The position numbers were made by a program, and so were the translations under genes. This document shows positions 1 to 64,000 of a stretch of 64,000 nt of DNA, piece by piece. Origin of the DNA: Lepidostoma basale (Eukaryota > Arthropoda > Insecta > Trichoptera > Lepidostomatidae); assembly GCA_022606425.2 (NCBI GenBank), contig JAHDVF020000074.1, forward strand, positions 372,001-436,000, given 5' to 3'. How positions within the stretch are numbered: the stretch's first letter is position 1; the number at the start of each line of letters is the position of its first letter. The notes under the pieces were generated by a model. That model was not told the origin of the DNA. It ran no database searches and saw only the letters and a program-made list of their open reading frames with translations.

Positions 1-645
1 ATGTTTACAAAGGATGGGAGGGTGGAGAAGGGTATTGAAAGAAGGGTTGGGGCAGGCAACAGAATAAATGGTGCACTTAAAGTTGTCATCGCAAACAAAA
101 GCCTATCCAAAAAAGCCAAGATGGCAGTGCACAATGGTGTTCTTGTGCCGACCCTTATGTATGGAAGTGAAACATGGAACTGGCAAAAGAAGGATGAAAG
201 TAGAATAAATGCAGTAGAAATGAGATCTCTAAGACGAATGTGTGGCAAATCTGTTTATGATAGAGTGACAAATGCAAGTATAAGAAGTGAATGTGGTGCG
301 AATGAAAGTGTTATAAACAAAATAAGGAAAGGGTCATTAAGATGGTTTGGACACATGGAAAGAATGAATGAAGAAAGAATGGTAAAGAAGGTATACTATG
401 TAAACGGCGTGAACGGAGCTAGAAATAGAGGAAGGCCGAGGAAAACGTGGCACGATCAAATCAATCAAATATTGAATGTCGGTCATGTGAGGAGTCGGAA
501 AAATCGACGTGCGTGCATGACAAGATGTATGAATGTAGAGGAAGCGAGAGACGTATGTCAGGACAGAACAGTGTGGCGTTCCATTCTTTCTGCCTACCCC
601 TCCGGGGAGACGGCGTGATGGTAAGTTAGTTAGTTTTAGTTTTAT
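1..645 (+). mobile_element. Family A non-LTR retrotransposon 3' end (A1)
   Basis: An open reading frame runs from the window edge to a TGA at 616-618 (205 codons), so the element is cut by the window start and the ATG at base 1 is probably not a true start. It encodes the region downstream of the reverse transcriptase catalytic core: GVLVPTLMYGSETW near residues 46-59, RWFGHMERM near 115, GRPRKTWHDQINQIL near 142, and a final CQDRTVWRSILSAYP. The stop is followed by a short TTAG-type simple repeat tail, the normal 3' terminus of this family. It is the best-preserved of about 21 family A copies here. Family-level assignment (non-LTR LINE) is firm; the clade is not. Confidence 0.85.
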
Positions 646-749
646 AATTATAATCAATTTAATTTTGTAGTATACTTATAATGTATTAATGTCTCTTATA
701 TATACATTGCAAATAACGGTTATGTATGGAACAATCCCTATTAATTAGG

Positions 750-1307
750 AACAAAAAAATATCAACGAAAGCAAAAAATGACTTTCACAGTGGAGTTCTA
801 GTTCCAACCCTTATGTATGGAAGCGAAGCAAGAAGGAAGGAACTGGCAGAAGAAGAATGAGAGCATAATAAATGCGGTTAAGATGAGATCCCCTAGACGT
901 GTGTGTGGTAAAACGTAATTACAAAGTTTCAAATGCTGTTATTAGGAAGGAATGTAGAGCGGAAGAAAGTATTATAAACAAATTGATGAAAGGATCACTG
1001 TGTTGGTTTAGTTACATGGAACGCATGGACGACGAAAGAATTGTTAAGAAAGGTTAAACAAAGTATACATAAACGATGTGAATGGAATACGGAGTCGAGA
1101 AAGACTAAGGAAAACATGGTATGACCAAATCAATCAAATTTTAAAGGTCGGATATGTTAGAAGTCGGAAGAACCGACGTGCGTGTATGACTCGCTATATG
1201 AATGTGGAGGGATCTAGAGATCTAGCAGGATAGACTAGTGTGGCGGTCCATTCTTTCTGTCTACCCTATCGGCGAAATGGCATGATGTTTTTTGTTGTTG
1301 TTGTTTT
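750..1307 (+). mobile_element. Family A LINE 3' end, broken (A2)
   Basis: A second, degenerate family A copy in the same orientation as A1, about 100 bp downstream. The peptides GVLVPTLMYGSE, a damaged HMERM region and the C-terminal RRACMTRYMNVE block can be read only across frameshifts and stops. It ends in GCATGATG followed by a TTG-type tail at about 1285-1303, so tail type differs from A1. Truncated at the 5' end. No function expected. Confidence 0.75.
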
Positions 1308-1366
1308 AAATGAAAAAATCTGTTTTCTATAATATATTTTATATAATATATATTTTATATTTACAG

Positions 1367-1450
1367 GGCATGGAATTCCCATGAAATAGAATATATCATT
1401 ATAAAACTTCTAGAAAACAGGTGTTTTTTTAAATATTTATTATATTATTA
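1367..1450 (+). repeat. Arm fragment of hammerhead-like family F9
   Basis: Contains the block TAAAACTTCTAGAAAACAG preceded by a TTCCCATGAAAT stretch. This is the outer arm of the F9 inverted-repeat elements seen better at 22420-22640 and 46128-46320. The ribozyme-like centre is not present here. Confidence 0.45.
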
Positions 1451-1544
1451 ATACATACGCATTTTATTTTACTTTACAATTTTTAATAGAATTTATTTTA
1501 CAATCTTCAATATAAGCATAAAATTGCTCATTATTATGAAGACG

Positions 1545-1625
1545 GAATCGGGTCGTGTCCAGGCTCGAACCCATGTCCCCTGGATTAGGAGCCAAGCGTT
1601 CTGTTCACTAGACCACCGCCCGATC
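1545..1625 (-). pseudogene. tRNA-like sequence (tRNA pseudogene or SINE head)
   Basis: Read on the minus strand, a 7-bp acceptor-like helix (GATCGGG with CCCGATT) encloses a D-arm/A-box-like GGTGGTCTAGTG, an anticodon-like loop CTCCTAA (CCT, arginine-like) and a T-arm/B-box GGTTCGAGCC. The T stem and D arm do not pair cleanly. A related but decayed copy at 53390-53450 suggests a dispersed tRNA-derived family rather than a single functional tRNA gene. Confidence 0.5.
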
Positions 1626-2296
1626 TCTAGACAAAATACTTAAATGACATTTCGACTACATCCTATGATATTGGAAAAAAATAATCTTAAAGGATCTTAC
1701 ATTCAACAAATGGAAAATTCTTTAATTAATATTTAATAAATTATTATACATGTATCATTTTATTTTTTAATATCAGCATACAAAGTAAACTGGTTCTGCC
1801 ATCTAGCGGTAGGCGCCGAAACATATTAGGGGATGTTCGAGATGTCATTTTAGAGCTGTAGATGGCAGCGGGTGCTGTGTCTTCGCTAAAAATATAATAA
1901 CAGGCTTTATATTCCTTAAAAATATGACGTAAATCCCTTTTCAACGATTATACTTAACATACTTTATCTGAGTTGTGTTGATTAAATTAAACATGCAATC
2001 AACACATTGTCAGTGAAATTCGGTAATGTTTTAATTTCATGAATCAAAGTACTTTTTTCAAAGCAAAGGAAAGTTTAACAATACACAATAAGACTAAATT
2101 TGTGAGACGTCATAATTTGCGTAATTTGGTATTAATTATTTAAAAAATACAAATAAAAAGGTAAATGCATAACATAACAAACAACAGTCAAAACAAATGT
2201 TTGAAATATTAATAAAAAAATGTAAAAAATAAAGAAAATGGCCATCTTAAAGGGGAAAACACGCTCTACAATAAAGTATTTTATAAACATAATATA
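1626..2296. other. AT-rich stretch without recognised features
   Basis: No coding signal or repeat family recognised. A GC-richer patch at about 1790-1880 has only a short uninformative frame. Confidence 0.5.
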
Positions 2297-2710
2297 CTAG
2301 CGGACCCGACAGACTTTGTCCTGTCCGAACGTTGGTTACCTGCTATTAGCTGATTCAGCAAATGTTATTTCGATACTTGAATTTTCGATAAACTATATAC
2401 TTATTGACTTTTTTTAATAACAATAATAAAAAAAGGTTTGTTTTTTCACTACACTTACGTTGCTAGATTAAAATTTGCGCATGCTAAAACACAGAAATCG
2501 ACATCAGCGTCATCTATGGTAAACAAACATAACTATGAATTATTCCCAGAAGGTCCATAATTCATTAACTTCTTAGAATGTTTTAACGATCACATACCGG
2601 GTCCAAATGAGAATCTAAACCATCCAGAGACCCACTCTAACACTCACAAAAATGCATCAAAATGGGTCCAGACGTTTAGGAGGAGTACAACTACATACAA
2701 GTGAATCTAC
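2297..2710. repeat. High-copy arthropod-type interspersed repeat, class unknown
   Basis: Begins CTAGCGGACCCGACAGACTT and later contains CACTCACAAAAATGCATC and GGGTCCAGACGTTTAGGAGG. I recognise these phrases as typical of a very common arthropod interspersed repeat, but I cannot assign a class (Helitron-like or other) from sequence alone. No reading frame of note. Confidence 0.45.
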
Positions 2711-3867
2711 GTATCTGATAATATTTTTTTTAAAGTTTTATTGAATACTTAATATTGGGGAAAGTACCTTTTTGGGCATTGACAAAGTTCATTATTAAAA
2801 CTTTTTTTAAATGCCAAACTAGACGAAAGATTACATATAAAAAAATTAAAACATCTAGTTAGAAAACAGACATTTCCTTGAATATAATATATAATAATTA
2901 ATATGGAGTTATTCTTTACATGTATTATTCAAAAATCAATTAATCCTTATTCAATTTTCTTGAAAACCACCAATTTAAGTTTTATTATATTATATTTAAG
3001 GCATATTTAAACTTGCTTCACACTTTCATCTGATTACTCTTATAATATATAAAAATCTTTTAGAAAATTGACTGTTTTTGAATACTTTTGATAACACATT
3101 TTTTTTAATTGGAATATTTTATATATACTTTTATCTTTGTTTTAGAGAATGTATAATCAAATTATCATCTTATGAAAATATGCACATATTGTTGTCCGAA
3201 CCTTTTGTCGCGTAGGGGATACAACCCACCCCCATAATGGACATATCGTGTAAGCTATATAAGCGTCCTCTATCGTATCAACCACTCTTAGAATTGATGA
3301 TCTGTGCCCTTTAAGCCGACAGCGCCACAAAGCGAAAAGAATAAGAGTATCGATTCACCGCCACAAAGACCACAACAAAATAACACAACCCGTTTATACA
3401 GTGGCATAGATACTATGATGTTTTCTTGGAAATTTCGCAAAGGGCAAGAATTAAATTGTTAATGTGCTGAATGAGTAACAATGGTTTACAATTGCTTGTG
3501 CATACGACTTATTTATACAGCAGTGATAATTAATCGTTTGATCGCGAAATCAATTACAAGTAAATATATAATTTAGTGGTTTTGCTATATCCAAAGGTTT
3601 CCTGGACCTGACTCATCTGATATCGGATCAGATTTAACCATTTATGGCAAAGGTTCCCCAAAATATTTTGGTTCGTTTTGGCGAATACACTCAATATTAT
3701 AATCTGTTAGTCTGAAATTGAAAATGGAGATGGTACATAACATTATTAAAATTGAGTTGGGATTTCAGTGGTGGCTTCTAATTTAATTTTATTATGATTA
3801 TTTTTTAAGTATTTATGAGAATCATTAAAAATAATGTGTTTGTACACAAATAATAAAATGATAAAAC
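2711..3867. other. AT-rich stretch, one GC-richer patch
   Basis: No gene or repeat family recognised. A GC-richer patch at about 3190-3400 looks unique in this window and has no open frame of useful length. Confidence 0.5.
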
Positions 3868-3955
3868 AACATGTCAATAATGGAGAAGTATGGGGGAGGC
3901 CTATGTCCAGCAGTGGACGACAACGGCTGTTAAAGAAGAAGAAGAAGAATACAAT
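3868..3955 (+). mobile_element. RTE-like LINE, extreme 3' end
   Basis: Encodes the terminal GGLCPAVDD-like peptide (the family's usual form is EEAYVQQWT) followed by an AAGAAGAAG tail. The same ending is seen at 10303-11195 (reversed), 33412-34065 and 49030-49165. Only about 90 bp survive. Confidence 0.6.
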
Positions 3956-4074
3956 AAAAATTCTCAATTTGATTTTCTTTGAGCTAACTCGCTAAATCTA
4001 AATCGCCTAATTACCTATAGTTGTTTTGGAATCCTGTTTTGCCGAAAAAAATATTTGTTTAATAGTAGAAAATT

Positions 4075-4215
4075 AATAATGAAAACTTCAGTTTTTTTAA
4101 ATGCATTATTATTTATAGGGGTAACATGTTTCGCCCTCCGAGTGTATTATCAAGCATTTTATTTTCCATAAAATAAAATGTAACTTCTAGAACACAGATT
4201 TCTAAGAAAAACTAC
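4075..4215 (-). repeat. F9 hammerhead-like inverted-repeat relic
   Basis: On the minus strand, a short stem like GCCU...AGGC is followed by GAAACATGTTAC, and the arm TAACTTCTAGAACACAG lies beside it. It matches the F9 centre seen at 22480-22600. The CUGANGA box is not recognisable. Confidence 0.4.
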
Positions 4216-4283
4216 AATCAAACTTGCAATAAGAAAATCATAAAATAAATACGCAAAAACTTGGATGTCATCAAGAAAGAGAA

Positions 4284-4845
4284 AAACTAACTAACCATCA
4301 CGCCAGAGACGATGAATTGCCACAATGATCTGTCCTGCCATACCTCTCGGGCTTCCTCTACATTCATACATCGTACCATGCACGCACGTCGATTATTCCG
4401 ACTTCGAATATGGCCGCCTTTTAGTTATTGATTAATTTGGTCATGCCATGTTTTCCTCGGACATTCTCGGCTTGTTTTTCCACTCACGCTACTTGTGTAG
4501 AGCTTTTAACCGTTCTACTCTCATCCATTCATTCCATAATATGTCCAAACCATCTCAGGGATCCTTTTTTAATTTTATCCATGGTGCAGTCATCTGCCTT
4601 AAATTTCTTTCTTATTTCATCGTTCAGTATTCTATCATTACAAAGTTTTCCCGCACATTATTCTTAGTGGTCTCATTTCTACGGCGTTTATCCTGCTTTC
4701 ATCCTTCGTTTGCCAGCTCCTAGTTTCACTCACATATATGAGGGTTGGCACTAGAACTCCATTGTGTACTGCCATCTTTGCTTCTGTGGATATATTTCTA
4801 TTTTCAGTAATGACTTTGAGTGCGCCATTTATTTTATTCAGAAAG
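4284..4845 (-). mobile_element. Family A LINE 3' end (A3)
   Basis: Minus-strand family A copy. The tail (ACTAACTAACCATCACGCC when read on the plus strand) is at 4284, and coding similarity extends 5' to NKINGALKVITENRNIS and GVLVPTLIYVSET near 4740-4845. The frame is broken several times between the HMERM region and the C-terminus. 5' truncated. Confidence 0.75.
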
Positions 4846-5317
4846 AGTACGAGAATATTTTGAATACAAGAGAGCAAGAAAGGAATACTTCTTAGTTTGT
4901 TAAAATTTTAACTTGTGGAAAAAAAATTTTATTACTGATAACGATTGTACAGCGAACCAAGTTTTTTAAGAAAATAAAATCTTTACTTCAGGTCATAGTA
5001 ATTATTTAATCAAAAGTTATATATCATTGATCAAGAAACAAGCCTTGAGCCTTTGTTTATTACGTATTTTCAAAATGTTAGCAATAAGAACGGTTAATTT
5101 AGAAGTTATTTTAGAAAAATAAACATTATGCTTCCTGGGCAAATAATCTTTTGATTAAATATATTATGCTAACTTATAATTCTTGGGAAGCGGAAAAGTT
5201 TCGTTTGTCTTCATTTTGTTCATTCGAAACGTATAATTACTTTTTAAAAACATTTTCATAATAAAAAAAAACATTTTCACAATAAAAAATCTTTCATTAA
5301 AGTGTTGTGTTTCATTA
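4846..5317. other. AT-rich stretch without recognised features
   Basis: Nothing supported apart from short random frames. Confidence 0.5.
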
Positions 5318-5585
5318 TACATATCGCACGTTGAAAACAAAAGTGACACTATAAAAAAATCTCAATTTTTTAGTACGGTCATTTAAAGTTTTTGTGAGGT
5401 CAATAACTTGACTGTGAGTAGAAATATATCTAATGTTGTTGTTTTATATATTAGTTTAGATATTATTCTATCAGAATCTAATTGATTTTAATTAGGTTCA
5501 TAATCAGGGAAAACTTTAAATGACCGTACTGAAAAATTGAGGTTTTTGTATAGTGTCACTTTTGTTTTCAACGTGCGATATATGA
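5318..5585. repeat. Foldback (inverted-repeat) element
   Basis: Two arms of about 72 bp (about 5318-5390 and 5511-5585) are reverse complements with few mismatches, including CGCACGTTGAAAACAAAAGT and its complement, separated by about 120 bp. No ribozyme-like centre and no reading frame. Arm identity suggests a fairly young non-autonomous element. Confidence 0.75.
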
Positions 5586-6106
5586 AATTTATTTTTTCAA
5601 ACAAATATATTTATATAAAAAATAGCTGAAAAGCACAACCCTCTATACGAATGTGATAGAACTAAGCTTTTTTATTAAACCTTCATCTTACGTATTTTAT
5701 GTGTGCATTATGATAAATAAAAAAAATCTTTTAAATTATTTTTTATCGTTCTAAAGTAATTATTTTATATTTCCCTGATTTGTACACAATTTTAATTACC
5801 AATTATAAGTTAACACAGTAGGCAACAAATTAAAGTAAACAGTGGAGTAACTTTGTTTGCTTAAAAAATATTCTTTACTTAGAAATACTAACTTTTAATT
5901 TGCTAACATTCAATAACAGAAATATTTTAAGTAAACTTCTAATAATAAATTTCGACGTGCGAGTATATTGTTAAGACGTATCTATTTTTAATATACATTC
6001 TTATTAAAAAGTTTTTAATATACAATCGAAACATCTCGATAGAAATAAACTCTTAAATGAAAAAAAAAAACAGTTTTAAATCATAAAAAATATAAATCTA
6101 TATATA
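5586..6106. other. AT-rich stretch without recognised features
   Basis: No coding or repeat signal supported. Confidence 0.5.
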
Positions 6107-6400
6107 ATTAAAATACCGTTAAATTGAAACACTGTTATTATAATTATATCACAATTAATTTAATTTCTACGAAATTGTCGCGATAGCTGTTTCGCTTGCC
6201 AAGGTTAGCAGCATCTGCAGTCAATTGTTGATTGTAACACCTGATGATTCAAACATTAGTTAGCGAAACAGCTATCGCGAGAATTTTATAGAAATCAAAT
6301 CAATTGGGTTACTATAACAGTGTTTCAATTAAATGGTTAATAATGTTGAAATATCAAAGTGTCGCGCCAAAATACTGGATTATCTAATGTAAAGTTTCCA
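6107..6400. repeat. F1 inverted-repeat element with two hammerhead-like centres
   Basis: Long imperfect inverted repeat. The outer arms carry AATTGAAACACTGTTAT and its complement; the inner arms carry GTCGCGATAGCTGTTTCGC and its complement. Each arm ends in a hammerhead-like motif, on the minus strand at 6172-6220 and the plus strand at 6232-6290. Downstream of the right arm is the shared F1 tail TAATGTTGAAATATCAAAGT, also found after the copy near 61850. Confidence 0.7.
6241..6276 (+). ncRNA. Hammerhead-like motif, F1 family
   Basis: CTGATGA box at 6241-6247 and GAAA at 6265-6268, then CAGCTATC. Both core boxes are intact, but stem II (UCAAAC with GUUAGC) has mismatches. Stem III reads CAGCUA rather than the family CAGCUG. 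Probably a decayed copy. Confidence 0.5.
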
Positions 6401-9224
6401 ATTATTTAAGTCAGAAAGTATTGGTTAGCAAAATTGTCAAATAAAATAGATATTATTTAAGTCGCTTTTGTGTGGACCCCACTGGCTACCATTTCGGATT
6501 TTTTCCTCAGTTCAATTAAGTAACAGTAATTTTACTGGGCTTATATTGAAAATTTCTCTCTACTCGGATATAAGGAACCTATTATAGATGATCACGCTTT
6601 CCCAAATATTTATGATTTTTTTTAAACCCTTATAGGTCGGCTGGCTGCATTCACAGTAAAAAAAAACTAACTTGAATGTATCTTGTAAACCTCATAACTT
6701 TATTTCCTTACTACAATTGCACGTTAAATAACGATGAACTTAGAATTCTGTCTACAGCTGTAAATGTAGTCAATCGCAGAACTAGACAGTTTTTTTACTG
6801 CTAATGAAGCAATCGTAGTTTATAAAGTGAACTCGTACTTTATACAGTGCAAAACACAGTGATAACATCAGAACGATCCATTTTATTTTACAATTGCGCA
6901 CGGTGATGATTACCGAGGAACTACAATTTATGTTTTATTTCATTTCTCCACATCAACTGAATGCAAGAACTTTGTATTTTATATATTCCTCGTCAATCAA
7001 TCATAATATGAACTGCACATAGTAGGATGTTTCAAGACCGAGGAGCCTGGCAATCTTCAATTAAGAGTTTCGACCCTAAATAAATGAGAAATGGTTAGGA
7101 GAGAAGAAAATATGCCATAACGACATAAAAACATTGATCAATATCAAGTAATCATTATTTTGTATGAAATCAACTTATCTAGCGTGTGATCGTTGACCTC
7201 ACACACGCGTAAGTTCATTCCAGTCGGGAACGTCGCGCGAGCAAGACGTGTGTACATTTAATTTCTTGCACTCATTTTGTAATATTGTTCGTCTTATAAT
7301 TCATGACGAAATTATGTTATTTCCTAAATGCAACAATTAAAATATTAAATAATAATAATAATCATAAACACATTTATAACTGGACGCTCAGCATTCAGCA
7401 TAGTGGCTAACGAATGAATCAAGTTATTACTAGATTTACAGTGTTAACACTTGATTTACAGTGTTAACACTTGAATTAGAGTATTAACACTAGATTTACG
7501 TTGCTTAACTCATAATTCTTTATTTTGTTTATAAATTCGATTTACGGTGCTTAATTCATTGTTTTAGAACACCACTATAAAATGGTAATTTAAAATGATT
7601 TCCGTTAACTTTTATACTTTCTTGTTAAGAAAAAAAAAGCTAAATCTCATTAACTCTTAACGGTTTTACTTCAAAAAGCCTTTCTTTGCGTTCTCTTGTT
7701 TTCTTTCCCATTACCGGACAATTAAATTATGTGCCTTAAAAATCTTTTGATTGAAATTTATATCAAATTCGCAGCGAGCGGTTATTAAAAATTCTTACAA
7801 ATTGAGCGAATTTAGATAAATAATCTTCTTTGTTCAATTTCTGCCATGAAACGTGCCTTCTTTAATATTGTGGAATTTACAAAAAATATTGGATGGTATA
7901 ATTTAGTACATATTTTACAAAATATTGAGTATGTACTAGTATATGTGAATACGTATACCCTTAGTAGAGTATTGTATTTTATTATCTACGAGTATCTATT
8001 GGTATTCGTAAATATGTGACTTTAAGTATATCTAAGCTTCTTTTTACGCGACTAAGTTTACGTACCAAAACTCTCACTCCTTCTGAAGATTAAAGATTAT
8101 TTTCAGTTATAAGATTTGTATTTGCATTTCATTAATAAGATATACAACACAATTAATGTTGGTTAGTAGAAAATAAAATTTTAAATATGTTGTATTTTCA
8201 TAACACTTTTTACACTTTTCACAAACATGTTTTGTACCGTGCACGTACTTTCAAAGTGTATTGTTTATATAAATTTATACTAATGAAGGACGGTCTGAAA
8301 TATGTTTATGAGAAACGCAAAAAATTCGTAGTTTTTTAAATGTTGTTCAAATATGAATCCAAAACACCAGTATCGTAGTGGGATCCAAAAATACCTTCAA
8401 TTTAGCCAATTTAATTTGTTGATATCATCACACGAAATGCCTTAAAATGTACTTAAATAATTTAATGAATTCACAGTAAACGCACAACATTAATTTATTA
8501 ATAAAAAAATCCATAAAATGTCTCTTCAATCCAACGTCAATAATAGAAATTTAACATTAAATAACCTTCACATTTTATAAATTTAAAACTCCATTAAGTA
8601 TAAGTAAAGAAAAAATTATAAACTTTATTTGTTCCTTTTATCCCACAATCTAACTAAATAATAATTAAGCCTACCTCTAGACTTAACTGCTTCTCTCCCC
8701 TTTCTTTTAGTATATAAGAAACGATTTTTATCTCATTTTATTGATAAAACTTCTACACCAAAGAAAGGCGTCTGTGACCTGGAACATGTAAAAACGTGAA
8801 AATACAATGTTTCAAAAAATTTATCAAATTTGAATCCACAACACAGAGTGATAACGAATATAGAAGAACTAATGAGTTCTCATTTGTTATATGAAATTTC
8901 GTGCTTGTGCACTAGTTTATATAGTCGTTGAATATGATACTTAAGTCCAATGATTCAATTCAGCTGTGTCGTCAATATCCTGCGTGGTCTAACCAGAACA
9001 TGCAAAGCCACTCTGACCACCTTCAGTTGAACTTGCCATAGCGATGCGCATTGTTCATTTAACGATAACGTATAACTGAACTATTCCCGTAGAGACCACT
9101 ATGTCGCATTGCTAACTTAGTCCAGAGGAGAATGTCCTTAAGAGAAAGGTGAGGTTATTTTAATAATTGAGATAATAGTTTTTCAAAACCACTAACTCAC
9201 AACCGTCTTTTCAGAAAAATATTA
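6401..9224. other. Long AT-rich stretch, mostly featureless
   Basis: No convincing exon, LINE or transposon was found. A GC-richer patch occurs at about 8930-9130, and a short tandem repeat (listed separately) at 7428-7503. The rest is AT-rich with short random frames. Confidence 0.5.
7428..7503. repeat. Short tandem repeat, about 20-bp unit
   Basis: Four adjacent imperfect copies of a unit close to GATTTACAGTGTTAACACTT. The second and third copies are nearly identical; the first and fourth have substitutions. Confidence 0.8.
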
Positions 9225-9310
9225 TTATTATTGTTATTTTGTTCAGTGGCTATTTGTACAATTACAGCGCGAGCCAAATCGATGATAAGAAGAGTCAAAC
9301 TCCATGATGA
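9225..9310 (-). repeat. SINE-related tail fragment
   Basis: Shares the block CAGCGCGAGCCAAATCGATG with the region beside the minus-strand SINE at 46955-47185 (there CAGCGCAAGCCAAATCGATG), preceded by a TTATTATT run in both. The tRNA-like head is absent. Confidence 0.4.
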
Positions 9311-9383
9311 ATCCTTAACTCGTTACCAAAACTGTATTTGTATGATTTATGAAATAAAATAAAAATTAGAAGTAAATAATACA

Positions 9384-9652
9384 ACGTTACGGACGTTAAG
9401 GTCCATAAGATTTCATATCTGGGTCACATTCTGCGGGGAGATAAATACAGTTTGCTCCAACTAATACTGATGGGAAAAATTGAGGGGCAGCGTGGTCCTG
9501 GTAGAAGGCAAACGTCATGGCTTTGCAACATAAGAGACTGGGCCGGGATGAAACATGTGGGGGAGCTGTTCCGGGTTGCGCAATATAGAGAAGCCTTCGC
9601 CAGAGTGATTGTCAACGTCAGGGGGACCTGATACGGCACGTGAAGAAAAAGA
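9384..9652 (+). mobile_element. Family C LINE 3' end
   Basis: Encodes, across frame breaks, KISYLGHILRGDKYSLLQ, a GRRQTSWLCNIRDW block and a terminal EAFARVIVNVRGT-like peptide, ending with an AAGAAAAAGAAA tail. The same terminal block occurs at 12853-13352. 5' truncated. Confidence 0.75.
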
Positions 9653-10302
9653 AATAATACAAACTTTAAAGCTTTAAGGTATTGTTAAATTATATTACAA
9701 GGGACAAAAATGTTGACGATTCGGAGTATTTTCATTAAAGTTAACTACATGAACAATTTTCTAATTTTTAGTTAAAAATAAAATTGTACAACCATTTTAA
9801 GGATTTTAATAATTACTTAAGGATTTATGATTTCACTTATACATACCCAAATCTCTTCAGGTAGAGAGTACGTTATAATTAATTGGATAAATTTATCAAA
9901 AGTAAAACCTAAATGAAGCGAAATGCTAAATGAAAGGTCAATGTTTATTTTTTACCTCTAATCCCTGGGGATTAGGGGATGAATAGGTTTTGAGATAGGT
10001 ACATATTTAATAATGAACCTTCCTGATAGAACCCTCACGTTTAATTTTCATCATTTGGTAAAATTTCACAGATTATTTATGTTGTATATCATCGTGAAAA
10101 TTTATTTGACGTCAGTTCCGATAAATGTTTTCTTTAAACCAGTGAAGTAAATTATCTGCAGTGAAAAATAAATATTAAACCTTTTCATGAAATTTGAAAA
10201 TTATATTTGCATTTATTAATCTATGGTATATTAATATTAATCTAATAACCTTTACATGATATTTGAAAATTATATTTGCTTTATTCTATCTTATATGTTG
10301 TT
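9653..10302. other. AT-rich stretch without recognised features
   Basis: No supported gene or repeat. Confidence 0.5.
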
Positions 10303-11195
10303 CTTCTTCTTCTTCTTCAGCCCGTATTGACCGTCCACTCCTGGATGTAGGCCTCCTCTCGCATTTTCCATTCTCTTCTATTCTGAGCGATCCGCATCCA
10401 GGCACTTCCCGCACTTCTCCGGATATCGTCGCGCCAACGCAACTGTGGGCGCCCAACTCCACGCTTTGCCGTCCTTGGCCACCATCACAGCAGTCGCCTT
10501 GTCCACTTTTCTTCTGGATCGCGAGTGACATGTCCCGCCCATCGCCACTTGAGGGTTGCGGCCATCTTGACAACATCGGAAACCTTTGTCCTGACTCTTA
10601 TGTCCTCATTTCTGAGTCTGTCAACATGGCTCTCTCCATTGCTCTCTGAGTGACTCTTAGCTTGTTGGCACTTTTTTGTGACATTGTGACTGTCTCAATA
10701 CCATAAGTGAACACTGGCAGGACACAGGCATTGAACAATTTCCTTTTCAGGTTGATGGGTATTTTCGGATTTTTCAAAATGTGACCAAGATTTTTGAATG
10801 CTGCCCAGCTTAGTCCGACTCTTCTATTCAGGTCTGCTGTCTGGTTATCTCGCCCAAGCTGTATTTTGTGACCCAAATAAATGTATTCACTGACAGATTC
10901 AATGCTGGCATTGTCCAATACGATTTGTGCTGGTTGTGACGTCATCAACTTGGTTTTAGTGAGGTTCATTTTTAGGCCAACTTTTTTAGATGCTTCGTTC
11001 AACTCCTTTAGCATTTCCGTCAGTTGTGTAGGGTCGTTACTGATGACAATAATATCATCTGCGAAACGTAGGTAATTAAGGTGAGCGCCATCTATGATTA
11101 TGCCTTTGGAGTCCCATGGTAGATGTTTTAAGGCATATTCCAACGCCAAAGTAAATAGTTTCGGAGAAATTGGATCTCCTTGTCTCACTTCCTAT
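10303..11195 (-). mobile_element. RTE-like LINE: reverse transcriptase C-terminal half
   Basis: The minus-strand frame from 11188 to 10598 encodes 196 residues beginning MRQGDPISPKLFTLALEYAL, with the catalytic FADDIIV motif near residues 42-48, then KVGLKMNLTKTKLM, YLGHKIQLGRDNQ and RAMERAML. A frameshift near 10600 moves the C-terminal part into another frame, where GRPQLRWRDDIRR and EEAYIQEWT-like peptides are readable. An AAGAAG-type tail lies at the 3' end (10303-10318). The start of this fragment replaces an upstream GVRQGD motif, so it is 5' truncated. Motif style resembles the RTE/BovB group; this is the only copy here that keeps the reverse transcriptase active-site motif. Confidence 0.88.
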
Positions 11196-11654
11196 ATGTT
11201 GTTAATAGGAAGGAAAATTCATAAATAATTTGTAAGCATGATACAAGAATTAATAATGGCGAAAATGTTCGATATCACCATATTTAATGTATGGCAAACA
11301 AATATATATTCAGTTATATGTTTTATATCTATGACTAATAAATAGTAGATTTTCATTAACATGTTCGTACATAAGATAATTATAATGCTCCAGAAAGACA
11401 AAATACATCTGTAATAATAAATACTTTTGTCGATCGATTATCTATGATATAAAAAAGCGTAGATATTTACGGTTGGTAAAACATGTTTTTGGATATTTGG
11501 TATATCCATGTATCTTGGTATCCACTTCGACCGACGTTTCGAATATCATTACAATCTCTATCTTATACTTTATTTTATCATGAATATGGTGAATTTCGAT
11601 TAATTCAATTATGGTTGATTCATGATAAAATTTGTTTAAATATATTTTTTTATA
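11196..11654. other. AT-rich stretch without recognised features
   Basis: Only short low-complexity frames on both strands. Confidence 0.5.
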
Positions 11655-11658
11655 TAAA

Positions 11659-11718
11659 TTATTATTACTACACTGATAAAGGGCTTCTGTGTTCCGAAAC
11701 ATGTTTAAGTTAATAAGT
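11659..11718 (+). ncRNA. Hammerhead-like motif, F3 family
   Basis: Box CTGATAA at 11673-11679 (one change from CUGANGA), a GGG...TCC stem II, GAAA at 11696-11699, then CATGTT. Flanks TTATTA (before) and TAATAA (after) can form a distal stem I. The order of elements matches the F3 copies at 25559 and 59507. Substitution of the conserved G in the box makes activity doubtful. Confidence 0.5.
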
Positions 11719-11954
11719 ATTTTTTATTATTACATGTATTTAAAAATAAAATGTTCTATTACAAGTTTTTTATTTAATTTAATTAAGAATCCGCAACACA
11801 GAGTAATATGGTGAATATATTATAGAAAGAATAATATTATAATTATATAGTTGGATAATAATTACACGGAAGAATTACTTATTGCTATTCGACAAGAGAT
11901 CATTTGTGATTGGCAGTACTATGTTAAGACCTTAGAACTAAGTGTATAAGTATT

Positions 11955-12365
11955 CAGGTGCCTAAATGAAATTCAAATCAATTTGATTAAGTCTAAGCCG
12001 AAATCAGTGACATCTCTAAGGAATCTCAAAGATGTTCTAAATTTGATTTTGATTAACAACAACGCATTATCAAATCAAATCAGTTTATTTCATCAACAGA
12101 CATTACAAATTTTATTTTTATTGCATCTATTGAGAACAGGTAAAATAATATATTATGTACAGTATACTACCAGAAACACATAAGAGATGGTTCAACATTA
12201 GGAAGACGGGATACTCTCCAGAATTAAGAGTATTTACCTTCTGAACATACTTTCACTAACATGAAAGACATCGATCTCCGAGGAGACCGCGTTCAGCAGA
12301 CTAATTGCTCTTCCCAGCGGTGTCACCAGAGGCAGATTGGTTCTGGCGGCCGGTAGGTAAAACAA
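11955..12365. repeat. Dispersed repeat D1, copy 1
   Basis: Shares with 43620-43945 a block containing ATCAGTTTAT, GAGATGGTTC, GATACTCTCCA, AGAGTATTT, TTCTGAACATACTTTCA, and an ending near AGATTGGTTCTG. A short piece of the same repeat interrupts the RTE-like relic at 33661-33722. No recognisable protein. Class unknown; a SINE or non-autonomous element is possible. Confidence 0.65.
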
Positions 12366-12852
12366 TTGTATACAATAATTACTTGTATATCCGGAACTGT
12401 CATGATATCATTGCGCACCTTATTTAAAGATATCATACTTTAGTTCTTGTTGTATGAATAATACGGATTCAAAGTCCTGCTTATCACACCAATCAGTTAA
12501 AAAAAAGCGCGGCAATATACCGGATATATAAGAGTTCAATAGAATCAATAAAATTTAAAAAAATCGGCTACGCGAGGAATCAAAAAAATCGACGTCAGTG
12601 TGCTGATTTAATATTCTTACCCCTTCGAAAATAATGTAGCTATGGCTATTTGGTTAGCTTCAAAATAATTTTGTTTCAGTTTTTGAAACTATACATTAAA
12701 TATTTTATATCGATGTATAATTAATGTGCGTTTTCTAAAAGTTGATTCTAATTTATTTAATTTAAAGAGAGTGAAATTGATTGATTTCTCGTTAAATATG
12801 ATAAAACTTCTAGAAAACCTACGTGTTCATCATTATTTAATAGGATTTACCT
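12366..12852. other. AT-rich stretch with an F9 arm trace
   Basis: Contains an AAAACTTCTAGAAAACC fragment at about 12800 resembling F9 outer arms. Otherwise nothing recognised. Confidence 0.45.
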
Positions 12853-13352
12853 TATTTTATTAAATGAAATCACTCTTCTGCAACGATAACATAAATTTGA
12901 AACTCCGACAAAGAATAATCAAATGCTATGTGTGGTCTGTTTTATTGTATGGATGTGAAACTTGGACCTGGAAAGTCAACTCAATGAACAGACAGGAAGC
13001 ATTTGAAATGTGTCTCCATCTCCAAATGCTCAGAATTACCTGGACATATATGGTTACCAATACCAATAATGGTTACAATAATATAAACTATCAAGTTTTG
13101 GAAGATATCACATCTGGGTCATGTATTGCGTGGGGAAAAGTACAACATTCTTCAACTGATATTGGAGGTGGAAATTGAGAGACGCCGATGGCCCGGTAGG
13201 AGACAGATGTCCTGGCTGCGAAATGCGAGGGAGTGGACCGGCATCCGAAGTGCGGTGGAGCTGTTCCGAGCTGCGCAGGACAGGGACAGGTTCACCGAGG
13301 TGATCGGTAACGTTGGGGGGACCCGACAGGGCACTTGAAGAAAAAGAACCTT
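12853..13352 (+). mobile_element. Family C LINE 3' end
   Basis: The frame at 12864-13178 encodes KSLFCNDNINLKLRQRIIK, then SVLLYGCETWTW and RITWTYMVTN. A frameshift near 13130 moves to 13126-13338, which encodes MRGEKYNILQLILE, GRRQMSWLRNAREW and ELFRAAQDRDRFTEVIGNV, ending at a TGA at 13336-13338. The tail is AAGAAAAAGAA. This is the region downstream of a LINE reverse transcriptase. Two frames needed, so non-functional. Confidence 0.85.
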
Positions 13353-14282
13353 ATTTTCATTTTCTACGTTTATACATATATGTGGTAGGCTATAATCGGC
13401 CTTTTTGTATTGTTTTTCTGTGTGTTTATATTTGTTATACAATCACCGTTTATTACCAGAATAAAACCTTTGGGACGCAAGTAATAATATAGGCAGAGAT
13501 GAATGAGATTATAATCGTGTACCAAAATAAAAACATCCCACACTCAATCATCGAAAAATCTGTAAAAGTTTCTTAAGATAATCCCCCACTCTACGCACAC
13601 GGGAGCTCCAATAATTTATCTTCCTACTAATAAAACGAAAACAACAAAACTTCCTAACGAACAACTCGATTGTAAGAGATACTCCTAGTCATGTGTTTAC
13701 GTTCGAAGGTTTGTTTTGAGAAATATGGATCGCTCGCTTCGCTTTATGGGGCCGAGTTGTGTCTCTTAGGAAGAGGGAAAGTTTGTGATGTACGGCCAAA
13801 CTATCTTTCAGTACCTGTCTGACGAAAATTGAGTTTATTTCCCGCCAAAATAAAACTCTGTATTTTTGAAATAAGAAAACCTTCAATTTGTTTCCTTGCC
13901 GTAAAGGAATACGTACTCGCAAAAAAATCTTCAAAGCATTTCAAATTCTGTCAAATAAAATTACCTTCATTGTGTTTTCAAAGCACTCCAAGGGATAAAG
14001 TATCTTTTTAAATAAAAAATATTTGTAGTGTCGGAAAAGTTCCATAATTAGGTCAGAAAGAAATGATGCGAAAATGTTTTCAATCCCTTTTATTCCATTG
14101 TGTCTACATTTAATGTACGCCGAGACTTGAATAAATTATCTTCTTCCGCATGAAAACAGTGTTCAATACATTTTTTTTTAAATAAATATGTCTTACAAAA
14201 ACAAGTTAATTTGAATTGTTGGAGAAATATTTAAAAAAAAATTAAGCGTACACTATTATTATTTTAGGAATAGTTAATATAA
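13353..14282. other. Stretch without recognised features
   Basis: Contains GC-richer segments near 13580-13800 and one 81-codon minus-strand frame (13689-13934) with no recognisable family. I do not regard it as a gene. Confidence 0.45.
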
Positions 14283-14420
14283 TACTTATTCAAGACGAAT
14301 GAAAACGTCCGTTTTCAAGAAATTTTATGGGAATGACACGTTACGCATTTCTTTGGCATTATAAAATTATAATGAAATGTCTAGAAAACTGGCGTTTTCA
14401 TACGTATTGAAATATGGGGT
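14283..14420 (-). repeat. F9 hammerhead-like inverted-repeat relic
   Basis: The arms GAATGAAAACGTCCGTTTTC and CTAGAAAACTGGCGTTTTCA flank a minus-strand centre AATGCCAAAGAAATGCG followed by TAACGTGTCATTCCC. This matches the F9 centre (GCCU...AGGC, GAAACATGTCATTC) with substitutions. Confidence 0.45.
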
Positions 14421-14529
14421 TTTATATCATTGTTCAAGAAACAGTAGATCTATAATCACTCATTAACCTCCCTTCATAGCATTTGACTTCTGTGTATAAT
14501 GTCTATATTTGGTTGGTGGCTTTCATCCC

Positions 14530-14735
14530 AGAGTAGCAACAGCTATGACTGACGCGCCTAAGGTCCCGGGTTTGATTCTCGAATATGATAGTCAATATTC
14601 ACACCTTGTCATTGGTCTAGTAGAATTCACGTGACAACAAAAATGGCAATAAACTAATCACCCATCACATGTCAAAAAAACAATTGCTTAAAAATTGTTA
14701 TCAATAATTGGATTCAAATAACTACCATATTAAAA
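14530..14735 (+). mobile_element. tRNA-derived SINE, copy 1
   Basis: A decayed tRNA-like head with B-box-like GGTTTGATTC at about 14569, then the shared body GGTCTAGTAGAATTCACGTG and CCATCACATGTCA. The body recurs at 41965-42110, 46955-47185 (reversed) and 63575-63790. Confidence 0.65.
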
Positions 14736-14801
14736 AAAACAAATGGCATACTTAAAGATAAACTTAATCAATTAAATTAAAATACAAAGGATTGAAACTT
14801 A

Positions 14802-14949
14802 ACTAACTTACTGACCATCATGCCGTCTATCCGAAGGGGTAGGCAGAATGAATGGTTCAACACATTGTTCTTTACTGACATACTCTTGCTTCCTTAACGT
14901 TCGTACATCGTGTCATGCACGCATGTCAGTTTTTCCGACTCCTTACTGA
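14802..14949 (-). mobile_element. Family A LINE 3' end fragment (A4)
   Basis: Only the last about 150 bp, from the tail AACTAACTTACTGACC to the region encoding the RSRKNRRACM-type block. It is interrupted at its 5' side exactly where the tail of copy A5 begins. Confidence 0.7.
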
Positions 14950-15300
14950 TTGAAACTAACTAACTAACCATCACGCCATCTCTCCGGAGGGGTAGGCAGA
15001 GAAAATGGACCGCCACACTGTTCTATCCTGACATACTTCTCTCGATTTTTCTCTACATTCATACATCTTGTCATGCACGCACGTCATTTGTCGACGCACG
15101 GTTTCCGACTCCTCACGTGACCGATATTTAAAATTTGATTGATTTGATCGTGCCACGTTTTCCTCGACTTTCCTCTATTTTTAGCTCCGTTCACGTAGTT
15201 TACATATACCTTCTTCACCATTCTGTATTCACTCATTCTTTCCATATGTCCAAACAATCATATCGAACCTTTCTTTATTTTGTTCATAACACTTTCATTG
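14950..15300 (-). mobile_element. Family A LINE 3' end (A5)
   Basis: Minus-strand copy with tail ACTAACTAACTAACC at 14951. Fragments HDKMYECREKSREVCQDRT, WRSIFSAYPSGE and the upstream ARSNQSNFKYRS block are readable across frames. It abuts A4 head-to-tail, and its 5' end abuts a plus-strand family B element. Confidence 0.75.
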
Positions 15301-15690
15301 TACGGCTTGATTTACGGCTGCGAGACATGATGCCTATCCGAAAGAAATAAACGGAGACTAGAGGCTTTTGAGATGTGGTCCTATAGAAGACTATTAGGAA
15401 TTTCCTGGAGAGACCACATCACGAATGAGGAGGTTCTTCAAAGAATCGAAGGAGGAAGGCACCTGCTCAGGACCTTGTCCGAAAGGCGTGCAAGATGGAT
15501 CGGCCATGTAATACGTCAAGAAAGTCTCTTGCATGCCATAATGGAGGGTATGACCGAGAGGACAAACTCTAGGGGACGCCCACGCCGAGAGTACGCTGCT
15601 CATCATATGCAGATTTCAAAAGAGCTTCGCAAGAGAGGGAAGAATGGGAGCGAAGAATATAAGAAATTGCTACAAACTTTGCATTGAAAC
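15301..15690 (+). mobile_element. Family B LINE 3' end (B1)
   Basis: The frame at 15373-15687 encodes MWSYRRLLGISWRDHITNEE, RWIGHVIRQESLLHAIMEGM and GRPRREY, with a deletion and frame change near 15595 that removes the LEDLLVDVR block present in B2 and B3. Upstream bases 15301-15372 still read LYGCETW- and KRRLEAFE-like peptides in another frame. Non-functional LINE remnant. Confidence 0.85.
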
Positions 15691-16063
15691 TAAATAAATT
15701 AAAACTTCAATGTTAATCACAATGCTTAAATCAAATAAAAATACTTGATTATTTTTAGTCCACTGTAGACGTTTTGCTATTTTATTCACTTCAATAGCAA
15801 TGTCCACGTCTATAACTTTTATCGTATCTCGATAAAGTAAATAATTCGCAGGGAGGCCACGATTGGAGGGTAGTAAGTTTAGTAGTTTAAGAAACTCACA
15901 TCATCAAAAGGCAGTTTGCGCTTTTGCCGACAGCTGCACGAGTACGCCACCGAGTTGAGATGGGCTGAGAGAAAGCCAAGATGTTTTTCTTTGATCACTT
16001 TACATATAATTTGTATTTTTAAGATAATGTACGAATCATTTATTGAATAATAATTAAATAAAA
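15691..16063. other. Stretch without recognised features
   Basis: A GC-richer piece at about 15850-15980 shows no gene or repeat family. Confidence 0.45.
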
Positions 16064-16078
16064 CGATGTTTATTTTGA

Positions 16079-16118
16079 CAGCGACCGGTTTCTCAGGCTC
16101 GCTGGCATCGACAGACTG
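16079..16118 (-). ncRNA. Hammerhead-like motif, F2 family (left arm)
   Basis: On the minus strand: CAGT (stem I), CTGTCGA box at 16114-16108, stem II GCCAG...CCTG, GAAA at 16092-16089, CCGG stem III, GTC at 16085-16083, then GCTG completing a 4-bp stem I. The box differs from CUGANGA by A6 to U. Three helices can form. Confidence 0.65.
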
Positions 16119-16241
16119 GTGACACTATTGCAAACCGAGTCCTTTATATACACACAGATCAGGGGTGATAACATGGTTCTATATTAAAATAATCTTCAAA
16201 TATAATATTTATTTTAAGGACTCGGTTTGCAATAGTGTCAC

Positions 16242-16282
16242 CAGTCTGTCGATGCCAGCGAGCCTGGTGAAACCGGTCGCTG
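16242..16282 (+). ncRNA. Hammerhead-like motif, F2 family (right arm)
   Basis: CAGT at 16242-16245 can pair with GCTG at 16279-16282 (stem I). The CTGTCGA box is at 16246-16252, followed by one extra T, then stem II CCAG with CTGG. GAAA is at 16269-16272, the self-complementary CCGG follows, and GTC is at 16276-16278. Only the A6-to-U change departs from the consensus core. Mirror copy of the motif at 16079-16118. Confidence 0.7.
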
Positions 16283-16439
16283 TCGAAATAAAGACAAAAG
16301 TGGAAGTAGTTAAAATTCATCGTTTTTTTTTTTCAATATTATTTAAAATGAACTTCCATCAAAAGATTTCAGTATAATCATTTGTTTTTATTGAAGGTTA
16401 AGGCTTTAACAATGCCAAATTTCGTTGAAATTAAAAAAA

Positions 16440-16700
16440 AATACCCTGTTTTTATTCCACTTTTATTATAAAAGTGGAATGAAAACAGTGTTTTTATAAT
16501 AATTACTGTCTCTCTTGTCTTTATTCCGACAGCGACAGCGGCTAGAGTCAAACCATTATGTCGATGCCAGCTTATCTGGCATAACTAGCCTTTGTCGAAA
16601 TAAAGACAAAAGTGGAAGTAGTTATTTAAAAAACATAGTTTAATTTTAATTTTTCAAAAATATAAGAAAAAAAATTACGCGAGTGTTTTAATTTGATAAC
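16440..16700 (+). repeat. F2 element, second copy, with degenerate hammerhead-like motif
   Basis: The flanking arms TTGTCTTTATT (16515-16525) and AATAAAGACAA (16599-16609) pair perfectly. Between them are a TGTCGA box remnant at 16559-16564 and an intact stem II (GCCAG with CTGGC), but TAAC replaces GAAA. A separate 27-bp palindrome (ATTCCACTTTT and its complement) sits at 16454-16480. The F2 tail follows. Confidence 0.6.
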
Positions 16701-17062
16701 AGTAGTGAGCTATGCAGTGTGGTAAAAAGCTCATAAAAACATATACGTGAACGAGCCTGGCTAAAAGCATTAAATTATTCAAATGTTTTTCCTCTTCATT
16801 CTGCAATAAAAAAATAAATCAGTTTACTGTCGGAAATCAAGACCAAAAAGAAAACATGCTTCCACATCCAACGAATAAAAATAATGGCGTCAGTTTCTTA
16901 CCTACGTGGTATATTCAAAACATTCATAATTCAGCAATAAAAATGTAAAGCCGAGCCAGCGATGAACGGAATGGGTGGCCAAAAGAAATAACATATTCCT
17001 TCTATATAAACTATCATTTTGTGTTATGGATTCATAATTGAATCATTTAAAAACTTTGTATC
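16701..17062. other. AT-rich stretch without recognised features
   Basis: No supported gene or repeat. Confidence 0.5.
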
Positions 17063-17260
17063 ACAACACTTTATTATAATTGTTAAAATAAATTAACAAA
17101 TGAATTCATTTTTATATCTGCAAAACTTACCGTATCATAATTTTTTTAAATATTAATTTATAATAGTATACTCGTATACGAAACGATTTTAACAATATTT
17201 CCACTGATGAAGGGGTTCCGTGTCCCGAAATACATGTGTGTTCAATTTATAATAAACTGT
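17063..17260 (+). repeat. F3-type inverted repeat with hammerhead-like motif
   Basis: The arms CAACACTTTATTATAATTG (about 17073) and CAATTTATAATAAACTGTTG (about 17242) are inverted. Just upstream of the right arm is a plus-strand motif: box CTGATGA 17204-17210, extra A, GGG...CCC stem II, GAAA 17227-17230, and palindromic ACATGT 17232-17237. Both core boxes match consensus, but an extra U follows GAAA and the cleavage triplet is GUG, which a hammerhead would not cut. Confidence 0.6.
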
Positions 17261-17281
17261 TGTGTTTTACAAGATTTTTTA

Positions 17282-17446
17282 AAATAAATATAACTGCACT
17301 TAGTAACAACACTTTATCACAGACATGTTACGGTTATAACATAACCCTTTTCAATAAACAAAAATTTAACAATTATGTTATAACTGAAACATGTCTGTTA
17401 TATGTGAAATACGGTATTGTTATACTAAGTGCAGTTATATTTATTC
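17282..17446. repeat. Foldback element with GAAACATGTC remnant
   Basis: The arms AAATATAACTGCACTTAGTA (17284) and its complement (ending about 17445) pair over about 65 bp with small gaps. The right arm includes GAAACATGTCTG, the 3' half of an F3-type core, but no CUGANGA box. Probably a deletion derivative of an F3 element. Confidence 0.65.
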
Positions 17447-17977
17447 AAATAAAAATCCACAACATAAAGTGAAGGCGAACATACAAGAAATTCTAAAGAT
17501 TTTAAAATTATTCAAATGAAATATTCAAAAACATATTTATTTTTTAGTGATGTCTTACGTAAAATGATTAGCTTTAAAATACCGAAAAAACGATCTACGT
17601 ACTGTTTTAAACAAATCATAAAATATTCTATATACATAATATAATAAAAATAATTATAAAGATTTGATTTCTCGGAGTTTAACTATATTTTACGAAAATA
17701 ACACACATTATCATTTTTTTTTGATAATTGATAAATTTATATTAGCAAGCTAAAAAACTGTAAATAATATGGAATCTGTAAAACTGTTTTTATTGGAATC
17801 AATAACTCAGTGTGGAGTTTTACATAAATTTTCAAGAGAAATAATTATTTACCCATATTCTTTATCATATGGTATATAAGTATTTAATTTGAAAAAATGC
17901 CTTATTATTATGCAAATAAGTCCTAAGTCAGGTTGTATTTCCATATTTTTTACATAATTTGATAAATTAATTATTAT
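17447..17977. other. AT-rich stretch without recognised features
   Basis: Nothing supported. Confidence 0.5.
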
Positions 17978-18089
17978 TAGTTGTAAGAAATGGATTTTTT
18001 TAATTAATGAAATTAAAAAATAATCAATCTAATTAGATTGATTATTTTTTAATTTCATTAATAATAAAAAATCCATTTCTTACAACTAA
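17978..18089. repeat. Near-perfect 112-bp palindrome
   Basis: Arms of about 53 bp (17978-18030 and 18034-18089) match almost completely with essentially no loop. The outer ends are TTAGTTGTAAGAAATGGAT and its complement. No core motif of the hammerhead type and no coding sequence. Confidence 0.85.
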
Positions 18090-18139
18090 TACATAACATA
18101 TTAATTGATTTCATGATTAATTGATTACATAACATATTA

Positions 18140-18190
18140 GTTTCCATACTAAGTAAGGGCTTCTGTGTCCCGTTACGAAAAAGTTATTCA
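18140..18190 (+). repeat. Degenerate F3 hammerhead-like remnant
   Basis: ACTAAGTAAGGGCTTCTGTG followed by TCCCGTTACGAAA closely follows the F3 copy at 11659-11718 (CTGATAAAGGGCTTCTGTG), but the box and GAAACATGT are mutated. Confidence 0.4.
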
Positions 18191-18711
18191 AAAGATAAAT
18201 TAGAGTTTAAAATCCAATTGCGAAATAACAAATGCTCTAACCAGCAGAGTTTATAAAAAAATGCTCGTACATTGTTCACCTTTAAATCGCCCACTCTGTA
18301 TTTCAGTGAATTCATCAGAGTCAGGAAACAAATGTATTATTTGTGTTTTCATTCTATTTTTCCGTAAGTTAATATTAATCGCACGGCGTATCTGCTACAC
18401 ATCCCCCTTCTCTCTTCCGTTTTGTCTCCCAAGACTCATAAACTATCCCCCTTTATCTCGGGGCCGTAAACCTCCAAAAGTACTAGTGATGGGAAAAATC
18501 GAGCGATTTTTATCGAGGTATTTTGATAACGGAGAAAATACGAATTTATATTTCGTAAAGTCAAAACCTGCTGTTCTTTTTTTAAATAAATTAACACGTT
18601 TATATAAAATTTACTCTATTACTTGTTTTGAAGGTTTTGTGCCTGCATTGTCACGTTACATTTTTAATGACTTTGAAAATTTTAATAAAACTTTAATAAT
18701 AATTAATATTT
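18191..18711. other. Stretch with a 179-codon frame of unknown meaning
   Basis: A plus-strand frame from 18261 to 18800 (179 codons) is the longest one here without a LINE match. It is rich in Lys, Asn, Phe and Ile in its second half, has no domain I recognise, and its 3' end runs into the foldback at 18712-18845. I consider it a chance frame in AT-rich DNA. Confidence 0.4.
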
Positions 18712-18845
18712 TAAATGTAGAAGTAAAATCGGCACTTAGTACAAAAAAATCTATGTTTACGGTTTCGTTCTATAATATATATCATATAGAACGAAACTGA
18801 TATTTGTTTTTTTTTTGTACTCAGTGCCTATTTTATTTCAACCAT
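18712..18845. repeat. Foldback element
   Basis: The arms GGCACTTAGTACAAAAAAAT and GGTTTCGTTCTATA pair with TATAGAACGAAACTGA and TTTTGTACTCAGTGCC. The two halves meet at an ATATAT centre at about 18780. Confidence 0.7.
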
Positions 18846-19011
18846 TCATGTATAAATTAGATAAAATTATCATGTAAGATCACCTACAGGTATATCTATT
18901 AAACTGGAAATTACTGATGTTTTTATCAAGAATAGTATGTATTATAATATTATATAATGATTTGCCATTAATATTTCTTACAATATTGTATTACCGTAAA
19001 AATCTCTAAAA

Positions 19012-19112
19012 GAAGCTCTTCTTCTTCTTTTTCCTTGCATTAGACATATGTATTCTGTTCTTTTTCCATCTTTTGAGAGGTCTTCCACGAGGACGAGTCC
19101 TGTGAGACTGTT
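19012..19112 (-). mobile_element. LINE 3' end fragment (single-copy family)
   Basis: On the minus strand it encodes RTRPRGRPLKRWKKN followed by a lysine-rich AAGAAGAAG tail, the usual end of a LINE C-terminal domain. Only about 100 bp. Confidence 0.5.
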
Positions 19113-19204
19113 TATGTAGTGCAATAAGTGATGAAGTTTAAAAATGAGTTTTTCTTATCAATTGTTTTTTTGTTAACTAATTAACCGATTTTTATTCCCA
19201 ACTC

Positions 19205-19335
19205 TATTCAAAGTTCATATCATCATCATCATCATCATCATCCTAAGCTCGACAGCCCTGGGTGGGCCTTGGCTGAATCCAGGAGCTTCCTCCATTCTTG
19301 TCTGTTTGATGCCCCCATTCTCCAATTTCTCATGT
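19205..19335 (-). mobile_element. LINE 3' end fragment with ATC repeat tail
   Basis: A run of ATC/GAT triplets at about 19218-19242 is followed by GCCCTGGGTGGGCCTTGGCT, which reads as a LINE C-terminal peptide (A-K-A-H-P-G-like) on the minus strand. Family not assigned. Confidence 0.45.
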
Positions 19336-19907
19336 TCATATCAGGGGTTATAAAATATCATAAGAACTATTAAATTCTCCCAGAGAATCTTCTATGAAAT
19401 TTTTTAGGCCTTACTTATCTTCTTGAAAATTAAGATTATGAAGTGCAGAATTTTCATTAGAGTATCTTAAGAACTAACCCTTAGCACTGTGAGTTCGGTT
19501 TTAAATTGAGGAGTTCATTATTTTCGTAAAGGTTAATGAGTATAATTATTTCAGCCTTCAGATTTCTAGTACTTTCTCCAATAAGTTTCAATTACGTCTC
19601 GGATACAGAGAAGCACACAATCTTGCTTTATATTAATTTAAAATTGTTATTTATAAATCATTTTGAACGTAGCAAATTCAACTTATTATACGCAATCAAG
19701 CATGGTTTTAAATTTCTCGATCATCATACTTGAAATCATTAGAGAGAAAGGTAAATTGTTTACTGAATTTAATATATTGTTTGATATTACTTTTGACAAA
19801 GCTATACTGTTTTTGCCATTTTGTCCGCAATATGAAATGTGTATTTTCATGATAATTTATTTCACTGCTTAAATTTGATTTGAAAAAAAGAAACACAAAA
19901 ATAAAAT
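19336..19907. other. AT-rich stretch without recognised features
   Basis: Overlapping short frames on both strands, none with family resemblance. Confidence 0.5.
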
Positions 19908-20160
19908 AAAAATATTTCTATTTTTCTTTTTTATACACCTTGTATATACAATACTTATATTAAAAAAATAAAATTATGTAGACATGTTTCGGACAAACAG
20001 TCCTTCTTCGGTAACGATACATTTTTAAAAATATTATAAAATTGTTTTTTACTGAAAAAGTAGGTACTGATTTTCCGAAACATGTAGGTATATATAATTA
20101 ATTTTTTTTAAATATAAGTTTTGTATATACAAAATGTATAAAAAAAAATAGAAATAAGCC
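19908..20160. repeat. F3 inverted-repeat element with paired hammerhead-like motifs
   Basis: The outer arms share TTGTATATACAA-type sequence near a TATTTCTATTTTT block and its complement. A minus-strand motif sits at 19981-20011: box CCGAAGA, extra A, stem II GGAC with GUCC, GAAA, CATG, GTC. A plus-strand motif sits at 20052-20087: box CTGAAAA, GAAACATGTAGG. The minus copy has one change in the box (U4 to C); the plus copy lacks a good stem II and the GUC triplet. Confidence 0.7.
19981..20011 (-). ncRNA. Hammerhead-like motif, F3 family
   Basis: Minus strand: box CCGAAGA (20011-20005), stem II GGAC/GUCC, GAAA (19990-19987), self-complementary CATG, GTC (19983-19981). Nearly identical to the better copy at 59507-59560. 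Confidence 0.6.
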
Positions 20161-20282
20161 ATCATAACAACACAAATTATATATAAGAAAAAAAATTTAA
20201 ATATCCCAAAACCTAATTAATTATTTATTTAATAATATTTAAAATAATAATTATTTTTATTGTTATTATTATTATAAAAGAA

Positions 20283-20545
20283 AAGTTATCAGAAACAAGC
20301 TTACGATGGCACGGTCACGTGAAAAGATCTCACGACCATATCGTGAAAAAGTGTCTTTCCGTGACTAGTAAGAGAGGGAGAATAAGACCTCAAACCGCCT
20401 GGCTAACGGATGTGCAGAGGGTAATGAAGGTTCTTGGCCTTAAGGATGAAGCTGCTTTCCAAAGTTATATCTGGAGCCAAATGACAGGGAAAACCGACCC
20501 CGAGTGACGGGAAGAGGCGAAGGAAAATAGGAAGATCATTCTTAT
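20283..20545 (+). mobile_element. LINE 3' end fragment (family D, single copy)
   Basis: Reads RWHGHVKRSHDHIVKKCLS, GRIRPQTAWLTDVQRVMK, and a WSQMTGKTDPE ending at a TGA at about 20507. This is the GHVxR region and downstream zone of a LINE distinct from families A, B, C and the RTE-like family. 5' truncated. Confidence 0.7.
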
Positions 20546-22023
20546 CATTTTTTTTAAATAATATATATTTTTTTTTTATATTTTCATTTTTTATAATTAT
20601 TACTGGATAAAAAAGGAAGAAAATTGGCGTGCTAGGTTAACAACCTACATACCGTAAAAAAATAACCTAAAGCTCAAAGTACAGAGAAGAAAACCTCGGA
20701 CAATAAAGGACTACTCTGGAAACCGACCAAAGCTAAAAAACGGACACGAGTACGAAAACCAAAACAAAACTATTAATATTATTAATATTACTGTTTTAAA
20801 TATTTTTGTTGTTATTTATTATTTATATTTATTGTTAATGGCTATTTGCATCAATTTCTTTAACAGTTTTTCCTTATATTTTTTGTAATAGTAATAAAAA
20901 ACAAAAAGTAAGATGTTATCGGTAATCTAATACATCCAATACATCCTTATGAACTTATTGGTCAAACAATATTATAAACAAATCTCAGATTAATGTCAAA
21001 TGAAAGATTGATTAAAGCAGAAATCCCCCAAGCAATTAACTATTCGTTTGAAAGATTCTGATGTCCACACTGCATAGTTTAAAATGCATTAGTCTGCTTT
21101 AGTCTGGAAGTGAAACCATTGCAAACCTTTTACCACATATCTTTAATAATAAAGTTTATTGATTTGAGTTAAGATGGTTTAATTATCGTTTACACTTTGA
21201 AAGCGTTAAATATTGGGAGCATTTTAGAAGTCCATAGATACTGAAATACAAAGGTTTACGAGACTTACAGAGAAAGTTTTAAACTTATCTTAATCTGTAT
21301 GAATTGGCATGGGAAAATTCACAGTGGAACTATTTTTTATAGTGGAAGCGTCGCTTTTCCATAAAAATAATTAAATAAAATAAGTTACAAGCATTTGATA
21401 ATACCTCGGAAACAAACGTTTCTCTGAAAAAAATGTATCTCTTTGTGAACAATAATTTATTAATAATTCTAATTATTTATTAATTAAATTTTTTAATAAA
21501 TTGTTGTTAACAAATTTGTGCCGCATATAAAAGAAAAGTTTCTCTATTCAAATTTTAATTTTATACACCATTTTTAATCAACAATATATTTTATTTGCCA
21601 TTTTTTAAATAAATAAATTGAAAATAATTTTATTTTAATTTGATTATTTAAAAGGATATGCAGTCTCACAATTTTTTGTGCAACAGTTAATGAATCGTTC
21701 TTTTCATGTCACGAGAAAGTCCCATGACCAGCGAAACCGCTTGGAAAGTACTTTTTAAGTTGTATACTTGAGTAAACAAATATCTGAATATCCGATGATC
21801 ATACGTACATTTGGATGATTTTAAATTAAATAACAATCATGTTGCTTTGGCTAAAGACAGTATTATTGTGTATAATTATCAATAATCAGTTACATATAAA
21901 TTTATTAGATAAATCAGTGTTTTAAAAATTAATTTTGATATTTGAAATTTCATGGAAGTTCATCGTAAAATATATTATAAAAATATTGTTTTAAATATGT
22001 ATTTAGTTAAAATCCACTAATAT
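20546..22023. other. AT-rich stretch without recognised features
   Basis: A weakly GC-richer piece at about 20640-20770 has no family match. The rest is AT-rich. Confidence 0.5.
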
Positions 22024-22106
22024 GTGCGTCTTCGAATAGTTTTGGCAGCTTGCTGAAAATATCAGGAGATGGCAGCGGGCTGCCGAAACCAGCCGAAGAC
22101 AAAAAC
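22024..22106 (+). ncRNA. Three-helix hammerhead-like motif, F7 family
   Basis: GTCTTCG (22028-22034) pairs perfectly with CGAAGAC (22094-22100). Stem II GGCAGC (22071-22076) pairs perfectly with GCTGCC (22079-22084). GAAA follows at 22085-22088. The box region reads CAGGAGA (22063-22069), two changes from CUGANGA, and no GUC follows, so this copy is probably inactive. It is unlike the other families in arm sequence. Confidence 0.5.
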
Positions 22107-22189
22107 ATAGGTAGATTTTAACATGTCCATTTAAAAAATATTTTTTATATTTTCATTTTTATTATTAACCATTGTTTTGATATAAACAC

Positions 22190-22400
22190 TATTATATTTC
22201 AACATTATAAAATGTTTATGTTTTAAAACACTGTTATAATACGTATAAAAATTTATATTTTGAGACTGTTGCGACGGGTGTTTCGGGAACTTTTGGCATC
22301 ATCAGGTGATACGCAAAACTCTTATTGATGATGCCAACACAGGTAGGCAATCAGCTGTCGCGACAATCTCATAAAAAATATTTATTATGTCTAGAACCAT
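22190..22400. repeat. F1 inverted-repeat element with paired hammerhead-like motifs
   Basis: The arms GAGACTGTTGCGAC and GTCGCGACAATCTC flank the pair. The minus-strand motif spans 22305-22273: intact CTGATGA box, shortened stem II, GAAA, CACCC, GTC, GCAAC. The plus-strand motif spans 22325-22359: box TTGATGA, GCCAAC stem II, GAAA lost, CAGCTGTC present. Confidence 0.7.
22273..22305 (-). ncRNA. Hammerhead-like motif, F1 family
   Basis: CTGATGA at 22305-22299, GAAA at 22284-22281 and GTC at 22275-22273 are all consensus. Stem II has lost its family pairing (GCCAA...GUUCCC), and stem III CACCCG is no longer self-complementary. Confidence 0.5.
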
Positions 22401-22419
22401 GATTTATAACTCCATATTT

Positions 22420-22640
22420 AATAATTAATACGAATGAAAACGTATGTTTTCTAAAAGTTTTATTATAAATTATAAGAATGACATATTTCGCCTCTCCAAG
22501 GCATTGTCAAATGTGAAAATATTAAATAGATAATTAAAACATTTGCTAATATTTTAGAAACGCGAAACATGTCGTTCCCAAAAAATAAAATGAAACCTCT
22601 AGTAACCAAACGTTTTCATTCGTAATAATTTGATTTGTAA
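22420..22640. repeat. F9 inverted-repeat element
   Basis: The arms GAATGAAAACGTATGTTTTC and GTAACCAAACGTTTTCATTC are inverted. The minus-strand centre reads TTGACAA (box-like), T, GCCTT...AGGC, GAAATATGTCATTC. The plus-strand centre reads GCGAAACATGTCGTTCCC. This is the clearest indication that F9 descends from a hammerhead-bearing element. Confidence 0.55.
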
Positions 22641-23454
22641 TTTATAACCTGTTTTATTTACGTATTCACTAACGAAGAACTAATAATGTTTCACTCGATT
22701 TACATTCCTGCGAAGCGGGGTGTAATAAAGTCGGGGAATCCAACAAAACACGCAATAAAAAAAGGTCTCCCACCCCACACCGGCGGCTTTAGGAAGTGGT
22801 CCAAGATCTCCATCCGAGGAATGTGATCAAAATGTAATTTGTATGGATCAAGGAGCCGACTTTGTCACAAGTCCTGGAAGGGACGCCTCTGTTTTATGTC
22901 CCGACATAAAACAAGATATGGTTATGCGATTCCGAACACGGTCACGCCTATACGAGAATGGTCAGCATTTTTTTTGATACAGAGTCGACTTCAGGAAAAG
23001 AAAATTTTCCGATTTATAATATGTTTATGCTGTCGAATGAATATTCTGAAGGATAATAGTAGAAAGAGTGCAGTCTCATATGGTTACGTAAAAGTCATAT
23101 CAAATAAGTAGAGAAGATATAAATATAATAACCAATTCAATTTAATATTATTTGTGTTTAATCTTTGGCTAAATTTTACAATATTCCAGATAGACTAATA
23201 ATATCAAACACGTGAATAATGATGACGTCACAGTTGGGACCATTTTTTATAATTATTTGAAAATTTTTATTATTTTTTTAAATTTCATATTTTACGGTTG
23301 TAAATAATGTGCTCAATAAAAGCGTTCAAATTGTTTTTTTTTTTTTAATTAAATTAAATCTATAAATATTTTGGCGTTAAAAGTGCAATCTTTAAACGCA
23401 TTAATTTAGTCTATATTTATTCAAATAACGATCTAATATTAGTTGTCTGCCACG
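22641..23454. other. Stretch without recognised features
   Basis: GC-richer piece at about 22720-22960 with a 90-codon frame (22839-23111) of no recognised family. AT-rich elsewhere. Confidence 0.45.
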
Positions 23455-23605
23455 TGAGAGGTCGGAGAAATCGCTTGCATGATACCGATATATGAATATT
23501 GAGAAATCGAAATAAGTATGTCAGAAAGAACAGAGTGGCGGACCATTATTTTTGCCAACCCCTTCGGAGAGATGGCGTGATGGTTAGTTGGTTAGTTACC
23601 TTCTT
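23455..23605 (+). mobile_element. Family A LINE 3' end fragment (A7)
   Basis: About 150 bp including CACGTGAGAGGTCGGAGAAA and GAGAGATGGCGTGATGGTTA, then a TTAG/TTGG tail. Encodes only the last about 40 residues, with stops. Confidence 0.7.
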
Positions 23606-23863
23606 TATATTCAAATATTGAAACTTCATAAAATTTTAATGGTTTGACTTAACAGTCAAATTAGATAATGTTAAACAATTTAAAAAATAAAATCAAATAG
23701 TCCAATGTTTTGGCCGAAACACTATGATACCTTTATTTGAAAAATGTTTATTTTTATTACTGTTAACATTATTATTGTTAAAATTTATAAAAATGCTATA
23801 ATATCACAATTTATTTTTATTCACTGAGTGTCGTGACAGCTGTTACAATAAAACTTGTACCAC

Positions 23864-23903
23864 CTGATGATGCCAACATCGCTTGGTGAAACAGCTGCCG
23901 ACA
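23864..23903 (+). ncRNA. Hammerhead-like motif, F1 family
   Basis: CTGATGA at 23864-23870, extra T, stem II GCCAA with TTGGT (5 bp), GAAA at 23888-23891, CAGCTG, then CC in place of the UC of GUC. The triplet GCC would not be expected to cleave. Otherwise close to the best F1 copy at 37135-37170. Confidence 0.6.
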
Positions 23904-24004
23904 CTCTAAGTGAATAAAAATAAATTGTGATATTATAACAGTGTAACAAATTTTAACAGTAATACAATTAAATCAAACAATTTTCAACAAACAAGTACAA
24001 TCAA

Positions 24005-24075
24005 CTTTATTGAGTTAGTAGCGACAACCGGTTTCATTCTCACGGAATCAGTTGGCGCTACTAACTCAATTAAGT
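24005..24075 (-). ncRNA. Hairpin with F6 hammerhead-like remnant
   Basis: The arms TTGAGTTAGTAGC (24010-24022) and GCTACTAACTCAA (24057-24069) pair perfectly over 13 bp. Inside, on the minus strand, are CTGATTC (box with GA lost), GAAA (24035-24032), ACCGGT, and GTC (24025-24023). It looks like a hammerhead whose box has a small deletion. Confidence 0.5.
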
Positions 24076-24204
24076 GGTTTTTATCATACTAAGTGAAAAG
24101 TGTTTAAATTGTCCATTGTTTTGGCCGAAACACTATAACCTTAACATACCTTAACACTTTGATACCTTAACTTGAAAAGTGTTTAATTTTATTTTTTATT
24201 TATT

Positions 24205-24415
24205 ACGGTTACGTGCAGAGGATGCCGTCATCGCGAACCCCAAAAAGAATGCTGGAGTGGCACCCAGGTAGTAGAAGACCAATTGGACGATGGAAGGATG
24301 AAGTTGGTCAGATTGTCAGATTGGTCAGCGGAGGACAGGAGGAGTTGGAGGCGAATAATACTGGAGGCTAAGGCTCGATATGAGCTGTAGGGCCATCGAA
24401 GAAGAAGAAGACTAA
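24205..24415 (+). mobile_element. LINE 3' end fragment (family F)
   Basis: Reads GCRGCRHREPQKECWSGTQ-type frames and, in another frame, RRPIGRWKDEV, then WSAEDRRSWRRIILEAKARY ending near a TAG at 24388 and a GAAGAAGAAG tail. Typical LINE C-terminal region; single copy. Confidence 0.65.
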
Positions 24416-25489
24416 GGAATGGCTTCCTATTAAAGTCTAAACAATTTTATTTCCGGTTTGCCTATTCAATTCGAAGTTATAAACCTAGATAGTAATTATA
24501 TTTTGCACTACACTCTCGGGAATACGATAATCAAATATAGAAATAATATATTATGACGTGGCATGACTATTACGTTTTAAGGTCACGAGTTGTATTTAGT
24601 TCCGGTCTGATTCTGGACTCTGCATACATACGCACTTTCCGCTTTATTTTCCCAGCGAATAATATTTAATTTCACAGACATATGAAAGGTAGAGTCAGTT
24701 TATTATATTTTATTGTTAATGCTGTTAAGATATTTTAAAGAAATTTGTATAAAACTAATACCGGCCTTGCGAAGTACCAACTGGTCTACTTCAGAATAAA
24801 ACGGGACCAGGGCAAACGGAAAAGGAATTCGAATGATAACAGATATGTTTCCCAGAGGAAAAGGGAATAAGAAATGATATGTTTTCCAGACCCCATTTGC
24901 AAATAGTTGTGCCCACGAAAATTTTGATAGATTGTCGCTAAGGCTTAATAAAAATATGCCTCTCGTAAAAGAAACTGATATCTTTGATGTTATATGCCCG
25001 CATCAAGATATAATTTGATGGAAGTAATCATATCACGTTTTTATTATAACAGCAAACCGTATACTCTTTAATGTTTTACTCGTTATGTATACAGCTCATG
25101 AGGAATACGTATATCATAACATATTAATATAAATATACACACTTCATATAGGCAGTGGTGTATATCCCGTCAAAGCTACTTTACTTAACCTCACTAAAAA
25201 CAAATATAATAAATACATGTCACACATATTTAGAATGCGACAATATATTTCTTCTATATTCGCTTTGTATTGTGGATTCAGAGTTGAATAAATATAACTG
25301 CACTTTATATATTTATATGTTTAAAATGATTTTTGTTTTAGCAACTACTATTTTTGCCGCCCGGTTTCGATAATTCGTCGGGGCCCTGAAAGGGATATTA
25401 TTGAACATGGTTGTAATTAAAAATTATTTGTGGTTTAACGAAATACTATAGAACTACAAAAAATGTGTTAACATAATTACGTTAAAATA
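24416..25489. other. AT-rich stretch, one weak hammerhead-like trace
   Basis: At about 25340-25400 the minus strand reads CCGACGA, AATTAT, CGAAACCGGGCGG. The order is reminiscent of a degenerate core, but there is no usable stem II. Otherwise nothing supported. Confidence 0.4.
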
Positions 25490-25558
25490 ATTGTCTTTTT
25501 CTTTTTTATGTACTTTGTATATACGAGTACAACACTAACTTTAAAAAAAATTAAAATA

Positions 25559-25603
25559 AATATCAGACATGTTTCGGGCAACCAGTACTTCCTCAGTGAT
25601 ATT
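25559..25603 (-). ncRNA. Hammerhead ribozyme candidate, F3 family, 7-bp stem I
   Basis: Minus strand: AATATCA (25603-25597), box CTGAGGA (25596-25590), extra A, stem II GTAC...GCCC, GAAA (25575-25572), CATG, GTC (25568-25566), TGATATT (25565-25559). AATATCA and TGATATT form a perfect 7-bp stem I directly beside the core, and the box fits CUGANGA because position 7 is free in hammerheads. The weak point is stem II, where two of four pairs are lost relative to the plus-strand copy next door (GGAC/GTCC). Confidence 0.72.
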
Positions 25604-25659
25604 ATAAAGATACATATTTATAAACCATTTTATAATTTTTAAATATGTGTCTTTATGAA

Positions 25660-25700
25660 ATCACTTAGGAAGGACTGGTTGTCCGAAACATGTCAGATTT
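25660..25700 (+). ncRNA. Hammerhead-like motif, F3 family
   Basis: Box CTTAGGA (25664-25670, G5 to U), extra A, perfect stem II GGAC/GTCC, GAAA at 25685-25688, CATG, GTC at 25692-25694. Stem I is weakened by a missing base after GTC. Complementary defects to its inverted partner. Confidence 0.6.
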
Positions 25701-25824
25701 TTTTTTTCTTTATTGTTAGTGTTGTATATACAAATAATATAATATAAAAAAAGAGAAAGACAAATAAAACATCTACAACACAAAGTGTGTCGAAAAAAGT
25801 AGAAATACATAAAAAATATTTCAT

Positions 25825-26030
25825 AATTAATACTAATGAAAACTTCTGTTTTCTAGAAGATTTATTATATTTAATGGGGATGACATGTTTTGCCTCGCTA
25901 AAGCATTATAAAATGTCTAATGTTATTTGATAATGTCTTGGCAAAGCGAAACTTATTATTTAAATGAAATAGAATAAAAGTTTTAGAAAACAGACGTTTT
26001 CATTCGTATTACAAATTTTGTATACAGTTT
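25825..26030. repeat. F9 inverted-repeat element
   Basis: The arms TAATGAAAACTTCTGTTTTC and TTAGAAAACAGACGTTTTCA are inverted. The left arm carries TGACATGTTTTGCCTCGC (minus-strand GAGGC, AAAACATGTCA). The right arm carries CTTGGCAAAGCGAAACTTAT. Box sequences are lost. Confidence 0.55.
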
Positions 26031-26134
26031 TACATCATTGTTTAAGAAACATAAAATAAAATATATCGTACAATTATATTACTTTCCAATAAATATCATA
26101 CTTAATAAAATTGTCTATCTAATCTTTGTTATAC

Positions 26135-26520
26135 AACAACAAACCATCACGCCGTTTCTCCGCAGGGGTAGGCAGAGATAATGGATCGCCACACTACTCT
26201 AACCTGGCACACCTCTCTAGCTTCCTCCACATTCATACATCGAGTCATACACGCATGTCGATTCTTCCGGCTTCTGACATGACCTACCTTTAATATTTGC
26301 TTAATTTGGTCATGCCATGTTTTCCTCGGTCTACCTCGACTCCTTACTCCATTTACATCGTTAACGTTTACTTTTTCAATCATTCTTTCTTCACCCATGC
26401 GCTCCATATGTTCGAACCAACGCAGCGAACCTTTCATAATTTTATTCATAATACCTTCTTTCGCTCTACATTCCTTCCTAATATCAGCATTTGAGATTCT
26501 GTCGTTCATCGTTTATACTA
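26135..26520 (-). mobile_element. Family A LINE 3' end (A8)
   Basis: A 120-codon minus-strand frame (26509-26147) encodes NDRISNADIRKECRAKEG, RWFEHMERMGEERM, GRPRKTWHDQIKQIL, RNRHACMTRCMNVEEA and CQVRVVWRSIISAYPCGE. The tail is TTG-type. 5' truncated at an F2 tail fragment. Open over its whole remaining length, so relatively young. Confidence 0.85.
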
Positions 26521-26634
26521 ATGACAAAAGTGGAAGTACAATTGTTAAAAAAACGTAGCATTTTTTTATTATTATTTAAAATGAACTTCACTCAAGAGAT
26601 TTCAGTTATATCATTCGGTTCTCTTGTTTTTCTA
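26521..26634 (+). repeat. F2 element tail fragment
   Basis: GACAAAAGTGGAAGTACAAT followed by ATGAACTTCACTCAAGAGAT matches the region 3' of the F2 hammerhead arms at 16283-16385. The mariner at 26635 is inserted at its end, after a TA. Confidence 0.65.
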
Positions 26635-27891
26635 TTGGGTTGATGCAAAAGTTATGACCGTTTTTTACATATACAAATAAACTTTTTTTTTTAGATTTGT
26701 ATTATTTATTTAATCAATTATATAATTTCTATCCGTTCTTATAACCTTCTCCCATCTTTCTATAAACTTATTAATACTATTAGTGTAAAATTCCGTGGAA
26801 TTTGATGCGAAAAATGTAGTAAGGGATGTTTTTACCAGCTCTATTGTATGAAATTTTTAATCATTTAAAAATCGGAAAGAACAAGATCTGGAGAATACGG
26901 TGGATGCTTGATAACATCCCAATTCAACTCATTTAGCTTGTGTTGGGTCATCATAGCCACATGTGGTCGCGCGTTGTCGTGATGAAACACTACCCCTTTT
27001 CTGTTTACCAATTCTGGTCTATCCTTTTGAAAAGCGATGTTCAATTTGGATAATTGCTGACAATAATATTCTGTTGTAATTGTCTGATTGTGTTCCAAGA
27101 GTTCAAAATACACAATACCCTTACGATCCCACCAAACACAAAGCATAACTTTTTTATGGATTTCGGCCTTCGAAGTTCTTAATGGGGCTTGTCCAGGTAT
27201 AGCCCACTGTCTTTTTCTTGTCACGTTGTTGTACACGACCCATTTCTCATCTCCTGTTACCAAACGATGCAAAAAAGGTTCAAGTTTTAGGTTCGCACTC
27301 AACGCAACACACGTTGAAACACGATCCAATAAATTGGCAGCTTACAATTGATGAGGTATCCAAACGTCGTACCGCGAAACCATCCCCATACGCTTCAAAT
27401 GTCTAAATACGGTTGTTTGGTTGAATCCCATCATCGACGCGATCTCCCTCGTAGTTAGACGTAGATTGCTGTCAATTATGACTTTTATCTTGTCGTCATC
27501 AGACTTCAATGGCCGCCCGGTACGTGGTTTATCAATTATTGAAAAATCCACAGATCGGAATTTTGTAAACCATCTTCGCACCTGTCGAACTTTGATGACA
27601 TCTGCTCCATACACTTCGCAAATGTTTTTGGTTGCCACACTCCTGGTATTGTCTTTACGGAATTCATAAAGTAAACAATGACGTAAATTCACTTTATCGA
27701 CCGACATTTTGAAAAAATACAAGGGTTCTTCACTGTACTCTGGCCAGGCCAAAACTGAATAGAAAGTAGAGGGAAAGCATCCTTTATACAATGGAATCAT
27801 TTAAAAGAAGATACTATTCATCATTTCTGAAGAAATTTTTTATTTTATTTAGGATCATAAAAAAACGGTCATAACTTTTGCATCAACCCAA
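26635..27891 (-). mobile_element. Mariner transposon, full length, inactive
   Basis: 1257 bp bounded by perfect terminal inverted repeats starting TTGGGTTGATGCAAAAGTTA and extending to about 31 bp, and by TA on both sides (26633-26634 and 27892-27893), the standard mariner target duplication. The transposase gene lies on the minus strand. The neighbouring element at 30566-31464 has the same terminal repeats, defining one family with two copies here. Confidence 0.95.
26865..27707 (-). pseudogene. Mariner transposase pseudogene
   Basis: Starts at MSVDKVNLRHCLLYEFRKDN (ATG at 27707), chosen because it fits mariner transposase N-termini; the frame is open upstream without similarity. The N-terminal helix-turn-helix region includes VRQVRRWFTKF, the linker GRPLKS and TTREIASMMGFNQTTVFRHL. 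A single TAA at 27344-27342 interrupts the frame right after the WIPHQL (usually WIPHEL) motif. The same frame then continues with TGDEKW (first catalytic Asp), FHHDNARPH (second) and YSPDLVLSDF (third), with 34 residues between the second and third, i.e. a DD34D catalytic triad. The frame ends after SDF at 26865, where a deletion removes the HLFRSLQ region; the remaining C-terminal peptide (SLTTFFASNSTEFYTNSINK) is readable in another frame at about 26830-26750. Two lesions, so no active enzyme. Confidence 0.92.
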
Positions 27892-28659
27892 TAGTATAAT
27901 TTATGGGAAAAGTGTTAATTTTTGTTTGAATAATATAAATCGAAATCCTTTTCGTGTAATAAGTTGGAAAATTATTAAACAATTTTAATTATACTACACC
28001 TTAATCAAATTTCAAGTATAACTTAAGTAAGAACCCTGTATAAATCCATACTATGTTTAGTGCAAGTCATATTTTTAATTACATTAAACATTTTTCTCTT
28101 GCACACCTTATTCGAGCCTCTCGCATAATACTTTTATGATAACATTACGTTTCCTATATTAAACAGGGCTCGCGTGATGGAACTCGGTAATTTTATTAAT
28201 AATTAACTGGTTTAGTTAGGAATAAATGCGAATAAGTTCTGGGCCTCGGATACCCCATTACGCGGCGAAAGTGAAAATTATTAATTTCAAACGTTTGTCG
28301 GCAGTTTCCTCATTCTAACCGCTTTGGATTATTATAATACAATATTTAAGACTTCTTCTCTGCTTCGTGTGAGTATTAAATAGACAAAGAAATTTATTTT
28401 TTGTATAGTTGGCCTGTATAATTATTTTATTAACCGTCGCGTTGCCATGTGGTCAATTGAGTTTCCACTGCCAATTTAAAGTTGATTTTCTTAAAACTTA
28501 TGGACCCTAATATTATAAAAAAAATTGTAATCCTCCATTGAAGTGTTTTCAATATTTCGTAATAAAAAAAAAGCAAAAAATTACTTCCTTCATCCCAAAA
28601 ATAAATATTTTCTAAGACTGCCCTCACCTTCATTCGTGTTAAGGTAGAATTTGTTTTGC
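27892..28659. other. AT-rich stretch without recognised features
   Basis: Nothing supported; short random frames only. Confidence 0.5.
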
Positions 28660-28912
28660 TAATATTTACAACTTTATCAAAAGTGACAAATACTTACTCG
28701 CTGTTTTGAACGTATTATAAATTATATGTTTGGCCTTTTCATAGGTACGTAATAATACCGACTGTGGACGGGAACGCAGCACGCAACTTAATAATATCAG
28801 AACTGTGAAAATATTAACACTTTACCAAAAGGGACAAATATTAATACGTACTCGTTGTCTTGAACGTACTACACATTTTGCCTAGGTGCCTTTATCATAC
28901 GTAAAATCTCGT
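28660..28912. repeat. Imperfect tandem duplication, about 160-bp period
   Basis: The block TATCAAAAGTGACAAATA...CTCGCTGTTTTGAACGTA at about 28675-28745 recurs at 28832-28905 as TACCAAAAGGGACAAATA...CTCGTTGTCTTGAACGTA. Between them the sequence also carries a GACGGGAACGCAGCACGCAA segment. No reading frame. Confidence 0.7.
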
Positions 28913-28915
28913 AAA

Positions 28916-28957
28916 GTCTCGCCCCGCCGGCCGCGGCGCGGCGCGGCGGAGCGAGAC
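28916..28957. repeat. Extremely GC-rich 42-bp palindrome
   Basis: GTCTCGC at 28916-28922 pairs with GCGAGAC at 28951-28957, and the inner CCGCCG pairs with CGGCGG, in a stretch about 90% G+C inside AT-rich DNA. It can form a very stable hairpin. Function unknown. Confidence 0.85.
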
Positions 28958-29260
28958 AAGTTTATACTTTATGCCAGTTGCTCGTATGCTGTGACGCATT
29001 TCATATCAGAAATCGCATGGTTCCAGAAAAAAAATAATAATGATATGTTTTTCAAATAATCCATGTATGTTATAGATATCGATCTATTCCTAATGAAATT
29101 TCCTACAAGATGACATAAATTAAATTTTGATTCATCGAGTCATATGCTTGATATTTAGATAAAGTTAGCGGTAAACTGAATTGACCACATGGGAGCGAGC
29201 GTTTTGTTTTGAACACGGTACGTTAAGGGTTAAAAATAAAATAAAATGTCTTCTATATTC
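28958..29260. other. AT-rich stretch without recognised features
   Basis: Nothing supported. Confidence 0.5.
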
Positions 29261-29471
29261 TTATTGTTTATATTTAAAATAAAATAAAAATAAAAACACT
29301 ACACTTTGTTTTTCACCACTATATGGTTATTTTAATTGCCTAATAACTTTATTACGAAACCCTGAGAAAGCTTGGGTACAAGCGAAACTAGTCGCCAATT
29401 AAAATAATCGCATAGTGGTGAAAAACAAAGTGCAGTGTTTTTATTTTTATTTTATTTTAATATAAACAATA
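29261..29471. repeat. F4 inverted-repeat element with hammerhead-like centre
   Basis: Arms at 29302-29338 and 29396-29432 pair almost perfectly (CACTTTGTTTTTCACCACTA and complement). Further outer pairing lies in AT-rich sequence (ATATTTAAAATAAAATAAAA and complement). The single plus-strand hammerhead-like motif sits at the right side of the loop. Confidence 0.8.
29361..29396 (+). ncRNA. Hammerhead-like motif, F4 family
   Basis: Box CTGAGAA (29362-29368, G8 to A), extra A, perfect 5-bp stem II GCTTG/CAAGC, GAAA at 29384-29387, self-complementary CTAG, GTC at 29391-29393. The distal helix is supplied by the long arms. The G8 change would be expected to cripple cleavage. Confidence 0.62.
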
Positions 29472-29584
29472 AAAAAAATTTAATGTCTTACCACAAAGTG
29501 AATGCTTGTTGTAAAAACATCGTTCATGAAACAAAAAAAAACTTTACAGAATTACTCGATTCGTGAAATTAAAGTATATTATCA

Positions 29585-29705
29585 CGAAGTCTCTCTGATG
29601 GAATAGGCAGAAATAATGGACCCCTGTACTGTTCTTTCCTGACACACTTCCCTCGCTATCTCACCGCCACCAATAGGCATCTACCGCACACACTAAGATC
29701 GTCCA
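29585..29705 (-). mobile_element. Family A LINE fragment (A9) with fused ACCGCCACCAATAGG block
   Basis: The first about 75 bp match the family A terminus (AGGCAGAAATAATGGACC). It then joins ACCGCCACCAATAGGCATCT, a block also found next to family A sequence at 46085. The same junction partner twice suggests a chimeric repeat rather than two chance insertions. Confidence 0.55.
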
Positions 29706-30175
29706 ACACCCATAAAATAAATATAAAACAAATAATATAAAATACAATGATATAAAATAAAATAACAAAATAAAAATAATTTAACACAAAATGTTATTTT
29801 TAGATGGTGCACATATTGTCTATTTAATTTATGTTCCACGAATCCACCGTTTTTTTAATTTATCACATTATGTATAATATTATAATAACACATTATGTTT
29901 TTTTCTATGTTGCACATGTTGACATGGACGATCCGGACTTTTCTGTTTATATATTTTTTTTAAATCCAGCAAGCAGGGTATAAAAAGCTACTGCCCTCGT
30001 CTCACCTGCAAGAAGCCAAGTGAGGGATCCTCAAAAGATTATCTTGACCATTAGCGGAAATAAATCCTATAAACAACCTTCATGTTTCTAGTTATTGCTC
30101 TAAGCAGTCTCCCATCCAAGTGAATGGTAGTGACACTGACTAAAAATAACGTTTGAATTATTTTATAATCATCCA
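29706..30175. other. Stretch without recognised features
   Basis: AT-rich, with a GC-richer unassigned segment at about 29985-30140. Confidence 0.45.
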
Positions 30176-30362
30176 TGTCTCATCGCCAGTTATGAAGCGT
30201 TGAATGTTATATCAGAATTCACACGAACCATGTCCAAGAGACCTGTTCACGGTACTGATTTTGATGAAAATTAAGTTGCTTCGGAACGAAAAGTCGATCA
30301 ACGATGCGTCTCTTGCCCAATTTTCTCACCAAAATTAAACGAATAGACTCATGAGAGTTAAG
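30176..30362 (-). pseudogene. Older mariner transposase, 3' part (host of nested insertions)
   Basis: On the minus strand it encodes LVRKLGKRRIVDRLFVPKQL (diverged), FHQNQYREQVSWTWFV, and QRFITGDET, the region around the first catalytic Asp of a mariner different from the 26635 family. Continuous with 31470-31905 once the insertion at 30363-31484 is removed. Everything downstream of the TGDETW motif is missing. Confidence 0.75.
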
Positions 30363-31487
30363 GCAGAAACATAGTATTAACACGCCACGCCACCCGATGC
30401 CACGTGATGTGTGTTGAGTCGAATCAAATTGTATTGTTTTCTATGGACAGAATCACACTACGAACACCCAACGCGACGTCATGCGCTCACACGCCACCCG
30501 ATCAGACGAGCTAGATCGACGTGTTGCCGATGGTGGGAGTAAACACGCCACGTCGCGTGTTAATATTGGGTTGATGCAAAAGTTATGACCGTTTTTCATG
30601 ATCCTAGGTAAAACAAATTTTTTTCAGAAATGATGAATGGTATCTTCTTTTAAATGATTCCATTGTATAAATGATGCTTTCCCTCTACTTTCTATTCAGT
30701 TTTGGCCTGGCCAGAGTACAGTGAAGAGTCCTTATATTTATTTAAAATGTCGGTAATAAAGTGCATTTACGTCATTGTTTACATTATTAATTCCGTAAAG
30801 ACGATACCGCGAGTGTAGCAACCAAAAACATTTGCGAAGTGTATGGAGCAGATTTCATTAAAGTTCGACAGGTACGAAGATGGTTTATAAAATTCCGATC
30901 TGGGAATTTTTCACTAATTGATAATGCTTTGTGTTTGGTGGGATTTTAAGGATATTGTGTATTTTGAACTCTTCGAACGCAATAAGACAATTACAGCAGA
31001 ACGATTTTGTCAGCAATCATCCAAATTGAACATCGCCCTTCAAAAGGATAGACCAGAATTGGTAAACAGAAATAGAGTAGTATTTCATTACGCCAACGGG
31101 CGACCACATGTCGCTAAAATAACCCAACACAAGCTAAATGAGTTTAATTGGGATGTTATCTAGCATCCACCGTATTCTCCAGATCTTGCTACTTCCGATT
31201 TCCATTTATTCCGATCACTGCAAAAAAATGTAAATGTTAAAAATTTGATACAATAGAGCAGGTAAAAACATCCCTTGCTACATTTTTCGCATCAAAATCC
31301 ACGGAGTTTTACACTAATTGAATTAATAAGTTGATAGAAAGATGAAAGAAGGTTATAAGAACTGATGGAAATTATATAATTGATTAAGTAAATAATACAA
31401 ATCTAAAAAAAATGTTTAATTGTATAATATGTAAAAAACGGTCATAACTTTTGCATCAACCCAATAGTATGTTTCTGCCTTTAAGGT
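30359..31487. mobile_element. piggyBac-like MITE (TTAA target), itself split by a mariner
   Basis: The terminal inverted repeats GGCAGAAACATAGTA (30363 side) and TAGTATGTTTCTGCC (31480 side) are bounded by TTAA on the left and TTTAA on the right. This is the TTAA target duplication typical of piggyBac elements, with one extra base. The interior at 30375-30560 is GC-rich, with repeated CACGCCACCCGAT and inverted TTAACACGCCACG / CGTGTTAAT ends. No transposase of its own, so a non-autonomous element of about 230 bp once the inner mariner is subtracted. Confidence 0.75.
30566..31464 (+). mobile_element. Mariner, internally deleted copy
   Basis: 899 bp with the same terminal repeats as 26635-27891, flanked by TA at 30564-30565 and 31465-31466. 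Relative to the full copy it lacks about 350 bp spanning the C-terminal part of the DNA-binding region up to MLCVWWD, including the TGDEKW block. The frame at 30918-31163 encodes MLCVWWDFKDIVYFELFE and onward, and in the FHYANGRPH motif the second catalytic Asp is replaced by Ala. Frameshifts and stops are also present in the N-terminal part. Non-autonomous relic. Confidence 0.92.
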
Positions 31488-31905
31488 GTCGTGCTACATC
31501 TCTAACACTCATATGACTTATTGGTTTTTAAAGACAATTTCTTTTACTTTTTAGTTAGTGGTCAAATGTCGTCCAGAGTGAGGCAAATCTTCAACGGTCT
31601 CCCGATCATCAGTAAATGCCTTGTACCAATTGTAGGCTTGAGTTTTTGATAAAACTGTTTCACCATAAGCCTTTTCTAACATTTGCAACGATTCCACATA
31701 CGAAACTCCGTTGAAAACACGATATACGAAAAAAAAATCTGATAATTTTTTTTAAAAACAGTATTTTTTGTATAAATGACGACCTTTACAACCCCTGGGG
31801 AAATATTGGAAAGATCTATTTTTTTCTGGCATTCGTTTTAGACCAGTTGGAAAAACTGAGGGGTGAGATATGAAAAAAAAATTAAAAATAAGGGCCACCC
31901 TAGTG
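31470..31905 (-). pseudogene. Older mariner, 5' part with terminal repeat
   Basis: The minus strand encodes FNGVSYVESLQMLEKAYGET, then TQAYNWYKAFTDDRETVEDL and PHSGRHLTTN, the N-terminal DNA-binding half of a mariner transposase, followed by a VKEIVFKN-like block with stops. Outside it, about 31855-31905 reads CACTAGGGTGGCCCTTATTT inward, consistent with a mariner terminal repeat. It joins 30176-30362 across the piggyBac-like insertion. Confidence 0.72.
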
Positions 31906-32274
31906 TACACTTATATTAAATGAGTGAAATATTGTAATTTTAAATCAATGCAAGCATTTAGTTCTCTTTTAACAATTTTTTTTATCCAATATTTCAATCT
32001 ATTTTCGCATTAACACATTTCTTTGCATCAATTTTTAGATTGACAATGGCACACAAATATTTTAGTGGATAGTTGCTTTATGTGTTTATCAATATATTTT
32101 TTATTAAAATATTTAAAAGAACCATTGTCGTATTGTTATTTAAATTTTTTTATTATAAAATCTGAAAATTAGACTACGGCTTTTATAACATATTTGGTCC
32201 ATATGATATACAAAAGAAATATTTTAAACTGTTGAATTAAATAACTTTGTTTTATGTATCACAATTGTATTTTA
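31906..32274. other. AT-rich stretch without recognised features
   Basis: Nothing supported. Confidence 0.5.
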
Positions 32275-32282
32275 TATTACGC

Positions 32283-32335
32283 GACAGCTGTTTCGTTAAC
32301 CTATGTTGACATTATCAGGTGTTACAATAATATAT
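32283..32335 (-). ncRNA. Hammerhead-like motif, F1 family
   Basis: Minus strand: box CTGATAA (32318-32312, G8 to A), extra T, stem II GTCAAC/GTTAAC (5 of 6 pairs), GAAA (32294-32291), self-complementary CAGCTG, GTC (32285-32283), then GCGTAAT. Flanking GTAACAC before the box is conserved across F1. Confidence 0.6.
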
Positions 32336-32639
32336 CAAATGTTAAATTTTCGTGATTTTTTGAATATGCATTTGTTCCTATGGTCAATTGTATTGTATAG
32401 GGGAAAGTTTTTAATGTACTATATACTAATGGGGAATAAGCTGGAATTTGGTAATTTATAACATTCAATTTACATTATTTGCCTTTAAAATTTTTAAATT
32501 TTCTAATTTCTCTAATTTTTAAGGATATTTTGCAATATGCAAAATAATGTGTTCATTGTTTTGAAATGATGGTCAAAATTCACACAATGTCACTGTTTTC
32601 TATAAATTACAATTATTAAACATTTTTTCTTTATGATTC

Positions 32640-32800
32640 ATTCTGTCGATGCCATATATGCAAACCAGTCTATCGATGGCAGCACCCTGACAAAACGGAT
32701 CGCTATCGAAATAAAGTAGAAGCAGTTATTTAAAAAAAACGTCGTTTTATTTCATTATTACGTATTTTAAATGAATTTCCAAGAGATTTCAGTAAAACCA
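32640..32800 (+). repeat. F2 element with degenerate hammerhead-like motif
   Basis: CAGT, box CTATCGA (32670-32676), stem II remnant GGCAG...CTGAC, AAAAC for GAAAC, CGGATCGCTATCG, then the F2 tail AATAAAGTAGAAGCAG. A CTGTCGATGCC block is also duplicated at 32643-32653. Confidence 0.6.
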
Positions 32801-32816
32801 TTAAATTATTATAACT

Positions 32817-32975
32817 AATTAACTAACTAACTAACAATCACGCTATTTCTCTGGAGGGGTAGGTAGAGAGGATAGACTGCCCATACTGTTCTGTCCTGTC
32901 ATACCTACCTCTCTAGATTCCTCAATATTCATAAATCGTATTATGCACGCTAGTCGATTTTTCCGATTTTATGAT
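32817..32975 (-). mobile_element. Family A LINE 3' end fragment (A10)
   Basis: The tail ACTAACTAACTAACAATCAC is followed by the family terminus (GGGGTAGGTAGAGAGGATAG). Only about 150 bp. Confidence 0.7.
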
Positions 32976-33411
32976 TCGTTATTTACACAATTTTATAATG
33001 ATAACCGAAAGTTTTAAGCAAAAATCGCTTATTTGTTGTTCAAAGGTAAATAAAAAAATAATTAAATGATTGTATTGTTTGGATTCATGTAAAGCTGAAA
33101 TTGTTATCAGAGTTTCATACAGCAAATGTACATTATTTTCAGTCGATATATCGGGGAATATTAGATTGCGATCGGCAATCACTTTCTGCTCGTGACGCGT
33201 GCCACACAATTTACCGAACAACCCTTTTGTTTGTTTTAAATTTTGAAGCACATTTTACAAAAATATCGCGCCGTTGGCAGACGGAACAAAATAGCTTTTT
33301 ACCAAACTGCCACATAAAATTAAACATGAAATATTTTGAAGTTTGCGTGATGCAATTTACTTCACTTGTTAACTACGCACTAAAATTTGGTTTTAAATGA
33401 TTAATATACCT
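32976..33411. other. Stretch without recognised features
   Basis: Two overlapping frames on opposite strands (33101-33400 plus and 33251-32979 minus) show no family resemblance. Confidence 0.45.
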
Positions 33412-34065
33412 GGGACACAATATTCGATTGGGCCGAGATAACCAAACCGCAGAGCTAAAAAGAAGAATTGGACTAAGCTAAGCAGCTTTCAGAAACCTGA
33501 GCTACATCCATAAAAACCGGAAAATACCGATCAACCTGAAACGAAAAGTCTACGAAGCCTGCGTTCTGCCAGTTGGTACTTATGGTCGTGAAACTGTTAC
33601 ATTGTCCAAAAAAAATGCCGAGAAACTACGAGTCACCCAAAGAGCCATGGAAAGAGCCATGATCAAATCAAATCAAATCAAATCAGTTTATTTCATCAAC
33701 AGACATTACAAAATTTATTATAGGAATAAGCCTAAGAGACAGAGTCAGAAACGATACGGTGAGAGAAAAAACAAAGGTCACTGACATCATCCACCGGGTG
33801 GCGACTCTAAAATGGCAATGGACGGGTCACGTAACCAGAAGCTCAGATGAAAAATGGACAAGAAGACTGCTGATTTGGAGACCGTGGACGGCGAAGAGAA
33901 GTGCAGGACGACCGCAACTACGGTGAAAGGATGATCTAAACAGACACATCGGAATAACCTGGATGCAGTCTGCACAGGACAGAATGACATGGAAGCAAAT
34001 GGAGGAGGCCTTTGTCCAGGAGTGGACGGGAATAGGCCGAAGAAGAAGAAGAAAAAGAAGATTAA
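33412..34065 (+). mobile_element. RTE-like LINE 3' end, interrupted by a D1 fragment
   Basis: Reads YLGHNIRLGRDNQTAELKRR, INLKRKVYEACVLPVGTYG and KLRVTQRAMERAM up to 33660. It continues after 33723 with RDRVRNDTVREKTKVTDIIH, then WQWTGHVTRSSDEKWTRRLL, a GRPQLR block and TWKQMEEAFVQEWT, ending in an AAGAAGAAGAA tail. It matches the 10303-11195 element; stops and frame changes are present. Confidence 0.82.
33661..33722. repeat. D1 repeat fragment inserted in the RTE-like relic
   Basis: ATCAAATCAAATCAAATCAG followed by TTTATTTCATCAACAGACAT matches the start of D1 at about 12070. It interrupts the RTE-like frame between RAM and its continuation. Confidence 0.7.
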
Positions 34066-34335
34066 TATTTGAAGTAATGTTAATACGAATTTATAAAGTG
34101 CACATCAAGGGCAAAATAAGGATCTACAAAATCTGCGTCAGACCTATCTTACCATGTGCAATAGTACTCAGAGCCGACACAGCTCGAACCAAGAAACTTC
34201 TGCTCATCGAGATGAAAGTACTACGAGTATAATATATACAGTCTGTAAAAACCTTCGTGACCGAATAATAAATCAAAATTTTCGAGGCTGAAGGCATTGT
34301 CAGATGGGGGCACCAAAGGAGGAGATACTGGAACG
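34066..34335 (+). mobile_element. LINE fragment, another family (J)
   Basis: Reads KVHIKGKIRIYKICVRPILP, RADTARTKKLLLIEMKVLRV and, past stops, FEAEGIVRWGHQRRRYWNEH. This is the RT-downstream region (K.YKTCVRPIL, ADT.RTK, EMKVLR) of a LINE unlike the other families. Directly abuts the RTE-like tail. Confidence 0.7.
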
Positions 34336-34500
34336 AACATGTCTTCCGATTGTCGATTTTTCCAACTTCGAATTTGGCCGCCTTACAGTAATTGATTAAT
34401 TTGGTCAATACATGTATTCCTAGGCCATTTTTGGCTTCTTTTTCCATTAACACTGCATGTATACAATTTTAACCATTCTTATCTCATGAATTCGTTCCAT
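34336..34500 (-). mobile_element. Family A LINE internal fragment
   Basis: Sequence such as TTGATTAATTTGGTCAATAC and CATTCTTATCTCATGAATTC matches the central part of family A (WHDQINQ to HMERM region) on the minus strand. Both ends are missing. Confidence 0.55.
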
Positions 34501-34539
34501 AATCCTTTAACAACGTCGGTGTGATCCATCTTACATCTA

Positions 34540-34850
34540 AATGAAAGTGATGTTAAAAATTTGGTTGGAGCAACCCTTCGGGGCAAATGAAACTATGTTA
34601 TTCGACTTTTTCTTTTCTTTTTTTACATTTTTATATTATATTTCATCATTAATTATTCATTATTACTAGTATTACTATTTTTTCTTTAACTCATTAAAAT
34701 ATAACTTTATTCTTCTTATATATTTAACCTTATGTCAGTTGTTTTATAATATTTGTGGTAGCATGCAATTGGCCTTGTTTTGTTGTCTCTGTGTGTTTGT
34801 TTTGTTACCCTCAATATTAAAAAAATAATAAATAAAATATGTCCAAACAA
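34540..34850. repeat. Repeat K, copy 1 (3' UTR-like)
   Basis: Starts near GGAGCAACCCTTCGGGGC and contains GCATGCAATTGGCCTTGTTT, ending in AATAAATAAAATATG. Matches 36000-36305 in order. Looks like the 3' untranslated end of a retroelement or processed transcript. Confidence 0.5.
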
Positions 34851-34889
34851 TATAAGTGACCCTTTGGTTTTTGAACATATGTATACATA

Positions 34890-35100
34890 TAACAGTGCGG
34901 CTATTTTATTCTCCACAACTGTTCTCCATTGGCTCCTGTCCCTGATCATTGTTCTTCATTCTACAGGTCTTTCCAGTTTTTCCCAGTCCTTTGTCATATT
35001 CTGCATCTTGGTTTCTTTTCGTGCGGCACACATCTGAATATAATTTTCAGTGCTCTGCCCTGTGGCATTACTTTGCTTATGTATACAGCAAAAAAAAATG
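34890..35100 (-). mobile_element. Probable LINE C-terminal remnant
   Basis: The minus strand encodes MIRDRSQWRTVVEN, which resembles the RDRxxWRxxV end of LINE C-terminal domains. A KVMPQGRALK-like peptide is also readable. Weak, single short match. Confidence 0.35.
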
Positions 35101-35999
35101 CGCGTATTAAAAACCACAGCAAAACACACTTCATTTTCATTTCTAGCATTACGAAAACCACAATGTTTAATTCTATGGTCGACGACTCGCGAGAATTGGG
35201 GTATCTTGAAGTTTATGTCTGCGGAGAAAACCCGGCAATTTGATCAGATTTTTCTAACAAAGCAACCCAGTTGTAAACACGCGGCCGTTCCGCCGGGGAA
35301 GGAGAGATATGTGTTTTAATATCGCGCAGTTGTAAAGTTTCCGGGGTGGTAAGCTCATAAGGTAAAACCTGTATGACGTGTTTATTTGTTTATACGCAAA
35401 ACATTATATCCCGTTTTAATAGAAGTTAAAATTTGTTTTTAAAAACTCGTATGTTCGTAGGCTTATGAAGGGCGGTAACTTGAAATAACGTTTTTTCTGC
35501 TCTTCGTGGAAATCTGATATATTCATTACGGAGTTTTTATGCGAGTATATTGTTAACTTTATCGTAGCCCGGCACACGGGATTTAGAAAGAGTATTAAAG
35601 TATTCATGAATTTTGTAAGAAAACCACTGTAAACAGATTGAATTAATTTGTTTTTATAAATTACTAGCGTGGGTTGCAATGCCTCTTTCAATTATTATTG
35701 TTATTTATTTGAAGCAGAGACATACACAAAATAGACACAATTGCATATACAACATAATCTTTTTGGGGTATTCCGATGCCTCTTTTGTTGTTCCAAGGCC
35801 ACCACTAGAGAATTTGTTTTATTTTATTTTATTATATAATATATTAAAACGTACATAATATTAATAATTACAGGTTTTCCATCTTCCTGTTTATCGCACT
35901 AACTACGCTCAGAGCGCGGCATTGTATCGAATCTGTGACAACTACAACAAGTATTTTGGAGATATTGATGTTTTTCATTTGAACGAGCGAAATTTTAAG
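35101..35999. other. Stretch without recognised gene; unique GC-richer block
   Basis: A GC-richer unique block at about 35160-35360 contains an 89-codon frame (35050-35319) with no recognised domain. The rest is AT-rich. Confidence 0.45.
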
Positions 36000-36305
36000 A
36001 AAACGATCGGAGCAACATTTCGGCGTGGATGTGACCACGATGTTAAATGATATTATAATACTCGTATATTACTTTTTTTTATTTATCTTAATTTTATTTT
36101 TTATTTTTTATTTCCAGTACTATAAGTATTTTAACTCTTAAATATTTTGCCTTAGTTTAACTTCAATCTCGTTTCACACTATCATTTGTTAATTGTAAAC
36201 TTTTATTTTATATTTGTCGTAACATGTAATTGGTCTTATTTTAATTATTCTAAAAGTTTTATTGTATTTATGTTATTGATAAATAAATATTGATAAAATT
36301 AGGAT
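36000..36305. repeat. Repeat K, copy 2
   Basis: GGAGCAACATTTCGGCGTGG, later GTAACATGTAATTGGTCTTA, ending TGATAAATAAATATTGATAA. Same order as copy 1 at 34540-34850. Confidence 0.5.
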
Positions 36306-37024
36306 AAATAAATTCAAATCACTATTGTGCATATTTTTTGATTGGACAAAGGTCCTTCATCTGCGAAAATTTTTATCGGAATTAAAAAAATACACATTGA
36401 AATGACGTCTGCGATCCAAAAGGTGTTGTGAAAATATAAAGTATTCAAATGTTATTCTAATCTGAATCTATAACACGGGAAAACATACTTTGTTATAAAT
36501 GTTTGAAAGAGTATAGCGTAAGCCTTGCGCTGCTTGCTTATCAAAAAAAAAACATAACACGGTGTAAAAATATAATGAATAGATGTTCTAATTTATTTAA
36601 TGACGTAGTTCTTGTGAACAAAAAGGATTACGCAAGTAATAACTTGTTTCAAGGATTATCTCTAAATTATTTGTGTAAGTGTACAATAGACGGTTGAAAT
36701 GAGAACAAATCAGTGCTGCTGGCAGCGCTCCAAGCTCCTTGTCTGTGTGACTGCTTATTTTGCTCCATTTTCACAGGTTTAATAGAAGAAATGAATGAAC
36801 ACGAATAAAACTAACGCCCAATTTATTACATCAAATACAACAAAGGGATGCTTATCAAAATACTAGGAATTGTTACGTTCTCTATTATTTATTACATTAG
36901 GACGTTGTTTGGCTATTGTTCTATAAATCAATGTTTTGTAACGGCTGACAAATTATTTATTTATTATAAAAGTATAAAAAACATTTATCAATAAAAAAAT
37001 TGAACAAAACTATAAATAATTAGT
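36306..37024. other. AT-rich stretch without recognised features
   Basis: Nothing supported. Confidence 0.5.
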
Positions 37025-37350
37025 GGTCCATTGTTTTGGCCGAAACACTATGATACTTTATACTTTAAAATTATTACAGTTAATTATTAAAACACTTACA
37101 ATATCACAATTTATTTTTATTCACTGAGTGTCGTGACAGCTGTTTCGCCAACCGATGTTGGCATCATCAGGTGTTACAATAAACTAAAGTAACAAATGAA
37201 AAGACTTACTATTTATAAGGCAAAATAAATTTTTAATGAAATTAGTCTTTCTTTGATCTTCAGATTTTTGTAGATTTTGGCCTTATCAACCGTACTGGTA
37301 TTAATTAAATAGTCTATTGTTTTGGCCGAAACACTGTGATACTTCAATAT
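37025..37350 (-). repeat. F1 element
   Basis: Carries TTTTGGCCGAAACACTATGA at about 37034 and again TTTTGGCCGAAACACTGTGA at about 37320, with the hammerhead-like unit between them. The arm AAATTTATTTTTATTCACTG is identical to that at about 23810. Confidence 0.7.
37126..37178 (-). ncRNA. Hammerhead ribozyme candidate, F1 family, intact core
   Basis: Minus strand: GTAACAC, box CTGATGA (37170-37164), extra T, perfect 6-bp stem II GCCAAC/GTTGGC with loop ATCG, GAAA (37146-37143), self-complementary CAGCTG, GTC (37137-37135), then ACGACACTCAGTG. All core positions are consensus. A distal helix TTTATT/AATAAA can close stem I, but the bases next to the core (AACAC against ACGAC) pair poorly, which is the main uncertainty about activity. 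Confidence 0.7.
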
Positions 37351-37384
37351 TAAAATTTAAAAATTCTGATACTTTAACATTAAA

Positions 37385-37490
37385 ATCTACAAAAGTCTGA
37401 AGGAATCTAGAGAGGTGTGCCAGGATAGAATAGTGTGGCGGTCCATTCTCTCTGGCGGCGTGATGATTTGTTGTTGTTGTTGTTGTTCAT
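37385..37490 (+). mobile_element. Family A LINE 3' end fragment (A11)
   Basis: Reads ESREVCQDRIVWRSIL-type sequence (GAGGTGTGCCAGGATAGAAT) and ends GGCGTGATGATTTGTTGTTG. Only about 100 bp. Confidence 0.65.
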
Positions 37491-38564
37491 TAATGAATTA
37501 CGTCACAACTTCCTAATAAACAAAGACACGTTGAGCATAAACACTTTACTATAACGCTAATTGTCGATTTGTATCTGCACGGAAAAATATTCATATGCCT
37601 CTATTCCTTAGTTAAAAGTGAATTTTACATAAGCGGTTTTTTTATTAAATATCTTTTAAATCACCATTAAGGAGATATACTTTTTCGTATTATTTTCCCA
37701 GATGTTCTTGTTTGCTGACATTGAAGCCTGGTCGAGAATATTGAAATATTGTAATGTTCTACCATACAGCTATGGACAGGGTCGCATATTCCCCTACGAT
37801 TGCTGACGTCAGGGAGAGTTGACATAACATGGTAGAAAAAATAGATCGTTTTTATTTTGGGCGATTAACATAAATAATGGCAGAAGAGTGATACAAATAA
37901 ACTGTCAGTTTGTCAACAAACATTACAAAGTTTAACCTACTTTTTTCAACTAAAATTTATTTCCACCTCCGTTTTCCGAATCTGATATTTTATTCAAATG
38001 GTTTTCCAGATGTAATCAAAACGTTTTGACATTTATAGAATCGTTTCTAACCATTGATGTTTCAAAAGTCATAACCAAAATAATTTGAAAACTTTTTGGT
38101 TCAGATTTGAATTAAATTAAATTTTAACGGAACATGGGGCGTGCTCGATTGCTATTCGTCGGAACTGTCCGCTCACAAACAAGTCAGAACAGCGTTCTAA
38201 ACTTCAAAAATTTTCGTGGACGAGAGATGGTGGGGCTAAATGTCTAATTACGCGTTTTTGTTTGGTGAATTTCCTGAGCGATGCTGATGTTTAAAAAATA
38301 TTTTAATATCTCATAAGATATGTTTTTATAGATACATTTAAATTTATTAATTTTTTAAATCACAATACAAGCCTTGATAAACATTGTGTTAGTCTTAATA
38401 GCGTATTATTTAATAGGTACAATTATTTATTTATTCTGTAATTGATGAAATAATTTCCATTATTTTTTTGTTTGTTACAGATAATTTACATAAGTCTAAG
38501 AACAATACAGTAACAGTAAAAATTACGTCTAAGTTAAGACGATATTGAAGTTAAGAATATTAAG
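37491..38564. other. AT-rich stretch without recognised features
   Basis: Nothing supported; GC-richer patches at about 37720-37860 and 38130-38290 have no recognisable content. Confidence 0.45.
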
Positions 38565-39027
38565 ATCGTTAAAGAAGGAAGCCAGAGCTACTTTGTTTGA
38601 AATTGATTTAATAAAATGAAATATCTTCTGCAATGATAACATAAACTTGAAACTCGTTAAAGAAGGAAGCAAGAGCTATGTTTAATAAAATAAAATCACT
38701 CTTCTGCAATGATAACATAAACTTGAAACACCGCCAGAGAATGATCAAATGCTATGTGTGGTCTATTTTACTGTATGGATGTGAAACGTGGACCTTAAAA
38801 GTGAACTCAATGAACAGACTGGAAGCATTTGAAATGTGACTCCATCGCCGAATGCTCAGAATTCCCTGGACAGACATGGTTACCAATACCGAAGTCCTGA
38901 GGCGAGCCAGAGTTGACAGGGAACTGTTATCAACTATCAAGGTTCAGAAGATTTCACATCTGGGTCATATACTGCGTGGAGAAAAGTACCACCTTCTCCA
39001 ACTGATATTGGAGGGGAAAATTGAGGG
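38565..39027 (+). mobile_element. Family C LINE 3' end with internal duplication
   Basis: Reads KSLFCNDNINLKHRQRMIK, CYVWSILLYGCETWTLKVNS, RRMLRIPWTDMVTNTEVLRR and KISHLGHILRGEKYHLLQLI. A stop follows AFEM. A block of about 75 bp (GTTAAAGAAGGAAGC... ATAACATAAACTTGAAAC) is duplicated at 38575-38700. The element ends abruptly at 39027 where the Penelope-like relic begins, losing the GRRxMSW region seen at 13150. Confidence 0.82.
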
Positions 39028-39063
39028 ATATCTCCACCTCCATCTTCAGGTGTAAAAAAATAA

Positions 39064-39366
39064 TTTACTTTTAAAACACGTATCAACGAACACAAACAAG
39101 CTTTCACCAAACATACTGTTTTTTCTGAGATGGCTAACCATTCTATTGAATTTGACAATAGTTTCAATAAAAATGACACAAAATTTCTACACACAGTTAA
39201 CAATAGCAATAAATTAAACAAACTTGAAAATTTAGAAATCTTCAAGTCGATGAAATTGGGTGAAAACATAATTAATAATCAGATTCCTCCTTTTACTCTT
39301 TTCTCCTTAAATACTTTGTCTACATTTAATCTCCCAAGCTACCATTCCCAATCAAATGCAAATTAA
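39064..39366 (+). pseudogene. GIY-YIG endonuclease C-terminal fragment (Penelope-like)
   Basis: The open frame, entered from a TAA at 39061, has about 100 codons to a TAA at 39364-39366. The internal ATG at 39130 is not a real start. Motifs typical of the GIY-YIG domain of Penelope-like retroelements: KTRINEHKQAF (the R..EH block), ANHSIEFDNSF (A.H..E...F), and KLENLEIFKSMK (the conserved Glu of the domain, usually E.LEI.K), then ENIINNQI. The GIY and YIG strands themselves are absent, so this is the last part of the endonuclease only. The 3' end agrees with normal Penelope-like protein termini. Confidence 0.72.
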
Positions 39367-39595
39367 TCATTCATTAATTTCTATATAAATTATGCCTTTT
39401 CAAATGTTTATTTTTTCTAAATTTTTTTTTTTTTTTTTAAATATTATTTATTAGTTCTTACCGTTAAAATAAAAAATGTTAGTACCTACTTATAAAAAAT
39501 AGCCCAGGTTAATTTTCAAATTTGAATTATTGTATCGAATTTTAAATGCGTTTTTATTAGTCTTTCTTTGTTTAGTTTTTATTATATTTTTATAC

Positions 39596-39626
39596 CTGAT
39601 GATGGAGGTATCCTCCGAAACATGTC
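39596..39626 (+). ncRNA. Hammerhead ribozyme candidate in Penelope-like 3' region (F5)
   Basis: Box CTGATGA (39596-39602), extra T, perfect 5-bp stem II GGAGG/CCTCC with loop TAT, GAAA (39617-39620), self-complementary CATG (39621-39624), GTC ending at 39626, then GGTTTT. All core bases are consensus. Only one clear pair exists next to the core in stem I (C with G), so stem I is the weak part. Confidence 0.72.
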
Positions 39627-39660
39627 GGTTTTTTTAAATATTTTTTAAATAAATAGTGGA

Positions 39661-40544
39661 TTAAACAGGGTTATTTTTAATTTCCTAAGTATGTTACTAT
39701 GGAATTCCACAGTGTTAATGCCTTAGCGTTCAATAGGTTTATTTACAAATGATTATGATTGTGAATCAAGACATTAAAAATATTAAAGGGGCTTGAATTG
39801 TAAATTCTATTTTTATATAATATTTCTAATGCCACTTTAAAATTAATTGTAGTAGAAGGAAAAGTTCGTGGATTTAGTAAAACTTAACTTTTTAGCTCTC
39901 TGGAATAGTGCAGTCACCTCAACCCAGTCTGTTAGGGTAACTTAAACTTTCCTAATTCTTATATTACGAAAGTGAGAATGTAATATGAGTTTTCTGAGAT
40001 CAAAAAATACACGAGAAAGAGGTCAACCTTAAATACTACACTTTGTTCGAGAAGGAAAATCTTGAATTTCACAACAACTTTTACCTTTATTTTTTTTTTT
40101 CAAACAAAATATGAAAAAATTAATAAAGTTTCATAATTATCGATCACTGGTCCGCAGAGGATGTATTCCTTCGTGCGCTTATAATAATTCTGTCTCGCTT
40201 GTGTGAATTTTATATTTATCGTAAAGTATCGCCTATATTATTTTCACATAAAAAGTATATTTTGTCATCGTCTAATCTAATAATAACGATGACGTTTAAT
40301 ACTTTGATAATGCTTCCGACACGAGATTAAAAAAAATGTTTTTTTTTATCAAGCTTAGCTCTTTCAAAAATCTGTAACATCAAATTCATTGTTCACATTA
40401 ACCAAACTCACCACATCAAAATTACTTCAAATGTTATGTATAATAGTTAGCCGAATGGTACAAAAATTTAGTTTCCTTATTTTAATTTACAATTTAAAAA
40501 TATTTGTGTGATGATTCCAAAAAAGATTGACAGCCAACCGGATG
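39661..40544. other. AT-rich stretch without recognised features
   Basis: Nothing supported. Confidence 0.5.
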
Positions 40545-40690
40545 TAAGACGATGTGTAGAAAGGCGGAAACTTAGGTAGATAAATGACCCGGAGTATGAT
40601 TTCGGGGCCCTCTAAGTTGTATATTAGAGAGAGAGTAGCGAATAATTCTGGAGCTAATACGTTACTGATGACGATGATGATGATGAATAG
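40545..40690 (+). mobile_element. Possible LINE 3' end with GAT repeat tail
   Basis: Ends ACTGATGACGATGATGATGA; upstream sequence is GC-richer and read-through peptides resemble a LINE terminus only vaguely. Weak. Confidence 0.3.
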
Positions 40691-40724
40691 TATGACAAAG
40701 TTTTAGTTTTTATTTTCTTATGGT

Positions 40725-40920
40725 GTCGTGTCAGGTACCCCCGACGTTGGCGATCACTGTAGCTAATGCTTTATCGAAGATAGAAATATCCTGCAAAGTA
40801 CGACTGGAGTAGTTTCCCGTTTCCTTATCAGTGGAATTTTCTGTAGGAGATACCTTCTCTTAGCTGGGTCTCGGATTAAATTGGCGCCCTCTTCCTGTTT
40901 GGTATAATCTTGACGGTAAG
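40725..40920 (-). mobile_element. Possible LINE fragment, family unknown
   Basis: GC-richer block containing CTCTTAGCTGGGTCTCGGAT and GGTATAATCTTGACGGTAAG. Peptides such as GSRIKLAPSSCLV are readable, but no diagnostic motif was found. Confidence 0.3.
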
Positions 40921-40969
40921 GTAGGTGATCACATTGCCCGTAAAATCATTATTATTTTTGAATCACAAA

Positions 40970-41475
40970 ACAGCAACAACAAACCATCATTCCTTTTCAA
41001 TCCATCACAGGGTAGGCAGAGAAAATGGACCGCCACACTACTCTATCCTGACACACCTCTCTAGTTTCCTCCACACTCTTACACGCACATCAATTCTTCC
41101 GACTTCTTACATGAACAACTTTTAAAAATTGATTAATTTGCTCATACCATGTTTTCCTCGGTCTACTTCGACTCCGTTCTCCATTTACATCGTAAACGTA
41201 TACTCTCTAAGCCATTATTTCTCATATGTCCGAACCAACGGATAATTTTAATAATTTTATTCACAATACCTTCTTTCGCTCTAGATTATTTCATTACATC
41301 AGCATTTGATATCCTGTCGTACATCGTTCTATCACATATACTCGTACGTCTAAAGGACCTCATCTCTTCCGCATTTATTCTGCCCTTATCCCTCTTCTGC
41401 CAGTTGCATGCTTACATGCATAAGGGTTGGGACCAGAACTACATTGTGAACGGCCATTTTTGCTTTCATTAATAA
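40970..41475 (-). mobile_element. Family A LINE 3' end, broken (A12)
   Basis: TTG-type tail at about 40973-40983, the terminus GTAGGCAGAGAAAATGGACC, the GRPRKTW-equivalent CATGTTTTCCTCGGTCTACT at about 41147, and the GVLVP-equivalent region at 41420-41470. The frame is disrupted throughout. Confidence 0.75.
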
Positions 41476-41964
41476 ATCCTTGAATAACTTTACATTATCA
41501 TAAAATTTGTTTTGATGCATTGCTTATTTTTATCGATGTTTTAAATGTCAAATCTAAAACCATTACGAATAGAGGTCAGTATGAAATGGTTACGGCCCAA
41601 AATAATGTCATCGTAACAGAAAAGGTTCGCATTGGCGACCACGGCTCAAAAATGCAAATCATTCCGACGTAAATACTATGAATAAAAAACGATTTAAGTT
41701 ACTCTAAATACCGCAAACCGGACTTTTGTTTGAGTTTCCGCAAATTAACTGATATGCCGCCCTGACACGCAATCGCCTCGCTGCCCAAATCAAAACACGG
41801 CGGGCCGAATGGCGGTCAGCTGTAAATCGGCACAAGAACCACCGTGCTAATGGATTCAAACATCTCAATGCGATTTGAATCTATAGTTCATTTACATTAC
41901 ATTACTAAACGTGTTTGAATTGATATCATTCAAACAACAATAAATCCTTGGGTAAATAAAATGT
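41476..41964. other. Unique stretch without recognised features
   Basis: A GC-richer unique segment at about 41700-41860 shows no reading frame of note. Possible non-coding conserved sequence, untestable here. Confidence 0.4.
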
Positions 41965-42110
41965 ACAGTGTTATCGTCACACTTGTTTTTGGTCTGGTGT
42001 AGAATTCACGCGACAATGAAATGACGATAGATTAGCTTCCTATCAAATGTCATGAGAATCAATACAATAGCTAAAAAAAAGTATACAGTAATTGGGTTCA
42101 AACGAACTAT
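41965..42110 (+). mobile_element. SINE body, copy 2 (headless)
   Basis: GGTCTGGTGTAGAATTCACG, then GACGATAGATTAGCTTCCTA and ATGTCATGAGAATCAATACA, matches the body of the SINE at 63575-63790. The tRNA-like head is missing. Confidence 0.7.
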
Positions 42111-42114
42111 TGTA

Positions 42115-42250
42115 TACAAAAAAAATGCAATGTTCGTACTTGTGTGTCCTATAGACTCAAAAACTGCTCTACTGTTTTCGCTGAAAATTTCACAGTTCGT
42201 TCGTATAAGGGTTTGGATTGCTTAGAAACAAGTCATTTAATTTTATTTTC
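42115..42250. repeat. Arthropod-type repeat fragment, class unknown
   Basis: CTATAGACTCAAAAACTGCT followed by GCTGAAAATTTCACAGTTCG resembles a widespread arthropod repeat block. Class not assignable. Confidence 0.35.
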
Positions 42251-42377
42251 TTAATTATCCGTTTATAAAAAATCAGTATAAACAATCGTTTTTAACGTTA
42301 AAAAAAAGAATTATTAAAAAAGAGTTACTGAATTCTTATTATATTTTATTGAAAACACATTTGATATAACCTTTGTA

Positions 42378-42725
42378 AGGTGCAACTATAGAAGACTATT
42401 AGAAATTTCCTGGAGAGACCACATTACAAATGAGGAGGTTCTCCAAAGAATCGAAGGAGGAAGGCCCTGCTCAGGACCTTGTCTGAAAGGCGTGTAAGAT
42501 GGATCGGCCATGTAATACGACAAGAAGGCCTCTTGCATGCCATAATGGAGGGTATGACCGAGGGGACAAACTCTAGGGGACGCACACGCCGAGAGTACCT
42601 GGAGGACCTGTTGGTGGACGTGCGCTGCTCATCATATGCATATTTCAAAAGAGCCGGACAAGACAGTGAAGAATGGAAGAGAAGAATAGAGGAAATTGTT
42701 GCAAACCAATCCCAGGATTGAAACT
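42378..42725 (+). mobile_element. Family B LINE 3' end (B2)
   Basis: Reads NYRRLLEISWRDHITNEEVL and then, after a frame change, ERRVRWIGHVIRQEGLLHAI, GRTRREYLEDLLVDVRCSSY and WKRRIEEIVANQSQD, ending at a TGA (42719-42721). Nearly collinear with B3. Confidence 0.85.
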
Positions 42726-42841
42726 AGAGAGAAAGAAGGCGGAATATGTCATTCCCAATCAAATATAATTAAACAATAATTATTCAAAAAAAAAAAAAAT
42801 AATAAAAAAAACATTTTATTTAACCATGGTATGTTTATTAT

Positions 42842-42895
42842 AATTGATGCCAACTAGTTTCGCTTGGACCCAAGCTTCATCAGGGTAGTATAACA
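42842..42895 (-). ncRNA. Hammerhead ribozyme candidate, F4 family
   Basis: Minus strand: TATACTACC, box CTGATGA (42883-42877), extra A, perfect stem II GCTTG/CAAGC with loop GGTC, GAAA (42861-42858), self-complementary CTAG, triplet GTT, then GGCATCAATTATAA. CC/GG beside the core and TTATA/TATAA further out can form a bipartite stem I. Core fully consensus; GUU is a permitted but less common cleavage triplet. Confidence 0.65.
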
Positions 42896-42900
42896 ACTGC

Positions 42901-43619
42901 TATACTGCCCCGTCAAACTTGGATTACAAATTGAGTGCTTCATAAGAAAATTTTATAATTATTAAATGTGAATTTTTACATATTGATCATAAAACAATTA
43001 ATACACATTAATTTACATAATATTTGTGTGGAAATTTAGTTACATAAAATTTTGTTCCTATGTGATCAAAATTAATCTAAATTTTAACATAATTGTAACG
43101 CTAAGCGTGCAAAGTTTTCTGGGTACAAATTTAATATTCATTAATGCATGAGTTTTAAATATTCATAATTTATTTTAGCGTTTTCAACCTAAAATCGATT
43201 ACACCCCGTTTCGTGCTGTAGATTTTTTTAAATCTTTCATAAAGTAAATAAAACTTGGATTAATACTGCCGCTTTTTGTACGTGAACACATCAAAATTTA
43301 TCAAAGAATATCCAATTTTGTAACGTATCAACAAGTCCCATATTTCTAGTTATTTTTACTCTATGTCGTACGTGTATCCCATTACATTCCACACGAAATT
43401 ATATTTATCGTTATTTTCCTTTGACGTTCATCTTGCAGAGAACATTGCTTTATGAAAATGTATGGCGCATTTTGCCTCTGCTCCTAAATTCGTGAAAGAA
43501 ATATCAACATACTTTGGTATTTGAAGAAAGAGAATACTAGAAGATATTTGGATATAATATTTTAAAAGTCTTTGTTGAGGTAATCATTTAAAATTAATCC
43601 ACATTCACGCTAGTAAAAC
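42901..43619. other. AT-rich stretch without recognised features
   Basis: Nothing supported. Confidence 0.5.
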
Positions 43620-43945
43620 AATTACACTAATCAAATCAATTAAAATCAGTTTATCTTCTCAAAAGATATTACAAACAACAATTATATTATAGTTTAAGAC
43701 ATTTATTAAGAACAGATCAAATATAATAAATATATAATACCAGGAACGGCATGAGAGATGGTTCGATATTAGGAATACAAGATACTCTCCAAAGTCAAGA
43801 GTATTTGTCTTCTGAACATACTTTCATCAATATGGAAGATGATCCGAAGTGATCATGCTCAGCAGTTTGATTTATCTCTACACCGGCATAACCAAAGGCA
43901 AGTTGGTTCTGCATGCTGGGAGATAAAACAGTCTGGGCTGATGCT
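43620..43945. repeat. Dispersed repeat D1, copy 2
   Basis: Collinear with 11955-12365 over GAGATGGTTCGATATTAGGA, GATACTCTCCAAAGTCAAGA and TTCTGAACATACTTTCATCA. Several short frames on both strands here are by-products of the repeat. Confidence 0.65.
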
Positions 43946-44049
43946 GTCGAAGATAACCATCCGGAACATAAAGATGAATACATTCCAAGATGACGGAATT
44001 CTCAAAGAATCTCCTGATAAATCTGAAAAAATGTTTGGATAGTTAATTG

Positions 44050-44570
44050 ACAACTTGCATCCCGTGAAATATTACCGGAAGTAAAGATTTTCTTCGCTTT
44101 AAAAACTCGGTTCACTGTACAATCGTAATCAGTTTAAATTTTTAATGTAAATATTTTATTTTCATACATGTTATAAATCTCATACATGTTATAAATTTCA
44201 CAATTAAAAAGACCAAATTCTTCTTCTTTTGTTTTCTACACTACTGCCATACAACAATGAATAGAACAAAACTCAAAATAATCCAGAAACTTTCTTAGAC
44301 ATGCGCATCGTGTGCATTTTGAATTATTTGCGGAGAAAATCGAAGTATTTATTCCTCTCTCGCTCTCTTGTATTCAACATATTCCCGTTCTCTTTCTAGA
44401 CGACGGTTTTCGCCAATTAATATAATGATTTTTAGTTCCACCAAAATGTCATCAAAGTTTAACATGCTGGCTGAATGGTATTGCAGCTTTCAGCTGTACC
44501 ATAGTAGAGTCCGTTTATTTCTGAGAGATTGTTTGCAAAAGTGTGAGTAAAACACCTCCAATATTGGTTA
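44050..44570. repeat. Dispersed repeat D2, copy 1
   Basis: Shares with 50808-51140 the blocks TGCATCCCGTGAAATATTA, CACTGTACAATCGTAATCAG, AATAATCCAGAAACTTTCTT and CTCTCGCTCTCTTGTATTCA. On the minus strand it reads NNSKCTRCACLRKFLDYFEF, matching a peptide in copy 2. No known family recognised. Confidence 0.6.
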
Positions 44571-45943
44571 TAGAATGCTATCTGATTGGTTGCTGGGGTC
44601 TCAGGACCTTCTGGGATCAAATTTAAAACTTTTTTTTTAATTTATTCTATTATGTATTTTACCGGTTTTGACATTGGGAAATAGGGTTCATTAAAATGGT
44701 TTTGTGGAAAAAGTTTTAAAATTCTTGAGATATTAATTTCATTTGTTCAAAATTTCACCACGAAATTTCATAAAATCCTAAGATGTTATAATTTGATTTT
44801 ATTACGTAAAGAATGCGAAATTCCTTATTGTAAGTGACTTTTATTAAAAATGACTTATTTATTATAAATGCGGATAAGAAATATAATTTTGGAATATCTA
44901 AGGCTTTTATTTTTTATGAATAAAAAAGCTTTTTTTCATAATAATATTATACATGTTTTTTTCTGAAGACGCGGAGCAATTTTTCATTTTAATTATATAT
45001 ACCAGAAGCTTGTTTGCGAACGTAATATGTGCGGGTAATAATAAGTTTTTTCTTTATACGCTCGCAAAATACTCTTCGTTAAAAACGTAGAAAAAATGTT
45101 CTATTAAAGTTTAATATTTCCTCGTCTTTAACATTGTACGTAAACATAAAATAAGTACTGTATAATTTTTATATTATACATAATGAAGATCAAACTGCTT
45201 CAGATTTAAAACACAAATATTAAGATTTTTAATTACTTTTCTTGATTGAATTTCTTATTTCCAATATCTAATTAACTATTCAAAAGAAAAGTGGTAAATT
45301 TTTTTCGCAAAATTTTTTCAATGAATATAAGAATAATTTTCACGAATTTTTTTATTAAAACGCTCCCTAAAATTTAATAAATCGCAGAATTTCAATTCTA
45401 ACTAACGTAATCTTGTAGAACTTTGTGTATTTTATAATATTAAAAGCTACAGTATTAATTATCAAAGACCTTAGAATGAAAAACATGCCATTCTCTTAAA
45501 ATATCTAGGAAAGAGTGTTTTTCATTTATTTTAATATAATATTAATATGAATTAAAACCGCTATTTTGTTGATAAACTGATGACATTATACACCTTATAA
45601 GTCCATATATACATGCGTGTGTGTTGTTAACATGTTTTGGATGGGGGTATAAAGGAGTACAAAGTGAAGGATTTCATTAAATACAATGTTATACAGTAAA
45701 ATTTAAGCAGTAATATACCGTTAAAAATTGTTAATATACATAAATGCATCATCTATACAGATTAAAATTCTTCAGAGTTTGAAGACTTGTTGATTACATC
45801 ATAAAATTCTGTATCTGTAATGTAGATATAATAAAGTATAAAATTTTTGGATAATATATTTATTTATCGCGGAAATTACTTAATGATGTATAACTCCTTA
45901 TTAAATAATTATAACGAATGAAATCGTCTATTTTTTAAAACTA
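44571..45943. other. AT-rich stretch without recognised features
   Basis: Nothing supported. Confidence 0.5.
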
Positions 45944-46125
45944 ACTAACTTACTAACCATCACGCCGTCTTCCCGAAAGGGTAGGCAGAAAGAATGGACT
46001 GCCACACTTTAACCGTTGCGGCACTTCATCCTTCTCTTTTCGCCCTCGTGGGAGACGCGGTGTGATGGGTTGTGAACCTCATCGCCACCAATAGGCATCT
46101 CCCGCGCACACTTCGATCGTCTAAA
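45944..46125 (-). mobile_element. Family A LINE fragment (A13) with fused block
   Basis: Tail AACTAACTTACTAACC and family terminus GGGTAGGCAGAAAGAATGGA, joined at about 46012 to a GC-rich block ending in CGCCACCAATAGGCATCTCC that is shared with 29660-29705. Confidence 0.6.
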
Positions 46126-46127
46126 AG

Positions 46128-46320
46128 TTTTATTGTATTTTATGGGAATAATATATTTCGTCTTACATAGCCATTATTGAATGATAATTATAACATTTAA
46201 TAATGCCTTAGAAAGGCAAAATATGTCATTCCCATAAAATACAAAATAATATAATATACGAGTATATTATAATAAAACTTCTATAAAATAGACGTTTTCA
46301 TACATACTAATTATTTAAGA
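46128..46320. repeat. F9 inverted-repeat element
   Basis: The right half reads ATAATGCCTTAGAAAGGCAA, AATATGTCATTCCCATAAAA, then the arm AAAACTTCTATAAAATAGAC. The left half carries the complement (TATGGGAATAATATATTTCG). The stem GCCTT/AAGGC is intact, GAAA has become AAAA and the box is lost. Confidence 0.55.
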
Positions 46321-46799
46321 AGGAGTTTAATTTAATTTTCAAGAAACCATAAATTATTTAGGGCTATATGAAATGTTAAAACAAATTTACTGAACCATAA
46401 AAGTTTCACAGACAATCAATTCTTAACACATTTATTCACTAAATACCCTCACGTTTCCAAGCATCGCCTACTAAACACACAAACTGATAACTTGAAAATT
46501 CATAGCGACCCTTCCCTCTCATAATGAAGTGCCACAAATTAAGTGTTGAATATATTAGCCGCAGGCTTATCTTTATAAAGCCATATAGCGGAACAGTAGA
46601 ACCCATTATTACCCTTTTATTTAACGTAGTTATGAATTTATGAACTTCAGTCAAATTTCAAGTCCGGAAACACTAACGTAATAAAAGATACGAAATGTCG
46701 AAAATCTTTGAAAATTTTAATTTTTAAAAACCTTGAATATATTCTTTAATATCACTTTTTATATGTGCTTAAGATAATATTAATTTTGCATAATTAATA
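46321..46799. other. AT-rich stretch without recognised features
   Basis: Nothing supported; the 71-codon minus-strand frame (46654-46439) has no family resemblance. Confidence 0.45.
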
Positions 46800-46880
46800 T
46801 GAATGAAAACGTCCGTTTTCTAGAAGTTTTATTATAGTTCATAAGAATGACATGTTTCGCCTTATAGAGGCATTATATTT
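46800..46880 (-). repeat. F9 element half
   Basis: GAATGAAAACGTCCGTTTTC, TAGAAGTTTTATTATAG and AATGACATGTTTCGCCTTAT: the outer arm and GAAACATGTCATT centre on the minus strand. Inverted partner absent. Confidence 0.5.
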
Positions 46881-46954
46881 TTTTACGTTGCGAATTAAGA
46901 AACTATTTCAACAATTAGTTAGTAGTTAAAAATAACATCTTTACTAGTAAATAT

Positions 46955-47185
46955 GTTATTATTATTATTATTTTGTCGAATCCCTCTTGACATCAATACA
47001 GCGCAAGCCAAATCGATGTAAAGGGTATAGCTATATGCTAGGTAGCTAATCTATCGTCATTTTATTGTCACGTGAATTCTTCACCAGACCAAAAAGAGTG
47101 TGATAATCACGATGTGAAATCGAACTCGGGGTCTTCTGTGTGGCAGTCAAAGCATTTACCACTCGGCCACGGAGGTCGTCATTAA
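46955..47185 (-). mobile_element. tRNA-derived SINE, copy 3
   Basis: On the minus strand the head begins GACGACCTCCGTGGCCGAGT with an A box TGGCCGAGTGGT, then a B-box-like GAGTTCGATTTC. The body (GGTCTGGTGAAGAATTCACG) and a terminal ATT-type repeat follow. The A box is tRNA-Leu/Ser-like. Best A box of the four copies. Confidence 0.78.
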
Positions 47186-47289
47186 ATATAACATCATTAC
47201 TTAGGATTCGCTGCATGAATTTGAATGTTAATTGTACTTGATTTTTTTTACAAAACTTTTAATCAAGTGCAAAAAATATAATTTTACTG

Positions 47290-47737
47290 AGAATACTCCT
47301 CATCAAGACCTATGTATGTAGACCTGAGTATCTTGATGTACGGTGCCTATCCGAAAGAGATAAACGGAGACTAGAGGCTTTTGAGATGTGGTCCTATAGA
47401 AGACTATAAGAAATTTCCTGGAGAGACCACATCACAAATGAGGAGGTTCTCCAAAGAATCGAAGGAGGAAGGCACCTGCTCAGGACCTTGTCCGAAAGGA
47501 GTGCAAGATGGATCGACCATGTAATGCGACAAGAATGCCTCTTGCATGCCATAATAAAAATGAGTATGACCGAGGGGACAAATTTAAGGGGACGCCCACG
47601 CCGAGAGTACCTGGAGGACCTGTTAGTGGACGTGCGCTGCTCATCATATGCAGATTTCAAAAGAGCCGCACAAGACATGGAAGAATGGAAGAGAAGAATA
47701 GAAGAAATGGCTGCAAACCAATCCCAGGATTGAAACC
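47290..47737 (+). mobile_element. Family B LINE 3' end (B3)
   Basis: Reads CLSERDKRRLEAFEMWSYRR, a stop, then EISWRDHITNEEVLQRIEGG, RWIDHVMRQECLLHAI, GRPRREYLEDLLVDVRCSSY and WKRRIEEMAANQSQD, ending at a TGA at 47731-47733. The longest family B copy; a small insertion disrupts the HAI-EGM region (47552-47560). Confidence 0.87.
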
Positions 47738-48477
47738 AGAGTAGCAGTAAAAATTAAAATTAAAAATATATTCTGTAGAAATAAGTGTACATTTCGAAAC
47801 ATGTTTGTGAGGAGCACAACAAAGTATTGTCAAAATACAATGTTTTTCAATTTATTCATGAGCTGATGGCAAATATAGTGAAAGTATTTTTGTCATTTTT
47901 ATTAGTCGTTTAAATAAAGCACATATAAAATGGTATTTTAATGAAACGTTTCAACATTAAAACGCACAATAAACACGTATGGAATCCTCGGAATGAAACG
48001 ATCAATGAATACCTATGAATGTAAAAAAAATATGTTCAAATTCGTAAGTTTTACATTCTATTTGGAATAACATCGCTTGAAAAAATATGGCAGAAATTTG
48101 AAATGTAAACTATTTCCAGGGCGTATTTCATTGAGCGTGGTATGTAATTCGGAAAATCCTTCACTTTTTTCCACTTTATTTAACGTCACAAACATTTCCA
48201 TACATGTCGGCGGCAATTTGAAGGTACGCTTTCCATTTATTTATCGTTTTATAATAAAATTTTACCAGTCAAAGGGCCGGCTGGGTATTTTTACGCTTTT
48301 CATACATCATTTTGTGTTGACGTTCGTCCAAACGAGTAAATATTTTCATATTGGCTACAAACATATTTCCTGAAAGAGACTATTATATTAAAAGGCAGTG
48401 GTGACGCGTAAAAAATTCAATTGACGCACTCTCTTTGTGGTTAGACATTTTAAGCTTATAGAAATTAAATATAAAAC
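47738..48477. other. Stretch without recognised features
   Basis: A 98-codon frame (48077-48373) has no family resemblance. AT-rich. Confidence 0.45.
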
Positions 48478-48640
48478 ACTTTGTATTTAACCACGGTATG
48501 GTTATTATAATTGATACCAACTAGACCCAAGTTTCATCAGGACAATATAACAAGTTGTATTGACCTGATGAAGCTTGGGTCCAAGCAAAACTAGTTGGCA
48601 TCAATCATAGTAACCATACCGTGGTTAAATACAAAGTCTT
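48478..48640. repeat. F4 inverted-repeat element with paired hammerhead-like motifs
   Basis: The arms ATTTAACCACGGTATGGTTA and complement (about 48486-48530 and 48591-48628) enclose a plus-strand motif and a truncated minus-strand copy (CTGATGAAACTTGGGTCTAG, with the second half of stem II and GAAA deleted). Confidence 0.78.
48560..48605 (+). ncRNA. Hammerhead-like motif, F4 family
   Basis: Box CTGATGA (48565-48571), extra A, perfect stem II GCTTG/CAAGC, AAAA in place of GAAA (48587-48590), CTAG, triplet GTT, GGCATCAAT. TTGA before the box can pair with TCAA after it. Loss of the conserved G12 would be expected to impair cleavage. Confidence 0.58.
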
Positions 48641-49029
48641 TTATTATTTTTTATCAATAAGTTTAAAATTATGTATATATTCTGATGAAAGTTTCCGTTT
48701 TTTATGTTTTATTGTATTTCGAGTGACGTATTTTGTCTTATAAGCGCAATATCAAAAAATACTTATTTAGACTTCGAAGTTTTACTTCTATAATAAAATA
48801 GATAGAAAGAGAACTGACATGCGTGCATGATATAATGTATTAATGAGGAGGCGGAGAGAAGTACAGTTTGTCAGGAAAACACCGTGTTGTTGTTTATTTT
48901 TTTCTGCTTACTCTTTCGAGAAATGGTTAAGTTATTTAACTTTACCAATATTGTTCAGTCATTTATTCATTCGACATATTTATAAGAAATCATTGTTTAT
49001 ATTTAGCCTTAAAGACAAGTATCTGTTGA
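48641..49029. other. AT-rich stretch with a faint F9 trace
   Basis: GATGAAAGTTTCCGTTTTT at about 48683 and GTGACGTATTTTGTCTTATA at about 48723 resemble a decayed F9 half. A 78-codon frame (48843-49079) has no family match. Confidence 0.4.
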
Positions 49030-49165
49030 CTCCAAAAGATAGTCTGACGACAAATTTTACAATATGTGGAAGAAGATAGATGAGAGTTATACGGGAAGAA
49101 GTAAAATGGAAAACAATTTAGGAGGCCTACATCCAGCAGTGGAGAGGTGGCTAATGAGATGAAGA
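49030..49165 (+). mobile_element. RTE-like LINE 3' end fragment
   Basis: GGAGGCCTACATCCAGCAGT followed by GGAGAGGTGG and an ATGAAGAAGAAAA tail: the EAYIQQW terminus of the RTE-like family. Confidence 0.6.
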
Positions 49166-49639
49166 AGAAAATACCCTAATTAAAATATTAAAATATTTTA
49201 CATGCTAAATTTTTCATTTCATTAAAATATCTTGCACCGCCACTGTAGCGTGAACATAAAAAGGTTCTTGGTGCAATATTTTTTAGTCAACAACCCCTCG
49301 ATAAGTTCCGCCTGTTTGTCTTCTGGGATGATGGAAGTGAGAAGAAATAAACATATTTTCTGATTATTTTCAAATTGCTTTCAAAATAACCTTTTTTATT
49401 TGTCGCGCTGCCGGTTATTCACCCGGAGAGTTCTTACGGAGTAAATAAATATGGGACAATACCTCATATTGCGTTTTTCTGTAAATATTAAAACCCTGAA
49501 AATCATATTTTAGGAAATATTCCCACTAGTACCCAACCTAATATAACAATATCATTAAGGATATTATTTACGTTATTATGAGTATGAAATATTTACGAAT
49601 AAAAACATGTCATTTTTTTTATAGAATCAAGAAATAATA
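49166..49639. other. Stretch without recognised features
   Basis: Nothing supported. Confidence 0.5.
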
Positions 49640-49868
49640 CATTTATCTACTCGAAATAGAGGAAGACCGAAAAAAACATGACACGATGTAATAATTCTAA
49701 TATTGAATGTCGGCCACGTGATCAGTCAGAGAAATCTACGCGCGTGCATGACGCGATGTATGAATATTGAGGAAGCGAGCGAAAAATGTCAGGACAGAAA
49801 ATTATGGCAGTCCATTCTTTCTGCCCACCCCTTCAGAAAGACGGCTTGATGGTTAGTTAGTTAGTTCT
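49640..49868 (+). mobile_element. Family A LINE 3' end fragment (A14)
   Basis: GAGGAAGACCGAAAAAAACA (GRPKKTW), CGCGTGCATGACGCGATGTA (RACMTRCM), CAGGACAGAAAATTATGGCA (QDRKLWQ), then a TTAG tail. About 230 bp with scattered stops. Confidence 0.72.
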
Positions 49869-50621
49869 TTATATCTAGCTATAATATGCAGCAAAAATAA
49901 ATACACTTCCTTTTTTATTGTTTCTTGAACAATGATTTAAAACTCTATATGAAATAATTGAAAACATATGAAAACCCCTGTTATTAATACAAACAAAAAC
50001 GGCATTATCGTATCGGCATTAATGTAAAAAAAAATAATAATCTTGTTACTTTGATTGTAAGAATATACGGTGTATTAGCTTTCTTCGATGATGATAAATT
50101 CGCTGAACTGTGAACTTATTGAACGTGCGTAATATTTTTATAATCTAAAAATATAATCCTATAAACTTAAGTATTATCGTAATACATCGCCTAGTAGGTG
50201 CTCAGCCACGGGTATCTACTTTAATCTGGAAGCGAGCTCAAGTTTCCTCTGAGCCTGTAATATAGTCAAATTATATTTCAATAAAATATCGGGAAACCTC
50301 TCAGCCTTTCCGTAAACATCACGTTATTATTACGCGAGTGGGTACTTGTGTACACTAGGGATGTGCAGGGGCTAAGTTAACGCAGGCCTGATACAAGTAC
50401 ATCATTTTAAAATGATTCGAGTTCCTGAGAATCGATCGAATCGACACGAAATCAATTGCGATATTTCAATGCCTTCCACATAAACTTAATGCATTAACGC
50501 TTTATGGATTCATATTTATTTTCATATACATAAATAAAAACCCTTTTTTATTACTTTTGATCGTACTAAACTTAAAAGTAAACTTGTTTAGAGAATATAA
50601 TTGGTACATGGCCGGGAAAGT
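49869..50621. other. Stretch without recognised features
   Basis: AT-rich; a GC-richer piece at 50330-50460 (CACTAGGGATGTGCAGGGGC) might be a transposon end but has no partner here. Confidence 0.4.
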
Positions 50622-50740
50622 AACATACGAGGTCTGTCCATAAAATACGCGAACTGCATTGCACTGCATCGAGTGGTCTTCAGTTGAAATTCGCGCAAGA
50701 GCACTGGCTACTTTGTTGCCGGGTGAGCCACTACCGATAA
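50622..50740 (+). mobile_element. Possible mariner/Tc1 terminal fragment
   Basis: ACGAGGTCTGTCCATAAAAT and the following GCGAACTGCA resemble the 5' end of a mariner-type element (ACGAGGTCTGTC is a common mariner terminal phrase). No second end found. Confidence 0.4.
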
Positions 50741-50807
50741 AAGGCTTATATTACTTAAGTATTTCCAAAAATAAAAATAAAATAGTTTAGAAATATAATA
50801 TATATAT

Positions 50808-51140
50808 AGTTGCAACCCCGTGGAATATTATATTGATTTTCGACCCTTTAAAAACTTGGTACACTGTAAAATCGTAATCAATAATAAGTTGTAACTTTTA
50901 ATGTAACTTTTTTTTCTATTGTTTTCTACACTACTATCACAACAATAATCGAAACAAATTTCAAAATAATCCAGAAACGTTCTCGGGCATGCGCATTGTG
51001 TACATTTCGAATTGTTTTCGGAGAGAAAGTATTCCTGTCTCGCTCTCTTGCACTCAAAATATTCTCGTACTATTTCTTTACGACATTGTGGTTGTTGCCT
51101 ATTTATATTATGATACTCGACTTTGATGTACCTACACAAT
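50808..51140. repeat. Dispersed repeat D2, copy 2
   Basis: Collinear with 44050-44570. The minus strand carries a 103-codon frame (51139-50828) reading KCTQCACPRTFLDYFEICFD, and the related peptide survives in copy 1. Conserved cysteines suggest a former coding region, but I recognise no domain. Confidence 0.55.
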
Positions 51141-51689
51141 TACGTATAGGGGGAGCAAGAGAGCTTAGCAATTTAGAAAGGCTTTCGTTATACCTATACA
51201 TCTAGTTTAATATGTTAACTAAAATAATTTGATTAAATAATGGTACCCGCTAGGCAACATGAATCTGCGCTCTTAGCTCGAAAATTACTTATTTAGTGGG
51301 AAGATTTCACGTGTTTATTAGCACACGTTAACGTGTACGCAAAATGCTCATCTACGGCACACGGGAAGTATTAATTTCACGGCGAAATTCACAGATTGCT
51401 CTAATTACGGATTATTTACTTTTGAAATGAAAATGATACATTGAAAATATTTAACACGTAAGAATAGATGGGTTACATAGATTTTCTTAAAACGTATGAA
51501 ATTGTGATAGCTTTTTTTTTAAATTAAAACCCGAAGTTTATTAAAACTAAGAAATATTTTAAAACGATTTTCGCGATGATTTAATCAATTAATTATTGAT
51601 GTAATTTTGATAACACTCATTCAAAGGAATGACTATCCCTTAAATATTATGAAAAGTGTACCTACAAATTAAAAATTATGTTTTTAAAA
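51141..51689. other. AT-rich stretch without recognised features
   Basis: Nothing supported. Confidence 0.5.
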
Positions 51690-52170
51690 CAATCTAACTA
51701 AATAACTAACGGCAAAACTGACTGCCACACATTCATATCCTGACAAACTTCTCTCAAATCCTCAACATTTATACATATCAATTCATACATCATCATACGT
51801 CGATTTCTCCGACCCCTCACGTGGCCGGCAATAAACATTTGATTTATTTGATTATGCTTCGTTTTCCTTGGTCTTTCTCTTTATCTAGTTCCATTTACAT
51901 AGTTTACATTTACTTTTGTATCATTCTTTTTGTCTAAATCATCAAAATTTTCCTTTCATTATTTTGTTCATAACATTTTCATTCACATTGCATTCACTTA
52001 TAATACATTCATTTGAAATTCTAGCATACACAGATTTTCACATATTTGTCTAAGAGATGTGATTTCTACTGCATTTATTATATTTTCATCCTTTTTTGCC
52101 AGTTCCATGTTCGCTCCCATACATAATGGCACCATATAATAACACCATTGTGCACTGCCATTTTAGCTTG
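51690..52170 (-). mobile_element. Family A LINE 3' end, broken (A15)
   Basis: Tail CTAACTAAATAACTAACGGC (part of the terminus deleted), GCCGGCAATAAACATTTGAT, TCGTTTTCCTTGGTCTTTCT and the GVLVP-equivalent region near 52140. Heavily decayed. Confidence 0.7.
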
Positions 52171-53089
52171 AAATTTGATTATTTGATATTTCATTTCTTT
52201 GATCGTGGCATAATCTAACAGTTATTTTAATATCGAATTAAAATCTAATAATAAAATCGTTCTACTACCATATAGATTTCAAGCGATGTATCCAATATCA
52301 TAGAACTAATAAATTTTCTTAACAAAAGAGAATAAAGCAAAAATCGAACAGCTGATGGAATTCTGAAGCTTTTCTGAACCGATTGCAGTGCGCATTGTTG
52401 TGCAGTAGTATAAAATTTCTCATTGCTACGATTTTCTTGAAAACAGAAACTCGCATTCGCTTATATTGCGATACGTCACAGCAGAAATTCTAGACGCTCC
52501 TTTCAGTGGAAACGTTCCCTTTATTATGGAAGTATCGAAGAACTGGACGCGGGGCTCACAAAGAGCAACGTAGCATTGTAGTGATGTCTAATGCGAATTA
52601 AATCCGGTTCGTGGCGCAACGCCGTTTTGAACCGGCTTTGATGGTGATAAGAAAAAAACGATAATATTCGCTTTCTAGAATAGGACAGAACAAATCAATT
52701 GATTCGTAGTTTAATAAATTTTGAAAGTAAAATTAATTTAAAAAAATCTACAATCTATACAAATACTTGTAGACAAATACTGGATTTTACCCATTGCGGG
52801 TTAATCATTACTTACAAATAATCTTAATAGATGGCGCGAGTGTAGTTTGACCTAAAAAATGTGAAGTGTTTTAACATAGTAGCATATATGAGTATACAAG
52901 TTCCAAAAATTTGTCAGACGTGGTGGTCGTAAGAAGGGAGGAATGGGGAATGTTGTTAACATAAAGTGATCGCTTAACCCAACCAATTACAGGTCATAAG
53001 TCCTGTAAACGCCTCGACTACCATATTCTGTTTCCAAAAAAAACAATTTATTTCTTCGTTATTGAGATACAATTAATCCTTGCATGATA
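52171..53089. other. Stretch without recognised features
   Basis: A unique GC-richer segment at about 52370-52650 has no gene signal. Confidence 0.45.
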
Positions 53090-53222
53090 AAGTGCGTGCA
53101 TGGTGCGATGTATGAATTTGGAGGAAGCCCGAGAGGTGTGCCAGGACAGGCCAGTGTGGCGATCCATCCTCTCTGCCCTCCGGGGAAATGGCGTGATGGT
53201 TAGTTAGTTCGTTAGTTTATTA
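53090..53222 (+). mobile_element. Family A LINE 3' end fragment (A16)
   Basis: GAGGAAGCCCGAGAGGTGTG, CCAGGACAGGCCAGTGTGGC, then GGCGTGATGGTTAGTTAGTT. The last about 40 codons only. Confidence 0.72.
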
Positions 53223-53389
53223 ATCCTTAAAAATAATTTAATTTTACTGTACTTTTTCAAACGAAAAAACTAGCACTAAACATTTTAATCTACGATATTA
53301 TAAATAATCAGATAATTTTCAATGTTTGCAGAAGTAGTTCATTGCTTATTATGAAAAAGGAAACGCGAGTGTTTCTGTTTGAATCCAAC

Positions 53390-53450
53390 TACACAGGATC
53401 AAAAGCCAAACGTTCTGTTCCCTGGTCCACCACCCTGTTATTTTTGTTTT
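53390..53450 (-). repeat. tRNA-like SINE fragment
   Basis: The minus strand reads GGTGGTGGACCAGGGAACAG then AACGTTTGGCTTTTGATCC, matching the A-box and anticodon portion of 1545-1625. The B box is lost. Confidence 0.45.
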
Positions 53451-54604
53451 GTTTTTGTTATTTAATTTAAAAGTTGTCTTTTATATAAAGAAAAAAATCT
53501 TTAGTATCATTTACGTGCATAGTTATCACAACATTTTAAAATGATGTTTGATTAATATATTATATTTACAGTATCTCCAATACTTTGAATTGCACTTAAA
53601 AATGCACGATTTTGGACCATTATTTTATTAAAATTTATAATGTGATTAAGTTGAAAATAATGTTTTTTTAAATGACTTAAAACTAAACAATAATATTTTA
53701 ATAGGTAACAGATGCATTTTAATATGATATCTACAGATAAAATGGCGTAATACACGACAACTAATAAACACAACATTTATTAAATTTTATTTATGTTTAA
53801 CATATTTTAAACGCAATATCATTAACACCTGTTTATTTTACCTGTTTTCACACACATCGTTTTTTACAGAAAATACATTTTGATACACTAAATTTAACAT
53901 GTTTACGACAATGTTTAATTTATCAAAATACATTTTTCAATGTTTAGTATTTAATACAACTTTTCTTTTTAATCAAATTTTATCACAAATATTTTATTAG
54001 CACATTCCCGAAATGTTATCGATATTCTGAATATGTCGATAAAATAATGATGTCAACCGGTTAATAATTCGATTATGTTTTACGACGGGACATCTCTAAC
54101 CGCTATTGGCAATAAAAGGTCTCAATGTGTAAAATGTAAATTAAATGTTGTTCACGTCTGTACGGCGAACATAAAAAAGGTCTTCAAGTCGTAAAATAGA
54201 GAAGTAATCGCGACTCTACGGGCACGTAGGTACCTGGGGTTGTTTACTGCGCTATTTCAATTAAATTTTAACGAGATCTTGAGAAAGGTTAGAACATCGA
54301 TCGCCGCATTCGTGTCCATTCAGTTCATGCGTTTTCTTTTAATGTTAACTGACTTTCCCCTTCAATAAAATTCACTGAACGAAATCTAAACCTGGAAATA
54401 AATTCTTTGGATTCGACTGTTCACTTTTATCCCTTTGTAAAGAAAATAAAGCAATAAGTGATTTTAAATGCTGAACTCTTTATTTTTAAATCAAATGCAT
54501 TCTATAATTCCATTAAAATTTTATTCCACAAAAATATCAGAACAATATATTTAAATCTAGATATATTCTAGGATAAAATAATGAAATATGGTTATTCAAG
54601 AGAA
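53451..54604. other. AT-rich stretch without recognised features
   Basis: A GC-richer piece at about 54040-54320 (GACGGGACATCTCTAACCGC) may be a transposon end, but no second end is seen. Confidence 0.4.
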
Positions 54605-54965
54605 ACAAACAAACAAACAAACCATCACGCCGTTTCCCCCCAGGGGTAGGCAGAGAGAATGGACCGCCACACTACTCTATCTTGGCAAACCTCTCTAGCT
54701 TCCTCCACATTCATACAACGAGTCACACACGCACGTCGATTCCTCAGACTTCTAACATGACCAATCATTAAAATTTGATTAATTTGGTCATGCCATGTTT
54801 TCCTCGGTCTGCCTCGACTTCGTACCCCATTTACATCATTAACGTATATTTCCTTAACCATTCTTTCTCCATCCATGCGTTCCATATGTCCGAACCAACG
54901 CAGCCATCCTTTCATAATTTTGTTCATTATACCTTCTTCCGCTCTACATTTCTTTTTTATATCTA
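54605..54965 (-). mobile_element. Family A LINE 3' end (A17)
   Basis: A 100-codon open minus-strand frame (54927-54625) encodes RWFGHMERMDGERMVKE, GRPRKTWHDQINQIL, RNRRACVTRCMNVEEA and CQDRVVWRSILSAYPWGE. The tail is of the TTTG type, unlike most copies. 5' truncated. One of the youngest copies. Confidence 0.86.
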
Positions 54966-55169
54966 TTAGAGAATTTTATCATAACTAATGTTTAATGTGT
55001 AACAAATTTCTTTTGAAATAAAAGTCATGTGATTAAAACAACAATGTGTATAATCTTCAAGCCCTGGAATTATGTAAAAAACCTTAATCAATTACTAATA
55101 GTTAGAGATATTGTTTAATCATATGTATATCTTATAGTAGATGTTTCAATTTAAAATTATTATTTTTGT
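54966..55169. other. AT-rich stretch without recognised features
   Basis: Nothing supported. Confidence 0.5.
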
Positions 55170-55174
55170 TTTGT

Positions 55175-55214
55175 GACCCTAATGATGCTTCGACGGGAGT
55201 GAAACCGGTTGGTT
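55175..55214 (+). ncRNA. Hammerhead ribozyme candidate, F6 family
   Basis: GACC (55175-55178) pairs with GGTT (55211-55214) as a 4-bp stem I directly beside the core. Box CTAATGA at 55179-55185 (G5 to A), extra T, stem II GCTTC/GGAGT (5 pairs including G-U), GAAA at 55201-55204, self-complementary CCGG, triplet GTT. Stem geometry is complete; the single G5 change is the only core defect. Confidence 0.62.
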
Positions 55215-55225
55215 CAAGAAAACAA

Positions 55226-55609
55226 AATAAAGGAGTGTAAAAACATAGAACACAAGTTTTATATCATATATTATTTTTAATAATGCCACACTAAAAATTA
55301 AGTATTTAACACGAATATTTCGATTTTATTTATTTATTTACTTTGTTTTGAAGAACTAATCTGGTTTATTTAAAGAATCTTTACTCGATTTAAATAATTA
55401 GAATTAAACGTGTTAAATTTTCGAAACTTTTTAAAACACCAAACATTTAAAATATCTATGTTGTTATTTGAAATTCATGTCGAATTTCATTGATAATAAT
55501 GAAAATTGAAAAACAGTAATTACACATTTCTTTAAAGTTCATATTTAGTTTAATACCAACGATTTTAACACCATCATCAAGCCAGTGGTGACAAATTGTT
55601 CTTAATCGT
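55226..55609. other. AT-rich stretch without recognised features
   Basis: Nothing supported. Confidence 0.5.
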
Positions 55610-56010
55610 GGACAATGACTCTAAAAGAACAAAAAAGAATCTACTGGTTTGAGAATATTATACTGAGAATGATCCTGAACCCAAAACCGGTGTAACAGCG
55701 AGAAGTTGAAGGCAAAGAACCAACCAAGAGATCCGTACGATGACCTAGCAGCCCCTCATAGCGAGCACCGTGAGAGCCAGTCGCCGCGCCGGTACCATGG
55801 ATTGGCACGTATGCCAAGCCGGAGAGACCAGAGCAATCAAGACCCTATATGCGTCTTGACCGACTACAGTAAGACCTCTAGGAAGGCCTAGACAACGTCT
55901 AATGGATAATGTTCTAGCTGATCTGGTTAGGTTGGGCGAATCGGACTGCTGGAAGCAAAAGGCGGGAGATCAAGGGGCTTGAAAGAAAATCATCAAGGAG
56001 ACTAAAACTC
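55610..56010 (+). mobile_element. LINE 3' end fragment (family G)
   Basis: Across frames it reads YHGLARMPSRRDQ, GRPRQRLMDNVLADLVRLGE and SDCWKQKAGDQGA-KKIIKE. The last block (GRPRQRW.DNV..DL..LG... W...A.DR..W) is a LINE C-terminal signature of a family seen only here. Frameshifted and non-functional. Confidence 0.75.
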
Positions 56011-56699
56011 TTCAAAAGTTTAATTCCACTAAGGTTTATGGCTTCGACCGACTTCGACAGCTCGCTTCCATTTTCTTTATTCAAACATAAGTTTCATAGT
56101 AGTGACTTATGCATAAAAATCTTATGATGTACGCAATTTGATTTTGTTATATTAATAAATTTATAACATAAAAATATTCTCAACCCTAAAATAATAAAAC
56201 CGTGAAATATAAATTTTATGAGGCCTAATTGACCGTGTGTAGGTAAGCCCGAAGTATAAAGGGATACATTTTACCGCCTTAGCCTTAGAAACAACCCTTA
56301 AAAGTTGAACTCTAACGATCTTCATTTAACCCCAATCACCGCAGGAAACAAAAACACTCATTAAATAGATTCCTGAAAAGTTGGCACGCATAACGGCGAG
56401 GAAGACGTCAGCCGTGGAGGCAGCGGTGGGGTGGTTGGGATCTTTGCTAAATCGCTTAAATATTTTTTTATTAAGAAAAACAAAACAAAGAAACTCTACT
56501 TTTTATGTTAGGAACTTTGAGGCTTGGCTATAATCTGTGTAGTATAAATATACGTTAGAAATTTTCAGATAATTTCCAATTAGTATTTCGAAAATTTAAA
56601 AAACGTTTATGCCAGACAAATTTTACACGTTTACATTATTTATAAAATATGTTTTACACTATAAAACTAACTTTAAGTAGATTTGATCTTTAAAATAAA
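56011..56699. other. Stretch without recognised features
   Basis: Nothing supported; a GC-richer piece at about 56380-56440. Confidence 0.45.
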
Positions 56700-56960
56700 T
56701 AAAAATAGTTCATCGTTTTGACTGAAACAATATAATACTTCAACATTATTAACTGTTAAAATTTAAACCATAGTTATGATATCAAAAAAAAATTGCCACG
56801 ACAGCTGTTTTGCCAACCGATGGTGTCATCTTCAATGATGATAGTGATGACGATGATGATTATGATGCCAACATCGGATGGCGATACAGCTGTCGCGACA
56901 AAATAATAAAAATTGTAATACTCGTATTATAACAGTGTTTTAAATTTTAACATTTAATAA
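56700..56960. repeat. F1 element with paired, decayed hammerhead arms and GAT expansion
   Basis: The left (minus) arm reads GGTTGGCAAAACAGCTGTCG. The right (plus) arm reads TTATGA, TGCCAAC...GGATGGC, GATA, CAGCTGTC, GCGACA. Between them a GAT-type run (56836-56868) has apparently grown from the CTGATGATG box region. Both GAAA boxes are mutated. Confidence 0.6.
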
Positions 56961-57130
56961 TTATATAAAAATTCTCTGCTCGACGACAATAGAAGATGGT
57001 TATTTATTTAAATATATGATAACAAGAGAAAAATTGTTCGACCTTGCACAAATATTAGAAAATAAATGCAAGTTTTTTTGGACGTGTTTGTACAATATTT
57101 GTTCAGTTTGTACAATTATCCTGTAACCTA

Positions 57131-57309
57131 GGAAGTCTAAAAACCATCCCGTATTTCCAACAAGTCAAAAATGATCTAGAGAGAGCTCAAATAAGTTCAA
57201 TGGATGACATGAGATTATTCAGAAGGCAAACTGGAAAACTTATCCAAACTAATTATGAAGAGGGAATTTATTCCTTTTCAAGTTTACGAAAAAACGGAAA
57301 CTACTCTTG
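57131..57309 (+). CDS. Candidate terminal exon of an unidentified host gene
   Basis: Immediately after an AG at 57130-57131, preceded by T-rich sequence, a frame of 59 codons reads SLKTIPYFQQVKNDLERAQI, then SSMDDMRLFRRQTGKLIQTN and YEEGIYSFSSLRKNGNYS, ending at a TGA (57307-57309). The composition is protein-like and unlike the surrounding AT-rich noise, and there is no LINE or transposase resemblance. I recognise no domain. It could equally be a chance frame or part of an unknown element; no partner exon was found. Confidence 0.3.
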
Positions 57310-57339
57310 AATTATACATGTATTTTTTAAAACAATTTT

Positions 57340-57800
57340 TCTTCTGTTCTAGTTGATAACTCTTTCGGATTGACACTTGTGCTATATCTGTAATATTTTA
57401 TTGATATCTCTTAATTCTTGTACATTTTAATTATCATTGTTCTTTTGTGCTATTTGATAACTCTTTCGGATTAACACTTCTGCTATATATGTAATATTTT
57501 ATTGAAATCTATTGATTATTGTACTTTCTTATTATCATTGTTCCTTTGTGCTATTTTATAACTCTTTCAGATTGACACTTGTGCTATATCTATAATATTT
57601 TATTGGTATCTCTTAATAATTGTACTTTTTACTATCATTGTTCCTTAGTGCTATTTGATAACTCTTTCGAATTGACACTTGTACTATCTGTTTTTTATCA
57701 CTAAATACGTGAACATTCTCATCATCATTTTTCCTTTGTACTGTTTGCTAACTCTTTCCGTTTTACGCGTGTACTATATCTTTATTATATTTTTACTAAA
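57340..57800. repeat. Tandem array, about 100-bp unit, about 4.5 copies
   Basis: The block TTTGATAACTCTTTCGGATT recurs at about 57350, 57452, 57553, 57653 and 57743 (spacing 101, 101, 100, 90), with TGCTATATCTGTAATATTTT and TTATCATTGTTCCTTTGTGC in each unit. The last unit is diverged. No coding sequence. It begins right after the candidate exon. Confidence 0.9.
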
Positions 57801-58699
57801 TATGAGTCAAAATGTAAAAACAGAGGTACTGAAAAAATGTATTCGTATTAAAAACAGGGCGCATCAATCGTGCGTAGTAAAAAAAATAATTCTATCAAAT
57901 ACATCAGAACCGAACCCTATTGGAACACTCTGATACAAAATGAGGAATTATCTCCGCCGTGTTGGGCAAAAAGTACTGCTAATAAAGATATTATCAAATT
58001 TTATTAGGTCATTCTATCTTAAAAGTGAACCAATTATTTTTTCACGAAAAAGCAATCGCCTCCCCCCTTCAAGTATTCCAGTCGTGGATTTTTATGATAC
58101 AATAAACATTCTTTTTTCTCCCACATTTTCCCAAATGACTCGTACCCTTGGTTACGTCACTCGGGTATAAAATTTGTTCTTCCCTTTACCTTTTCCGTTT
58201 TACGCCTCCGAGAGCATTGGTAAACCGTTCTCCAAAATTAAGATTAAAATTTGATTTCGCCATTTTGAAATGTTAAAAGCGCAGGTATCCTAATCCACGC
58301 CCTTCATCTGGATTTCTCTCCGGAACCGGCTCACTAAAGGGAAGCATATGTCATTATTAATTTAACTCAAAGTGAAATAGTCCTAACGTATGTAAAGCTC
58401 ACTTCGGGGCCGAAATTTGTTACGTTTGATGTAAAATGTACGAATTATTAAAAGTTTGGATCAAATCTCACATTATTCACAATTTCACAGTAAACGTATA
58501 TGTGTTTTAACTCTGGTTATTTTTATACAAAGTTTAGTCATTAACGCCATTATTTCATTAAGATGATTTTTAAATTATTTAAAAATTAGTTTTTTTCATT
58601 ATTCCGTATATTTTTAAAAGCATGTTGAGAAGTTTTAATACCTTCTCTATTTACTGTTGAATTAACAATTCTGTTATCATTTTTTAAAAAAATACTATT
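57801..58699. other. Stretch without recognised features
   Basis: Two short frames (57679-57933 and 57940-58170) have no family resemblance. A GC-richer unique patch lies at about 58180-58340. Confidence 0.45.
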
Positions 58700-58850
58700 C
58701 ACTTTTTGAAAATGTCACAACAGTTGTTTCGCCAGCCAGGTTCAGTTGTTTATAACACCCGATGATTCCAAGATCGGTTGGCAAAAGTAGTTATGTAAGC
58801 TGTCGAAGTATAACAGTGTTTCGGCCATAATACTCGTATTAGACTATCTT
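58700..58850. repeat. F1 element, decayed paired hammerhead arms
   Basis: The minus arm reads GGCTGGCGAAACAACTGTTGTGAC. The plus arm has box CCGATGA (58759-58765), T, TCCAA...TTGG, AAAA. The F1 flank AACAGTGTTTCGGCCATAAT follows at 58810. Confidence 0.55.
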
Positions 58851-58954
58851 CTCTATGAAAAGAAAATATATATATATATCATACTTTATATACGAGTATA
58901 AGCAGTGTGAATGTGAAAGAATGTCGACGAAGACCGAGAAAAATGTAACTGCAA

Positions 58955-59110
58955 AGACTCTCTGAAGGGGTAGGCAGAAATAACTTTTCTTTCTTGACAT
59001 ACTTATCTCGATTCCTCAACATGCATACATCATGCCATGACTTCTTACGTGGCCAATAATCAGTATTTGATTTATTTAATCGTGCCACGTTTAATAGTAT
59101 TTTTAATAAT
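58955..59110 (-). mobile_element. Family A LINE 3' end fragment (A18)
   Basis: AAGGGGTAGGCAGAAATAAC, CTTACGTGGCCAATAATCAG and ATCGTGCCACGTTT match the family terminus up to the WHDQIN region. No simple-repeat tail is visible. Confidence 0.65.
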
Positions 59111-59439
59111 TTATATTTTGAATAATATTTTTTTTTAGAAACGAGAGAAATCATCTTTGAGTCGGCCACAGAAAATCAACGCTCAGAAAAATTATTACAG
59201 AACAATTCTTATTTTCTAGTATTGAGACATAAATTTCTTTAACTGTTTATTTAAATTAATATACCAATAACTGAACAAATATTTTAGTAACAAAAATATT
59301 GTATTTATGAAAAACTAGAATATTTGTATACCATAATATTCACACTAACATACAATATAAAAACAAACATTTAATTTGTTGTTATAGTGATTCACTTTTG
59401 GCTAGACCCCAGAATATCGTTTATCTATTTAAAATTATT
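59111..59439. other. AT-rich stretch without recognised features
   Basis: Nothing supported. Confidence 0.5.
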
Positions 59440-59600
59440 GTTTATTTCTATTTTTCTTTTTTATACACTTTGTATATACAACACTTATATAAATAAATAA
59501 ATAAATATTATATAGACATGTTTCGGACAAACAGTCCTTCTTCAGTAAAGATTTATTTTTAAAAATATAATAAAAAAATATTGTTACTAAAATGTACATT
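59440..59600 (-). repeat. F3 element half
   Basis: The outer arm TTTCTATTTTTCTTTTTTAT and GTATATACAACACTTATAT are identical in order to the left arm at 19908. One minus-strand hammerhead-like motif; the inverted partner is absent. Confidence 0.7.
59507..59560 (-). ncRNA. Hammerhead ribozyme candidate, F3 family, consensus core
   Basis: Minus strand: AAATAAATCTTTA, box CTGAAGA (59545-59539, fits CUGANGA), extra A, stem II GGAC/GTCC, GAAA (59524-59521), self-complementary CATG, GTC (59517-59515), then TATATAATATTTATTT. Stem I has A-U and U-A beside the core, a small internal loop, and an 8-bp distal helix AAATAAAT/ATTTATTT, a typical bipartite type I stem I. All core positions match consensus. 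Confidence 0.74.
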
Positions 59601-60789
59601 CAAACTTTTGAGGTTAGTTTTTCCTCAGCTATTAGAGTAAATCTCCATTAACTGGTTTGTTAGTATGTGAAATTTGTTTTAATGTTATCAGTAAACATTG
59701 ACTACCGTACATTAGTGTAATAGCGTGGGTACTCGCCTAATTGAACAGAAATACATAAAACACAACGACTTCTGAAAAACAAATCCCACTGAGAAAAGTG
59801 AATACCAAGTTGCCTAATTTGGCTGCTAATAGCACATTAGAATTCGGCGTCCAGTCGAAGGGCCCAAGTTTGTCAGGGCCCCGTCCTGTCGTCGCCTTCT
59901 TATCGCCCTTGTTGGCAGTAATTCGGAAAGTTTCCCTCCGACCGAGCTCGCCCTGCGTGCGCATTGTGGTAGGGCATTATATCAATGTTCAGCGGGCTTG
60001 TTTCACCGACAATCTCACAATTAACGCAATCGATGCTCTAAATATATAACGCGCGCGAATGCCGTGCTTTTTGAAGTTTTCGCCGGTCAAAATAGCCGCT
60101 TTGCAACTTGTTAGAGTGTAAACCAGCCGAGTGTTTTTATTTCTTGGAACATGAATTATGGTACCGGTAGGGGTGGTATTTCCCACATGCTAGCTGATTT
60201 AAACGATAGCACATTACACGTTACATTCATTGAATTTGTGAGTCGGAACATGGAATAAATATTATTGTGTCACTGTCTGCGTTGTGTTGTACGATGGATA
60301 TGAAATATCGCGAAACGAAATCAAAGTGTTTCGTGCAAACGTAGCTTATAAATTGAGACAATAAATTTTGGCGGGTTGCGCCTAATCTAACCTACTCCCA
60401 ATGCTGTGACTAATTTTAAACACGCACCGAAATGATTCAAAAATGGAATACTTTTGTTGTATCCATTTCGCTTTTTCTTTTATTAGGTTAATGAAATGCA
60501 TCCCCGTTTTTGTTTGCTCCCGAGTCCTTTGACAGTTTTTCACGTTAATAAAAATTCAATCTTTCATTTACATAATATCTCCAACGTAAATCGTAAATGA
60601 CAAATTTTATTGCGGGCGAAAATAAACAAAATTGATCACGAATTCAATTTAGCAAATTTACAGAGATCAATGATTGCGTATATCTTATGTACCGTTAAAT
60701 CATGGCTTTGGTTCACCGCATTTCTCTTGGGCGTGCTGGCGACCAATAGTTTACAGATGAAAAGGGATGAACTCACACTTACCCATTTC
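59601..60789. other. Unique, partly GC-rich stretch; possible host non-coding sequence
   Basis: 59740-60180 is the longest GC-richer stretch here without transposon resemblance, with a plus-strand frame (59798-60049, 83 codons) and a minus-strand frame (59964-59737, 75 codons), neither recognised. It could contain conserved non-coding or exonic sequence of a host gene. Confidence 0.35.
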
Positions 60790-61062
60790 TAACTTACGTA
60801 CTAACCAACCATCTCCCTTAAGGAGTAAGCAGAAATAATAGACCCTCACACTGTTCATTCCTGATATACTTATTTTCAGTCATGCATGCACGCACGTCGA
60901 TTTCTCCGACTCCTGAAGTGGCCGACATTAAATATTTCATCAATATGATCGTGCCACGTTTTCTGCGGTCTTCCTCTATTTCTTATTCTGTTTACGTTCT
61001 TTACACATACTTTCTTTATCATTCTTTCATTCATTAATTATTTCCATGTGTCTTTACATTCT
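60790..61062 (-). mobile_element. Family A LINE 3' end fragment (A19)
   Basis: Tail AACTTACGTACTAACCAACC, AGTAAGCAGAAATAATAGAC, CGTGCCACGTTTTCTGCGGT. Truncated 5' exactly where the tail of A20 begins. Confidence 0.7.
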
Positions 61063-61470
61063 TTAAGAACTGACTAACTAACCGCCCTATCATCTAAGGG
61101 GTAGGCAGAAAGAATGGACCGCCACACTTTTCTTTCTTGACATACTTCTCTCGATTCATCAACATTCATACATCGTATCAAGCACGTACGTCGACTGTTC
61201 GACATTCAATATTTAGTTCCAATATTTCTAGTTCCGTTGACATCGTTAACATATACTTTTTTACTATTATTTATTAATGTATTCTTTCCATGTGTCCAAA
61301 CCATCTTAAATTTTTAAATAACACTTTCATTCGCAATGTATTAATTTCTTATATTTTAATTTGACACTATATCATACACAGATTTCCAAATATTCGTGAA
61401 AGAGATCTCATTTCTACTGAATTTATTCTACTTTCATCCTTCTTTTGACAGTTCAATTAAGTGAAGCGTA
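61063..61470 (-). mobile_element. Family A LINE 3' end, broken (A20)
   Basis: Tail AACTGACTAACTAACCGCCC, GGGTAGGCAGAAAGAATGGA, CCATGTGTCCAAACCATCTT (HMERM/WFGH region) and a CTACTTTCATCCTTCTTTTG end. Heavily decayed; abuts A19 head-to-tail, as A4/A5 do. Confidence 0.72.
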
Positions 61471-61612
61471 GAACAATATTTAACCTTTACATTATTTTGT
61501 TCAAACACTTTCATCCCCAATATAATCATTTCTAATAAATAATGAATAATTAATTATGAAAGGTCATTAGTTATATTATATATATTCAGTTAAATTCTAC
61601 TTGATGATATGT

Positions 61613-61655
61613 TATCGACCAGTTTCGGAAGCTAGATGCCATCTTCTGGTCTTAT
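61613..61655 (-). ncRNA. Hammerhead-like motif, F8 family
   Basis: Minus strand: box CAGAAGA (61648-61642, U4 to A), T, GGCA...TTCC weak stem II, GAAA (61626-61623), CTGG, GTC (61619-61617), GATAAC. Arm sequence is unlike the other families. Single copy, weak stems. Confidence 0.42.
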
Positions 61656-61849
61656 TGCGAGCTGCTAAAATCAGCATAGTCATAAAATAAAATGTAATTT
61701 ACTAAATATTTATAATTAGGAAACTTAATATTATTCATTATTTATAATGATATTCAAAAAAGAAATTTCAATTAACAACATCAATAATTCACTTATTATA
61801 TTAGATTTCCATTTACAATCTATTATATTTACTATTCAAATAGAAACAC

Positions 61850-62045
61850 CATTATATTTCATTCGAAATTGCCGTTTCGTAACATGAGTTGATTGTAACA
61901 CTTGACGATGCTTACATCGGTTAACGAAACAGCTTTTGCGACAATTTCGGAAGAATCGGTTTATTATTTATGAGTGTTTTTATTTAAACCGTTAATAATG
62001 TTGAAATATCAAAATGTTTTCGCCAAAACAGTGGTTTATCTAATA
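61850..62045. repeat. F1 element with paired hammerhead arms
   Basis: The plus motif has box TTGACGA (61902-61908), T, GCTTAC...GTTAAC, GAAA (61926-61929), CAGCTT, GCGACAATTTCG. The minus arm reads ACGAAACGGCAATTTCG. The F1 tail TAATGTTGAAATATCAAAAT and GCCAAAACAGTGG follow, as after 6340. Confidence 0.6.
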
Positions 62046-62153
62046 TATTTTATACAGATTTATTACACATTCGTCCATAAAATCTTATTTCTATGACATT
62101 TTTTATCTTGATGGTTGAGGTATTAGTTTTGTAAAACTCCATTATTAATTTAT

Positions 62154-62239
62154 AACACGATTGTTTAGTGGTTTTACTTGAATTATCTATACACTTAACG
62201 AAGCACATTATCCAAGTAAAACCAGTAAACAATCGTGTT
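62154..62239. repeat. Short foldback, about 28-bp arms
   Basis: AACACGATTGTTTAGTGGTT (62154) with its complement ending at 62239 and AAGTAAAACCA inside; one or two mismatches; loop about 30 nt. No hammerhead core. Confidence 0.75.
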
Positions 62240-62249
62240 TACTATTATT

Positions 62250-62330
62250 GACATTTATTCTACTTTCATCCTGCCGGTTTCACCATTCACTTCCATACAT
62301 AGACTTATTATATTATATAATTCTATGCAT
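62250..62330 (-). mobile_element. Family A LINE internal fragment
   Basis: TTCTACTTTCATCCTGCCGG and CACTTCCATACATAGAC match the YGSE..W...DESRIN region on the minus strand. Confidence 0.5.
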
Positions 62331-62939
62331 TGGTGTTTACAGCGTGTAAAGACTAAATAAATAGACAAATAGCATATTTAGAGGATACGTCCAAAGATCC
62401 AAGTAGCCGTGTACTCTCACATTTAGGGGGTTTCTCAATGAATTTATGCCGAAGCACATTCACCTGGCACTTGGCAATAAAGTTCAATTTTTTCCAAGAG
62501 CGACCGCTATTGTTCCCGATTCCCATGAGTGATCTCCGTACAAGCTCTGAAATTTATTGCCCCGCACGCGAGTCGCCTTTACCGCTCAATTTATAGTATT
62601 TTTATTCGTGTTTCAAACAAACATAAATTTCTAAATTTATTGCGTGCCCTGTTGTCTCTGTGTATGTGTGTTGTTATTGCGATAAACGCATACACTTACC
62701 AACTACTTCTGCTTTAATAAAACAGTGAGGTTCATCTGCGTATTTGTTATATCAACGTTTAGTGAAACGTGATTTCAAACTGCGAAAAAGTGTATAAATA
62801 AATGTTTTAAAATTTCTTCGCTATGTCGAAAAGGTGAATCATTTCAGGAATTTTTTAAACCTTGAAACATTGTTGTATTGTCTTTAATATCATTAAATAA
62901 ACATTTTCTTATCTTAACATAACTTTACAACCCGGTGGT
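62331..62939. other. Stretch without recognised features
   Basis: A unique GC-richer piece at about 62390-62590; no gene supported. Confidence 0.45.
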
Positions 62940-62945
62940 AAATAA

Positions 62946-63106
62946 TGCACATCGGGTTTTGGAAAGAGAGACCATAATCGGCTAACTTTGGCATTGTAGA
63001 TCATCGGCTCTCTTGGTGAAGTGTTAGCGCACCGTGCGACAGGGACAACATTCAACAATGATAGCCGATTATGGCCCACAGTCTCTTTCTTAAGCCCAAT
63101 GTGTAT
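62946..63106. repeat. Foldback element
   Basis: GGAAAGAGAGACCATAATCG (62961) and CGATTATGGCCCACAGTCTC (63066) are inverted, with outer CACATCGGG/CCCAATGTG pairing. Interior of about 80 bp is GC-richer. No hammerhead core. Confidence 0.7.
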
Positions 63107-63110
63107 AATT

Positions 63111-63574
63111 GATTACGACAGATTGTACAATAACTACAACAAAGCCCATAAAGTGGTTTTATTTCAAAATTAAATAAATACAATTAAACAAATGAATACC
63201 AATTTTACGAACACATTTTTATATTTAAAAAAAGATTTACCTTGGTTTGGTAGAGACTATTCCTCTAAGTTCCTAGTCGTCATCTTAGGAAGTCTTCTGA
63301 AAATAATAAGATCAATATATTATTACATAGATTTCATTGCTTTACTTAGAACAATCATTTCCACAAAATAATTGTTAATTTTTATGCACCAACTGTATTT
63401 TAAAACTAAATTAATTCAATAAATACATATTTTTGGATATGAATTGAACTATCCAATCATGATTTGTTTCTGAAAGTCATCGGTTCCCACATATAAATCA
63501 AATATTAAAATATTAGGATGAAGTGTATAAACACACATTATAGCGTTTCCCTGGATAAACTACGAAAGACGACC
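63111..63574. other. AT-rich stretch without recognised features
   Basis: Nothing supported. Confidence 0.5.
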
Positions 63575-63790
63575 TTAGTGACAGAGTGGCAAGAGCTCTG
63601 AGTATCAAACCGAAGCTCCCTGGTTCGAATCCGGGCGATGGCAGTGTGATTGTCACACTCTCTTAGGTCTGGTGTAGAATTCATGTGACCATAAAATGGC
63701 GATAGACTAGCTACCTATCATATGTCATGAGCATCAATATAATAGCTAAAAACAAGTTCATACAGAAATTGTGTTTAAACGATCTGTTAT
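63575..63790 (+). mobile_element. tRNA-derived SINE, copy 4
   Basis: The head carries GTGACAGAGTGGCAAGAGCT (A-box region) and a clean B box GGTTCGAATCC at 63622-63632. The body follows with GGTCTGGTGTAGAATTCATG, GCGATAGACTAGCTACCTAT and ATGTCATGAGCATCAATATA. Best-preserved copy; A and B boxes form an internal RNA polymerase III promoter of the tRNA type. Confidence 0.82.
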
Positions 63791-64000
63791 TTAAAAAATG
63801 TATATATTAGATTAAATGCGGTCTGGCATCCCCTTGCGATTGATATATATTAAATGTAAATCCCGGATGGATGGGGAACAGGCCTAGGAAGTGCATGAGC
63901 GAGGCTGACGAAAGGGCGACGCTGCGCCCTATAAAAGTCTCGGGAATGTAGTGGGAACCCCCTTCTCTGTTGTTTAAAAAAAATAGTCATAGAGAATGGT
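63791..64000. other. End of window, no recognised feature
   Basis: A GC-richer piece at 63860-63960 might be part of an interspersed repeat cut by the window edge; not assignable. Confidence 0.4.

What the first reader, a model, noticed from the sequence alone, without database searches (positions are those of the whole stretch)
6107..62045. Window-wide census: about 30 hammerhead-ribozyme-like motifs in at least nine sequence families
Seen directly: on both strands the order CUGANGA-like box, one extra base, short stem II, GAAA, 4-6 nt self-complementary stem III, GUC/GUU recurs with different stem and arm sequences. Families: F1 GCCAAC/GUUGGC + CAGCUG; F2 CCAG/CUGG + CCGG; F3 GGAC/GUCC + CAUG; F4 GCUUG/CAAGC + CUAG; F5 GGAGG/CCUCC + CAUG; F6 GCUUC/GGAGU + CCGG; F7, F8, F9 relics. 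Because the stem sequences differ while pairing and core boxes are kept, compensatory conservation of an RNA fold is the simplest explanation. Known: type I hammerheads with minimal stem III occur in Penelope-like elements and retrozymes. Such diversity within 64 kb of one genome is, as far as I know, unusual.
Basis: partly seen in the sequence, partly recalled or inferred. Interest (0 to 1): 0.9.

Follow-up and report, generated by a model that had tools for sequence, protein, structure and literature searches.

The report
Penelope retrotransposon hammerhead ribozyme relics
The repeated hammerhead-like RNA motifs are real: where their carrier could be identified they sit near the ends of Penelope-type retrotransposon copies, a known association, and a small sample suggests they are as dense elsewhere in this genome as in this window.

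Summary
A profile scan finds 15 motifs at >=20 bits against a mean of 0.2 in 20 dinucleotide shuffles. A covariance model trained on families F4, F6 and F7 finds left-out F2, F5, F1 and F3 (E 7e-4 to 0.011), and stem II covaries. Rfam reports none. They are small type I hammerheads with one extra base after CUGANGA and a mostly palindromic 4-6 nt stem III. F5 follows, in sense, a GIY-YIG endonuclease ORF end in 39 of 60 genomic copies. F2 lies in both inverted arms of an element with an RT + GIY-YIG ORF. One F1 motif follows a relic endonuclease end. F3, F4, F6-F9 were not tied to an ORF. Head-to-head insertions with 3' ends outward explain much of the both-strand pattern; 4 of 4 young F2 copies have flanking repeats. 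The density looks ordinary here: 8 motifs in 40 kb sampled elsewhere. F2 has a fixed A6U core change (24 of 24). Most window copies are decayed; cleavage is untested. Verdict: new member of a known kind.

The parts
39596..39626 (+). F5 hammerhead, canonical core, in the 3' region of a Penelope-like element
   Evidence: 31.5 bits; left-out family found by model R1 at E 0.003; 230 nt after ORF end 39064-39366; same arrangement in genomic copies
39064..39366 (+). C-terminal end of a Penelope-like GIY-YIG endonuclease ORF
   Evidence: 150 scored genomic relatives; the longer relative L021 matches Pfam GIY-YIG at 6e-7; no Pfam hit for this piece itself
32403..32589 (-). decayed Penelope-like endonuclease end, other family than the F5 one
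   Evidence: tblastn E 4e-4 to 6e-4 to the F5-type protein; 40-53% identity when read across its breaks
32283..32318 (-). F1 hammerhead, degraded core, 85 nt after the endonuclease relic
   Evidence: 22.6 bits; model E 1.4
37135..37170 (-). F1 hammerhead, canonical core
   Evidence: 33.1 bits; left-out family, E 0.008; pair 1.1-2.1 not formed
6107..6344 (.). F1 head-to-head insertion with motifs 6182-6220 (-) and 6241-6276 (+)
   Evidence: inverted partner score 41; arms 75%
23728..23997 (.). F1 head-to-head insertion with motif 23864-23899 (+)
61902..61937 (+). F1 relic
   Evidence: 15.0 bits, alignment to other F1 copies
56800..56835 (-). F1 relic inside an old palindromic copy 56665-57038
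   Evidence: 13.5 bits; arms 66%
58759..58793 (+). F1 relic
   Evidence: 15.2 bits
15998..16365 (.). F2 head-to-head insertion with motifs 16083-16114 (-) and 16246-16278 (+), core CUGUCGA
   Evidence: 16246: left-out family, E 7e-4; partner score 50; arms
16558..16590 (+). F2 relic
   Evidence: model E 1.1; alignment to F2
59515..59545 (-). F3 hammerhead, canonical core
   Evidence: 29.5 bits; left-out family, E 0.011
19913..20156 (.). F3 head-to-head insertion with motif 19981-20011 (-) and relic 20052-20086 (+)
25488..25766 (.). F3 head-to-head insertion with motifs 25566-25596 (-) and 25664-25694 (+)
42852..42883 (-). F4 hammerhead, canonical core
   Evidence: 31.3 bits; a training sequence of model R1
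48447..48669 (.). F4 head-to-head insertion with motif 48565-48596 (+) and a remnant at 48509-48540 (-)
   Evidence: remnant only at model E 9.4
29258..29475 (.). F4 head-to-head insertion with motif 29362-29393 (+)
55179..55210 (+). F6 motif, single copy in the window, core CUAAUGA
   Evidence: 23.3 bits; training sequence of R1
21926..22199 (.). F7 palindrome with motif 22063-22094 (+), core CAGGAGA
   Evidence: 17.4 bits; arms 69%; training sequence of R1
61617..61648 (-). F7 motif, core CAGAAGA
   Evidence: 19.3 bits; training sequence of R1
17204..17240 (+). F8 motif, doubtful stem III
   Evidence: 26.0 bits but model E 4.9
11673..11705 (+). F9 motif, related to F3 and F8
   Evidence: 18.6 bits; model E 0.23

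Best explanation
The motifs are small type I hammerhead ribozymes, or their remains, in the 3'-terminal repeat (pseudo-LTR) of several families of Penelope-like retrotransposons. Shown: the motif lies in sense downstream of a GIY-YIG endonuclease ORF for F5, F2 and one F1 relic, near the 3' end of the inserted copy. Copies are often inserted as head-to-head pairs, so both outer ends are element 3' ends and each carries an outward-facing hammerhead; this explains much of the both-strand pattern. Four young F2 pairs are flanked by 10-13 nt repeats, so each is one insertion event, and an extra 3' tail is on one arm only. Inferred: F3, F4, F6-F9 have the same kind of carrier (shared motif and, for F3, F4 and F7, shared head-to-head form). 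Inferred from published work on other Penelope elements: the element protein cuts AT-rich DNA and primes reverse transcription near the 3' end of its RNA; the 5' ends of two cDNAs, or of one self-primed cDNA, are joined. In RNA with two sense copies the palindromic stem III would pair between them and the RNA would be cut after UH. Most window copies are decayed, solitary or beside their own antisense, so they are probably inactive.
For: Scan 15 against 0.2; left-out families found by model R1; stem II covariation, 26 both-side cells against 9.7 and 93.1% paired against 69.2%, 0 of 500 shuffles; pair 1.1-2.1 in 18 of 20, p 2e-4. F5 motif in 39 of 60 copies of the endonuclease end, sense strand, against 2 of 60 with an antisense motif in the same span. 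GIY-YIG 6e-7; RVT_1 1.4e-13 plus GIY-YIG 6.6e-5 in one 758-codon open frame between 456-nt inverted arms that each hold an F2 motif. F1 relic 85 nt before an F1 motif. Head-to-head partner in 7 of 14 motifs above 20.3 bits; five of five divergent GIY-YIG pairs within 3 kb (read from the 62 rows). Flanking repeats in 4 of 4. Published anatomy: PMC3846280 (passages), PMC11167929 (section 3).
Against: No Rfam hit. Two of the five measures are not above shuffles (pairs with a both-side change 4 against 3.4; pair types 10 against 8.4), and that alignment is fitted to the model. Whole-flank stem I pairing is not better than between families (p 0.30); one per family, only position 1 of stem I is significant. 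Within the F5 family the motif is no better conserved than its flanks (0.882 against 0.893). 21 of 60 F5-type copies lack a motif >=20 bits in the expected span. F2 and F7 have changed core bases. No long ORF starts at the motif's AUG in the loci sampled. F3, F4, F6-F9 have no ORF shown. The window has no direct tandem pair, which dimer cleavage in cis would need.
Confidence: 0.9

Rival explanations
1. The palindromic repeats are foldback or MITE-type DNA transposons, and the hammerhead-like box is a terminal-repeat motif kept for transposase binding.
For: Many window copies are short palindromes without an ORF, flanked in the young F2 cases by short target duplications.
Against: F2 palindromes contain pieces of an RT/GIY-YIG ORF with the 3' end outward; F5 copies are one-sided with an endonuclease ORF; stem II covaries as an RNA helix. 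No transposase was sought in F3 or F4.
Confidence: 0.04
2. They are metazoan retrozymes: short tandem non-autonomous elements with type I hammerheads, moved by Penelope proteins.
For: Type I hammerheads; retrozymes and Penelope elements are reported together in animals (PMC7229834, passages).
Against: No tandem partner above control in 26 motifs; the motif belongs to coding Penelope copies for F5 and F2. F3 and F4 could still be non-autonomous; not excluded.
Confidence: 0.04
3. The fold is kept as a structural signal for the element protein (RNA binding, reverse transcription start) and not for cutting.
For: F2, with near-identical copies, has A6U in 24 of 24; changes at A6 are reported to lower activity (PMC3088659, passages); catalytic mutants of the Anolis hammerhead do not affect insertion in vitro (PMC11167929).
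Against: F1, F3, F4 and F5 keep A6 in 105 of 108 copies; palindromic stem III in 7 of 9 families suits dimer cleavage. A6U in this setting is untested.
Confidence: 0.3
4. Chance matches to a short degenerate pattern.
For: Towards 12 bits real counts approach shuffled ones (80 against 43).
Against: 15 against 0.2 at 20 bits, repeat families, and the same motif at the same place in genomic copies.
Confidence: 0.01

Closest known systems
Small hammerhead variants of Penelope-like elements that cleave as dimers (Luense, Weinberg and Breaker 2017; title seen in the reference lists shown; text not held)
   Same: By title: small variants, Penelope-like carriers, dimers. Here too: short stem III, palindromic in 7 of 9 families, Penelope carriers for F5, F2, F1.
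   Different: Their text was not seen, so the extra base and cores cannot be compared; here no tandem pair was found in the window and F2 and F7 have changed cores.
PAc, Poseidon of Anolis carolinensis, with a hammerhead at the ORF start (PMC11167929, section 3 read; passages)
   Same: RT plus C-terminal GIY-YIG; hammerhead in the pLTR; optional 3' tail. In PAc the cut lies 26 bp after the start codon, with G8 before it; families with a T insert here read A9-U-G as AUG and place the cut 25-30 nt on (my arithmetic).
   Different: PAc is in tandem repeats; here head-to-head pairs dominate among F2 and many window copies, and no long ORF was seen to start at the AUG.
Penelope families of Adineta vaga (PMC3846280, passages)
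   Same: Inverted pLTR beside the direct one, head-to-head palindromes, 8-10 bp TSD, optional tail on one pLTR.
   Different: The word hammerhead does not occur in the main text of that paper.
Minimal and canonical type I hammerheads of a coral, more than 6000 in 16 families (PMC7229834, passages)
   Same: Many families of type I motifs in one animal genome, most of them minimal and Penelope-like.
   Different: Its canonical motifs are tandem retrozymes; none of that form was found in this window.

Membership tests
hammerhead ribozyme, small type I of Penelope-like elements | conserved core CUGANGA, GAAA, A15.1-U16.1, UH | tested here: met
   Majority sequence of F1, F3, F4, F5; individual copies are often mutated (4 of 25 window motifs wholly canonical)
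hammerhead ribozyme, small type I of Penelope-like elements | the same core in F2 and F7 | tested here: not met
   F2 A6U 24 of 24; F7 U4A 2 of 2
hammerhead ribozyme, small type I of Penelope-like elements | stem II kept by compensatory changes | tested here: met
   two of five measures there not above shuffles
hammerhead ribozyme, small type I of Penelope-like elements | stem I closing the core | tested here: inconclusive
   pair 1.1-2.1 in 18 of 20, but whole flanks p 0.30
hammerhead ribozyme, small type I of Penelope-like elements | very short, palindromic stem III | tested here: met
   15 of 20 motifs, 7 of 9 families; F7 and F8 not
hammerhead ribozyme, small type I of Penelope-like elements | two sense copies in tandem for dimer cleavage | tested here: not met
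   none of 26 window motifs; one tandem F5 pair in fetched loci, L044
hammerhead ribozyme, small type I of Penelope-like elements | self-cleavage after UH | not testable with these tools
   needs RNA in vitro
Penelope-like element | one ORF with RT and C-terminal GIY-YIG | tested here: met
   F2 carrier L103: RVT_1 1.4e-13, GIY-YIG 6.6e-5; the start of that open frame lies in the inverted arm and was not verified. F5 carrier: GIY-YIG only
Penelope-like element | pLTR, direct or inverted, with optional tail | tested here: met
   F2; tail on one arm only in 5 of 5 insertions (L103 and L104 counted once)
Penelope-like element | short target-site duplication | tested here: met
   4 of 4 F2 copies share 10-13 nt between own flanks, 4-7 nt with flanks of other copies; L103/L104 not tested
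Penelope-like element | ORF for F3, F4, F6-F9 carriers | not tested
   no full-length copies were fetched
metazoan retrozyme | tandem repeat of a few hundred bp with a type I hammerhead | tested here: not met
   (window only)
Rfam hammerhead families | match to a curated model | tested here: not met

The most novel reading that the evidence does not exclude
In this genome some Penelope families insert mainly as two-sided, head-to-head products: both cut target strands prime cDNA from element RNA, the outer ends start at two different internal start sites (hence a tail on one arm only), and a hammerhead fold sits at each outer end. In F2 the fold persists with a fixed A6U core, so it would serve as a structural mark for the element protein rather than as a cutter. 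The genome would hold of the order of 100,000 recognisable motifs.
Probability: 0.25. Interest if true: 0.65.

Novelty: new member of a known kind. Interest (0 to 1): 0.42.

Why it matters
A hammerhead census of raw sequence can be read as a map of Penelope insertions that curated RNA models miss. It offers a test of whether these elements need the ribozyme in order to move, since a family with near-identical copies has a changed catalytic core. Head-to-head insertions with flanking repeats and a one-sided tail bear on the unproven integration pathway of this retroelement class.

Tried and rejected
Rfam at gathering and at E <= 10 gave nothing hammerhead-like. The window's endonuclease end had no relative in the protein database or the PDB and no Pfam hit above cut-off; a longer genomic relative gave it. 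A regular expression for a Penelope GIY-YIG signature, recalled and not from a call, found nothing of that kind in the window. A Pfam scan of two of the six frames of 15 kb found one RT fragment; the other frames were not scanned. The whole-flank stem I test failed. Within-family conservation showed no extra constraint. For F2 against its most diverged copy the motif had 1 difference in 33 against 15.8% outside (p 0.025), but a second copy had 2 in 33 against 2.8% (p 0.93), so I make no claim. L103 and L104 share their left flank and are counted as one insertion; the thought that the inverted structure had been copied as a unit was dropped. L103/L104 were left out of the flanking-repeat test. 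In one search the script's 'TSD candidate' was element sequence; one search replaced it. F4 at 42852 is not convincingly palindromic. The thought that the tail marks the longer arm was dropped: in L106 the frame on the arm without the tail runs further. No long ORF starts at the motif's AUG in the loci held (longest 117 codons). Folding two copies together gave lower energies than two single ones for four motifs, but the predicted pairings were mostly not the hammerhead ones, so it is not used as evidence. DNA-transposon and retrozyme readings: see rivals.
Full report
OBSERVATION. I scored both strands for CUGANGA, 0-2 extra bases, stem II, GAAA, a short self-complementary stem III and UH. At >=20 bits there are 15 motifs against a mean of 0.2 (maximum 1) in 20 dinucleotide shuffles; at >=18 bits 26 against 1.75; at >=16 bits 36 against 5.75; at >=12 bits 80 against 43. 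In the 20 family motifs the inserted base is T (11) or A (9). A covariance model built from six sequences of F4, F6 and F7, run with filters off, finds left-out families F2 (E 7e-4), F5 (0.003), F1 (0.008) and F3 (0.011); F9 (0.23) and F8 (4.9) are not significant. On the 16 matches at E <= 0.5, 93.1% of cells pair against 69.2% in shuffles and 26 cells are changed on both sides against 9.7, neither reached in 500 shuffles; the number of pairs with a both-side change (4 against 3.4) and of pair types (10 against 8.4) is not above shuffles. That alignment is fitted to the model and copies of a family are related, so the support is good but not independent. Rfam reports no hammerhead.

WEAK POINTS OF THE RIBOZYME READING. 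Pairing of the 30-nt flanks is not better than between flanks of different families (p 0.30). The pair next to the core (1.1-2.1) forms in 18 of 20 motifs, as C-G, A-U or U-G by family (p 2e-4; one per family 8 of 9, p 0.012); further positions are significant over all copies but not with one per family. A four-base stem III leaves only two loop bases for a C-G pair in one molecule, but it is a palindrome in 15 of 20 motifs and 7 of 9 families, as pairing between two copies needs; dimer cleavage is known for other hammerheads (PMC6155905, passages; PMC6466107, passages). Only 4 of the 25 motifs have a wholly canonical core.

WHAT CARRIES THEM: F5. Window 39064-39366 (+) is the end of an ORF; F5 starts 230 nt after it. 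Searching the window's own assembly (769 Mb, 1572 contigs) with it gave 150 scored matches of 6438 first-look candidates. I took 60 of the 150 (the best 20, the window's own copy among them, and 40 from further down) with their downstream DNA: 39 of 60 have a sense motif >=20 bits at position 216-377 of the stretch, 42 of 60 at >=14 bits (at least one of the added three, in L071, looks accidental), and 2 of 60 have an antisense motif >=20 bits within 200-500. Twelve more copies, chosen for long open frames, show it in 9 of 12, two of them repeats of L005 and L010. Identity among the 60 falls towards background about 70-120 nt after the motif, so the element end lies there; the motif itself is no better conserved than its flanks (0.882 against 0.893). 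L021, a longer relative, matches Pfam GIY-YIG at 6e-7.

WHAT CARRIES THEM: F2 AND F1. A GIY-YIG search of the genome (62 matches; 150 of 541 candidates scored) led to a 758-codon open frame in L103/L104 with RVT_1 1.4e-13 and GIY-YIG 6.6e-5, between inverted repeats of 456 nt, 99% complementary, each with an outward F2 motif. The frame begins inside the inverted arm, so its true start is not known. Among the 62 rows I count five pairs within 3 kb, all five divergent, that is head-to-head; four of the five were looked at (L105, L106, L107, L098) and all four carry F2 motifs at both outer ends. The F1 motif at 32283-32318 lies 85 nt after a decayed endonuclease end, 40-53% identical to F5-type proteins when read across its breaks (without joining, E 4e-4 to 6e-4). 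F3, F4 and F6-F9 were not tied to an ORF.

HEAD-TO-HEAD INSERTIONS. Of the 14 motifs above 20.3 bits, 7 have an inverted partner upstream, facing outward, beyond the 99% level of 600 random positions; over all 26 motifs >=18 bits it is 8, and none of the 26 has a tandem or tail-to-tail partner beyond that level. Centres differ between five F3 copies (0, 3, 11, 19 and 34 nt). Outside the window, F3 and F4 motifs in L008, L070, L074 and L020 also have such partners, while the 52 F5 motifs of the loci have none, as expected from how they were chosen. In L105, L106, L107 and L098 the two outer flanks share 10-13 nt with each other and 4-7 nt with flanks of the other copies; part of the 10-13 nt may be element end, so the duplication is about 8-12 bp. 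Each pair thus entered as one event. In five insertions (L103/L104 as one, L105, L106, L107, L098) an extra 3' stretch, the tail, is on one arm only. The arms of one locus differ at 1-4 of about 390 sites; between L098, L105 and L106 arms differ at 5-9 sites, so in these three both arms come from one source; in L103/L104 and L107 all arms are within 0-3 differences and say nothing.

PUBLISHED ANATOMY AND MECHANISM. PMC3846280 (passages) describes inverted pLTRs, head-to-head palindromes, TSDs of 8-10 bp and an optional tail for rotifer Penelope elements and favours self-priming. PMC11167929 (section 3) shows a Penelope protein cutting and extending both strands of the target and starting reverse transcription at two internal sites that define the tail. 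Both pathways fit. Perfect palindromes such as L107 (1133-nt arms, 1-nt centre) favour self-priming; unequal arms (890 nt in L105, 359 nt in L106 between the arms) favour two cDNAs. In the same paper the Anolis hammerhead cut only when protein was added, and its mutants did not affect insertion.

IS THE WINDOW SPECIAL? It does not look so. Twenty 2-kb stretches at round positions fixed beforehand (40 kb, on contigs already known) hold 8 motifs >=20 bits, 7 of them in F1, F3 or F4, against 15 in 64 kb here. From 7 in 40 kb my arithmetic gives about 135,000 in the genome (Poisson range about 54,000-277,000). More than 6000 type I motifs in 16 families are in print for one coral (PMC7229834, passages), so many families in one genome is known; densities were not compared across genomes.

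F2 CORE. All 24 F2 copies found in window and loci read U at position 6 (21 of 24 exactly CTGTCGA); F1, F3, F4 and F5 read A in 105 of 108. L001 was removed, other repeated stretches were not, so these are not all independent. F2 includes the near-identical copies with flanking repeats. A6C and an insertion after A6 are reported as low-activity (PMC3088659, passages); A6U here is untested.

NOVELTY. Small hammerheads of Penelope-like elements are known (title of Luense et al. 2017 in reference lists; a review passage; the Anolis element). A passage of PMC10085705 says that no known hammerhead alignment has more than one or two inserted nucleotides between CUGAnGA and the adjacent stems, so one extra base is within the known range. 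In PAc the cut is 26 bp after a start codon at stem II; A9 plus the T insert plus G10.1 gives AUG here, with the cut 25-30 nt on (my arithmetic). I file this as a new member of a known kind; the A6U family is the point worth a test. I make no claim that A6U is absent from print: the key papers are not held and two searches failed.

Noticed in passing
window 26865-27800 (-), with an inverted relative at about 30610-31421: Two adjoining open frames that look like a mariner-type transposase (recalled motif, not tested with a family search); a second copy of the region lies inverted about 3-4 kb away, 89-92% complementary.
   Followed up: no
window 10598-11191 (-): Reverse transcriptase fragment, Pfam RVT_1 2e-15, not of the Penelope kind by its look; not pursued.
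   Followed up: partly
window 4281-4646, 14796-15299, 26125-26513, 40969-41328, 54603-54991, 60782-61383 and others: Another dispersed repeat family, up to 11 copies of one segment.
   Followed up: no
window 57314-57821: Tandem array with a unit of about 101 bp.
   Followed up: no
window 25585-25675: Best sub-threshold Rfam match (MIR1120, 33.8 bits against a cut-off of 86) is simply the hairpin of the F3 head-to-head insertion.
   Followed up: yes
L093 (G000:C102) and L095 (G000:C729): GIY-YIG domains in open frames of 623 and 621 codons with several other long frames around; they look bacterial (UvrC-like, by eye), perhaps symbiont or contaminant contigs in the assembly.
   Followed up: no
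L034:2-229 (-): Endonuclease end of a third Penelope-like family, about 40-53% identical to the F5 type; its downstream region was not fetched.
   Followed up: partly
L044, about 360-526: Two F5 motifs in direct tandem 136 nt apart, the arrangement that dimer cleavage in cis would need.
   Followed up: partly
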